The position numbers were made by a program, and so were the translations under genes. Of a stretch of DNA of 64,000 bases, positions 1 through 64,000 are shown piece after piece. Under the pieces are notes generated by a model. That model searched no databases, had not been told where the DNA came from, and saw nothing but the letters and a program-made list of their open reading frames with translations. The stretch is taken from assembly GCA_018894105.1 (NCBI GenBank), contig CM032121.1:2667507-2731506 (forward strand), read 5' to 3'. This stretch comes from Jacaranda mimosifolia. Lineage: Eukaryota > Streptophyta > Magnoliopsida > Lamiales > Bignoniaceae. Every line of letters starts with the position of its first letter. Within the stretch, counting starts at the first letter, position 1.

Positions 1-1567
1 TAAAGCACTCTCAATTAGATATTATGTAAACTTTATCCATCTATTTAAAATTTAGTCATATATAAGGCCAATTTCATCACACAAAATAGGCTCGGTTGAA
101 TGGGATTTGATAAATATTACATATATATTATATTGAATACTAAAATTGAACACTAAGTTACAAATAATATTAGAAAATTTTACTATAAAATAAGGTTTAA
201 GACGGATAAAGTCAATTTAACTAAAGTCGAAATTCATATATTATAGTCGAAAGTTCATGAGATGATTCATAGGGTTTTTAAAATTTTAATTTTTTATATT
301 TAAGAAAATATTTTCATATTTTAAATAAATAAGAAATATAATAATATTAACAATAATAAATTTTCATTAATTTTTTTAATATTTTACAAAATAAATAATA
401 AATAACAATTTAAAAATAGTGATAAACAAGGAAAATAACGGGCGCAAGTTCAGACTCTTGGTTCCAATTCTGGGAGTGATCGTGGAGCAGAAAATGGGAG
501 AGGATTCGGAAGCATTAATCGGCGGAAATGATGAAAATTTGAATTAAAAAGTAACATAAAAAATAAAAATATCAATTTGCATAAAATTCCTATTAAATAG
601 GTATGTCTAAAAAAATATTCAACACCATATTTAAAAATATAATATAATCCACAGCTATAAATAGAATCCGTTAAAATATATTTTTCTTCTTTAGATATCC
701 CAAATAAATTTTTTTCTTAATAATAGAAATAAGGTTATGTGGTGATATAAAAAATATATATATATATAAATTAACATTTTGTTTAGATTCATTTCGGGAG
801 AATTCTTATTCTCTAGAAATATATTGAAATATTTCTCTAGAATTTTAATTTTCATTCAAATCAAATCATTACATAAATCATTGAACAAATGCACATTTTT
901 AATTATTATATCACCATAACAATAAAATAAAAACTTTACATGAAAAATTATCTATATTCTTTTTAATTATTATATCATTATAAAGACTATATTATTATTT
1001 TTTAATTATTATAAAGACTATATTATTATCTAAATAAAATTTCAAGCTATCTAGTGCTTTGGACAACAATCAAACAAAGTATTACAATTGTGGGTGATGT
1101 TTGAGAATTAAGGAACACATACCCGTGAATATAAGAAGGAATTTGAGAAGGGATGTTATGTGGAGGAAAAATTGGTTAAAGAGATTGATATGATTGATTG
1201 TTAAAGATGAAATTGAAAAAAAAAAATGGAGAAAAATAATATGCAAATATGAAAAAAAGAATTGGAGAATAATTAATTAGTGTTAATCAATGGTTTAGAT
1301 CATTTGAAGAAAAAAAAAAAATGAAGATTAGTTCATTAAAAAATTAATATAAAAATAAATAATATAAAGTTATGTAGAAACCTGTTGAGTAGGTTGTCTA
1401 TAAAAATATTAATTTATATATTTATTAAAATATTTTTTAATTAAGTAAATACACATGGCATTAATAGAGATGGATATCTAATATTAAACTTTTATTAACT
1501 GAACTTGTTTTAGACAATTCCTAATGAGTTTGGGGTATCGACGACTTCAATCACCTTTGATGATTAA

Positions 1568-2461
1568 AAGAGTGTCTGATTAAACTTATTTAAAAGGTCT
1601 TATAAAATAAAATAATTTTAGAGCTTATTAGATGTTAAATTATTTTTTAAAAAATAAAATTTTAAAGTGTTTGGATAAAATAAGACTTTGAAGCATATAA
1701 GAATTTCTAAAATCTTAAAAATAAGTTAGAAACTCTTTACTTTTATAAAAAAAACTTATAAGTTCATAACATCTTATTTTAAAAGCTTATAAGCTCTTTT
1801 ATAAAAAACTTTATGAAATACTTTTTGACATTTTACAAGCTCTTAAACATTTTATAAGAATTTTAATTTTCAAATTTATTTAGTTCTTAAAGAAAAAAAT
1901 TGAAAGAAGAGGATTAATGAATGTTATTAGAGAAAGAGGAAGCTGTTTAAATAGAATTTTTTCTTATTTTTTTATTATCTTATGAAGAAAATTCATTTTT
2001 CTCCGACATCGTTCGCATTGAATAATAAACATGGAACATAAATGGCCTCATGTACCCTGGTGCAGAGAATAGTACACCGTACACCTACCAATATCACAAG
2101 AATTGATGGGTAAGTGGTAATCAAATTGAGGTACATATCAATAACGTACTTACGGATGCCATCAGTGTGAGGGACCACTAAAAAATCATCACGTGAGTTT
2201 CTTCAAAATGCTATTAAAAAACTTATGGCCTAATCATCACGTGAGTTTTATAAAATGTCTTTTAAAATAAAATATTCTCTTAAAAATAAGTTAGAAATTT
2301 TTTATTTTAATTTTTTTTATAAATTCAATATATTTTATTTTAAAAATTTATAAGTTCTTTTTTAAAAAAATTTATGTAATACTTTTTGGTATTTTGTAAA
2401 ATTTTAAATATTTTATAAAATATTTTTGGAAGTTTATAAACTCAACCAAGCACCCTCTAAA
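1568..2461. mobile_element. MITE-like TTATAAG-rich element, interrupted
   Basis: The ends are roughly inverted: AGAGTGTCTGATTAAACTTA at the left, and the complement of a CACCCTCT-type end at the right. The body is full of AAGCTTATAAG and ATCTTATAAG motifs. The equivalent in the second D copy (about 38,087-38,418) lacks the 565-base insertion. Related bodies lie at 7,015-7,445, 7,800-8,217 and 60,500-61,548. No transposase and no clear target-site duplication, so the superfamily is not assigned. Confidence 0.5.
1990..2243 (+). repeat. Captured fragment of the PLAT upstream region
   Basis: Matches the start of the PLAT upstream regions (38,828 onward plus; 34,564 backward minus) and 61,997 onward. 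It begins at GCATTGAATAAT and runs through a GTGCAGAGAATAGTACACC stretch. Two CACGTG G-boxes follow at 2,190-2,195 and 2,238-2,243. There is no PLAT coding sequence downstream, so this is an orphan promoter-side fragment. Confidence 0.75.
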
Positions 2462-2862
2462 ATTTAGATCTTTTCTCTAATCCAAACAAGATGGTACCAA
2501 GCTTAGAAATAAATTATGTACGAAATTGCATCATGTTTGCCTATTTCCACACGTAAACTCTGGCTTAGTTGGTCTTCTTGTAAAATGACAAATGGAGGGT
2601 AGAATGTCTTTTTTTTTTTTTTTTATTCACATCATTTCTGATAATATAATTTCTTACGTACACTATGTTTGATTTAAGAATTTTAATAAGAAAAGAATAA
2701 TGTTAAGAAAAAAAATATAAAATCTCAAATTTATTTAATTGTTAAAAAAAAAAAAAAGATGTGATGAATATTTTTAAAGAAAGAGGAAGATGTTTAAATA
2801 GGATTTTTCCTCACTTTTCTTATTATTTTATAAAAAAAAATCATTTTCCTCCAACAACATTA

Positions 2863-3699
2863 GTTTTAGTATAACTTTAAAGTTGGCTTATATGCATTGT
2901 GCCAAAATTTTTAACTTGCGATGTAAATAACATATTCATTTTTATTTTTTTTACATATGAATTTTTAATAATTTCAATATACATACTTGAATTTTTTAGA
3001 ATAAATTACAGAAAAGAATTAAGATGCAGTAAAATAGTTAAAATAAATAAATAAATATTGATCCTCCTATACATTCCTGGGGCGAGGTTTTAAAGTCCAA
3101 GCTAGACTTGAGTGCTAAAAATTAGGTCTAAAGCATAAACTTCGAGCCATAGGAATATGTTGTCGCCCAAGTTTAGGGGTGGGCTTAGAGTGCATTTGAT
3201 TAGGGCACTTGATCCACTTCCCATCATCTAATCAAAAGAGGGGTGGGTGGTTTTAAAGTTTACAGTTTACGCACTTAATCTCTATCCATCTTCTTTTAAT
3301 TCAACAATCATAATTGCACTTGATTGAACTAAAATATCACCAAGTCCACATAACATATAACATACATTAAATTTTACAAATAGTGAAATCTAAAATATTG
3401 GGCTAAACTATTAACCTCAAATAAAATGGGCAACTAATTGAAACAATTGAGTTAATTAGTTGTGGGCTTATATTGTGCCTAAAAATTTTGAATTTAGAAA
3501 TAAAATGTCAATTTCTCATTTCCTTCTTCTAGGCCCTAAAGTCTTTTGATGTGCTTATTAATATGGATAGGAAAAGCTCATCAACGGCCCTTAAATATCT
3601 ACACTTGTTGGGCCTCAGCCCACCAAGCCAATGCAAATATATTGTTGGGCCTTGCCTACCCAGCTTGGCCCATTATCAAGCACTGCTAATATAATTAGC
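2863..3699. other. AT-rich intergenic DNA with a possible Helitron remnant
   Basis: No open frame or RNA gene is supported. The part around 2,865-3,005 (GCATTGTGCCAAAATTTTTAA and downstream) loosely resembles the Helitron 3'-terminal region at 8,988-9,060, which suggests a decayed minus-strand Helitron piece. The stretch 3,060-3,700 is less AT-rich and not recognised. Confidence 0.35.
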
Positions 3700-4230
3700 A
3701 TAAGTGTTTTAAAAATAACGTGGTTGGTAAAATCTCAAGCACTAATTTTGACAAAATTGAAGGAAAGAAATAACGAGTCAAGGAAAAATGAGCTCCAAAG
3801 ATAAAATAGAAGATTACAATGAAATGGTAAATGAATTTTTTACCCTAAAGTTCTTACACGTTCATTTGTTTTTGTTTTTGTTTTTGTTTTTTATAGTGGT
3901 CAGAAATTAAATTTAATATTCTATAATTTAATAACAATCAAACTCATCGCTAAATATAGAAATTTAGCCATTTGATAATATTATCTCACCATCACATATT
4001 TGAAGAGATATTTTTCATTTTGAACATGTGCTTTGAAAGGAGGTGAAAGAAAGGTTTCTATATTTAAATCTCATTCCTCTCAATTCTTCGATGTGGGACA
4101 AGATCATGTATCATCATAATCTTTCAATCAAGATGCATACCAAGAGGCACATAGCAGCATTCTCATAAACAACAACAATTGATTATGACTAGATATGTAA
4201 CTAGATATAAAAGTCCAATTAATTGAGGAA
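3700..4230 (+). repeat. Dispersed copy of the 27.85-28.21 kb segment
   Basis: Two blocks (around 3,735-3,960 and 4,100-4,230) match 27,860-28,040 and 28,080-28,205 in the same order and orientation, and 46,120-46,420 in reverse. A shared landmark is AATAAAATAGAAGATTACAA, with one base different here. This copy has a (TTTTTG)n-like expansion at about 3,868-3,890 and about 100 bases between the blocks that the arm copies lack. No coding potential seen. Confidence 0.7.
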
Positions 4231-4511
4231 AACATTATTGTACCCTCTTGTGAAAAGCGAAATAGGCAAAAGATCCCACAGTGAAAAAAAAAGTTCAAAA
4301 AACCCATCGTTATTTTTAACACCATACAACGAGACTCCTTAAGCGCCTCACTCGCGCATTTGTGCGAATTTTTTAAGGTTTTTATGTGGAAAATGACTTT
4401 TCTGCTTGGATGCTTTTGAGAACAATCGGCGGTTCAAATTAAATCTTACAAATATATATATATATATATAAATAATATTATCATATATAAATATTATTTA
4501 TATATATATTT

Positions 4512-4964
4512 AACAAATTTATTACACCCAACCCACCACCCCCTACCTCCACATGCATCATCCCTCCCCAATACATTTAACACAAACACATATTATATAT
4601 ATATATTCATACACACACACACACACACATATATATATTATGTTTTATGTATATTCATATCACCCCCACCCCCCCTCCACCCCATCATTGTGGCCATGGC
4701 AGCCCATTTCACCATGGCTAACCATGAAAAATGGCGACCATGGCCACTGATAAATATATATATATATTAGAAATATATATATATATGGAAGCCGCCGGCC
4801 GCCATGGCCAGATGCAACTGGCCATGGTGGCCGGTAGCCTGACCTTGCCAGATCTAGCCAAGTGGCAAATTTCTAGCTGCCATGGCAGTTATAGCCGTGG
4901 CTACCATAAAATTTTATGGTAGGCAGGGGTGGGAATGGTGGGGGTGGGGGTGGGGGTAATATAA

Positions 4965-4995
<31 letters not shown>
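4512..4995. repeat. Imperfect foldback element with CCATGG-rich core and G-quadruplex motif
   Basis: The left arm has a (CA)n tract (4,611-4,629), an AT tract, and C-runs (4,661-4,684). The right arm mirrors it with G-runs (4,926-4,956), an AT-containing link and a (GT)n tract (about 4,965-4,982). The core (4,690-4,900) holds six CCATGG palindromes, at 4,694, 4,712, 4,738, 4,802, 4,822 and 4,880, plus internal (AT)n. The plus-strand G-runs form a strong potential G-quadruplex. Short open frames here are low-complexity and not treated as genes. Confidence 0.7.
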
Positions 4996-5000
<5 letters not shown>

Positions 5001-5035
5001 TTGTATAATATTTATATTATATTTATTAGGGTGTT

Positions 5036-5690
5036 CGCGATTCGATTTGAATCTATTAGATTTTTATTGTAAATCTGATCCAATCAAATCCATTTTAAAT
5101 TGGTTTTGATTGGATTGATTAATTCACTTTTTTTAATTTAAATTTTTAATTGAAATATTTGACAAGAGGAAACCATATTCCTAGATAAATCTAATCTCCA
5201 TTTTGTCCTCATCCGAATCTCGAATTCTTGTGAAACTTCTAATCTCTAAAATAAAAAATTCAAGTCAGTCCTTATTAATTAAATGCCTGAAAAACCTATT
5301 TATAAGTAATTAAAAGAGTCTTCTAGTTAGAATAGTACTCGAATAAATAAAAAACTCTTCTACCCATCCTTGATTAGATCATGAGGTGTCATCCTACTAG
5401 CATTCCCACCAACTTGTGTCAATTTATTCCTTTTTGCAATTTCCTTACTTGTGTTCCTGCAATTCCAAATTTTCATCAATTAGCAAGGGAATATAATTTT
5501 TTTTAGACAAAAAAATTATTTGTTAAGTCCTAAATATGATATCAAAATTAATAGTAATGGGCACTTAATAGTAATTGCCGCCATCAAAAACCTAGTCAAA
5601 ATTCCAATTCCCTAGATAAAAAACATCCAAAGCATGTCAACTACTCCTCACTCCAACCTTTCGCATGCTCGATGGGGATTGAGGAGTGAG
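5036..5690. other. Intergenic, nothing recognised
   Basis: Moderately AT-rich DNA with no frame, RNA gene or repeat partner seen elsewhere in the window. A short inverted repeat (ACTCCTCACTCC near 5,642 and GGAGTGAGGG near 5,684) lies at its right edge. Confidence 0.5.
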
Positions 5691-5696
5691 GGGGAC

Positions 5697-6590
5697 TTAT
5701 GATATGGGTGAAACAGATGAGCCAAATACATTTGGCCCGCATGCCCAATATCTAAGACAAGGCCTAAACCTTCACATGGGCTCAAGAAGAGCTTTGCTAA
5801 GATCGTCAACCTCAAGCAAGATCAGTCGACCACAGGATGACCCTTAGTCCCATGATCCATATGACCAAAAGTCCCCTCGATCGAATCAAGTCGACCAATG
5901 AAGCAGACCAAGGTATCCCTAGGCCACCATTACATTAATTGCAGTGCCTGCCACTAGTCGCTTTCGCATTTAATGCCGCCAAACCACTACCCTATCCACA
6001 ATAATGAGATTGTCAGTCAGTCACCTCTGCATTAATTATGGTGAAGGCACCTCTTATTTCTAGCCGGTGAAAAGCATGGTTGCCAACCAACCATAAAATG
6101 ACTTTCAAAGCCCCTATGAAGAGAAAAGGGATTTCACTAGACAGTTGGGAAAGCATGGTCGTTTCGACCCCACCGTCTCCCTCAAACAATGAACACTATA
6201 AATACCCTCATTTTACACTGAATTGTACGATTTCTACTGCCTTGAAAGCCCTCACTCTACTCATTTGCCTTCTGGTCAAATTATAATTGACATAGGCATT
6301 GAAGTGCCAAAGCTAAGAGCACTCTTAGCTAGCTTGATGTTTGTTCCCTAGTTGCAGGACTTTATTCACCCCTTTATCATGCTCTAAGCCATTCAACCAA
6401 CTTTATGGTCAACTGGTCCCAATCAACCAGCTCATCAAAACCACCCGTGAAAAATTCCATCATACACATGGGATTGTGATCAATATGATATTAACCCTGG
6501 TCATTTTGATTTTGAATATCACATGTACACACGTATTTGAATACAATTCAAGATTTGAACTCTTAGTTTTGATCACATAGTGTGATTATG
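5697..6590 (+). mobile_element. LTR-like fragment of a Ty3/gypsy-type retrotransposon
   Basis: A purine-rich tract (GAGGAGTGAGGGGGACT, about 5,681-5,697) resembling a polypurine tract precedes TGATATGGG. Several hundred bases of less AT-rich DNA follow, with a TATA-like ACTATAAATACC near 6,195 and mixed short frames. This arrangement fits a 3' or solo LTR, but no partner LTR, primer-binding site or target-site duplication is visible. The right edge is approximate. Confidence 0.4.
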
Positions 6591-6810
6591 AACAGTTAGT
6601 AAGGCTTGATTGATCGACGAATTCATAGCATTGCTCTCTTATAAATATTCGTAACCAAATAATGATAAAAATATATATTTTATCAGTTCGAACTCTCCTT
6701 CAGAACAACTTTTCCTCCAATTTTTATTGAATGAAATATTTATAAAAATGTTTTATTTTATTGGAATCCGCATACCATAATTAACAAATTTAACTAGAAA
6801 TCTATACAAG

Positions 6811-8400
6811 ATGATCAGTGTGTGTGGATGGTTTAAACCAAGATTTGTTTACTTGTTATTCTTTTACTTGAGGTTCTCTATCAATGCAATAATTAATATC
6901 TTGCGTCTTTTCATCCAAATCAATTTTAGAATGATATCTCATGAATTTTACTACACAAATAAACAAATATACAAACAAACAAACAATAAATAAATATATA
7001 AATAAGAAAGTCACTTTTTTGTATTGCTTTAGAACGTCTAGTAAATTAAAACTTATTTAAAAGATCTTATAAATTCATATATTTTATAAAATATTTTTGC
7101 TTATAACTTATAAGAAGTAAAAATTTAATTTTAAAATAACTTATTGAAGTGTTGGTAATTAAAATAGGCTGGATAAAAAAAAAATTAAGTTTATAAGATG
7201 TTAGTAATGATAGTTTTGTAATTAAAATTATCAAAACTAAATATTTATTAAAAATTTTAAAATAAGTTAGGACCTCTTCACTTTTTTGAAGAGCCTATAA
7301 GATCATAATATCTTATTTAATTTATAAGATCTTAACATCTTATTTTAGAATATTATAAGCTCATACTTTTTTAACATCTTATAAGTTCTTAAAGATCTTA
7401 TAAGATATTTTGATAAATTTATAAACTTACCTAAACACCCTCTAATTCACAAATAGGCTGACTTTTAAAGCTCTCCACATATTATTCTAATTTTTACACA
7501 ATCCCAATATATAATATGTTACAATACCGTATTAATTCATTGTGAATCACAAATAATCTAGTGCATCAAACTCTTCAATTTGCTATACTTACTCAATTCT
7601 TATCCTTGAAACAAGATTAGTGTGTGTGCATGGTTTGAACCAAGATTTGTTAACTTGTTGATGTTTTACTTGAGGTTCTCTATGAATGCAATAATATCAT
7701 TCGTCTTTTCATCCAAATAAATGTTAGAATGATGTCACATGAATTTTACTGCACAAACAACCAAACAATAAATAAATAAATAAGAAATTGACTTTTTTTG
7801 TATTGCTTTAAAGCCTTAGTTGAACTTAATTATTTAAAAGATCTTATAAACTTTTACATCTCATAAAATATTTTTGAATCTTATAAGAAATAAAATCTTA
7901 ATTTTAAAATAAGTTATTAAAGTATTGGTAATTTAAAATAGTCTTGGATTAAAAATTGGAAGTTTATAAGATATTGGTAATAATAATTTTGCAATTAAAA
8001 TGATCAAATTAAATGTTTGTTAAGATTTTGAGAATAAGTTAGGGTTCCTTTATTTTTTTAAAGAATCTATAAGATTCTAATATCTTATTTTACAAAATCC
8101 TAGTATCTTATTATATAATCTTATAAACTCTTACACTTTGCAACATTCCATAAGCTTTTAAACATCTTATAAGATATTTTGTGAAACTTGTAAACTTACA
8201 TAAATATCCTCTAATTCACAAGGAGTCTTACGTTTCAAATTCTCCACATATTACATATTCTACTTTTTACACAATCCTAATATATAATTAATATGTCAGA
8301 ATATCCAGCTAATTCATTGTGAATCACAAATAATCTAATACATCAAATTCTTCATTTTGTTATATCCTTTCCCAATTCTTATCCTTATCGTGTTTGTGTG
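6811..8400. repeat. Two tandem ~800-bp copies of a MITE-containing unit; outer end of left palindrome arm
   Basis: The motif GTGTGTGNATGGTTTNAACC recurs at about 6,818 and 7,621. Each copy continues into TTATAAG-rich DNA (7,015-7,445 and 7,800-8,217) that ends in a CACCCTCTAATTCAC-like end (decayed in the second copy), followed by a similar AT-rich tail. The second copy and most of the first pair with 60,370-61,548 in reverse. The palindrome appears to break at about 7,149. Confidence 0.75.
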
Positions 8401-8961
8401 TGTATGTATTATCACATGTTCGCCATTTTGCTCCAATGACAAAGAATACGTAAAGAACTGCCAAACAGTTACCATCTTGAAATTAAATGAGTAATAACAT
8501 TAGGAATAAGTCCCTCTAACCCTCGTACGTACCATTAAAATATCATCTCTGGATCAACAAAAACCACTCAATGCATTCTTAATTTTGATGGCTAAGGTTG
8601 TTTTTAGATTGAAGCTGGTTTCGAGTGCTATGAATTTCAAATTGATCAACCGAAGTTTACTTCAGTAAGATGGAAGAGTACAAATAAATGTGGAACAAAT
8701 CAACACTAAGCGTATTTTTAATATTATGTGAGTAAAGTATTTATATGAGGATGTTGAGTTGGGCCTATCCTTTTAAGTTTAGATGGCTCGTAGTGATGGA
8801 GCCACACTGTTGGATTTAATAACCGAACATATTTAATACTATAAAAAAATAGGACATCGACTACAATTAATTAATAAAATTGATTTAGCCAAATTTGAAG
8901 TAAATACTCTCGTATCTAACCCTCACTACAATCAATGTATAGATGATAATTATTATATATA

Positions 8962-9107
8962 CTAGCAATTTTGGCACAGTCGATGCATGTGCCAAAACTT
9001 TTAAAATATATAATAAGTAAAATGAATATTTGTTTTAGTATAATATTAACTTTTTAAAAAAATTATAATTATTAAAATACAGTGGTATATATTTTTGCGG
9101 TGCCATT
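8962..9107 (-). mobile_element. Helitron 3' terminus (truncated copy)
   Basis: Read on the minus strand, it ends in a 10-bp perfect hairpin (stems 8,988-8,997 and 8,969-8,978, loop of nine) followed by a short spacer and CTAG (8,965-8,962), next to T. This is the expected Helitron 3' end. The body is cut off at about 9,103-9,107, where an LTR begins. The full-length equivalent is at 59,128-59,837. Non-autonomous; no Rep/helicase coding sequence. Confidence 0.65.
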
Positions 9108-12100
9108 TGTAGCACCCCATCTCGGGATGACACCCTAGCTAAGGAGCCACACTGATCCAGTCTTGATCCTTAACACACAAACAAACAATAAGCCCATAAT
9201 GAGCTTTTCAAAACTCATCAGAAATGGCAGCCACTGATTTCAACTTAAGCAAATCTCAACAAAAGTACTATATACCAGTCATAGTTGATCCCATAATATT
9301 CTACGTAATATATATACCACATATTATAATTCAACCTGATATGTCACAATATCTCTAAGTTAAAGCTTAACATTCGAGTAGACCCATATATATACTTAAA
9401 ACACCTATTCCAGTACAAAACATAATTTTCTCTTGTTCAAGCCAGAAGTCCACATCCATCACTTAACCCTGTCTGAGAAAAAGAGAGATAAAATGGGAGG
9501 GTAAGTCTAAAGGACTTAGCGAGGGATAATTGTAAGTAAGCGGTAGGGATTTATCGAGGAAGAATCAACTCAACAGATCATCATTTAACAGTCAAAATAG
9601 AAACAGATCAAGATACAGGCAGTCAAGAATCAGTTTACAAACAGATCAGATCACAAACAGTCAGGAACAGTCACAGACATTAACAAATTCAATGTTATTA
9701 GTAGGTACTAGCACGGGGGTTGTGATTGTCAGCTCAAACGGCCCAGGATCGTCTCAACCAATCCTATTTGTGAGGAATAGGGATATCTCAATCGATCACA
9801 GTCGAGACGAAATACAGACGGCTCGTTCGGCCTGGACAGCAGCCCAATCTAGACCAAGAAACTGCACCATCCTTGTTGCTCCATGAGCAGGATACAAACA
9901 ATCGGAATATAATCAAAATCAAGTAAACCCAAGTAACATATGTAGTCCAACAGATCACAACATGACATACATATCAGATTCTCCTTATTCCAGTCAATCA
10001 GTCAGTCAGATTACCAAAGAGTGATAGCTTGGTACACAGTAGGAGCCCATACAGATTGTATGGCGCGTTACGGATCCCTAAGTGTACTATTTAGCGTACC
10101 ACTAACACCTAAGGGAAAATCCTTAGCATATCATCGACACTTATGTGGGCTAAATGGCATGTCCCATTTATCTAAGCATTCTATTAGGATTGGCGCTCGA
10201 CCCAAACAAGTCTCCATTCATATAATAGAATTAATAACTGTTTGTGCAGATGCCTAGGGGAAATCCCTAACACACTGCCATCCAAGACAAAACATTATAG
10301 AACAGAACAAAAATGCCATCAAAGCAACACAATAGTAGTAAATAGATTCAAATAAGCCAGCATAGCCAATTAACGCTAAACAGATAAACAAGTATGCTGG
10401 CAAGGCAACAGATAACAATACCAAGACAGTACAGATAACAAGATAGTTAGACAACAAAGATACAGATACAAACAAAGGTTCTGGGTGCTAGAACAGACAG
10501 AAACCAGAATCAATAACAAACGATAGCCCTCACAGGGGTGTTCATATTAGATAACAGAAAACAATCAGAATTTCAAACAATTTCTAGATTTCAATCAAAA
10601 TAGAATACAGTACAGAAACAGAAACAGAAATAGAAATCCTCACAGGGGTTTACATAAGAAAAGATAAGTATGAGAAGGTGCCAGATTAGCTAGCCCTCAC
10701 CTTTGTAGTCTCAGCAAAAGCAATCACAGTCAGCAATCTATTGATCAACAAGACCCACTTCTTCGTCACCTAATCAAAAGAGTATTTCATATTCAAAATC
10801 CCCATTCAACTCTAATAACCCTCTACAGTTTCACCATTAAAAGATTAAAATCACTAACCTATCAATCAATACGATAATTAAGATTCACTAGGTACTATCG
10901 ATACAGAGTACGCTAATTAAGTTGATTATTAAAAAAAATGTCATGAGGTTGTATCGGTTCCAAAAATGGCATGCAATCTAGTCCTTAATTACATAATCAT
11001 TCTCATGATATTATCCAAAATCCACAATAATGGCTTAATCTTCATAATTAATCCCAACCGTTGCCACTTAGGTTTTAAATCTCCAAAACTAGGGTTTTCT
11101 TATTTAAATAATCTCAATAAATCCCAAATTTAACATATATCAATACAGATTCAGGTCCACTGATTCAAACAAGGTCCATGCATGTATATAGAGATCATCA
11201 CTTGATATATATTTCTTAATTCTTCTGAAATACAAAATTCATATGAATTTAATGATACAAAATCTTAAAGCCCAAACCCGATCATTACCCCAAAATGCTC
11301 AATCAAAACTTTGAACTCACAAACTGAGAGCACCACCGCGATCACCGCAATGGGAGGAAGAAACTATCCTATGATTACTGCCGTCACTGGCCATCGCCGG
11401 AAAAGCTCAAACCACCACCAAGACTTGCGTTTTAGCTCAGTGAACCAAATGCTGAGGTTAATTTTAGCAATAGTCATTGCGAAAGCCTTCAATTTCTTCC
11501 TTGGAAGTACAACACCGGTGAGCTCTGCCATCATATTTCAGCCCAATTCTACCTTGCCATCACCTAAAACCTCAATCAAAGCCTACCATCTTCATCCTTG
11601 AGCTGAGACCTTCCAAACGTACCCTGGGTTGCTGCGAAAACCTACTGGAATGTAGAGACCTACCATGTTCATTGTGGTCCCAGTTTCAGGCTACTTTTTT
11701 GGCCATTCAGCCAATTGTTTTCCGTTGCATGGCGTATGGTTGGGATCACCACGATGAGAGAAGGGTTTTAGCCAATTTAGCTTTGGGTTTCAGGGATTGT
11801 CGGATGGAGGTTTTGGAGGGTGCATATGGTGAAAATGAAGAAGGAAAGGAGAAGAAAATGATATGTAATGGTATTTTCTAAAAATTACAAATTAACCCTC
11901 AGAAGTTTTGCTTAGGTTCCAATTGAGTCCCCCAAGATTTGCACAAACTTCAATTCAATCCCTAAACTAGGTCAGTGCCTAAGATTAGCCCATTTGACCT
12001 TAAATAATTGCAATTCGACCCACAATACTTTTAAAGATTGCTTAATCAAGTTTCTGCAAATTGCAGTTTGACCCCAAAACTTTCAATTTCCTTACATTCA
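9108..12100 (-). mobile_element. LTR, minus orientation, lacking its first ~100 bases
   Basis: The terminal TGTAGCACCCC at 9,108 is the inverted complement of the GGGGTGCTACA that ends the plus-strand LTRs at 52,235 and 57,780. Body landmarks shared with other LTRs here, all in reverse, include GGGTAAGTCTAAAGGACTTA near 9,500, CCACTTCTTCGTCACCTAAT near 10,755, and TTTGACCCCAAAACTTT near 12,067. A short hairpin-unit array lies at 10,020-10,200. The normal LTR start should be reached near 12,190, but the sequence switches at about 12,100. The short frames are not genes. Confidence 0.7.
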
Positions 12101-12106
12101 ACAACC

Positions 12107-14456
12107 AAACCAACCCTCTTCCTCTCCTCTTCACCAGCTCCCTGACAGTACAACATGCACGGTGGGATGACCAGCGAACTACCAAGACGTTGAAGCTAAG
12201 AAATAAATCACGGCGGGTGGTGGTGGGTTTCTATCTTTTCAGCAACCAAACTTGATTCTGGGGTGTGGATTAGGTAGAGCTCAGCTGGATGAGCACTTTG
12301 GTAACCTTGCCTGGAAGTTTAGTGCGGCGGCAAAGGTAGAATCTGACAAAGACAGCACGACAGAGCAATGTAGTTTTAGGACTTTGGGGCGGTGTTTGAG
12401 GCTTTTCCCGGTGGCGAAACTCAAATTTGGTGGTGGCGTTGGGTTCAAAAGGCTGAAAGGCTTCTGGTGGTGGTAAGTTTGTGTATTTTCGGCGACGGCA
12501 GATGGCTGTGCTCCGGCAACCCTGGACCAGTTTCACCTTCTCGACGCGACGATTGCAATCGTGTAATCAATTTGTGGTTTTGATACTCCAGTGGCAAGCT
12601 TTGGCATTTGGATTTTGTTGTACCTTTAATACATATATGTTGCATATGTTGTACCTTTCCTAACTTAGCATTGTACCTTGCCTAGAATAGGAATTTGGGA
12701 AGAGATTATATGTTTATATATACGTATGTTGATCCCTATACAAGGAGTACGAAAAAGTGGACCTAAACTTATGCAAAATGCCAAAACTTGGATTTAAAAT
12801 AGTATTAAGGATTATATTATAAGATTAAATGGCATTTGATTAGGAATTGATTATGTAAGGATCAACCACATTATGGGAATTTGGATTATGACCTTGAAAT
12901 AAGAATGAGATACCGTATTAATCGATAAGTTAGTGATTCTAGATTATTAATGGCATAATTGTGATTAATAGGATTAAGTATGGATTTTGATTATAAATAT
13001 TACTTTCTTGGTTAGGTGACGAAGAAGTGGGTCCCACAAATCAGTAGACCGTAAATTTTAGTAGCTTTTTCTGAGATTACGGAGGTGAGGGTCTCCCACT
13101 TTGGGTTATTGCTTTGCATAACCCCTATGAGAGTTAATTTGCTTGATTACACCTGCTCGTAAATTGCTTGATTCGTACTTGTTGTACTTGACTCGTACTT
13201 GCTCTTTTATTAGAATCTGAATCAATCAGCACTTGCTCAATATCTGTTAGTGGCTTGTATACCCCTGTGAGGGTTAGTACTTGTTCACTCGTTCTTGTTT
13301 GTTCTGGCAACCAAAACTCCTGTCTGTCATGCCTGGTACTTGTCTTGATCGTACTTGTATGTTCTTGACTTAAATCGTTATTAGATGCCTTGCCGGCATA
13401 CTCGATTGTTTGTATCCTAATATCTAGCCAGTTGACTTATATGTACTTGCTTGTTGTTCACATATTGCCTCATCGGCAACTCTAATTGCTTGAATCGTAC
13501 TTGTTGTACTTGCTTGGAGATAGTACTTGGGCTAGTGCCAATCCTACATAGAATGATGGGATACTTGGGACACACCTTGCAATCCGCCTGGGTGTCCAGG
13601 ATACGCTATGCATTCCGCATAGGTATCCGCAATACGCTAAGCAGTCTGCTTAGATATCCGCAATGCGCCATACAGTTTTTATGGGCAATGCGCCACACAA
13701 TCCGTATAGGCACACCAATTGTATGCCAAGCTGTCACGCTGTGGAAGTACTTGCTTTATTGGTATAAGGTGATCTGATATACATATCTTAACTCGTTTTG
13801 TTGGAATACATATGCTATAAGGGTTTGCTTGCTCGTACTTGCTTCTTACTTGATTGTAATATATTCTTGGAGCAATAAGGCATGAGAGTTTCCTGTTTAT
13901 TGGTCTCAGTCTTGATTGAATCGTAACTGTACTTGTATTGCTTAATGACATTAAATCTGTTGAGATGTTCTTTCCTTAACAGGTTATATTATCGTTTGAT
14001 ATATTATCCCTCACTAAGTCCATTGGACTTACCCCCCATTTTTCATTACTTTTTGCAGACAGGCTGGCCTAAGAATGGAATGTTCTAACTTGAAGCATAG
14101 GAACATTTCTTTTGTAACAGTTGGGTGTCTTTTTGTATAGGGATTATTAGAATGCTATGTGGTAACATAGAGATGTTGAGATATGTCAGAGTTGACAGGG
14201 CCACCTTGAGCTTGTGTACATAATTTTGCTGAACGTCTAAGTTTGAACTTTGGCATGAATGTTAATGGTTGGTAGTATTATTTAAGTTGATATTTTTCCG
14301 CTGCTTTTGAAATTGTCATTTCTTTATATGACTTGGAATTGGAAAGAAAATTTTGGGCCTATTGTTTGTATTATAGGTTCAGAATTTAAGCTTGAAATGT
14401 ATTGATATCTCAGCTTTGGGTTACCCAGAGTGAGGTGTCACATTAGTGGTGTTACA
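12107..14456 (+). mobile_element. LTR, plus orientation, 5'-truncated
   Basis: It carries the same landmarks in forward orientation: GGTGACGAAGAAGTGGGTCC near 13,015, GGAGGTGAGGGTCTCCCAC near 13,081, CCTCACTAAGTCCATTGGAC near 14,010, and a GGTGTTACA terminus at 14,456. The part 12,120-12,560 is GC-rich with overlapping frames on both strands, which I regard as LTR sequence, not a gene. It holds a 31-base hairpin minisatellite (13,560-13,735). It is joined head-on to the minus LTR at about 12,100, and its end abuts a minus-strand polypurine tract where a primer-binding site would be expected. Confidence 0.65.
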
Positions 14457-16200
14457 CATTTCCCCCTTAAAAGAATCTAGTCCCCAGATTCTTATTTTAA
14501 CTAGATGAACTTCGATAATATCTATACACATAATATTCTGGTTCCTCATTGCCTCAATCACATGTTATCTCAATACTTAAGATATGCTCCATTTCAGTTT
14601 TGATGGGGTGCATGGTCTTACTTAAAAGATCATAAAACTATTATCGTAACAAACAACTAACAACATCACAAATTCACACTTACATACTATTTACATTAAG
14701 AATTCAAACTTAACATACTAGTTTTCATAATAAATCATACATTCCCAACAACTAGTTACAAGTTCACAAAACTAAACATATTAAATATAGCCACAAATGA
14801 TAAGTCTGCTGCTCCTTAGACTCTGTTTGGGTATAGGACCAAAATACGCAGTATCAGACTTTCCTTCAACATTCAGAACTTAGGTAGAACCTTTAACCAC
14901 CTATTTCTTTTTTCCTTTTTCCTGCTGGTGTTGGACCTTTCCTCTTGGAGCAGTCTTTTAGGAAGTGTTGGTTATTGCCACAGCCTATGCACCAACCCTA
15001 TTTTTTCCAACATCTAGACTTCTCATGGGTATGTGATCTACTGAATCGACATTGCTTTTGTGCCACTAATTGGACCTTCAGCCGTTTCCCATCTAGTTCA
15101 CTCTCTTTACTAGCAGTGATTTCCAATTCAGAAACTTTTCCTCGCTTGCCTTTCTTTTCATCGGTAGATACTTCAAGAGGTTCTTCTTCCACACATAAGG
15201 CTCTTGCTAAAGCTTCTTCAGAGTTAGACTGCTCGTAAGGCATAAGAATTTATCGTCTCTTCGATCTCAATCCCTTAACAAACTTCTTAGTTTTATACTC
15301 TTCTTTCCTCCATATCTGCAGTGTGTACCGCAACAATCGATAGAATCTTGCTTCATACTGCCACATGGTCATATCTTCTTGGGTAAGATTCTCAAACTCT
15401 TGTTTCTGGGCATCTCTTACTTCTCATGGTATGAATCTATCCATAAATTCCCACATAAAATTGTCCCAAGTATGAGAGACCTTCTTATATTCCCATTGTT
15501 GACTTACCAAGGTCCACCATTGACCTGTAGCTCCTTTTAACAGATGAATAGCAGATGTGAGTTTGAAGTCATCCGAGTAATCTATCATTTGGAATATATC
15601 TTCGATCTCCCTCATCTAAGCTTCTGCCTTTTGGTGGTCTGATTCACCCGTGAACATTGGGGGGTGGAACTTAAGGAAATGTGCCAAAGTCCCAGACTAT
15701 AGAGGTCCTTTTCTTATCTCGAGGCTATCTATCTGACCTTGTTGCTAGTGTGATTGTAGGAGTTGCTGATGCATTGCACTCATCGGCTTTATAACCTCTT
15801 TCCTTGATGTTGAATGCGCTCGTGGGTCTTGTGCCCGTTCTTCGACACTCCTCAGGCATTTTCATTTTGAGGTATCCTCTTCTAGATTTTCTTGACCAAG
15901 GGAATGCGTAGGAGTTAGTTTTGATGACGCCATTTGGTGGGTTGGAAATTTCTCATTAGTAAACCACACTTGCTTGCATCAATGAAACGGGCTGTTTTAT
16001 CAGTTTATATCTAGTCGCTATTAGTCCTTATTGCGCAAGGTTCAGGATATATATACACCCACAAAGCTTTCAGTATTCCACAATTCTAACAAAGATTCTA
16101 TCGCTCTTATTCTCTTTTCTTTCTCATTCCTCAATCCCAAGTAATTTAAAATTCTTAATAAGATTACTATAACTCAATCTAAATAATCATTCATTCATTT
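14457..16200 (-). mobile_element. Internal region of a gypsy-type element (polypurine tract plus gag)
   Basis: On the minus strand it ends with a polypurine tract (complement of TTTCCCCCTTAAAAGAATCT, 14,459-14,478) that closely resembles the gag-only element's tract at 54,363. It contains a broken gag. No pol (protease, reverse transcriptase, RNase H, integrase) and no primer-binding site can be seen. It grades at about 16,000-16,300 into another LTR piece. Confidence 0.65.
14950..15933 (-). pseudogene. gag pseudogene (Ty3/gypsy-type)
   Basis: Reading from a plausible start at 15,933 (MASSKLTPTH), the gag frame can be followed through several in-frame stops. Recognisable parts are a PPMFTGES-like stretch, the conserved core with AIHLLKGATGQWW near 15,530-15,570, W-DNF-EFMDRFIP (ending near 15,427), and a QEFENL-Q motif just after. 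These fit the retrotransposon gag capsid family (Pfam Retrotrans_gag type). Further on is a charged linker (14,998-15,243). At least four stop codons make it non-functional. In the element it would form the virus-like particle shell. Confidence 0.75.
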
Positions 16201-16309
16201 ATTCCCTGAATACATTCCTTCCCGCGATAATCCTTACTCACCATATATGACTTCCATAATTATTACTCACACAGTGTTGATTTCCAAAATAACTCTCTAC
16301 ATACCAAGT

Positions 16310-17117
16310 GCAATTTTTTTCCCAATTAGTCTTCTACTCATCAGATCAGCTTTCGTGTATGTGTCCCTCTCGATGAGACGCGAAAACTACCTATTCACCG
16401 CTGCTGTCGGAGATGGCCAACCACACCACCAAAAGATGCCTCTCAGCTTAACTAACCAAACCCCTCAATTAATTTTAGATTCAGATGTCAATTGGCCGAA
16501 AAACCGCAAGCCCACCACTAACGTCATAGCCATGTTTTCTTCCGATTCCATTGCCATTGGTGGTCCGCTCTGAAATCTAAAGCTACTAGCGTGCTCCATA
16601 AGCTGAGAGCTACAAAACCCACCACTCAGAACTTAGCTTCCGTCCCCGAAATGCCGCATCCATCAAGCTTCGTCATGGCTGAGCGTCGCCGGAGTTGATC
16701 GCCGTAGAGAGAGAATGGTGGTTTTGGTGGAGAAGAAGATGCAAATTTTGGGAGGGGGTGAAATTATAAATTTATTCTTTATAGAATTGATCTTTCTCTA
16801 TTCGTAGATTGACCCCATAAATTTTTGCCCAACTTCTAATTAAGTCCTCCCAAATATTGAGCATCTTCAATTTAGCCCCTAAACTTATTAGTACCTCAAT
16901 TCCACCCACTTGAGCCTAAATATTTCCATGCAAACCCCTAGAATAAGTAAATATGGTCTAATCAAGTCTTCTCAATTTGTAATTTGGCCCTAAAACTTTT
17001 AATTTCCAAGCAATTAAGTCCTTTTAATAAATTTTTCAAGTCCTAAAATTCGATCAACCAATATCTTTATTTTTAAACCCTTATTTTTCAAAAATACTGA
17101 ATTTTAGGTGTGTTATG
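16310..17117 (-). mobile_element. Truncated 3' LTR of the left gag-only element
   Basis: Matches the first ~900 bases of the right-arm 3' LTR (54,379-55,300) in reverse, including GGACCACCG and the TTGGCCGAAAAA region. It ends at 17,117 next to the polypurine tract (17,118-17,133). The terminal dinucleotide reads CA on the minus strand, the same variant seen at 54,379. The rest of this LTR is missing, replaced by the scrambled block to its left; the junction is not sharp to the eye. Confidence 0.75.
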
Positions 17118-17167
17118 CTCCTCTCCCTTAAAAGAATCTGGTCCATCCTCTCATCTGAGCAATCCTG

Positions 17168-18492
17168 CTACATGGTGTATGAACTTCTATTTGACAAACT
17201 ATAGTCTCGAGTTGCATATTTAATTTGAGGAAATGCGACAAGTATGAAAAAAATTTGCAGAAGACTAGGATCATATATGGCATTATCATAATTTCCAAAA
17301 TTAGAAATCATACCTTCTACCATCTCGTTAGGATCCAATGCTTTTTCTCCAGTCAAAGCGTAGGCAAGAGCCCTCATCCTTTGTTCCCCGCTAGCTCCTG
17401 CCACCTGCTTTCCTTTTCCTACAAGTGTTAGGCCTCTCCTACTAGGATAATCTTTCAAGAAATGTCGGTCACTTAAACAGCCCATGCATCTGCCTTGTTG
17501 TCTCCAACAATTTGACTCCTTATGGTTAAGTGATCCACAAAATTTGCACTGCATGTACGCTTTCTTGAGTTAAATTTACTATCTTGCCAGATTGAGGGGC
17601 TCATTGGCCAGTGCTTTCAACCTAGAGTCTCAGTTGTTTTCTTCCAGCATTACTTTGCCCATCAAGGTGCATCTTTTCCTTTCAACCCCTATCCTCAATT
17701 TTTCAGATCTCTTGTAGCTCTGACTCAAGTTGCACTGCCTTGCTCACTACTTTGTTGAAGTTCATCATATCACAAGTGGCCAGCTTCTTTCTAAGTTTCG
17801 GTGGCAACCCTTACACAAATCATTGGGTTTGTCGACCTTCATCATCCTATATACAGGGAGCATATTGTATCAGTTGGCTAAAAGCAGCCTCGTACTGACT
17901 TACAGATTGTGGCCACTGTACAAGGTCCGTAAAACTCTCTTTCTTTTGTTTGCTTTACCACCTCTGGCACATATTTATCATGAAGTCTTGGGTGAAATTC
18001 TCCTAAGTTCAATGGGTTCCTTCAGCCGTCCACCTTCGATCAATCATCTTCCACCAATTTTTGGCGAAACCTTCTAGAAAGAACGTGGCAAATCGAACCC
18101 TCTGCTTATCTGGATAATGCAGTGTCTCAAAAGTATTCTCTAAACTCTCAATCCATTTCTCGGCTCTTCAATCATCAGGGCCTCTTGAGAACTTTGAGGG
18201 ATCAAAACGAAGGAATCATTCCAACGCTCGATCTTCAGCCATCTCATTAACAACTTCTACTCTAGCACTTAGTTGTTGACCCTATTGCCTAAATTCCGGT
18301 CTCCTCTGATATACAGGGTTTGTTGGCTAATCCATTGAAGGGGTTTGTGAAACCTCTTCTTCTTGCATGGCTTGTGGGTAAGCAGGTGCCTCTCGTCTTG
18401 GAGCCTATCGATTAATGACCCATTGCTCGGGAAGTCCTCTCTGTTGTTCAGTTCTAGACAGAACAGGTGCACCGAAACTTCCTTACGATGCC
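17168..18492 (-). pseudogene. gag pseudogene of left gag-only element
   Basis: The start is probably at 18,492, as in the right-arm copy. Frames are broken by stops and shifts. The best-preserved part (17,168-17,554) has a zinc knuckle CKFCGSLNHKESNC (C-x2-C-x4-H-x4-C) about residues 3-16 of that frame. A second knuckle CMGC-x4-H-x4-Y follows, in which the last cysteine is tyrosine. In active elements gag forms the capsid and binds RNA through these knuckles. Without intact frames it cannot act, though the RNA could have been packaged by a relative's proteins. Confidence 0.8.
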
Positions 18493-18777
18493 ATCAATTC
18501 TACCAACTCTTCTAAGCTTCTAAGAATAAAAGAAAGAGAAGGGTTATACAAAATCAAATCAGACTCATAGACATACAAGTCTAATCATCCTATGATATAC
18601 GACAAGATCCCATAGACATCCTATAGTACGCAAACTCATTTTCCTAATATCAACTGATTAAATTTATCTTAATTCCCTAAATCACATAGAAGCTTCCCAA
18701 TACACAAAACACCTAAAATTCAAATTCAAACTAACTCTAAACAAAAGGGTAGTCACAAATCCCAATGATATCTAAAT

Positions 18778-19251
18778 TAGGGATGGCACCTGAGCGGGGC
18801 GGGGGCAGGGAGTTACTCCCCTATCCCCATCCCCGTCCCCGTCCCCGTCCCCGAGCCCTACTCATTCCCCCATCCCCGTCACCGATCCCCGTTATAGGGA
18901 ATTTTTTGCCCCTATCCCCATTCCCCGAACCCCCCACGGATCCCTGCAGGGATCCCCAAAATTAGTATTTTTTTTATTGTGTGTATACAATAGACTAAAA
19001 AATAAAGAATAACCTCTATGCCCATGATTAAAGCAACTCTAAGTTGTAATTTCAAGAACAATCAATATATTTTAATAAATTAATATATTTTATTTATTTA
19101 TGTTTTATGACTAATAAATTTTTATAAATTATATGAAATTACTAAAAAGTATAAAAAATAATATATATATACACACACACACATATATTAAGGGTATTTT
19201 AACGGGGGCGGGGACTATATACACGAATTGGGGATTATTTTGCCATCCCTA
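18778..19251. mobile_element. hAT-type MITE nested in left element
   Basis: Terminal inverted repeats TAGGGATGGCA and TGCCATCCCTA enclose 474 bases with strong G/C strand bias (repeated CCCCGT near 18,830-18,850). The flanking 8 bases are ATCTAAAT (18,770-18,777) and ACCTAAAT (19,252-19,259), a target-site duplication with one mismatch. Eight-base duplications and these ends fit the hAT superfamily. No transposase. The open frame inside is low-complexity. Confidence 0.85.
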
Positions 19252-19298
19252 ACCTAAATGTCTAGGTCATCGACAAACCTAAGCTCTGATACCACCTC

Positions 19299-22200
19299 TA
19301 TAGCACCCCGTCCCATGATAGCCCCTAAGCTGAAATGCTACTTTGATTCAATCTTAAATCTTAACTCATAATACAAGCATTAGGTCTGTTAAAAAAAAAA
19401 TTTCTTTCAAAAATTATCAGGGATAGCAGTAGATTTCATCTTAAACAAACCTCATCAAAATACCAAGTACATACCATCAGAGGTCTCATAACATTCAACA
19501 TAATATATCCATACTGCAGATATTTAATTCAAACCTAACATATCACAATCTTTCTTAATTAAAGCTTAACATTTCAAATGAACCCATACGCACATATGAA
19601 CACCTGTTCTATTACAAAACATATCTTCTCCAGTCCAAGCCAGGAATCCTTATCCATCACTTAGTCCTGTCTGAGAAAAGCAAGAATAAACGGAAGGGTA
19701 AGTCCAGAGGACTTAGTGAGGGATAAATTCAGTAATAATCAAAAGGCTCTGTCAAGAGAAAATAATTCAACAATTCATAACTAATAAAACAATGAGGTTA
19801 GAACATGAACATATCAACATATAAGCAGTAACAAATATAACAAGTATCAGAGTTTAACAAGTAGGACCTGGCTCGAGAGTTGCTACCGTCGGCTCAACAG
19901 CCTGATTATCTTGATTGATCCTATTTGGGAGGTATAGAACGTCTCAACCAATCACACTTCAGGAGGAATTACTATTGACTCGTTCGACCTTGGACAACAA
20001 CCCGATCCAGACCAAGAAATAGTCCAGCCTTATTGCTGCTCAAGTGGAGTACAAGCAATCGGAATGCAATCAGAACAACAAACCCGAGTCATATCCAGTT
20101 CAATGGTTCAAACTTAACATGCATATCAGGACAACCTTATACCAATCAAACAAAACTTACCTAAGTATGACAACCTAGTAGAAAACTAACCCAAGCATGA
20201 CAAATTGGTACAAAACTTACCCAAGCACAACAACCTGGTACAAAACTTACCCATATGTAGTTCAATAGATCAAACTTAACATGCATATCAAGAAATTACA
20301 GTCAGGATACATTTAGGCAAAACGGATCAGATTACAGGCAATCAGGATTGGATTACGAACATATCAGATTACTGAAAGTCAGGTAAAAAAAACTCACTTA
20401 ACAAAGGCAATTCAACATATTGTATCAAGATACGTACATCGGATGTTTTCCAGTTGAACTAAACTTACCTAAACGTGACCACCTGGTACAAACTTACCCA
20501 AGCATGACGACTTGGTGCAAACTTACCCAAGCATGATGACTTGGTACAAACTTACCCAGGCATAACAACTTGGTACATAACTTACACAGGCTTGACGGCT
20601 TGGTACATAACTTACAGGATACAGTCAAAGTAGAACATACCAGAATAACAAATACAACCAACATATCAGAACAGGACATGTATACAAGATGTTCCTTATT
20701 CCAATCAAACTAAACTTACCCAAGTGTGATAGCCTAGTACAAACTTACCCAAGCCTGACGACTTGGTACATAACTTACCCAAGCTTGACAGCTTGGTACA
20801 TAACTTACCTAAACTTGATGGCTTGGTACATTACTTACCCAAGCATGGCAACTTGAAATGTGGCAAAATGCCTTTAGATAACTAAATAGTAACTAATAAC
20901 AGAGCAGTCAGATAACAGAACGATCGAACAAAAGATAGTCAGATAAAGAACGATCAGATAATAGACAGACAGATAATAGAACTATCAAATAACGGATAGA
21001 CAGATAATAGACAGATAGATAACAGAACGATCAGACAATAGATAACAATCGAGATCTCAAGCAGTTTATTGATTTCAATAACACGATGTAGTCAATACAG
21101 AAACAGGAACCCTCACAGAGGTTTATCACAATAACAGATAAGTACAAGAAGTGTCAGGTTGACAGATCCTCATAGGGTTCAAAAATGAATATCTAATAAG
21201 GCATACAAAATAAGTACCAAAGCGGTAGACCCTCACCTTCGCAGTCTCGAAGAACTACAGTCACTAACTACTGGTCCGTGGGACCCACTTCTTCATCACT
21301 TGACTAAAATAGTATATTCACTGTCAAAATCTTGATTCGGCCTTAATAACTTCCAATAATTTCTATTATACCATCAACAATCAAAAATCACTAGTTAAAT
21401 CAATAGCTATTCACTTAATATGATAGTTTTAGGGTTGGCTAGACATAAACATTATGGAATCGTGCTAATCATGCATGTATCAAGAGCGAGATAATATCAG
21501 GTCTTTAATTCAATAATTAACCTTGCATTATTACACCAAATCAATAATAATGGTCCAATCATCTTTAATAATCCAATTTCCACTTGGGTCTTAAATCCAT
21601 GAAAGTAGGGTTTTATCACCTAATTAATCTAATTAACCAAGATTATTATGTAATATAACATAATTTTGTTCCACTGACTCATATAATTATATACATATCT
21701 CAATTTTCCCAATCAGATCGCGTATTCTTTCGTTGGTACAATGTATCGTTAGATTTGGAAAGCATATACATACAATTCAAACTCAATTCCCACTTTTACC
21801 CAATTTTCTCTTATCAGAGCCCTAGAATCATGATCAGCTTCTATGCATGTATCCCTCTCGATGAGACCAGTAAATTGTCTGTTTCCTCTGTTGCCGCTAT
21901 CGAAGATGGCCAACAACACCACCAAAAGATGCCTCTCAGCTCAACTAACTAAACCCCTCAATCAATTTTAGATTTAGACGTTAGTTGGCCGAAAAATCAC
22001 CAGCCTACTACCAACACTGCTGCCCTATTTTCTTTCATTTTCGTCGTTGCCGGTGGTCCGTTCTGAAATTTGAAGCTACTGGTGTTCCCCTTGAGCTGAG
22101 AGCAACAAAACCCACCACTCAGAACTCAACTTCCGTCATTGGAACACTGCACCCATCAAGCTCCGCCATGGATGGGTTTCGGACCTCCACATGTCCATAG

Positions 22201-22693
22201 TCTGCTGGTGCTTTCACGTTACATGTGGTATGGATGAAGTTCGAGGAGTGAGATGAGCAGTTTGGCTGGGTTAGTTTTTCTGTTCAGGGGGTCGTTAGAG
22301 GTGATCGCTATAGAGAGAGAATGGTGGTTTCGGTGGAAAAGAAGATGAAAATGGGGAGTGAAATTGAAAATTTATTATTCATAGAATTGACCTCCAAAAT
22401 TTATGCCCGGGTTCTAATTAAGTCATCCAAAATATTGAGCATCTTCAATTCAACCTAGACTTATTAGTGCCTCAATTTCACCCACTTGAACCAAAATATT
22501 TCCATGCAAACCCCCAGAATAATTAACTGCGGTCTAATCAAGTCTTCTCAATTTGCAATTCGGCCCCAAAACTTTTAATTTTCAAGCAATTAAGTCTTTT
22601 TAATAAATTTTTCAAGCCATGAAATCTGATCAACCAATATCTTTGTTTCTAAACCCTTATTTTTCAAAAATACCAAATTTTAGGGGTGTTACA
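19299..22693 (-). mobile_element. 5' LTR of left gag-only element
   Basis: A 3.4-kb LTR in minus orientation. It starts at 22,693 (TGTAACACCCC on the minus strand), flanked by ATATG (22,694-22,698), the left-arm equivalent of the CATAT target duplication. It ends at 19,299 next to the primer-binding site. A ~30-base hairpin minisatellite occupies about 20,155-20,860. The short frames inside are not genes. Confidence 0.85.
20155..20860 (-). repeat. LTR-internal ~30-bp hairpin minisatellite
   Basis: Degenerate units of the type ACTTACCCAAGC-x-TGAC-x-GCTTGGTAC recur in three clusters (about 20,155-20,275, 20,470-20,640 and 20,715-20,860). Most units contain an inverted CCAAGC...GCTTGG pair able to form a small hairpin. 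The cause of the repetitive peptide frames in this LTR. Confidence 0.8.
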
Positions 22694-22698
22694 ATATG

Positions 22699-23079
22699 AG
22701 CAAACTTGGAAAACAAAATTAAAAACTCAAAATATATTTCAAATATAATTTACTTGATGTATGCTCAGAGAAATATGTTTGACGACTTTAAATATAGATA
22801 ATTTTTATCTCGATAATCTTTCACAAAATGAATAAATGATCTAGATCATAATTATGCAAATGAATGTGATATGTGTTTTCAAAATTTTCATATCCTCCGA
22901 CGTAAATTATGGCTCTGACGTGTGAATGCCGACGGGTTTAGGGTTTTTAGTTTTGGTTTTTAGTTTCCAATTTCAAAGCTTTGGTTTATATTCAAATCAA
23001 GACCTTGAGGGGCTAACTTTTGAGCTGAAAATGTTGACAAAAAAAAAAGGCCAATTTTGAATTGGGGAATGGGTGTATA
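22699..23079. other. Low-copy stretch between LTR element and triplication
   Basis: Pairs with 48,460-48,825 in the right arm. AT-rich, no gene recognised. Confidence 0.55.
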
Positions 23080-26000
23080 TATATATATGTATGTATATAT
23101 GAAGAACATAGAACTGAGAAATAAGAGAAAAGGCATTCAATTTCTCCATCTTCCAATAATAAGCTGCAATTGTTGACCAGAAAGATTATTTTGACTATGA
23201 AAGGCTAATTTTGAATTGAGGATTGGGTATATATATACAAGACAGAATATATATATATATGTAATTAGTGGGAAATTTAGGATTTAATTACTATTGAAAT
23301 CTAGAATTCATTTAATATAATTTCTTACTTATGTTTTGGAATTTTGAGTAGAATTTAAATGTGAAATACATGTAGTAAAATTATTTGGTATCAAATATGA
23401 TTGTTGGGTTTTAAGATACTACAGGCTTATGGTACCCATAAGGCTGGTCTTAAGTAAATTTTGTCTAGTCAATCAGTTAAATTTGTGACTGATGTGCTTA
23501 TTAAATGAATTCAACCGACTCAACATATGATTCAATTGATTCTGAGATAGGTGATTGACTTCTAGAATTGATCCTGAAAGTGAGTGTCTAAACTTATAAC
23601 TATTATATAATATTACTTTGCAAAACCAGAAGAATATATGTATAGTAGCGCATGCTACAAAACTTCTTTTCAATAGACACTGCATTTTATATGTATTCTA
23701 CTGTGCACAAAAAGAAATATTTTTCTTGTTTTATTTTTGGAAAAAAGAAAACCTATTCTTTTATGACTAATTTTTTATGCTTCTAGACTAGCAAATTAAA
23801 CTCGATGATCAACTTATTACTGTTATTATTACTTGTATTGTTACTGTTAGTTGGATACAACTTGGTTTGGGTATGTGAGGGACTTCATTGGGCAACAATG
23901 AGCTAGCCGGTTGAACCCAAAACCCCCATGGTCTAATCCTCTCAGCGCACAATAGAAACCATTTGTAGCTGAGGTGGGTCGTAAGAATTCACGGGGATGC
24001 TTGGGCATTGCTTTGGTAAGGTTGCACCTTGCCCAGAATGATAAGGTACTGTTACAATGGAAGTTAAAAGGTTGACTGGCTACAACAAACACTGTTTGAT
24101 CATCGTATTTAAGTTGTTAGTTTAGAAAACTGTTTATTAAAATTCTTAACTTATTACTACTTAACTGTTTAATGTTTCCACACATGTTTTTCTCAAATAT
24201 TTTCACTATACAAATTCTTGAATATTTTCACGATACAAATCATTTTAAATTCATGAACTTATACTGCACATACTTGGCAATCACTGAATCCTTTCCTCAC
24301 ACTCGTTTTCTTCTTTAACATCTTTCTGGTAGACCTAGATGCTAATTCTAGTGAGGAGGTGGATTATTTTGTATATATGATTGTTGACCAGAAAGATGGA
24401 TTATTTTAGTGAGGAGGTGGATTATTTTGTATATATGGTAAACATGTATATATATATATGTATGTATATATGAAGAACATAGAACTGAGAAATAAGAGAA
24501 AAGGCATTCAATTTCTCCATCTTCCAATAATAAGCTGCAATTGTTGACCAGAAAGATTATTTTGACTATGAAAGGCTAATTTTGAATTGAGGATTGGGTA
24601 TATATATACAAGACAGAATATATATATATGTAATTAGTGGGAAATTTAGGATTTAATTACTATTGAAATCTAGAATTCATTTAATATAATTTCTTACTTA
24701 TGTTTTGGAATTTTGAGTAGAATTTAAATGTGAAATACATGTAGTAAAATTATTTGGTATCAAATATGATTGTTGGGTTTTAAGATACTACAGGCTTATG
24801 GTACCCATAAGGCTGGTCTTAAGTAAATTTTGTCTAGTCAATCAGTTAAATTTGTGACTGATGTGCTTATTAAATGAATTCAACCGACTCAACATATGAT
24901 TCAATTGATTCTGAGATAGGTGATTGACTTCTAGAATTGATCCTGAAAGTGAGTGTCTAAACTTATAACTATTATATAATATTACTTTGCAAAACCAGAA
25001 GAATATATGTATAGTAGCGCATGCTACAAAACTTCTTTTCAATAGACACTGCATTTTATATGTATTCTACTGTGCACAAAAAGAAATATTTTTCTTGTTT
25101 TATTTTTGGAAAAAAGAAAACCTATTCTTTTATGACTAATTTTTTATGCTTCTAGACTAGCAAATTAAACTCGATGATCAACTTATTACTGTTATTATTA
25201 CTTGTATTGTTACTGTTAGTTGGATACAACTTGGTTTGGGTATGTGAGGGACTTCATTGGGCAACAATGAGCTAGCCGGTTGAACCCAAAACCCCCATGG
25301 TCTAATCCTCTCAGCGCACAATAGAAACCATTTGTAGCTGAGGTGGGTCGTAAGAATTCACGGGGATGCTTGGGCATTGCTTTGGTAAGGTTGCACCTTG
25401 CCCAGAATGATAAGGTACTGTTACAATGGAAGTTAAAAGGTTGACTGGCTACAACAAACACTGTTTGATCATCGTATTTAAGTTGTTAGTTTAGAAAACT
25501 GTTTATTAAAATTCTTAACTTATTACTACTTAACTGTTTAATGTTTCCACACATGTTTTTCTCAAATATTTTCACTATACAAATTCTTGAATATTTTCAC
25601 GATACAAATCATTTTAAATTCATGAACTTATACTGCACATACTTGGCAATCACTGAATCCTTTCCTCACACTCGTTTTCTTCTTTAACATCTTTCTGGTA
25701 GACCTAGATGCTAATTCTAGTGAGGAGGTGGATTATTTTGTATATATGATTGTTGACCAGAAAGATGGATTATTTTAGTGAGGAGGTGGATTATTTTGTA
25801 TATATGGTAAACATGTATATATATATATGTATGTATATATGAAGAACATAGAACTGAGAAATAAGAGAAAAGGCATTCAATTTCTCCATCTTCCAATAAT
25901 AAGCTGCAATTGTTGACCAGAAAGATTATTTTGACTATGAAAGGCTAATTTTGAATTGAGGATTGGGTATATATATACAAGACAGAATATATATATATGT

Positions 26001-27102
26001 AATTAGTGGGAAATTTAGGATTTAATTACTATTGAAATCTAGAATTCATTTAATATAATTTCTTACTTATGTTTTGGAATTTTGAGTAGAATTTAAATGT
26101 GAAATACATGTAGTAAAATTATTTGGTATCAAATATGATTGTTGGGTTTTAAGATACTACAGGCTTATGGTACCCATAAGGCTGGTCTTAAGTAAATTTT
26201 GTCTAGTCAATCAGTTAAATTTGTGACTGATGTGCTTATTAAATGAATTCAACCGACTCAACATATGATTCAATTGATTCTGAGATAGGTGATTGACTTC
26301 TAGAATTGATCCTGAAAGTGAGTGTCTAAACTTATAACTATTATATAATATTACTTTGCAAAACCAGAAGAATATATGTATAGTAGCGCATGCTACAAAA
26401 CTTCTTTTCAATAGACACTGCATTTTATATGTATTCTACTGTGCACAAAAAGAAATATTTTTCTTGTTTTATTTTTGGAAAAAAGAAAACCTATTCTTTT
26501 ATGACTAATTTTTTATGCTTCTAGACTAGCAAATTAAACTCGATGATCAACTTATTACTGTTATTATTACTTGTATTGTTACTGTTAGTTGGATACAACT
26601 TGGTTTGGGTATGTGAGGGACTTCATTGGGCAACAATGAGCTAGCCGGTTGAACCCAAAACCCCCATGGTCTAATCCTCTCAGCGCACAATAGAAACCAT
26701 TTGTAGCTGAGGTGGGTCGTAAGAATTCACGGGGATGCTTGGGCATTGCTTTGGTAAGGTTGCACCTTGCCCAGAATGATAAGGTACTGTTACAATGGAA
26801 GTTAAAAGGTTGACTGGCTACAACAAACACTGTTTGATCATCGTATTTAAGTTGTTAGTTTAGAAAACTGTTTATTAAAATTCTTAACTTATTACTACTT
26901 AACTGTTTAATGTTTCCACACATGTTTTTCTCAAATTTTTTTACTATACAAATTCTTGAATATTTTCACGATACAAATCATTTTAAATTCATGAACTTAT
27001 ACTGCACATACTTGGCAATCACTGAATCCTTTCCTCACACTCGTTTTCTTCTTTAACATCTTTCTGGTAGACCTAGATGCTAATTCTAGTGAGGAGGTGG
27101 AT
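23080..27102. repeat. Three tandem copies of a 1,369-bp unit
   Basis: Copies run about 23,080-24,448, 24,449-25,817 and 25,818-27,102. Fixed points repeat at exactly 1,369-base spacing (23,473, 24,842, 26,211), and minus frames of 70 and 81 codons are identical in all three. Differences seen are a 2-base AT length change near 23,265 and a few substitutions near 26,935-26,942. The right arm has a single diverged copy (47,186-48,459). The frames are not conserved in that copy (81 codons here, 64 there, with changes), so I do not call genes. Confidence 0.93.
24351..24437. repeat. Templated junction between tandem copies
   Basis: The 29-base stretch starting GTGAGGAGGTGGATTATTTT occurs twice (24,351-24,379 and 24,409-24,437). 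Between them is TTGTTGACCAGAAAGAT, which matches 23,171-23,187. The same junction recurs at the second boundary (25,720-25,806). It is absent after the last copy, where GTGAGGAGGTGGA continues into TCCTGCG. Confidence 0.85.
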
Positions 27103-27854
27103 CCTGCGTATGATGAGTATCAAGATTGAAGGCTTAGTTTAGACTTCTGCAGTAGACTAATGTAGCTTTCCTAAGCTTGTTATTTCTATCTTATTTATTA
27201 TAGATTCTATTTGTTTTAGTTGAAGTTAGATAATGGTACTTTGAATTTTTGGGTTATAAAACTAGAATTGGATTTGTTTAAGTTCTCGTTTAACTTTATG
27301 GTTTTAGATTGTTAATATTATGTATTTGATTTTGAGTTTCACGCTTCGAGACTAGACTGTAGGGTTGGAATTTTGGGACGTGACATGGTTCCCTAGAACA
27401 AAATTATTTTGGGAAACTATAGCCAAACATACCTTCATTTTTCCTCCAAAACACTCAAAAAAGTTTTACCAAAATACCCTTTCATATCCTTCATTATCGC
27501 TAAAACTTCCCATTTTTTTCAATATATACATATATATTATATATATCATATATATTTTATTATTATTCTAACAACAAAAAAATCAATCAATTCCACTTTC
27601 ACCCTAAAAACCCAACAAAAAAGTACTGATTTGACTGCTACAGTAAAAAATGTCTCCCCCCCAAAATAAAAACAAATATACCAAAACTCTCCAAAAATCA
27701 AGTTTTTAGCTATTCTCCATAATATGACCAAAAATCCATTACATTCTCTCCAACACAACTTTCACATTCTCCAATATCACTTTCAACATTCATTCTCCCA
27801 AAACACATATTAAAATTATACAAAAAACATAACCAAACATTGCCTAAGTATTTC
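27103..27854. other. Low-copy AT-rich arm segment, no gene recognised
   Basis: Pairs with about 46,430-47,185 in the right arm, including a stretch near 27,360-27,500 and its reverse at 46,800-46,926. Small frames exist in both arms but differ in length and sequence. An (AT)n tract lies near 27,525-27,560. Confidence 0.5.
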
Positions 27855-28210
27855 AAAAATAAGGTAGTTGGTAAAATCTCAAGGATTAATTTTGACAAGA
27901 TCGAGCTCCAAAAATAAAATAGAAGATTACAATAAAATGGTAAATGAATTTTCCACCCCAAGGTTTTTACACATTCATTTGTTTTTTATAGTGGCCAGAA
28001 ATTAAATTTAATATTTTATAATTTAATAACGATCAAACTGATCGCTAAATATAGAACCGTCTCTAAACATAGAAATTCAGATCATGTATCATCATAATCT
28101 TTCAATAAAGATGCATAAAAAGAGGCACATAGAAGGGTTCTCATAAACAACAACAATTGATTATGACTAGATATGTAACTATATATAAAAGCCCAATTAT
28201 TTTAAGGAAT
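27855..28210 (+). repeat. Dispersed segment shared with 3.7-4.2 kb and 46.1-46.4 kb
   Basis: Two blocks matching 3,735-3,960 and 4,100-4,230 in direct orientation, and 46,120-46,420 in reverse. Function unknown. Confidence 0.7.
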
Positions 28211-28679
28211 TATCCCATTGTCACGTATTTAATAGGGGATTTGTCCTTAAAAAAAGACACATCGACAAGAGGATGAGAAAGAGAATCATACATCCAAACT
28301 TCATCCTCCAATTACAAGTATAGGATATATTTGAATTCAATCTAAATATATATATCATTTAATTTAGCCAAAAGTTGGTAAGTATAAAAATATTTATAGT
28401 ACCTTTCATATTCATTATGACCTGAATTAATGAACTTGAGGTCAAGGCAAGCAAATCTAAGATGAATCAAATCCATTAAGAACCCATTTTCTTGCATACT
28501 CACCAGACCTACCTCTTGTGGAGGAGCAAGAAAGTTAAAAACGAAGTAAGCTGACCCTTTATTTACTCTTCATTTCTTTGTAAAAAAGCAGTAGGCCTAC
28601 CGACAAGAGCCGGCTATAACAATGGACTTTAGGAAATTACATTGAATTGGAGATATGTATGTACAAAAAACATTGAATA

Positions 28680-29290
28680 GTTGAGTCATAAACATTATAC
28701 CATATTGGTGTAATGTAAGTTTCATTACTAATATGATATTATTTCCACAATTTAATATAAAACACATGTACGTAGTTTTACACTAAATGTAAGAAAATAT
28801 CATATTAATACAATACAAATTTGATTAAAGACGTGAGATCATTCTAACAATCTAATAAGAAATGCACATAGTTTCATACTAAAGGTAAATATATGACATA
28901 TTAGCAATATTGTAATACTTACTATTAATGTAACGTGAAACGTGTAGTTTCATACTAAGAGTAAAAATTATATCATGTTAGTACAATTTAAATTTCATTA
29001 TGGTCATGACATGATGATTTTCACAATTAAATATGAAACATCTACAATTTCATAGATGATGTAAAAACTATACCATGGTAGTACAATGTAAGTTTTACTA
29101 CCGACATGACATCATTTTTATAGTTCAATTTGAAACGCATGTAATATTATACATATGTAAAAATTACACCACAATTAGTAAACAGTAAAGTCTACCCAAC
29201 ATAATACTATTCTTACACTCTAATATGAAACTAGCGATTTCCATGTTAAGGGTAAAAATACACCTTGTTGGTACAACATAGGATTGTGAC
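28680..29290. repeat. Ancient degenerate tandem repeat (~75-100 bp units)
   Basis: A core like TTTCATACTAAGGGTAAA, followed by ATATCATATTAGTACAATGTAAG, recurs about six times (near 28,765, 28,865, 28,940, 29,040, 29,130 and 29,230). Units are heavily diverged. The same array is in the right arm (44,960-45,560). The stretch 28,211-28,679 before it shows no gene. Confidence 0.7.
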
Positions 29291-29455
29291 ATGACATCAA
29301 TTTAACATATATAGACAAGTATTCTTCAATCTCTATGGGAGGTGTTTGGTGCTAGGCAATAGTATGAGACAGGGTCTTTAATATAGGATAATAACCTTTT
29401 TTTTATATCCACCACTGGGAGTATGGGCTGGTTCTAAATTTTTCCTAAACCTGTC

Positions 29456-31635
29456 TGTAACACCCCTAAACTTGGAAATTTGAGAAAATGAGGATTTAGA
29501 AATCAAGAAATTCGTTGGTTGGATTTTAGGGCTAAAAAAATAAAAGGACTTAATTGCTTAGAAATTAAAAGTGTTGGGGTCAAATTGCTATCTAAGAAGA
29601 CTTGATTGACCAATATTTGAAAGGTTTTGTGGGTCAAAGTAGAACTATTTTAGGTCAACTAGGTGAATGTGAGGCACTAAGGAATTGGGAAACTGAATTG
29701 AAGAATGTCAAAGCCTTGGAGGAGTAAGTTGCAGGCGGGAGGAAAGTTTTGGGGATCAAGGTTGGATTTCTAAAAATTGCCTTTAAATAACTCATTTTCA
29801 ACTTCACTCCCCATTCTTCATTTCTTCTCCACCAAAAATCGACTATATCCTTCTCCGATGAACTTCACTGGCGATGGACCGAAACAAAAAACTAAGCCAG
29901 CTAAAATACTCCTCACCTATTTAGGAGTAGAATAGTGCCACATACAGTATGAAAGCACGATAGACGGCAAAGAAGCAGAGGATCGAAAATAAGGAATAAC
30001 GGCATGTGACGGGGACAGCGGAGCAGTGGCAAAAACTAACTTCTAGGTTATGTTTCATGTTGGGTTCAGCTCAAGGCAGAAGTTGGTGGCCTTGCATTAA
30101 GGTTCGGCGAGGTGGCAGTGACAACAGAACTTAAGCTTTGGGCGATGGTGGCGAGTGGTGGTGTTGGACTTTCATGCTTTGGTAAGACTAACTAACTGAT
30201 TAGAATAAGTTGATCCCAGCTGTTAAGTTCGGGACGTGCCATTAAGTTGATCCCAACTGTTGAGCTCGAGACGTATTGTTAAGTTGTTCCTAGCTGTTGA
30301 GAGCAGGATGTGCCGATAAGTTGTTCCCAGTTGTTATGCTCGGAACATGTCGTTAAGTTGATCCTAGCTATTGAGCTTGGGACGTGCTGTTAAGTTGTTC
30401 TCAATTGTTATGCTTTGGACGTGCTGATATGTCGACTGATTGACTGACTGACTGACTGTCTGTCTGATTGCCTAAGTGACTATTTGACTAACTGTCTGAA
30501 TGACTAACTATTTGCGTAACTGAATGACTGATTGATTACCTATCTTTTTGACTGACCGATTGTTTGACTTTCTGACTGACTGATAAACTGATTGGAATAA
30601 GGAGAATCAGATATGCATGTCATGTTATGATCTGTTGGACTGCATATGTTACTTGGGTTTGCTTGATTTCGATTTTATTTTGAATGTTTATATTCTGCTC
30701 ATGGAGCAACACGGATGGCGTAGTTTCTTGGTCTAGATCGCGTTGTTGTCCAGGCCAAATGAGCCATCTGCATTTTCTCCCAAACTGATTCCATTGAGAT
30801 GGACCATTCCTCTCAAACTAATCCAATTGAGACAATCCCTGGCCGTGTGAACCGACAGTCACAACTCCCGAGCTAGTACCTACTAATAACCTTGAATTGT
30901 TAATGCCTGAATTCTGTTACGTTCATGTTCTGATTGCATTGTCTGTTAATTTATGATCTATTGAAATGTTTCCTCTTTAGCATAGCCCTTATGATCTATT
31001 ACTGATTGTTATCTCTCACTAAGTCCTTTAAACTTATCCCCCACCCCTACCCCCACCCCACCGTATTTCTTTAATTTTTTCAGACAAGGTTAAGTGATGA
31101 ACTTGAACTCCAGGCTTGGATCGGCGAACACATTTTGTAATAGAAAAATGATTGTATATGCTTATAGGTACTTTTGGACATTTTGTATACCTTAGAGATG
31201 TTGTGATATGTTAGGTCTGAATTTAACATCTGCAGGGTGTATATATATTATATTGAACATTATGAGATCAATTATGATTTGTATATAGTACTTTCGTTAA
31301 GGTTTGCTTAAGATGAAATCTATTGTTGTTTCTGATAATAGAACATGTGTTGTAACTGTTATGGATTCATTCGTATGTTAAGTTCTAAACTTAGTAATGT
31401 TGTGACATGTCAAAATGAAATTAAGGTATGTGGTATGTATGGCATGATGAATGCTATGGAATCAATTAATGCATGTAAACTGTACTTTTGTTGAGGATTG
31501 TTTAGGTTGAAACTTGTTGCTATCTCTGATAATTTTGGAAAAAAAATTCTGATGGGCCTAATGATTGTATTGTGGGTTAAGATTTACATAAATTGAGTTG
31601 TGCCTCAACTTAGGGGCTATCCCAAGTAACGCCAA
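29456..31635 (+). mobile_element. Solo LTR, left-arm copy with internal deletion
   Basis: Starts TGTAACACCCC at 29,456 and ends near GTAACGCC at about 31,633, after CTTAGGGGCTATCCC, the same pre-terminal motif as the other LTRs. No internal region or second LTR is attached, and no target duplication is visible (CTGTC before, ATTAA after), so the right end may have decayed. It has lost about 840 bases near 30,170 relative to the right-arm copy. It contains a six-unit 37-base array and a (GACT)n-like tract (30,430-30,600). Confidence 0.75.
30206..30427 (+). repeat. 37-bp minisatellite, six units, inside solo LTR
   Basis: Six units exactly 37 bases apart, each starting TAAGTTGATCC or TAAGTTGTTC and ending near GGGACGTGCTG. 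The period is exact while the sequence has diverged. The right-arm partner is at about 42,985-43,205. Confidence 0.88.
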
Positions 31636-32375
31636 TTAAGACAGATTGCAATCTAAAATGTTGGGAATTGGGATGTGATTGTGTAAGTGCGTCGCTCAAT
31701 TTTGTTATTTCCTCTTTAAAATATCACCTTTGCCCTTAAATCTTTTGAATATATTACAAGTAAGTCTTCGGAGTACTACCAAAAATAATCCTTAATTATT
31801 CTCACATCCCCAAGCCCCAAATATTAGTTTTTGTAGGGCAAATATATAATTTTTAATCTTAAAATATTTCATATCAAATACTCAAATGAAATTAAGAGAA
31901 ATTGTAGTGGCAGTATAACATTCCAATTTTTAATATTAAATAGCATAATAAATTTGTTAATCTTATTTTAATCTCCTCTTGCACTACTATTGCCATGGCC
32001 TTAAAGCTCAAAATTATACAAGCATTGAAGATAAAATTCAATGGAAGAGCTATTATCTCAATCTTCATACTAACAAACAAATAACTTTTGAATTCAATAA
32101 AGCCAAAAAAAAGGGGGGGGGGGGGGAAAGAAAAGGAAGATACTCCAAAAAATTGAAATACAAGAAATAAGATTAGTTCATTTTATTCATTAAAATATGA
32201 TGATGCCCTTTTTAACAAAAAGGGCATTACAGTACTTCCCCATTTATTTGGTCATCGTAATCTACAATGTTCACACTATAGGGAATCATACCTAAGTGGT
32301 AGAAGGTTCAAATAGAGCTGAAAGCCCGCAAACATATGGATCGGATCTTCAACTCAAATAGAGCCTAAAGATCTA
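31636..32375. other. 3' flank and untranslated region of left PLAT gene
   Basis: Pairs with 41,026-41,780. Contains a poly(A) signal, a 3'-UTR hairpin and a run of 14 G (32,113-32,126) that the right arm lacks. The small frames on both strands at 31,892-32,170 are not conserved as proteins. Confidence 0.6.
32182..32227 (-). terminator. PLAT 3'-end signals: AATAAA and 11-bp hairpin
   Basis: On the minus strand, downstream of the stop at 32,376, there is a perfect 11-bp stem with a 3-base loop (32,203-32,227; ATGCCCTTTTT and its complement), then AATAAA at 32,187-32,182. The right-arm copy keeps AATAAA (41,214-41,219) but has a weaker stem (41,176-41,196). The role is inferred from position only. 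Confidence 0.6.
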
Positions 32376-33070
32376 CTAAACCACAGAAACCAGAGACAAA
32401 TTTGAACCGTCCATCACAGGCTTCTTGCCATCGGTCAAACAGGAGCTCCTGATGGCAGTGAGTTGAAACGGCGGCACATCGGGGGCTAGCCATTGATCCA
32501 CCTTGAAATATTTCTTAGCACACTTCTTGTCTACCCCAGTGGTGGTCACGTCAACGTAGTCACAGTACCATCCGGGAAGCAAACCCGTTCCGCTAGAGGT
32601 GAGGTTCATCTTACAAACATTCTGGGTCAAACACGGGCCTCGTCCGCTAAAGATATCAAGGTTTCCCCTCTCGAAGTAGTTGTGTCCCTCGCCCATAATC
32701 CCGCCCCACAACACCAGATTGTTGATCCTAATTCCATGACCATTCGCACCGTACAGACTTAAGGTGATGTTAGAGTCCGTCCCTGCCCCTACAATTGAGC
32801 CCGTCTTTACATACACTGTGTAAACACAATCCGCATCAGCCTGTAGTTTCACCACATCATCCTGCATTTTCCCCACATTTTGAGCACAAAAACTTCAGAA
32901 ATATGCACAAAACTTAAACAGGTCTATCGTCGATTAATTTTTTGCTGGTGTATGAAATTTGAATCTGATAATTATGAGATGTGATTGAAAAAAGAGATAC
33001 TTACAGATTTGCAGACGGTGAGGATGGAGCCAAGGACGAGGAGATGGAAGAAGAGATGGTTGATTGCCAT
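32376..33070 (-). CDS. PLAT-domain stress protein, secreted/ER type (left copy)
   Basis: Two exons: 33,070-33,005 (22 codons) and 32,861-32,376. The 143-base intron has GT (33,004) and AG ends in phase 0. The 183-residue product starts with a hydrophobic signal peptide (about 1-22, MAINHLFFHLLVLGSILTVC). A single PLAT/LH2 domain (about 33-160) follows, with CVYTVYVKTGS, AGTDSNITLSLYG, NYFERGNLDIFSGRGPCL and GWYCDYVDVTTTG. Six cysteines (34, 99, 105, 122, 136, 163) suit an oxidising compartment. Length and motif order match the plant PLAT-plant-stress family (Arabidopsis PLAT1-3, ATS3-like), small single-domain proteins linked to ABA and abiotic stress responses, without the lipoxygenase catalytic domain. 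The biochemical role is unsettled in the family. It is paired divergently with 40,330-41,025. No disruption seen; expression unknown. Confidence 0.93.
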
Positions 33071-34564
33071 TTGTATTGCATACAACTTCTTTCTTGATTT
33101 GCTTTCCTGTAATGCAAAATGAGTTGTAGCTCAACAATTTATAATACTTCACATGAGAAGAAAAAAAAAATTAAAAAAATTGGTGGAAAATGTCTGTTTA
33201 GATCATTTATTTCAATTTATATTTCATCTCCTATTCTGTTTTATGAATATATGACACGTATATTAAATATTTTTTTTATAAAAATAATTAATTAAAAATC
33301 AAATACGCTTCATATATATATATCAAATTAATATAAGTGATGAGATATAGAATAGAATAAAGAATTCAAAGTGAAAAACGTAGTACATAAAATATACATA
33401 TATTTGTCAGAAGTTGTATGAATGGAGCATCCCGACGTCGTAATTGCATGTTGATTCTTGATTGGTTTATTTCTTTTTTCTTTTTTCTTTTTTCTTTTTT
33501 TACCTGATGAATTGGAGTCAGCAGTAATATAGTAGCCCACGTGATTGCAATTGATTTGGCTATTTTCTTTTCTTTTCTTTTTTTTAATTTTCTTAACAGA
33601 ACAAATTGTGATTTTTCTTTTAAAAAAGATTGTTTGCATTTGGGATATTCTTTTGTTTAATAATTTCAAAATAATTATATTTGGGTTCTCAAGAATCAGT
33701 ATTTTTTTAATTGGTTGGGTATCCATTTTTGTTTTGTTTCGTATTGTCTTGTTATATTTTTTATTTTTTATTTTAATTTATATTTTATTTCATAAATATA
33801 TATTATATATATGATCTACAATTTTGTACGAAAATATAGAAATTATGTCAAATCAACGTCGTATAATTTTATTACATATATAACATAATTTTTATTATTT
33901 AATTTATTCACATTAGAGACATACAAAATTTTTAAACATGTAGATAAACTACTTTTTGCAATAATAATTAAAAAAAATTATAGTGTATATGTAAGTTAAT
34001 GCAAGATTTTTATTTTCGTATTTCCTTTAATAGAAGATATTGCTATATTGTGTCTTATTTTGTGATTCATTATTAATATAATAAGTTAAGACCTTAAGGG
34101 CTAAACACAAAATTAAAAAAGTCAAATTAATTAAATAAAAAGAAAATCCATTCAAAATGAGCTTCACAATTTAAATGGGCTCAAGTCTAATAAGAATTAA
34201 ATTAATATAAAAATCAATTCTTATAATAAAAAAATATCTATACACTCAATTTTTATTTTTTTTTATTTTTTATCAAGGCCTAATTCTAGATGGGCACAAT
34301 CCAAAATCAAAATTCTACCATTTGATTGATTTATAAAAAGAAAACCTAAATTCATGTCGGTGTACCATCAATTATGTTACAAAGGACATGAGCATTTATT
34401 GGGGAAAAAACTCACGTGATGGCATTTATTGATGGAGTTATGGACCTCAGTTTTCGGTGAGATTACCACATTCCGATCGATTACTGTGGTATTTATTGGT
34501 TGGTGTACTATTCTCCGTGCGGGGTTGGTGAGGCCACTTATTTCCCATCTTTATTATTCAATGC
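33071..34564 (-). promoter_or_regulatory. Upstream region of left PLAT gene
   Basis: Pairs with 38,828-40,329. TATA-like ATTATAAAT lies about 70 bases before the start (around 33,145-33,135, minus). A near-palindrome CTTCTCATGTGAAG sits just upstream of it. A CACGTG G-box with ABRE-like flank (complement of GCCCACGTGATT) is at 33,538-33,543, and a second CACGTG is at 34,413-34,418. Such boxes are bound by bZIP factors in ABA responses; use here is inferred. Short AT-rich frames (e.g. 33,328-33,814) arise from T/A-rich tracts and are not genes. Confidence 0.65.
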
Positions 34565-36484
34565 GTGGCAATTTTAAGTTTACTAAAATAAGCAAGCCAA
34601 GGTTTACACCACTTTTTTGTCAAAATTAACTTTTCAAGTGGAGTAGTTGGTGGCTCAACAGTTTAAGTCTCTTAGGCCTATTTTGGTTGGAATGATAAAG
34701 TGAGATATAATATTTTTATTCCATATTATTATTCGTTTGATTGGAGTGACAATAAACACTTAGGCCCGCATGAATATCAAAAGTTCGTGTTTATATGTAT
34801 AATTTTCATTATAAATTAACCTCTCATCTCCCATAAGTTTATTTATCATGCCAATTAAATCATATCATAATGATAAAAAATTACATAAATTATCACATGA
34901 TAAATAATCATAAGATAATTTAAAAATCCAACAAAACTAACCCTTATATAATATGAGAAGTCGGGGATTCGAACCATAACCCCTAATATATATATGTTTA
35001 AATTAAAAGAAAAATTCCAAATTGACTGAAATTTACAATTTGAAAGTGCCAACGACATCAGTTTAATAAATCCCTAACATGTCTATGTATAACAAGAAAA
35101 AGCAAAAAAAACGTGGCAAATAATTAATTCAACCCTCCAACCTTATTCACACGTTCCTGACACGGGTGGATATTGACCTCAGCTAATTAATTCAACCCAC
35201 GCGTCATTTTGTAAGCCTCAAGTTCTTTGATGGATATGTTGGGAGACTCATGTTTATATAAAATTATTGAGATATTTATGATTGGATAAGGTATATTGAC
35301 CTCTACTTTGGAATATGCCTCCTGATTAATATGGTTGAAAAACCTTAATATGGGCTCATTTGGTTTCATTTTCAAAGTTTATTTTCGCATTTTTTATTAT
35401 TTTAAAAATAAAATATATTATTTTTTATACTTTTCACCCAATATTAATTTAATTTTTATTTTTAAAATATATTTTCTCATAACTTATATACCTTTTTTCA
35501 ATAACATATATATCTTCTTTTTTTATTCTATTATTTATATATTTCTCACTTACAACCTACTAAATTCAATATAATCATTACTTTTTCAACAATAAATTCA
35601 AATACAAACTCATTTTCAATTTATTTTCTTATAATCAGCATAATTTTGGATTTGGTTCAATCAAACTTGACCACGTTGATGAAAGTGCTTTGTAAATTAA
35701 GTTATTTTAACAATATATTATAACCTGTTAAATAACATTATACTATAAATACTCCCAATTACTCATTTTACAGGTACACTTAAATTTAATGCAAGTTAGT
35801 CTCTTTCAGAACTTACCTGACTCGTATACTAATATGAGCATTGGTGTTTTACTTGAAAAATTCTTAATGACCCTAATTTGTCGTAATTTCATGATTTTTC
35901 TTTTTTTTTTTTCTTTTGATAATTTGTAATTTCATGATTTTGATATATGTTTTGAATTGATTTGACCCATTAAAAATTTATACTACCCAACTTAAATTAT
36001 TTTGAGATAATGAGTTGGGTATGTCTAAAATTAGGTACTGCTTGATAAGTGTTTAATGTTAGACACATTATTTAAGAGAGTACTTGCTATCTGTTAAGCA
36101 AGTTATAATTACTTGCTACTTATTGAGCAGTTTGTAATTACCTACAACCTATATTATCAGTTATTTATGGTTTGTACTTGTATATATTTGGTTCATTGAA
36201 CCAAATATGTATTATTTGTTGAGTATTAAAGCCTTTTATAAAGGTTCAAGTAAATAAGATCTATTAAGAAAAAGGATTTAAACATATGAATTTACTTTAA
36301 TCCATTCTTAAATTTGGATTAAAAAATTAATATTTCATAATTGATTTATAAATAATGGTTATTCACATTTTAACTTCATCATCATATTTTATCATCATCA
36401 GTTGAGAATTTATTTTAAAATACAATTTAATGTTTTACAAATTCAAATATATTCTATGAAATACAAAAATTGGTAAAGTGTTTT
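34565..36484. other. Unique part of palindrome spacer
   Basis: Very AT-rich single-copy DNA with no supported gene. The frames at 34,855-35,574 are biased toward AT-rich codons. A GGGGATTCGAACC motif at about 34,963 resembles a tRNA B-box but lacks an A-box or clover-leaf. A perfect small palindrome is at 36,184-36,208. Confidence 0.55.
36184..36208. repeat. 12-bp perfect palindrome with 1-base centre
   Basis: ATATTTGGTTCA, then T, then its exact inverted complement. Lies in the spacer. No known element assigned. Confidence 0.8.
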
Positions 36485-38827
36485 TAAAGCACTCTCAATT
36501 AGATATTATGTAAACTTTATACATCAATTTAAAATTTAGTCATATATAAGGCCAATTTCATCACACAAAATAGGCTCAGTTGAATGGCATTTGATAAATA
36601 TTACTATATATTATATTAAATACTAAAATTGAACACTAAGTTACAAATAATTGTAGAAAATTTTACTATAAAATAAGGTTTAAGATGGATAAAATCAGTT
36701 TAACTAAAGTCGAAATTCATATATTATATCGAAAGTTCATGAGCTGATTCATAGGGTTTTTAAAATTTTAATTTTTTATATTTAAGAAAGTATTTTTCAT
36801 ATTTTAAATAAATAAGAAATATAATAACATTAATAATAATAAATTTTCATTAATTGTTTTTTATATTTTACTAAATAAATAATAAATAACAATTTAAAAA
36901 TAGTGATAAACAAGGAAAATAACTGGGCGCCAGTTCACGACTCTTGGTTCTAATTGTGGGAGTGATTGTGGAGCAGAAAATAAGTGAGGATTCGGAAGCA
37001 TTAAATGATGAAAATTTGAATTAAAAAGTAATATAAAAATTAAAAATATCAATTTGCATAAAATTTCTATTAAATAGGTATGTCTAAAAAAAATATTCGA
37101 CGCCACATTTAAAAATAGAATATAATCCACAGCTATAAATAGAATCCATTAAAATATATTTTTCTTATTTAGATATTACTTAACTTAAGAGTTCGAGCTA
37201 CAATTTGGTCAAAATATGTGCTCGTCTAAATAAATTTTTTTCTTAATAATAGAAATAAGGTTATGCGGTGATATAAATATATATAAAAATTAAAATTTTG
37301 TTTAGATTCATTTAGGGAGAATTCTTATTCTCTAGAAATATATTGAAATATTTCTCCAGAATTTTAATTTTCATTCAAATCAAATCATTACATAAATCAT
37401 TGAACAAATGCACATTTTTAATTATTATATCACCATAACAATAAAATAAAGACTTTACATGAAAAATTATCTATATTCTTTTTAATTATTATATCATTAT
37501 AAAGACTATATTATTATTTTTTAATTATTATAAAGACTATATTATTATCTAAATAAAATTTCAAGCTATCTAGTACTTTGGACAACAATCAAACAAAGTA
37601 TTTCAATTGTGGCTGATGTTTGAGAATTAAGGAACACATACCCGTGAATATAAGAAGGAATTTGAGAAGGGATGTTATGTGGAGGAAAAATTGGTTAAAG
37701 AGATCGATATGATTGATTGTTAAAGATGAAATTGAAAAAAAAAATGGAGAAAAATAATATGCAAATATGAAAAAAAAAGAAGTGGAGAATAATTAATTAG
37801 TTTCAATCAATGGTTTGGATCATTTGAAGAAAAAAAAAAATGAAGATTAGTTCATTAAAAAATTAATATAAAAATAAATAATATAAATTTATGTGGAAAC
37901 CTGTTGAGTAGGTTGTCTATAAAAATATCAATTTATATATTTATTAAAATATTTTTTAATTAAGTAAATACACATGGCATTAATAGAGATGGATATCTAA
38001 TATTAAACTTTTACTAACTGAACTTTTTTTAGACAATTCCTAATGAGTTTGGGGCTTCGACAACTTAAATCACCTTTGATGATTAAAAGAGTGTTTGATT
38101 AAACTTATTTAAAAGGTCTTATAAAATAAAATATTTTTAGAGCTTATAAGATGTTAACTTACTTTTTAAAAAATAAATTCCTAAAGTGTTTGGATAAAAT
38201 AAGACTTTGAAGCATATAAGAATTTCTAAAATTTTAAAAATAAGTTAGAAACTCCTTACTTTTATAAAAAAAGCTTATAAGTTCATAACATCTTATTTTA
38301 AAAGCTTATAAGCTTTTTTATAAAAAATTTTATGAAATACTTTTTGACATTTTACAAGCTCTTAAACATTTTATAAGAATTTTTAAAAATTTATAAACTC
38401 GCCCAAACACTCTCTAAGATCTAGATATTTTTCTCTAATCCAAACAAGACGGTACCAGACTTAGAAATAAATTATGTATGAAATTGCATCAGTTTTGCCT
38501 ATTTCCACACCTAAATCCTGACTTAGTTGGTCTTCTTGTAAACTGACAAATGGAGGGTAGAATGCTCTTTTTTTTTTTTTTTTTTTTTATCCACATCATT
38601 TTTGATAATATAATTTCTTACGTACACTATGTTTAATTTAAGAATTTTAATAAGAAAAGAATAATATTAAAAAAATATATAAAATCTCAAATTTATTTAA
38701 TTATTAAAAAAATTAAAAAAAGAGATGTGATGAATATTTTTAAAGAAAGAGGAAGATGTTAAATAGGATTTTTCCTCACATTTCTTATTATTTTATAAGA
38801 AAAATTCATTTTCCACCAACGACATTA
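36485..38827. repeat. Direct repeat D, copy 2 (partner 1-2,862)
   Basis: The same AT-rich sequence as the window start, in the same orientation, with scattered substitutions. It lacks the ~565-base insertion near 1,864-2,440 and has about 60 extra bases near 37,168-37,227. It runs without a break into the right PLAT upstream region at 38,828, which suggests this is the native arrangement. No gene. Confidence 0.9.
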
Positions 38828-40329
38828 GCATTGAATAATAAAGATGGGAAATAAGTGGCCTCACCTACCCCGCGCAGAGAATAGTACACCAACCAATAAA
38901 TACCACAGTAATCGATGGGACCGTGGTAATCTCACCGAAAACTGAGGCCCATAACTACATCAATAAATGCCATCACATAAGTTTTTTCCCCAATAAATGC
39001 TCATGTCCTTTGTAACATAATTGATGGTACACCGACATGAATTTAGGTTTTCTTTTTATAAATCAATCAAATGGTAGAATTTTGATTTTGGTTTGTGCCC
39101 ATCTAGAATTAGGCCTTGATAAAAAATAACAAAAATAAAACTTGAGTGTATAGATATTTTTTTATTATAAGAATTGATTTTTATATTAATTTAATTCTTA
39201 TTAGATTTGAGCCCATTTAAACTGTGAAGCTCATTTTGAATGGATTTTCTTTTTATTTAATTAATTTGACTTTTTCTATTTTATGTTTAGCCCTCAAGGT
39301 CTTAACTTATTATATTAATAATGAATCACAAAATAAGACACAATATAGCAATATCTTCTATTAAAGGAAAAACAAAAATAAGAATCTTGCATTAACTGAC
39401 ATATATACTATAATTTTTTTATTATTATTACAAAAAGTAGTTTATCTCCATGTTTAAAAATTTTGTATATGTCTGTAATGTGAAAAAATTAAATAATAAG
39501 AATTATGTTATATATGTAATAAAATTATACGATGTTGATTTGACATAATTTCTATATTTTCGTACAAAATTATAGATCATATATACATAATATATATTTA
39601 TGAAATAAAATATAAATTAAAATATGAAATAAAAAATATAACAAGACAATACGAAACAAAACAAAAATGGATACCCAACCAATTAAAAAAATACTGATTT
39701 TTGAGAATCCAAATATAATTATTTTGAAATTATTAAACAAAAGAATATCCCAAATGCAAACAATCTTTTTTAAAAGAAAAATCACAATTTGTTCTGTTAA
39801 GAAAATGAAAAAAAGAAAAGAAAAGAAAATAGCCAAATCAGTTGCAATCACGTGGGCTACTACATTACTACCGACTCTAATTTATCAAGTAAAAAAAGAA
39901 AAAAGAAAAAAGAAAAAAGAAAAAAACCAACCAAGAATCAACATGCAAATACGATGTCCACATGCTCCATTAATACAACTTCTGACAAATATATGTATCC
40001 TTTATTTGCTACGTTTTTCACTTTGAATTCTCTATTCTATTCTATATTTCATCACTTATATTAATTTGATATATATATATATATATATATGAAGTGTATT
40101 TGATTCTCAATTGATTATTTTTATAAAAAAATATTTAACATATGTGTCAGATATTCATAAAACAGAATAGGAGATAAAATATAAATTGAAACAGAGGATC
40201 TAAACCGACATTTTTCACCAATTTTTTTAATTTTTTTTTCTTCACATGTGAAGTATTATAAATTGTTGAGCTACAACTCATTTTGCATTACAAGAAAGCA
40301 AATCAAGAAAGAAGTTGTATGCAATACAA
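38828..40329 (+). promoter_or_regulatory. Upstream region of right PLAT gene
   Basis: TATA-like TATTATAAAT at 40,254-40,263. Directly upstream is a perfect 14-base palindrome CTTCACATGTGAAG (40,240-40,253) containing E-box CACATGTG. A G-box CACGTG with ABRE-like GGGC flank is at 39,849-39,854, conserved with the left copy. The distal G-box of the left copy is CACATA here, so that site is lost. The frames at 39,570-40,064 are low-complexity A/T tracts. Confidence 0.65.
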
Positions 40330-41025
40330 ATGACAATCAACTGTCTCTTCTTCCATCTCCTCGTCCTTGGCTCCATCCTCGCCGTCTGCAAATCTGTAAG
40401 TATCTCTTTTTTCAATCACATCTCATAACTATCATATTCAAATTTTATACACCAGCAAAATTAATCGGCGATAGACCCGTTTAAGTTTTGTGCATAATTC
40501 TAAAGTTTTTGTGCTCAAAATGTGGGGAAAATGCAGGATGATGTGGTGAAACTGCAGGCTGATGCGGATTGTGTTTACGCAGTCTATGTAAAGACGGGCT
40601 CAATCGTAGGGGCAGGGACAGACTCTAACATCACCTTAAGTCTGTATGGTGCAAATGGTCATGGAATTAGGATCAACAATCTAGTGTCGTGGGGCGGGAT
40701 TATGGGCAAGGGACATGACTACTTCGAGAGGGGAAACCTTGATATCTTCAGCGGACGAGGCCCGTGTTTGACCCAGAATGTTTGTAAGATGAACCTCACT
40801 TCTAGCGGAACGGGTTTGCTTCCCGGATGGTACTGTGACTACGTCGACGTGACCACCACTGGGGTAGACAAGAAGTGTGCTAAGAAATATTTCAAGGTGG
40901 ATCAATGGCTGGCCCCTGATGTGCCGCCGTTTCAACTCACTGCCATCAGGAGCTCAAACTGTTTGACTGATGGCAAGAAGCCCGTGATGGACGGTTCGGA
41001 TTTGCCTCTGGTTTCTGTGGTTTAG
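40330..41025 (+). CDS. PLAT-domain stress protein, secreted/ER type (right copy)
   Basis: Two exons, 40,330-40,395 and 40,537-41,025, with a 141-base GT-AG intron in phase 0 at the same place as in the left copy. The 184-residue product has a signal peptide (MTINCLFFHLLVLGSILAVC) and a single PLAT/LH2 domain with the same motifs and six conserved cysteines in the mature part. Compared with the left copy I count nine substitutions (residues 2, 5, 18, 37, 73, 80, 83 and two near the C-terminus) and one extra asparagine before the last cysteine. None hits a hallmark motif. Membership of the plant PLAT-stress family is clear; the ligand or partner is unknown. Poly(A) signal AATAAA at 41,214-41,219. 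Confidence 0.93.
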
Positions 41026-41779
41026 TAGATCTTCAGGCTCTATTTGGGTTGAAGATCCGATCCATATGTTTGCGGGTTTTCAGCTCTATTTGAACCTTCT
41101 ACCACTTAGGTGTGATTCCTTATAGTGTGAACGCTGTAGATTACGATGACCAAATAAATGGAGAAGTACTGTAATGCCCTTTTTGTTAAAAAGGGTAGCA
41201 TCATATTTTAATGAATAAAATGAACTTATCTTATTTCCTCTATTTCATTTTTTTTGGAGTATCTTCCTTTTCTTTTTCCTTTTTTTTTTTTTGGCTTTAT
41301 TGAATTCAAAAGTCATTTGTTTGTTAGTATGAAGATTGAGATAATGGCTCCTCCATTAAATTTTACCTTCAATGCTTGTATAATTTTGAGCTTTAAGGCC
41401 GTGGCAATAGTAGTGCAAATTTGAATATGGGGAGATTAAAACAAGATTAACAAATTTATTATGCTATTTGAAATTAAAAATTGGAATGTCAAATTGCCAC
41501 TACAATTTCTCTTAATTTCATTTGAGTAGTTGATATGAAATATTTTAAGCTTAAAAATTATATATTTGCCCTACAAAAACTAATATTTGGGGCTTGGGGA
41601 TGTGAGAATAATTAAGGATTATTTTTGGTAGTACTCCGAGGACTTATTTGTAATATATTCAAAAGATTTAAGGGCAAAGGTGATATTTTTAAAGAGGAAA
41701 TAACAAAATTGAGGGATGCACTTACACAATCACATCCCAATTCCCAACATTTTAGATTGCAATTTGTCTTAATTGGCAT
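41026..41779. other. 3' flank of right PLAT gene
   Basis: Pairs with 31,636-32,375. Contains the weakened 3'-UTR hairpin (41,176-41,196), AATAAA, and T-rich tracts near 41,265-41,292. No other gene seen. Confidence 0.6.
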
Positions 41780-44700
41780 TACTTAGGATAACCCCTAAGT
41801 TGAAGCGTCACTCAATTCAGTTGTAAATCTTAACCCACAATACAATTATTAGGCCCATCAGAAATTTTTTTCCAAAATTATCAGAGATAGCAACAAGTTC
41901 AACCTAAACAATCCTCAACAAAAGTACAGTTTACATGCATTAATTGATTCCATGGCATTCATCATTCCGTACATACCACATACCTTAATTTCATTCTGAC
42001 ATGTCATAAAATTACTGAATTTAGAACTTAACATACGAATGAACCCATAACAATTACAACACATGTTCTATTATCAGAAACAACAGTGGTTTTCATCTTA
42101 AGCAAACTTTAACAAAAGTACTATATACAAACCATAATTGATCTCATAATGTTAAATATAATATATATACGCCCTGTAGATGTTAAATTCAGACCTAACA
42201 TATCACAACATCTCTAGGGTATACAAAATGTCCAAAAGTACCTATAAACATATACAATCATTTTTCTATTAAAAAATGTGTTTGCCGATCCAAGCCTGGA
42301 GTTCAAGTTCATCACTTAACCTTGTCTGAAAAAATTAAAGAAATACGGGGGTGGGGGATAAGTCTAAAGGACTTAGTGAGAGAAAACAATTAGTAATAGA
42401 TCATAAGGGCTCTGCTGAAGTGGAAACATTTCAACGGATCATAAATTAACAGACAACGTAATTGGAACATGAACGTAACAGAATACAGGCATTAACAATT
42501 CAAGGTTATTAGTAGGTACTAGCTCGAGAGTTGTGACTGTCAACTCGCACGGCCAGGGATTGTCTCAATTGGATTAGTTTAGGAGGAATGGTCCATCTCA
42601 ATGGAATCATTTTGGGAGAAAATTTAGACAGCTCATTCAGCCTGGACAACAACGTGTTCTAGACCAAGAAACTATGCCATCCGTATTACTCCATGAGTAG
42701 AATATAAATAATCAAAATACAATCGAAATCAAGCAACCCCAAGTAACATATGCAGTCCAACAGATCATAACATGACTTGCATATCCGATTCTCCTTATTC
42801 CAGTCAGTTAGTCAGTTTATCAGTCAGTTAGAAAGTCAAACAATCGGTCAGTCAGAAAGATAGGCAATCAATCAGTCATTCAGTTAGGTAAATAGTCAGT
42901 CATTCAGACAGTTAGTCAAATAGTCACTTAGGCAATCAGACAATCAGTCAGTCAGTCAGTCAGTCAATCAGTCGACATATCAGCACGTCCCGAGCATAAC
43001 AGTTGAGAACAACTTAACAGCACGTCCCAAGCTCAATAGCTGGGATCAACTTAACGACACCTCCTGAGCATAACAACTAGGAACAACTTATCGACACCTA
43101 CCGCGCTCAACAGCTAGGAACAACTTAACAACACGTCCCAAGCTCAGTAGTTGGGATCAACTTAATGGCATGTCCCGAACTCAACACCTAGGATCAACTT
43201 ATTCCAATCAGTCAGTTAGTCTTACCAAAGCGTGATAGCTTGGAACACAGTAGATGCCCATACGGGTTGTATGGCGCATTGTGAGTACCTAAGTAGATTG
43301 CTTAGCGTATAACTGATACCCAAGCGGGCTGTTTAGCGTGTCCTAAGTATCCAAGCATTCTGCTAGGATTGACACTTGGCCCAATAATTCCCCATACATA
43401 CAACAAGTATTAATTAATAGTTTGCTGACAAGGCGAAACAATAACAGTTAACATATTTGAATAAGCCAACATGGCCACATAACGATATACGGATAAATAA
43501 ATATGCCGGCAAGGCAACAAATAACAGTTTAGAACAGTAACAGGTGACAAAATGATACAGATAACAGGTAAGAGTTCTAGGTGCCGGAATAGATAGGATT
43601 AAGAATCAATATCAAAAGGTAACCCTCACAGGGGTATTCTAATTAGTTAATAGATAACAAGCAAGATTCTGAACAATTCACATATTTCAATAAACACGAT
43701 GCAGCACAGTTCAAAAACAAGAACCTTCACAAGAGTTTATCACAATAACATACATGTATTGCTTCCCAAAGCATAGTCTTCCATATCCCTACATATATAT
43801 ATATATCATAATACAAAATCTTATGAATAACAAAATGGTACAAGATATTTAATCCCCAAACTCCAATCTTTACCTAAAATTCGATTATTGAAGCTCTGAA
43901 ATCACAAACCAAGAACACCGTTATGATCGTCACAATGAGTTGAAGAAACTGTCCCAACTCCGCCAACGCTAGACACAATCAACAACACCACCGTTCGCTG
44001 CATTTCAACCTCAATAGTCCAAATTCATGGTCAATTTTGAGCTCGACTACTGTGAAGGTCCTTAATTTCAGCCCCAAAAGTCCAACACCACACTTGCCAC
44101 CATCGCTTGAAGCTCAAGTTTCGTCATCGTCGCTGCCTCACTGAACCTTAATGCAAGGCCACCAACTTCTGCCTTGAGTTGAACCCAACACGAAACACGG
44201 CCTAGAAGTTAGTTTTTGTAGCTACTTCGCTGTTCCTATCACATGCCATTATTCCTTATTTTCGATCCTTTGCTTCTTTGCCGTCTACCATGTTTTTACA
44301 CTTTATGTGGCACCATTCTATTCCTAAGTAGGTGAGGAGTATTTTGTCTGGCTTAGTTTTTTGTTTCGGTTCATCCCCAATGGATTTCGTCGGAGAGAGA
44401 GATGGTCGATTTTTGGTGGAGAAGAAAGGAAGAATGGGAGATGAAGTTGAAAATAAGTTATTTAAAGGCAATTTTTAGAAATCCAACCTTGGTCCCCAAA
44501 ACTTTCCTCTCGCCTGCAATTTACTCCTCCAAGGCTTTGACATTCTTCAATTCAGTCCCCCAACTCCTTAGTGCCTCACATTCACCTAGTTGACCTAAAA
44601 TAATTCCACTTTAATCCACGAAACCTTTCAAATATTGGTCAATCAAGTCTTCTCAAATTGCAATTTGACCCCAAAACTTTTAATTTCTAAGCAATTAAGT

Positions 44701-44792
44701 CCTTTTATTTTTTGAGCCCTAAAATCCATCCAACTAATTTCTTGATTTCTAAATCCTCATTTTCTCAATTTTCCAATTTTATGCGTGTTACA
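41780..44792 (-). mobile_element. Solo LTR, right-arm copy (about 3.0 kb)
   Basis: Reverse complement of 29,456-31,635; its start TGTAACACGC is at 44,792 on the minus strand. It retains about 840 bases (43,235-44,076) missing on the left, which include a 31-base hairpin array (43,228-43,380). A local ~210-base duplication lies at 41,870-42,200. Open frames within (for example 44,256-44,471) are LTR sequence and not genes. Confidence 0.75.
42985..43205 (-). repeat. 37-bp minisatellite, right-arm copy
   Basis: Same six-unit array as at 30,206-30,427, reverse oriented, with motif GGGATCAACTTAA or GGAACAACTTAA per unit. A GTCA-rich tract (42,805-42,975) precedes it. Confidence 0.85.
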
Positions 44793-44959
44793 GGCAGGTT
44801 TAGGAAAAATTTAGAACCAGCCCGTATTCCCAATGGTGGATATACAAAAAGGTTATTATCCTATATTAAAGACCCTGTCTCATACTATTGCCAAGCACCA
44901 AACACCTCCCATAGAGATTGAAGAATACTTGTCTATATATGTTAAATGATGTCATGTCA

Positions 44960-45560
44960 CAACCCTATGTTGTACCAACAAGATGTGTTTTTACCTTTAA
45001 CATGGAAATCACTAGTTTCATATTAGAGTGTAAGAATAGTTATGTTGGGTAGACTTTACTGTTAATAATTGTGGCGTAATTTTTACATATGTATAATATT
45101 ACACGCGTTTCAAATTGAACTATAAAAATGATGTCATGTCGGTAGTAAAACTTACATTGTACTACCATGGTATAATTTTTACATCATCTATGAAATTGCA
45201 CCTGTTTCATATTTAATTGTGAAAATCATCATGTCATGACCATAATGAAATTTAAATTGTACTAACATGGTATAATTTTTACTCTTAGTATGAAACTACA
45301 TGTTTCACGTTACATCAATAGTAAGTATTACAATATTGCTCATATGACATATATTTACCTTTAGTATGAAACTATGTGCATTTCTTATTAGATTGTTAGA
45401 ATGATCTCACTTCTTTAATCAAATTTGTATTGTGTTAATATGATATTTTCTTACATTTAGTGTAAAACTACGTACATGTGTTTTATATTACATTGTGGAA
45501 TTAATATCATATTAGTAATGAAACTTACATTACACCAATATGGTATAATGTTTATAGCTC
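44960..45560. repeat. Degenerate ~75-100 bp tandem repeat, right-arm copy
   Basis: Reverse complement of the array at 28,680-29,290. The following 45,561-46,120 pairs with 28,211-28,679 and shows no gene. Confidence 0.68.
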
Positions 45561-46119
45561 ATACAAAATGTCGCCATCCATTATTATTATTATTATCGGA
45601 CAAGCAACTATTCAATGTTTTTTGTACATACATATCTCCAATTCAATGTAATTTCCTAAAGCGCATCGTTATAGTCGGCTCTTGTCGGTAGGCCTGCTGC
45701 TATTTTACAAAGAAATGAAGAGTAAATAAAGGGTCAGCTTACTTCGTTTTTAACTTTCTTGCACCTCTACAAGAGGTAGGTCTGGTGAGTATGCAAGAAA
45801 ATAGGTTTTTAATGGATTTGATTCATCTTAGATTTGCTTGCCTCGACCTCAAGTTCATTAATTCAAGTCATAATGAATATGAAAATTACTATAAATATTT
45901 TTATATTTACCAACTTTTGGCTAAATTAAATGATATATATTTAGATTGAATTCAAATCTATCCTATACTTGTAATTGGAGGATGAAGTCTGGATGTAGGA
46001 TTCTCTTTCTCATCTTCCTATTGATGTGTCTTTTTTTTTAAGGACAAATCCCCTATTAAATATGTGACAATGGGACAATTCCTTAAAATAATTGGGCTTT
46101 TATATATAGTTACATATCT

Positions 46120-46420
46120 AGTCATAATTAATTGTTGTTGTTTATGAGAACCCTTCTATGTGCCTCTTTTTATGCATCTTTGTTGAAAGATTATGATGAT
46201 ACATGATCTGAATTTCTATCTTTACAGACGATTCGATGTTTAGCGATCGGTTTGATCGTTATTAAATTATAGAAAATTAAATTTAATTTCTGGTCACTAT
46301 AAAAAACAAATGAATGTGTAAAAACCTTGGGGTAGAAAATTCATTTACCATTTTATTGTAATCTTCTATTTTATTTTTGGAGCTCGATCTTGTCAAAATT
46401 AGTCCTTGAGATTTTACCAA
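46120..46420 (-). repeat. Dispersed segment, right-arm copy
   Basis: Reverse of 27,860-28,205 and therefore inverted relative to 3,735-4,230. Beyond it, 46,421-47,185 pairs with 27,103-27,854 and has no gene I can support. Confidence 0.68.
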
Positions 46421-47185
46421 TTACCTTATTTTTGAAATACTTAGGCAATGTTTGGTTATGTTTTTTGTATAATTTTAATATGTGTTTTGGAAAAATGAAT
46501 GTTGAAAGTGATATTGGAGAATGTGAAAGTTGTGTTGGAGAGAATGTTATGGATTTTTGGTTATATTATGGAGAATAGTTAAAAATTGATTTTGGAGAGT
46601 TTTGGTATATTTATTTATATTTTGGGGGGAGATATTTTTTACTATAGTAGTCAAATCAATACTTTTTTGTTGGGTTTTTAGGGTGAAAGTGGAATTGAGT
46701 GATTTTTTTTATTGTTAGAATAATAATAAAATATATATGATGTATATATAATATATATATATGTATATATTGAAAAAATGGGAAGTTTTAGGGATAATGA
46801 AGGATATGAAAGGGTATTTTGGTAAAACTTTTTTGAGTGTTTTGGAGGAAAAATGAAGTTATGTTTGGTTATATTTTCCCAAAATAATTTTGTTCTAGGG
46901 AACCATGTCACGTCCCAAAATTCCAACCCTACAGTCTAGTCTCGAAACATGAAACTCAAAATCAAATACATAATATTAACAATCCGAAACCATAAAGTTA
47001 AACGAGAGCTTAAACAAATCCAATTCTAGTTTTATAACCCAAAAATTCAAAGTACCATTATCTAACTTCAACTAAAACAAATAGAATCCATAATAAATAA
47101 AATAGAAATAACAAGCTTAGGAAAGCTGTAGTAGTCTACTGCAGAAGTCTAAACTAAGCCTTCAATTTTGATACTCATCGTACGC

Positions 47186-48459
47186 AGGATCCACCTCATC
47201 ACTAGAATTAGGATCCAGGTCTACCAAAAAGAAGTTAATGAAGAAAACGAGTGTGAGTAAAAGATTCAGTGATTGCCAAGTGTGTGCAATATGGGTTCAT
47301 GAATTTAACATGATTCGTACTGTGAAAATATTCAAGAATTTGTATAGTGAAAATATTTGAGAAAAACATGTGTGGAAACATTAAACAGTTAAGCAGTAAC
47401 AAGTCAAGAATTTTAATAAATAGTTTTCTAAACTAACAACTTAAATACGATGATCAAATAGTATTTGTTGTAGCCAGTCAACCTTTTAACTTCCATTAAA
47501 CAGTCCCTTATTGTTCTGGGCAAGGTGTGACCTTACCAAAACAGTGCCCAAGCATCCCTATGAATTCCTAAGACCCACGTCAGCCACAAACGATTTCTAT
47601 TGTGCGCTGAGGGGATTAGGCCATGGGGGTTTTAGGTTCAACCGGTTAGCTCGTTGTTGCCTAATGAAGTCCCTCACATACCCAAATCAAGTTGTATCCA
47701 ACTAACAGTAACAGTACAAATAATAATAACAGTAATCAGTTGATCATTGAGATTAATTTGATAGTCTAGAAGCATAAAAAATTAGTCATAAAAGAATAGA
47801 TTTTCTTTTTTCCAAAAATAAAAGAAGAAAAATATTTCTTTCTGTGCATAGTAGAATACATATAGAGTGCAGTGTCTATTGAAAAGAAGTTTCGTAGCAT
47901 GCGCTACTATACATATATCCTTCTGGTTTTGCAAGGTAATATTATATAATAGTTATAAGTTTAGGCACTCACCTTCATGATCAATCCTAGAAGTCAATCA
48001 CCTATCTCAGAATCAAAAGAATGATATGTTGAGTCAGTTGAATTCATTTAATAAGCACATCAGTCACCAATTTAACTGATTGACTAGACAAAATTTACTT
48101 AAGACCAGCCTTGTGGGTACCATAAGCCTGTACTATCTTAAGACCCAACAATCCTATTTGATACCAAATAATTTTACTACATGTATTTCACATTTAAATT
48201 CTACTCAAAATTCCAAAATATAAGTAAGAAATTATATTAAATGAATTCTAGATTTCAATATTAATTAAATCCTAAATTTCCCACTATTTGCATATATATA
48301 TATATACATATATTCTGTCTTGTATATATATACCCAATCCTCAATTCAAAATTAGCCTTTCATAGTCAAAATAATCTTTTTGGTCAACAATTGCAGCTTG
48401 TTATTGGAAGATCGAAAAATTGAATGCCTTTTTTCTTATTTCTCACATATATATATACC
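47186..48459. repeat. Single copy of the 1.37-kb unit (right arm)
   Basis: Reverse complement of the unit that is triplicated on the left. It is visibly more diverged from the left copies than they are from each other, with substitutions and small indels. This marks the left triplication as recent or homogenised. Confidence 0.85.
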
Positions 48460-48830
48460 CATTCCCCAATTCAAAATTGGCCTTTTTTTTTTTTTTTTGT
48501 CAACATTTGCAGCTCAAAAGTTACCCTCTCAAGGTCTTGATTTGAATATAAACCAAAGCTTTGAAATTGGAAACTAAAAACCCTAAACCTGTCGGCAATC
48601 ACACGTTAGAGCCATAACTTATGTGGGAGGATATAAAAATTTTGAAAAGGCATATCACATTCATTTGCATAATTATGATCTAGATCATTTATTCATTTTG
48701 TGAAAGATTATTGAGATAAAAATTATCTGTATTTAAAGTCGTCAAACATATTTCTTTGAGCATACATCAAGCAACTTATATTTGAAATATATTTTGAGTT
48801 TTAAATTTTGTGTTCCAAGTTTGCTCATAT

Positions 48831-51800
48831 TGTAACACCCCTAAAATTTGGTATTTTTGAAAAATAAAGGTCTAGAAATAAAGATATTGGTTGATCAGAT
48901 TTTAGGGCTCGAAAAATTTATTAAAAGGACTTAATTGCTTGGAAATTAAAAATTTTGGAGCCGAATTGCAAATTGAGAAGACTTGATTAGACCACATTTA
49001 ATTATTCTAGGGGTTTGCATGGAAATATTTTGGTTCAAGTGGGTGGAATTGAGGCACTAATAAGTCTAGGATGAATTGAAGATGCTCAACATTTGGGATG
49101 ACTTAATTAGAACTTGGGCAGAAAATTTGGAGGTCAATTCTATAAATAATAAAATTTCAATTTCACTCCCCCATTTTCATCTTCTTCTCCACCGAAACCA
49201 CCATTCTCTCTCTATAGCGATCACCTCTGACGACGCCCTGAACAGAAAAACTAACCCAGCCAAATTGCTCCTCTTACTCCCTGAACTTCATCCATACCAT
49301 ATGCAACGTTAAGGCATCGGCAGATGATGGACATGTGGAGGTCCAAAACCCTGCCATGACGGAGCTTGACCGGCGTAGTGTTCCAATGATGAAAGTTGAG
49401 TTCTGAGTGGTAGGTTTTGTAGCTCTCAACTCAAGGGGACACACCAGTAGCTTCAAATTTCAGAATGGACCACCGGCGACGACGGAATTGGAAGAAAATA
49501 GGACAACAGTGTTGGTGGTAGGCTGGTGATTTTTCGGCCAATTGACGTTTGAATCTAAAATTGATTGAGGGGTTTGGTTAGTTAAGCTGAGAGGCATCTT
49601 TTGGTGGTGTTGTTGGCCATCTCCGGCAGTGGCGGCAACGACAAACAAGCAATTTTTTGGCCTCATCGAGAGGGACACATGCATAGAAGTTGATTGTGAT
49701 TCTAGAGCTCTGATAAGAGAAAATTGGGTAAAAGTGGGAATTGAGTTTGAATTGTACCTATATGTATGTATATGCCTTCCAAATCTTATGATACATTGTA
49801 CCAACGAAAGAATACGCGATCTGATTGGGAAAATTGAGACATGTATATAATTATATGAGTTAGTGGAACCGAATTATGTTATATTACATAATAATCTTGG
49901 TTAATTAGATTAATTAGGTGATAAAACCCTAACTTCATAGATTTAAGACCCAAGTGGAAATTGGATTATTAAAGATGATTGGACCATTATTATTGATTTG
50001 GTGTAATAATGCGAGGTTAATTATTGAATTAAGGACCTGATATTATCTCGCTCCTAAGACAAGCATGATTAGCACGATTCCATAACGTTTATGTCTAGCC
50101 AACCTTAAAACTATCATATTAAGTGAATAGCTATCGATTTAACTAGTGATTTTTGACTATCGATGGTATAGTAGAAATTATTAGAGGTTATTAAGGCCGA
50201 ATCAAGATTCTAACAGTGAATATACTATTTTAGTCAAGTGGCGAAGAAGTGGGTCCCGCGGACCAATAGTTAGTGACTGTAGTTCACCAAGACTGCGGAG
50301 GTGAGGGTCTACTGCTTTGGTACTTATTTTGTATACTTTATTAGATATTCGTTTTGGAACCCTGTGAGGATCTATCAACTTGGCACTTCTTGTACTTATT
50401 TGTTATTGTGATAAACCTCTGTGAGGGTTCTTGTTTCTGTACTGACTACATCGTGTTATTGAAATCAATAAACTGCTTGAGATCTCGATTGTTATCTATT
50501 ATTTGATCGTTCTGTTATCTATCTGCTTGTTATCTGATCGTTCTGTTATCTAATCGTTCTTTATCTGACTGTCTATTATTCGACCGTTCTGTTATCTGAC
50601 TGTTCTGTGATCAGTTATTGTTCAGTTATCTAAAGGTATTTTGCCACATTTCAAGTTGCCATGCTTGGGTAAGTTATGTACCAAGCCATCAAGTTTGGGT
50701 AAGTTATGTACCAAGCCGTCAAGCTTGGGTAAGTTTACCAAGTCGTCAGGCTTGGGTAAGTTTGTACCAGGCTGTCACACTTGGGTAAGTTTAGTTTGAT
50801 TGGAACAAGGAACATCTTGTATACGTGTCATGTTCTGATCTGTTGGCTGTATCTATTATTCTGGTTTGTTCTGCTTTGACCGTATCCTGTAAGTTATGTA
50901 CCAAGCCATCAAGCCTGTGTAAGTTATGTACCAAGTTGTTATGCCTGGGTAAGTTTGTACCAAGTCATCATGCTTGGGTAAGTTTGTACCAAGTCATCAT
51001 GCTTGGGTAAGTTTATACTAGGCTGTCATGTTTGGGTAAGTTTAGTTCGACTGGAAAACATTCGATGTACATATCCTGATATAATATGTTGAATTGCCTT
51101 GGTTAAGCGAGTTTGTTTTACCTGACTGCCAGTAATCTGATACGTTCGTAATCCAATCCTGATTGCCTATAATCTGATCTATTTTGCCTGAATGTATCCT
51201 GACTGTAATTTCTTGATATGCATGTTAAGTTTGATCTATTGAACTACATATGAGTAAGTTTTGTACCAGGTTGTCATGCTTGGGTAAGTTTTGTACAAGG
51301 TTGTCATGCTTAGGTAAGTTTTGCACAAGGTTGTCATGCTTAGGTAAGTTTTGTACAAGGTTGTCATGCTTAGGTAAGTTTTGTTTGATTGGTATAAATT
51401 GTCCTGATATGCATGTTAAGTTTGAACCAATGAACTGCATATGAATCGGGTTTGTTGTTCTGATTATATTCCGATTGCTTGTACTCCACTCGAGCAACAA
51501 TAAGACTGGACTAGTTTCTTGGTCTGGATTGGGTTGTTGTCCAGGGTTGAACGAGTCAACAGTAATTCCTCCCGAAGTATGATTGGTTGAGACGTTCTAT
51601 ACCTCCCAAACAGGATCAGTTGAGACAATCAGGCCATTGAGCCAACTGTAGCAACTCTCGAGCTAGGTCCTACTTGTTAAACTCTGATATTTGCTGTATT
51701 TGTTATTGCTTATATGTTGATATGTTCATGTTCTAACCTCATTGTTTTATTAGTTATGATCTGTCGAATTATTTTCTCTTGACAGAGCCTTTTGATTATT

Positions 51801-52235
51801 ACTGAATTTATCCCTCACTAAGTCCTCTGGACTTACCCTTCCGTTTATTCTTGCTTTTCTCAGACAGAACTAAGTGATGGATAAGGATTCCTGGCTTGGA
51901 TTGGAGAAGATATGTTTTGTAATAGAACATGTGTTCATATGTGCGTATGGGTTCATTTGAAATGTTAAGCTTTAATTAAGAAAGATTGTGATATGTTAGG
52001 TTTGAATTAAATATCTGCAGAGTGGATATATTATGTTGAATGTTATGAGACCTCTGATGGTATGTATTTGGTATTTTAATGAGGTTTGTTTAAGATGAAA
52101 TCTGTTGCTATCCCTGATAATTTTTGAAAGAAATTTTTTTTCTAACGGACCTAATGCTTGTATTATGAGTTAAGATTTAAGACTGAATCAGAGTAGCGCT
52201 TCAGCTTAGGGGCTATCCTGGGAGGGGGTGCTACA
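48831..52235 (+). mobile_element. 5' LTR of right gag-only element
   Basis: 3,405 bases, TGTAACACCCC to GGGGGTGCTACA. Contains the ~30-base hairpin minisatellite (50,656-51,046; 51,250-51,385) and a GC-richer stretch at 49,190-49,640. Frames such as 49,460-49,804 are LTR sequence that also appears in the other LTRs with frame breaks. Confidence 0.9.
50656..51385 (+). repeat. LTR-internal ~30-bp hairpin minisatellite, 5' LTR
   Basis: Units like GTACCAAGCCRTCAAGCTTG followed by GGTAAGTTAT. At 51,250-51,373 four near-identical 30-base units (GTACAAGGTTGTCATGCTTA core) are in register, giving a ten-residue peptide repeat in one frame. The 3' LTR has only two of these (56,875-56,945). Confidence 0.85.
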
Positions 52236-52239
52236 GAGG

Positions 52240-52251
52240 TGGTATCAGAGC
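52240..52251 (+). other. Primer-binding site (initiator tRNA-Met type)
   Basis: TGGTATCAGAGC four bases after the 5' LTR end. This is the standard plant LTR-element primer site complementary to the 3' end of initiator tRNA-Met. Confidence 0.92.
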
Positions 52252-52282
52252 TTAGGTTTGTCGATGACCTAGACATTTAGGT

Positions 52283-52730
52283 TAGGGATGGCAAAATAAT
52301 CCCCAATTCGTGTATATAGTCCCTGCCCTCGTTAAAATACCCTTAATATATGTATATATATTATTTTTTATACTTTTTAGTAATTTCATATAATTTATAA
52401 AAATTTAGTAGTCATAAAATATAAATAAATAAAATATATTAATTATTAAAATATATTGATTGTGCTTAAAATTACCACTTAGAGTTGCTTTAATCATAGG
52501 CATAGAGGTTATTCTTTATTTTTTAGTCTATTGTATACACACAATAAAAAAAAAAATTAACTCTGGGGATCCCCGCAGGGATCCACGGGGGTTCGGGGAA
52601 AGGGGCAAAAAATTCCCTATGACAGGGATCGGGGACGGGGACGGGGACGGGGACGAAGATGGGGGAACGAGTAGGGCTCGAGGATGGGGGAGTAATTCCC
52701 CACCCCCGCCCCGTTCGGGTGCCATCCCTA
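52283..52730. mobile_element. hAT-type MITE with perfect 8-bp target duplication
   Basis: TAGGGATGGCA to TGCCATCCCTA, 448 bases. It is flanked by ATTTAGGT at 52,275-52,282 and 52,731-52,738. Strongly G-biased near 52,560-52,700, with GGGGAC repeated. The inverted counterpart is at 18,778-19,251. It sits between the primer-binding site and gag. Confidence 0.92.
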
Positions 52731-53013
52731 ATTTAGGTATCATTAGGATTTGTGACTGCCCTTTTGTTTAGACTTAGTTTGAATTTGAATTTTAGGTGTT
52801 TTGTGTATTGGGAAGCTCCTACGTGATTTAGGGAATTAAGATAAATTTAATCAGTTGATATTAGGAAAATGAGTTTGCGCACTATAGAATGTCTATGGGA
52901 TCTTATCGTATATCGTAGGATGATTAGACTTGTATGTCTATGAGTCTGATTTGATTTTGTATAACCCTTCTCTTTCTTTTATTCTTAGAAGCTTTGAAGA
53001 GTTGGTAGAATTG

Positions 53014-54340
53014 ATGGCAACCCAAGGAAGTTTCGGTACACCTGTTCTGCCTAGAACTAAACGACGAGGAGGACCTCCCAGGCGACGGTCATTGATAGAT
53101 GTGCTCCAAGATGAGAGGCACCTACTTACCCACAAGCCATGCAAGAAGAAAAGGTTTCACAAATCCTTTCAATGGATCAACTAACAGACTCTGTAAATTA
53201 GAGGAGACCAGAATTTAGGCAATAGGGTCAACAACTAAGTGCTGGAGTAGAAGTTGTTAACTAGATGACTGAAGATTGAGCGTTGGAATGGTTCCTTCAT
53301 TTTGATCCCCCGAAGTTCTCAAGAGGCCCTGATGATAGAATAGCTGAGAAATGGATTGAGTTTAGAGAATACTTTTGAGACACTGCATTATCCAGATGAG
53401 CAGAGGGTTCAATTTGCCACGTTCTTTCTAGAATGTTCTACCAGAAGTTGGTGGAAGATGATTGATCGAAGGTGGATGGCTGAAGGAACCCATTGAACAA
53501 AGGATAATTTCACCTAAGACTTTATGAATAAATATGTGCTAGAGGTGGTAAAGCAAACAAGAGAGAGAGAGTTTATGGACCTTGTATAGCGGCCATAGTA
53601 CGAGGCTATTTTTAGCTAACTGATACAATATGCTCTCTATATATAGGATGATGAAGGTCAACAGACCCGATGATTTATGCAAGGGTTGCTGCCGAAACTT
53701 AGAAAGAGGCTAGCCACTTGTGATATGATGAACTTCAACCAAGTAGTGAGCAAGGTGTTGCAACTTGAGTCAGAGCTACAAGAGATCTGAAAAATTGAGG
53801 ATAGGGGTTGAAAGGAAAAGATGCACCTCGATGGGCAAAGTAATGCTGGAAGAAAACAATTGAGACTCCAGGTTGAAAGCACTACCCAATGAGCCCCTCA
53901 AACTAGCAGGACAGTAAATTTGACTCAAGAAGGTGCACATGCAGTTCGGATTTTGTGGATTACTTAACCATAAGGAGTCAAATTTTTGGAGACAACAAGG
54001 CAGATGCATGGGCTGTGGAAGTGGCCGACATTTCCTGAAAGATTATCCTAGAAGGAGAGGCCCAACACTTGTAGGAAAAGGAAAGTAGGTGGCATGAGCT
54101 AGCGCGGAACAAAGGATTCGAGCTCCTGCCTACGCTCTGACTGGGAAAAAAGCATTGGATCCTAACGAGATGGTAGAAGGTATGGTTTCTAATTCTGGAA
54201 ATTATGATAATACCATATATGATCCTGGTGTTCTGCAAAAAATTTTCAAACTTGTCTCATTTTCTCAAATTAAATATGCAACCGGAGACTATAGTTTGTC
54301 AAATAGAAGTTCATGCACCATGTATCGGGATTGCTCAGAT
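53014..54340 (+). pseudogene. gag pseudogene of right gag-only element
   Basis: Starts at 53,014 (MATQGSFGTPVLP), then is broken by stops after about 57 codons and by further stops and shifts. Recognisable downstream: FDPPKFSRGPDD near 53,300, a KWIE core, SWWKMIDRRW-like near 53,445-53,470, and a QGLLPKLRKRLATCDM stretch near 53,680-53,730. The zinc-knuckle region is at 53,939-54,040. Here the first knuckle has lost two cysteines (positions 1 and 4), whereas the left-arm copy keeps them. The second knuckle ends in tyrosine in both arms. Capsid-like role in ancestors; not functional now. Confidence 0.8.
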
Positions 54341-54362
54341 GAGAATCGGAGGGACCAGATTC

Positions 54363-54378
54363 TTTTAAGGGGGAGGAG
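54363..54378 (+). other. Polypurine tract
   Basis: TTTTAAGGGGGAGGAG immediately before the 3' LTR. Primes plus-strand DNA synthesis in LTR elements. The same tract, complemented, is at 17,118-17,133, and a variant is at 14,459-14,474. Confidence 0.85.
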
Positions 54379-57300
54379 CATAACATACCTAAAATTCGGC
54401 ATTTTTGAAAAATAAGGATTTAAAAATAAAGATATTGGTTGATCGAATTTTAGGACTTGAAAAATTTATTAAAAGGACTTAATTGCTTGGAAATTAAAAG
54501 TTTTGGGGCCAAATTACAAATTGAGAAGACTTGATTAGACCACATTTAATTATTCTGGGGGTTTGTATGGAAATATTTTGGCTCAAGTGGGTGGAATTAA
54601 GGGACTAATAAGTCTAGGGGCTGACTTGAAGATGCTCAATATTTGGGAGGACTTAATTAGAAGCTGGGCATAAATTTATGGGGTTAATGTACGGATAAAG
54701 AAAGATCAATTCTATAAATAATAAATTATAATTTCACCAATCTCAAAATTTTCATCTTTTTCTCCGTCGAAACCACCATTCTCTCTCTACGGTGATCAAC
54801 TCCAGCGACGCCCTGAATAGAAAAACTAACCCAGCCAAATTGTTCCCCTCACTCCCTGGATCTCATCTATACCACATGCAACGTGAAAACACCGGCAGAT
54901 AGTAGAGACGTGAAGGTTCGAAACTCAGCCACGGCGGAGCTTGATGGGTGCGGCATTTCGGCGACAGAAACTAAGTTCTGAGTGGCGGGTTTTATAGCTC
55001 TCAACTCAAGGAGCATGCTTGTAGCTTTAGATTTCAGAGCGGACCACCGATGGCAATGGAATCAGAATAAAACATGGCTACGACGTTGGTGGTGGGCTTA
55101 CGATTTTTCGGCCAATTGACATCTGAGTCTAAAATTAATTGAGGGGTTTGGTTAGTTATGTTGAGAGGCATCTTTTGGTGGTGTTGTTGGCCATCTCCGA
55201 TAGCGGTGGTGAATAGTTAGTTTTCTCGTCTCATTGAGAGGGACACATACATGAAAGTTGATTGTGATTTCGGGGCTCTGATAAGAGGAAATTGGGTAAA
55301 AATGGGAATTAGGTTTAAATTATATGCACGTGTATGTATCTACCTTCCAAATCTTACGATACATTATACCAACGAAAGAACACGCGATTTGATTAGGAAA
55401 ATTGAGACATGCATATAATTGTATGAGTTAATGGAGCCGAATTATGTTATTTTACATAATAATCTTGGTTAATTAGATTAATTAGGTGATAAATCCCTAA
55501 TTTCATGGATTTGAGACCCAAGTGGAAATTGGGTTATTAAAGATAATTGGACCATTATTATTGATTTGGTGTAATAATACGAGGTTAATTATTGAATTAA
55601 GGACTTGATATTATCTCGTTCTTGACATCGACATGAGTAGCATGATTCCATAATGTTTATGTCGAGCCAACCCTAAAACTATCATATTAAGCGAATAGCT
55701 ATCGATTAACTAGTGATTTTTAACTGTTGATGGTATAATAGGAATTATTGGAGGTTATTAAGGTCGAATGAGGATTCTGACAATGAATATACTATTTTGG
55801 TTTGGTGATGAAGAAGTGGGCCCTGTGGACCAATAGTTGGTGACTGTAGTTTTTTGAGACTACGAGGGTGAGGGTCTACTACTTTGGTACTTGTTTTGTA
55901 TACCTTATCTAATATTCATTTCATAACCTTGTTAGGATCTGCCAACCTGGCGCTTCTTGTATATTTTTGTGATAAACCCATGTGAGGGTTTCTGTTTCTG
56001 TACTGAAAGCATCGTGTTATTGAAATTAGTAAATTGCTTGAGATCTCAATTGTTATCAGTTATATGATTGTTCTATTATCTGTTTGTCTATTATTTGATC
56101 ATTTTGTTATCTGTTTATCTGTTATCTAATCATTTTATTATCTGTCTGTCTGTTATCTGATCGTCTGTTATTCGACCGTTCTATTGTCTGACTGTTCTGT
56201 TATCGGTTATCTTTTTATCCAACGACATTTTTCCATGTACCAAGTCGTTATGCTTTAGTAAGTTATCTACCAAGCCATCAAGTTTGGGTAAGTTATGTAC
56301 CAGGTTGTCATGCTTGGGTAAGTTTGTACCAACCGTTGGTTTTGGGTAAGTTTGTACTAGGTTGTCACGCTTGGGTAAATTTAGTTTGATTGGAATAAGG
56401 AACATCTGGTATACATGTTCTATTTTGATCTATTGGTTGTATTTGTTATTCGGGTGGTTCTACTTTGATTGTATCCTTTAAGTTATGTACCAAGCCGTCA
56501 AGCTTGGGTAAGTTATGTTCCAAGCCAACAAGCTTGGGTAAGTTATATAACAAGTTGTCATACCTTGGTAAGTTTTTACCAAGTCGTCATGCTTGGGTAA
56601 ATTTGTACCAGCCGTCAGGCTTAGGTAAGTTTGTACTAGGCTATCATGTGTGGGTAAGTTTAGTTCGACTGGAATAAGAAACATTTGATGCACGTATCCT
56701 GATACAATCTGTTGAATTGCCTTGGTTAAGTGAATTTATTTTACTTGGCTACCTGTAATCTAATACGTTCGTAATCCGATTCTAATTGCTTGTAATTTGA
56801 TCTGTTTTGCTTGAATGTATCCTTACTGTAATTTCTTGATATACATGTTAAGTTTGATCTATTAAACTACATATGGATAAGTTTTGTATCAGGTTGTCAT
56901 GCTTGGGTAAGTTTTGTACCAGGTTGTCATGCTTGGATAGGTTTTGTTCGATTGTTATAAGGCTGTCCTGATATGGATGTTAAGTTTGAACCATTGAATT
57001 GCATATGATTCGGGTTTGTTGTTTTGATTGTATTCTGATTGCTTGTACTCCACTCGAGGAGCAATAAGGCTTGAGTAGTTTCTTGGTCTGGATTGGGTTA
57101 TTGTCCCGGGTCAAACGAGTCGATGGTAATTCCTCTCGAACTATGATTGACTGGGATGTTTTATACCTCCCAAACAGGATCGGTTGAGTCGATTAAGCCG
57201 TTGAGCCGATGGTAGCAATGCTCGAGCAAGGGCCTACTTGTTAAACTCTGATACTTGTTGAATTTATTACGATTTATATGTTGATACGTTCATGTTCTGA

Positions 57301-57780
57301 CCTCATTATTTTATTAGTTATGAACTGTCGAATTATTTTCTCTTTGACAATTTCTTTTGATTATTATTGAATTTATCCCTCACTAAGTCCTTTGAACTTA
57401 CCCTTCTTTTTATTCTTGCTTTTCTCAGACAAGACTAAGTGATGGATAAGGATTCTTGGCTTGGATTGGAGAAGATATGTTTTGTAATAGAATAGGTGTT
57501 CATATGTGCGTATGGGTTCATCTAAAATGTTAAGCTTTAATTAAGAAAAATTGTGATATGTTAGGTTTGAATTAAATATCTGCAATATGGATATATTATG
57601 TTGAATGTTATGAGACCTCTGATAGTATGTACTTGGTATTTGGATGAGGTTTGCTGCTATCCTTGATAAGTTTTGATTTTTTTTTTTTGATGGACCTAGT
57701 GCTTGTATTATGAGTTAAGATTTAAGACTGAATCAGAGTGGCACCTTAGCTTAGGGGCTATACCAAGAGGGGGTGCTACA
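54379..57780 (+). mobile_element. 3' LTR of right gag-only element
   Basis: 3,402 bases, homologous end to end with the 5' LTR. Its first two bases are CA, where the 5' LTR has TG, and the left-arm copy shares this change. Minisatellite clusters lie at 56,232-56,385, 56,478-56,670 and 56,875-56,945. Confidence 0.9.
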
Positions 57781-57785
57781 CATAT

Positions 57786-59127
57786 TCTTTACAAGCTTCG
57801 AGCATACATGAAAAGAACCCTTTTGGAAATAGTTTTCTAACGTTGATTTGTCACATATTGGATAAAATTATCCTGTGAAAGATTTTTAGTGGAAAGAAGA
57901 GAATATATAAGATGAAATGAAGTAAGAGAAAAGTAGTTTTTGTAATTGGTGTTACCAATGCCTCTTTTACTAATGTATTTTTTATTTTATTTTGGAGTGG
58001 ATGAAAATTATGTTGGGAAAATTTTGCGTTTGATTTTGTTTTATATACAGTGGGACATTTTGGACTTAAAATATCAAATTAGTATGCTTTGTCAGAGTTA
58101 ATGGAGTGAAAAATAATTCCATTTTAGTATCTTTTATGTGTAATTGTAATATGAGAAGATATAATTTCTTTTTTAAAGAAGGTCATGATTGATTTCCAAT
58201 TATTTACTATGAGACTCAAATCTTCAACTTGATCTATTAACAACAATGAAAGCTCACCACCACTCTTTTGATTTGTCGCTTAAGTTTATTATTAAACTTA
58301 TCTAAATAAGAGTTAACTCCTAAAAAGCACTTAAGGAATCAATATAGTTAACTCTTAAAATTAAATTTAAATATTAATACTAAAAAAATCAAATTGTATG
58401 GTGCGGTTCATTTATTTGGGCCTCAAACTGCAATCAAATCACACAGAATGGGGCAATTTTGAATGAATTTATATCATAATTTGATTTGGCTCTTAGCTAT
58501 ATATGCATATATATGTGTGTGAAATTTAAAATTTGAATTGTAATGAATTCGTAATGTATGTGTATATAGATAAATAAAAAAATAATAATTTTATTTATTA
58601 AAATATAAGAAAAAAGATTAGGTGCATTAATGACTAATGATGAGGATAAGACATGAAAAAGTTTAAAACAGTAAATCACTTGTGGTCCATAATAAATTAA
58701 TATAATTTGGTTTTTATAATGATAAGAATAGTACATGTTTGAAACTTTAAATTACCTCGGATTCAAAATAAATTAGTTCTTAACTATAAATATAGTTATA
58801 CAATTGTGTGATATAGATAATAAAGGAAAAGTTAACTTTGCTCGTGCAATTAACAAGTAATTCACTTAAAATCTAGAATTTGCGGTTTTCTTGATGGTCG
58901 ATGCGAAACACGTGCAAAATAATAATAATAATAATAATTTGTTGTCAAAAAGTTGTTAAAAAATTAATTTTATAATTATTCTTATAAATTATAATTACAA
59001 ATTTTCATAAAAAAAATATTTTTTTAAAAAAGAAGCAATAAAAATAATTAGCTACTAGTCCGTAGCCTCATTCATTGGAAGTGCAATAGATTAACTATGC
59101 ATTATTTATAGAAAAATTTATATATTA
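57786..59127. other. Right-arm-only intergenic stretch
   Basis: Not found in the left arm, where the scrambled retrotransposon block occupies this place. AT-rich, with an AAT microsatellite at 58,917-58,938. No gene supported. Confidence 0.55.
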
Positions 59128-59837
59128 TCTATATATACTATTAATAAAGCACATACCTTATTTTTGATATGTTTTCGTGTAATGTACTTAAAGTGTCCTC
59201 ACTTCTTTTCTTTAATCCTCATAACTATAACTTATATAATAACTAATATTTACAGTCCACACATACTATACTTATAAATATCATATTATCATATTTTTTA
59301 TGTTATTATACTAAAAAATTAAATAAATATCAAATATTACTTAAGAAATTAATTTTATACTAAAAAAAATTCATTTTAGTTACTTTATGCTATAAAAAAT
59401 TTAGTACATACATCGAATGTGCCAAAGTATACTTTTAATAGAAGGGTGGGATATAATTAATAGAATGTATGTACTTTACCTCCCTATGTTCTACCTAATA
59501 TTTGTAGATATTTCCATTCAGAAAAAATAATATTTGTAGATATTTGTGAAATATCTTATTAGATCTACCTAACTATGTTAACTAGCATAAGAGGTGAAGT
59601 ACCTACTTCCCTATGTTCGAATTAATATACTTATATGATCTTTTTTACAAATAAAATGTACATATGAGGTAGCTTACTCATACCCAAAACTAGTAGCACC
59701 ACGAAAATATATACCACTGTATTTTAATAAATATATTGTTTTTTAAAACATAATATTATACTAAAATAACTATTCATTTTACTTATTATATATTGTAAAA
59801 GTTTTAGTACATGCATCGAATGTGCCAAAGTTACTAG
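59128..59837 (+). mobile_element. Non-autonomous Helitron
   Basis: The 5' end TCTATATATACTATTAATAA follows an A. The 3' end has a decayed hairpin (GTACATGCATCGAATGTGCC region), then CTAG (59,834-59,837) before T. Insertion between A and T without target duplication is the Helitron pattern. No Rep or helicase coding. A second diverged 3'-end-like motif inside (59,400-59,430) hints at two related elements or an internal duplication. Confidence 0.6.
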
Positions 59838-60326
59838 TATGTATAATAATTATCAGCTATAAATTGATTGTAGCAAGAGTTAACTACGAGAGTATTTACT
59901 TCAAATTTGGCTAAATCAATTTCATTAATTGGTTGTAGTCGATTTCCTACTCTTGTATAGTATTAAATATGATCGGTTGTTAATCCAACGGTGTGGCTCC
60001 ATCACTACGAACCATCTAAACTTAAAAGGATAGGTCCAACTCGACATACTCATATAAATACTTCACTCACATAATATTAAAAATATGCTTAGTGTTGATT
60101 TGTTCCACTTTTGTTTCTACCGTTCCATCTTACTGAAGTAAATTTCGGATGATCAATTTGAAATTCATAGCTCTCAAAACCAGCTTCAAGGTAAAAACAA
60201 CCTTAGGCATCAAAATTAAGAATTCATTGAGTGCTTTTTGCTGATTTTAATGGTGCGTACGAGGGAGTCTTTAATTTCAGGATGGTAACTGTTTGGTAGT
60301 TCTTTATGTATTCTTGTCATTTAATA

Positions 60327-60327
<1 letters not shown>
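59838..60327. other. Low-copy arm segment
   Basis: Pairs with 8,420-8,961. No gene seen. Confidence 0.55.

Positions 60328-60367
<40 letters not shown>
60328..60367. repeat. (CA)n microsatellite
   Basis: About 18-19 CA units. The left-arm equivalent near 8,394-8,404 is only a short GT stretch, so the array expanded in this arm or shrank in the other. Confidence 0.95.
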
Positions 60368-60369
<2 letters not shown>

Positions 60370-61548
60370 TAAGGATAAGAATTGGGAAAGAATATAACAA
60401 ATTGAAGAGTTTGATGCATTAGATTAGATTATTTGTGATTCACAATCAATTAGTTGGATATTCTGACATATTAATTATATATTAGGATTGTATGTAAGAC
60501 TGCTTGTAAATTAGGGGATGTTTATGTAAGTTTATAAATTTTCCAAAATATCTTATAAAATGTTTAAAAATTTATAGAATGTTGCAAAGTGCAATAGTTC
60601 GTAAGATCATATAATCAAATATTAGGATTTGGTAAAATAAGATATTACAATCTTATAGGTTCTTTAAAAAAAGTAATGAGATCCTAATTTATTTTCAAAA
60701 TCTTAACAAATATTTAATTTGATCATTTTAATTACAAAATCATCATTATCAACATCTCATAAACTTTCAATTTTTAATCCAAAACTATTTTAATTACCAA
60801 CACTTTAATAACTTATTTTAAAATTAAGATTTTATTTCTTATAAGCTTCAAAAATATTTTATAAGATGTAGAAGTTTATAAGATCTTTTAAATAATTAAT
60901 TTAACCAAGTACTCTTTAGAGCAATGCAAAAAAGTCATTTTGTTATTTATTGTTTGTTTGTTTGTTTGTGCAGTAAATTTCATGATATATCATTCTAACA
61001 TTTATTTGGATGAAAAGACGAATGATATTATTACATTCATATATAGAGAACCTCAAGGAAAAGATTAACAAGTTAACAAATCTTGGTTCAAACCATCCAC
61101 ACACACTAATCTTGGTTCAAGGATAAGAATTGAGTAAGGATAACAAAATGAAAAGTTTGATGCGCTAGATTATTTGTGATTCACAATGAATTAGTATGAT
61201 ATTTTAATATATTATATATTGGGATTGTGTAAAAATTAGAATAATATGTGGAGAGCTTTAAAAGTCAGTCTACTTGTGAATTAGAATGTGCTTAGGTAAG
61301 TTTATAAGTTTATCAAAATATCTTATAAGATGTATGGGTTTATAAGATTCTAAAATAAGATATTAAGATCTTATAAATTAAATAAGATATTATGATCTTA
61401 TTGGTTCTTTAAAAAAAAGGAAAAAAATCCTAACTTATTTTTAAAATCTTAACAACGATTTAATTTTGATCATTTTAATTGCAAAATTATCATTACTAAT
61501 ATTTTATAAACTTTATTTTTTTATCCAAAACTATTTTAATTACCAACA
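60368..61548. repeat. TTATAAG-rich MITE-like DNA, outer end of right arm
   Basis: Pairs with 7,149-8,390 in reverse, including the tandem-unit motif at 61,078-61,105. The homology stops near 61,548. Confidence 0.7.
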
Positions 61549-62765
61549 TCCGGATTTTCTCTTATCAACACTTATAAATTTGTTTGGTTGTTAAAGAAAA
61601 GAACTGAAAGAAGAGGCATGATGAATGTTTTGAGAGATTGAGAGTGAGAGAGAGAGAGAGAGGTTAAATAGGATTTCCCCCCATTTTTCTCACTATTTTG
61701 TGAGGAAAATTCGCTTTCCTCAAATACATTATATTTTTTGCTAGATTTTCTTTTCTTTAATATTTTTCTTACCAACCAAACAATAAAAAATATTTTCATA
61801 GCATTTTCCTTTCTTTTCCTCACCAAAATTATGAAGCAAACATGCTGTTGAAGTACTTATTTCAATTAAAACAATGTTTTAATGTCATAATTGAGCTTTG
61901 CTACTATATTGAAAGATAAAACTATAAAAATACGCACACACAAAAAAAAATCTTATTTATTTTTTCAAATTTATATTTAAGATTTAATAACGTTATCATT
62001 GAATAATGAACATGGAAAATAAGTGGCCTAATCTACCCCGGTGCAAAGAATAGTACACCTATAATGCCACAATAATTGATGGGTAAGCAGATTTCACCTA
62101 AAATTGAGGTACATATCAATAACGTACATATGAATGCCACGAGTGTGACTGTGTGACGGACCAAAAACATAAAAACCTTCAAACTGTCACGTGAGTTTTT
62201 TCACCAAGAAATGCTTATGTCCTTTGTAACATAATTGATGGTGCACGGACGGGAAATTAAGGTTTTTTTTTTTTTTTTTTCATTGAATCAATAAAATGGT
62301 AGAATTTTGTTTTTGGATTGTGCCTATGTAGAATTAGTGATTGATAATATATATATATATATATGATTTTATAGATTTTTTTATTGTAAGAATTGATTTT
62401 TATATTACTTTAACTCTTATTGGACTTGTCCCGTTTAAATGGTGAAGCTCATTTTGAATGAATTTCTTTTATTTAATTAATTTGATTATTATTATTTGTT
62501 TAACGTTTAGCCCTTAAGGTCTTAATCTCTATAAATCACAAAATAAGACACAATATTAATATCTTCTATTAAGGGAGAAATGGAAATAAGAATCTTGCAT
62601 TAATCGACATACTATAATTTTCATTTTTTTATTACAAAAAGTAGTTTATCTCCACGTTTAAAAATTTTGTATATGTCTCTATCTTTGATGTGAAAGAATT
62701 AAATAACAAGAATTATGTTACATAGGTAATAAAATTTATAGGATGCTAATTTGACATAATTTCTA
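61549..62765 (+). repeat. Fourth, orphan copy of the PLAT upstream region
   Basis: 61,990-62,765 matches 38,828-39,560 in direct orientation, including CACGTG at 62,188-62,193. It stops before the poly-A/T region and the PLAT gene. The preceding 61,590-61,730 matches the end of repeat D (near 38,700-38,815), with about 240 extra bases before the CATTGAATAAT boundary. No PLAT coding exon is present. Confidence 0.75.
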
Positions 62766-62844
62766 TAGGTTTTTTAAAAAAAAAATTGTGAATTTTTTTT
62801 TCCACATAAATACCGTGATATGAGGGTGTTTACAATTTTATGAT

Positions 62845-62952
62845 AAGTTGCACTCATCAAGTGCAACTTTCATTTGGTCAACTGACAGCCAATGGAAGAG
62901 GAGGAATAGTACTATTGAAAGTTGCAGTCTACAACTGCAACTTTCAATAGTA
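62845..62952. repeat. Cluster of small perfect hairpins
   Basis: Hairpin 1: 10-bp stem AAGTTGCACT (62,845-62,869, loop of five). Hairpin 2: 18-bp perfect stem TACTATTGAAAGTTGCAG (62,910-62,927 with 62,935-62,952, loop of seven). Both share the motif GTTGCA(G/C)T. A third GCAACTTTGG copy follows near 62,970. The minus frame across it (62,838-63,041) is probably chance. Confidence 0.8.
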
Positions 62953-63041
62953 ATTAATTTGTAAATATTGCAACTTTGGCTGGCACACATAACTGCAGCC
63001 TTCACGCATTCTGTGAAGCCTCTAGACTTTAAAATTTCCAT

Positions 63042-63479
63042 GCATAAAGGAGAGGAAAAGGAGAGGAATAAAAAGAGATAAAAGAAAAAAGAAAAAAAAT
63101 AATTGTAGTAATTGTTTGATTATTTAAGGTGGAGAAATTTTATTAAGGTACGAATTTAAATTTTGAGTGCTAAATTAAAAATTTTTGCTTTAATAAATAT
63201 ATATTTATTCTTTGTGTTTGAAGTTCGTGAAGAAGGAAAAATCAGAAGGAGTTGAAAAAATATTATTCAACATTATTTTCTACCAATACTCAGGTGAATG
63301 TATTATTTTCATGTTTTTTTTTTCTTTTTTATTGGTATTTTTGTTCACTACAATGTATAGTGTTAATCAATTGTTATAGGATATGTATAAAACATTTGAA
63401 ATTATATTTAGGGGGTCAAATTGAAGAGGTCCAAAAATACTTATATGAGGACAAAAATTAATCTAATTTTCAAAACTTG
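63042..63479. other. AT-rich intergenic, nothing recognised
   Basis: No repeat partner or gene found in this window. Confidence 0.45.
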
Positions 63480-64000
63480 CCCAACCTCTTCCCACCTTCG
63501 GTTCTTTTTTGTTTCACCTCCAAATTAGAAACTAAAACCATGGTTGGATTCCTCTCAGCTCAAGGATCACAACCATACCAAATATGAACCAAATCGATGG
63601 TGATTTTGCCGGGAAAATTTAAGGCAACGGACCAAGGCGGCAGAGGAGGCGGGTTGTTGACTTCTGGTGGCGGAAACAATGAAATGCTAGGTGGGTTTTG
63701 ATGGGCTCGATGAGAGGAACACGTTGGTAAGCTCAATTTCTGGTTTGACGGCCGGAGGTAGAGTAATTGAGGTGGAAAGACGGCAATGCTAGGGTTTTGT
63801 GGTGGTTCTCGTCTAATTCACCGGCTAGGAGGCGGTGGACGGCGAAATTGGTTGAGGGGTTTTATGGGCTCAACGAGGTGCACTTTTTGGTCCAAACGGT
63901 TTGCACACAGGCGGCGCGTGAGCAGAGGCAGGCAGTGGCTCCGGTGGTGGTTGGACAGCTTGCTCCAAATTTAATTTTGGACGCGATGGGACTAAATTCG
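63480..64000 (+). mobile_element. GC-rich, LTR-like sequence running off the window
   Basis: An abrupt rise in GC with GGCGG-, GGTGG- and CTTCTGGTGGCGG-type sequence, resembling the GC-rich portion of the plus LTR at 12,200-12,560. The frame at 63,786-63,974 is arginine/glycine-rich and typical of such DNA. Probably part of another LTR or an unrelated gene edge; the window end prevents a decision. Confidence 0.35.

Follow-up and report, generated by a model that had tools for sequence, protein, structure and literature searches.

A lossless inversion inside a tandem PLAT/ATS3-type gene array as the probable origin of a large imperfect palindrome in Jacaranda mimosifolia

A 31,701-bp segment of the 64,000-nucleotide stretch analyzed here (the window, C5:2667507-2731506) runs backward inside an array of directly repeated PLAT/ATS3-type genes, and turning it back restores at both ends joins that are present elsewhere in the array. 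The reversed unit is hybrid in its ancestry. We consider it very probable from these alignments that the array grew by unequal crossing-over, that the hybrid unit arose in this way, and that its segment was later flipped in place without loss. The original prediction had described a real, aged inverted segmental duplication. The arms do look real and aged, but an inverted duplication was contradicted, because both breaks close losslessly and the closed joins are present elsewhere in the array.

The array was analyzed by searching the genome (707 Mb, 65 contigs) with the PLAT exon. At least 33 matches were obtained, and the counts of loci are lower bounds. At least 20 PLAT loci were found at C5 2.437-2.901 Mb (21 of the matches; span C5:2436629-2900694), one of them being a weak 65% match. 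Among the matches listed, 19 of these 20 loci lie on the plus strand, and the sole minus-strand locus on C5 is the left copy in the window. The remaining matches were at least two on C3, nine on C9, and one on C18. Sequence around the window was examined from C5:2430001 to 2751506 (321.5 kb, zero N), and the array to the right of C5:2751506 was covered by search matches alone. Units were labeled in the order S, A, and X, with the S of the next unit after X; U0 denotes the unit immediately upstream of unit 1. The 321.5 kb were mapped by unit from 158 matches of 300 or more aligned bases. Apart from the inverted segment, the pieces specific to a unit (X, PLAT gene, and A-start) were all on the plus strand. 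Minus-strand matches were also given there by pieces of the LTR family and by several short repeats (among them parts of 35378-35628, 38084-38415, and 60511-60917); these were taken as dispersed repeats rather than reversed units. After the S-end and A-start of unit 3, the next PLAT exon is at C5:2733692, outside the window. The features are listed in Table 1.

Table 1. Features of the window and their positions (position 1 is the first letter of the window)
Feature	Position	Strand	Details
S1	1-2863	+	Right-hand part of the unit 1 upstream segment, which begins at C5:2665276; ends at the left breakpoint
Relic of another diverged S-end + A-start junction, within S1	1856-2170	+	75-79% to 38687-38931, 61991-62148, and the closed S/A join
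Left inversion breakpoint (S1/X1)	2863..2864	.	Closure alignment; genome junction search
Inverted segment (A1 + X1, unit 1)	2864-34564	-	31,701 bp; closure of both breaks, junction searches
X1, distal part of unit 1	2864-7148	-	Reversed relative to X at C5:2660991-2665275 (88.6%)
A1, outer part	7149-10830	-	U0-like; with X1 (10830-2864) 89.8% over 8.1 kb
LTR-family pieces and gag fragment (15427-15615, -)	10831-16344	-	Holds the switch from U2-like to U0-like
A1, inner part	16345-34564	-	Closest to A2 of unit 2
PLAT/ATS3-type gene, inverted unit	32376-33070	-	Exons 33070-33005 and 32861-32376; intact frame
Right inversion breakpoint (A1/S2)	34564..34565	.	Closure alignment; genome junction search
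S2 ("spacer")	34565-38827	+	Upstream segment of unit 2; direct matches elsewhere in the array
A2, unit 2	38828-61548	+	Original orientation
PLAT/ATS3-type gene, unit 2	40330-41025	+	Exons 40330-40395 and 40537-41025; intact frame
LTR retrotransposon	48831-57780	+	3.4-kb LTRs, CATAT flanks (ends by eye)
Unit 3: S-end + A-start	61576-62767	+	Third copy, direct orientation, 71-80%

PLAT/ATS3-type loci are strongly expanded in this genome; besides the at least 20 on C5, others were located at C9:33856482-34283916, C3:43033090-43046692, and C18:21251734. The C9 cluster comprises three plus-strand loci at 33.86-33.92 Mb and five minus-strand loci at 34.15-34.28 Mb, which is perhaps another, larger inversion. 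In unit 3 (C5:2733374-2739531), the downstream part was found to be locally tandem-duplicated, positions 41260-41782, 44796-45759, and 58160-59252 of A2 being matched there in two sets.

Window self-alignment paired the left arm (L, 7149-34564) with the right arm (R, 38828-61548) in inverted orientation with the order kept, as had been predicted, and the main blocks showed 92.7, 92.3, 90.3, 90.3, and 83.5% identity. An exact inverted partner in L was found for 3844 of the 22698 24-mers of R, compared with 12 in a control in which the reverse complement of L was read backward; a chance origin of the arm match is therefore excluded. Exact inverted matches between the arms reached 112 bp. The predicted inner arm ends, 34564 and 38828, were exact by alignment. 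However, the claim that nearly everything recurs between the arms was overstated, since 20,178 bp were matched in L (27,416 bp) and 17,338 bp in R (22,721 bp), and the only resemblance between L 9104-16344 and R 55263-59695 is of the LTR-family kind. The inverted segment also reaches farther left than predicted, to 2864, 4.3 kb past 7149. From the inside outward, the L-R divergence (K2P) was 0.061, 0.061, 0.080, 0.106, and 0.125.

We then considered the sequence between the arms. All but ~90 bp of S2 was matched directly by C5:2665276-2670368 (pieces of 86-93%), ahead of unit 1, and a partial S2 (34565-36033 and 38041-38794, without 36034-38040) was matched directly at C5:2577008-2579284 and C5:2602296-2604548. 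The spacer is simply the segment that normally precedes A in the following unit, not a special sequence between the arms. It also holds, at ~34661-34954, a dispersed short repeat (~280 bp) with at least 37 further matches across many contigs. Direct repeats that had been missed in the original prediction were observed within the window, pairing 1-1864 with 36485-38383 and 2280-2863 with 38234-38828. As observed, the direct match of S1 to S2 stops at precisely the base where R begins. In unit 2, S runs directly into the start of R, as it does in the third copy except for an insertion, whereas the start of L and the end of S1 both break off at this homologous base. Therefore, a former join of L to S1 was tested for.

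For this test, 2864-34564 was turned back between the cuts 2863/2864 and 34564/34565, giving the order S1-A1-X1-S2. The closed X/S join, consisting of the reverse complement of 2864-7148 followed by 34565, aligned without a break at nine other places in the 321.5 kb, the nearest being C5:2660991-2666381 (~5.5 kb, 88%). It reads ...ACTAAAA/GTGGCAA..., the same as in the adjoining units, with zero bases lost, and a similar word of ~13 bp was seen by eye on either side of it. The closed S/A join, consisting of 2863 followed by the reverse complement of 34564, aligned without a break at eight places in the 321.5 kb. Four of them have an S side of at least 140 bp (unit 2 itself, C5:2578721, C5:2603980, and the relic at 1856), whereas the other four are weak, with an S side of only 8-11 bp. 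One doubled G was the sole difference between the closed S/A join and unit 2 at the joint. It was looked at as a duplication from a staggered break, and it could equally be a filler base.

The present junctions were crossed by no other match within the 321.5 kb. In the whole-genome search with the left junction (40 of 572 candidates scored), no match besides itself crossed. The 42 matches comprised the junction itself, 20 S-half matches on C5, all plus, 13 X-half matches on C5, all minus, and eight on other contigs. All 33 other matches on C5 covered one half only, and their S and X halves are oriented opposite to the window junction. Similarly, no match besides itself crossed the right junction (40 of 1410 candidates scored); its 43 matches were the junction itself, five array matches with one half each, and 37 dispersed short-repeat matches. 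These results indicated that one segment lies opposite to the other units and that both of its breakpoints close to ancestral sequence. Because both joins close without loss and the closed joins are present elsewhere, the inversion is 31,701 bp long and balanced. Recombination between inverted repeats was rejected as its route, as the longest inverted match among the best 12 within 1.5 kb of each side of the breaks, in original order, was 24 bp. End-joining is for this reason the likeliest route, and we infer a balanced inversion that would have been sealed in this way.

The ancestry of unit 1 was analyzed with U0 and unit 2 as references. In the three-way alignment of L 7150-9103, K2P was 0.056 between L and U0 and 0.117 between L and R, and U0 and R differed by 0.124. 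The PLAT segment of L showed K2P of 0.054 to unit 2 versus 0.199 to U0, and the segment next to it showed 0.037 versus 0.147. The switch was located, in 1-kb steps, between 16345 and ~10830; L 10831-16344 resembles neither parent well, and the crossover point was placed no finer. For an X counterpart after unit 2, only a local repeat of 6813-7148 was matched within the window. Judging from these distances, unit 1 would already have been a hybrid before the flip, its PLAT side being the sister of unit 2 and its far side that of U0. The units are thus ordered as U0 (a), unit 1 (b-left/a-right), and unit 2 (b); one unequal crossing-over event leaves just such an order, which suggests this origin. 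Gene conversion was also considered for the rise in L-R divergence from the inner to the outer blocks (K2P 0.061 to 0.125); hybrid origin explains it better, as the outer L-R value (0.117) lies near that of the older U0-R split (0.124).

From these observations, we propose that the PLAT/ATS3-type array, with its units in direct order, would have expanded through unequal crossing-over, and that one crossover with its switch in the LTR-rich stretch would have produced the hybrid unit 1 between U0 and unit 2. The segment would later have been released by two double-strand breaks, at S1/A1 and X1/S2, and rejoined backward by end-joining with zero loss, leaving the two PLAT genes divergent around the 4.26-kb S2. 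We infer the crossover mechanism, the end-joining, and the order of these events. Such a flip would leave units 1 and 2 as the arms of an imperfect palindrome because most of their sequence is that of sister copies, and the outer arm ends would be less alike because unit 1 is a hybrid. In addition, S1 is patchy, with its relic junction and with S1-S2 K2P of 0.039 and 0.123 in two stretches, so that the history has more than two events, further small ones among them. The relic was perhaps left by a deleted unit.

Both arms carry a PLAT/ATS3-type gene of two exons, the first of which is signal-peptide-like. Pfam PLAT (PF01477) was matched with 50.0 bits in L and 47.7 bits in R (cut-off 23), and Pfam ATS3 (PF06232) with 37.5 and 35.7 bits, respectively (cut-off 27). 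The two genes differ by dS 0.148 and dN 0.024 (dN/dS 0.16). After the flip, their start codons are 7.26 kb apart and the genes face away from each other; the flipped gene retained 1.5 kb of its upstream sequence and has different sequence farther out. In the exon-2 tree of 14 examined copies of the 20 loci, the L and R genes were sisters (100/98). According to translations inspected by eye, exon 2 is open in eight of these 14 copies (of which one has a shorter end and another lacks a recognised first exon) and broken in six. Among the 10 window ORFs subjected to Pfam, these two genes and one retrotransposon gag (24.9 bits, cut-off 24.1) were matched. An ORF at 17171-17569, zinc-knuckle-like by eye, had no Pfam match above the cut-off, and Rfam (gathering scores) and ARAGORN gave zero matches across the window.

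The LTRs of the retrotransposon in R differ by K2P 0.164, and the sequence following its LTR 1 resembles a tRNA-Met primer site. Since the insertion junction of this element is also present in L at 22691/22692, the retrotransposon predates the unit duplication. Arrays of 29-31-bp tandem repeats were observed inside the long LTRs (20150-20855, 50663-51384, and 56235-56947), and they differ among the copies. The predicted triplication in L was confirmed as a 1.37-kb piece repeated head to tail at 23074-27102 (99.7-99.85%), with a single counterpart in unit 2 (47189-48445); by its sequence, the triplication is recent.

Two other origins of the arms were weighed against the proposed flip. The two inverted arms of 83-93% identity would favor a copying of unit 2 in reverse beside itself, but an extra reversed copy with the flanks still joined was not observed. 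S1 has no plus-strand A of its own, no extra plus-strand copy of A1 was seen in the 321.5 kb, and both flanks close on the reversed segment. Moreover, one homologous base marks both the end of S1 and the start of A1, the like holds for X1 and S2, both breaks close without loss, and X1 and the outer A1 are closest to U0 instead of unit 2. Since closing the two breaks in this way largely contradicts it, inverted duplication was rejected, and we regard it as extremely improbable. An assembly artefact, whether a head-to-head join of two haplotypes or a piece inserted backward, is very unlikely, although such errors can arise in an array of near repeats. The window and its flanks lie on one 41.1-Mb contig with no N in the examined sequence, and the arm blocks differ by K2P 0.06-0.13. 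Among the scored matches, the best other match to the junction halves (96%) is the window's own right arm, so that no second haplotype was seen. The head-to-head join, which had been put forward as the main alternative, appears to fit poorly and is disfavored, since the junctions are not predicted by it; nor would it predict S1 in direct order beyond the left arm or the hybrid U0 and U2 ancestry of that arm. A piece inserted backward would need blunt joining at exactly lossless points.

A further proposal, which could hold alongside the proposed flip, is that the inverted pair was kept because double-stranded RNA silences the PLAT family, as at the soybean I locus for chalcone synthase. By this analogy, the flip might have made an inverted pair whose small RNAs tune or silence the whole PLAT family, a natural counterpart of the I locus born by tandem-unit inversion. 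The geometry of two arms with a 4.3-kb spacer resembles that of the I locus, and the exact inverted matches of up to 112 bp would also favor it. However, the two genes are directed outward from the spacer, and a transcript of either would not reach across both arms; their differences are as under constraint (dN/dS 0.16); and the arms have diverged, whereas the I locus has perfect 10.91-kb repeats. We consider both the retention of the pair for silencing and such a role in the family very improbable.

Published studies describe related systems. At the soybean I locus, inverted CHS1-3-4 clusters form perfect 10.91-kb repeats with documented silencing (PMC3804491), and its segmental duplications recombine unequally and form hybrid genes (PMC3804491, PMC6710647). 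That locus shares with ours two inverted gene clusters, a spacer of a few kb, unequal recombination, and hybrids; its arms are perfect and silencing, whereas the arms here are diverged and silencing would be hypothetical. In a study of CRISPR-made inversions in Arabidopsis and rice tandem arrays, deletion-inversion alleles were frequent, and inversions were also obtained with staggered ends in protoplasts (PMC10600118). Inversions after cuts are similarly described for the poplar NRX1 array of seven genes and ~100 kb (PMC10460964). In these accounts, as here, an array segment was put back reversed after two cuts; nucleases made the cuts there, whereas the present case is apparently natural and known from one assembly. 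Tandem duplicates arise from unequal crossover, and parallel orientation is found in ~80% of Arabidopsis and 88% of rice tandem arrays, as stated and cited, respectively, in PMC2547482; the present array is, like those, mostly of one orientation. Unlike in ordinary plant tandem arrays, duplication and flip are here separable to the base because the neighboring units retain the unflipped order. Among the open papers listed, none appeared from its title and the beginning of its abstract to describe this locus.

All the processes proposed here are of known kinds, and the case is well resolved yet ordinary. It offers a base-level example of a large plant palindrome without any inverted duplication, in which crossing-over would have made the sister units and a lossless inversion would then have turned one of them. 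It also advises caution: where inverted arms lie in a tandem array, a comparison with the neighboring units should come before an inverted duplication or a haplotype mis-join is called. Finally, it provides a defined locus for asking whether such a flip seeds silencing.
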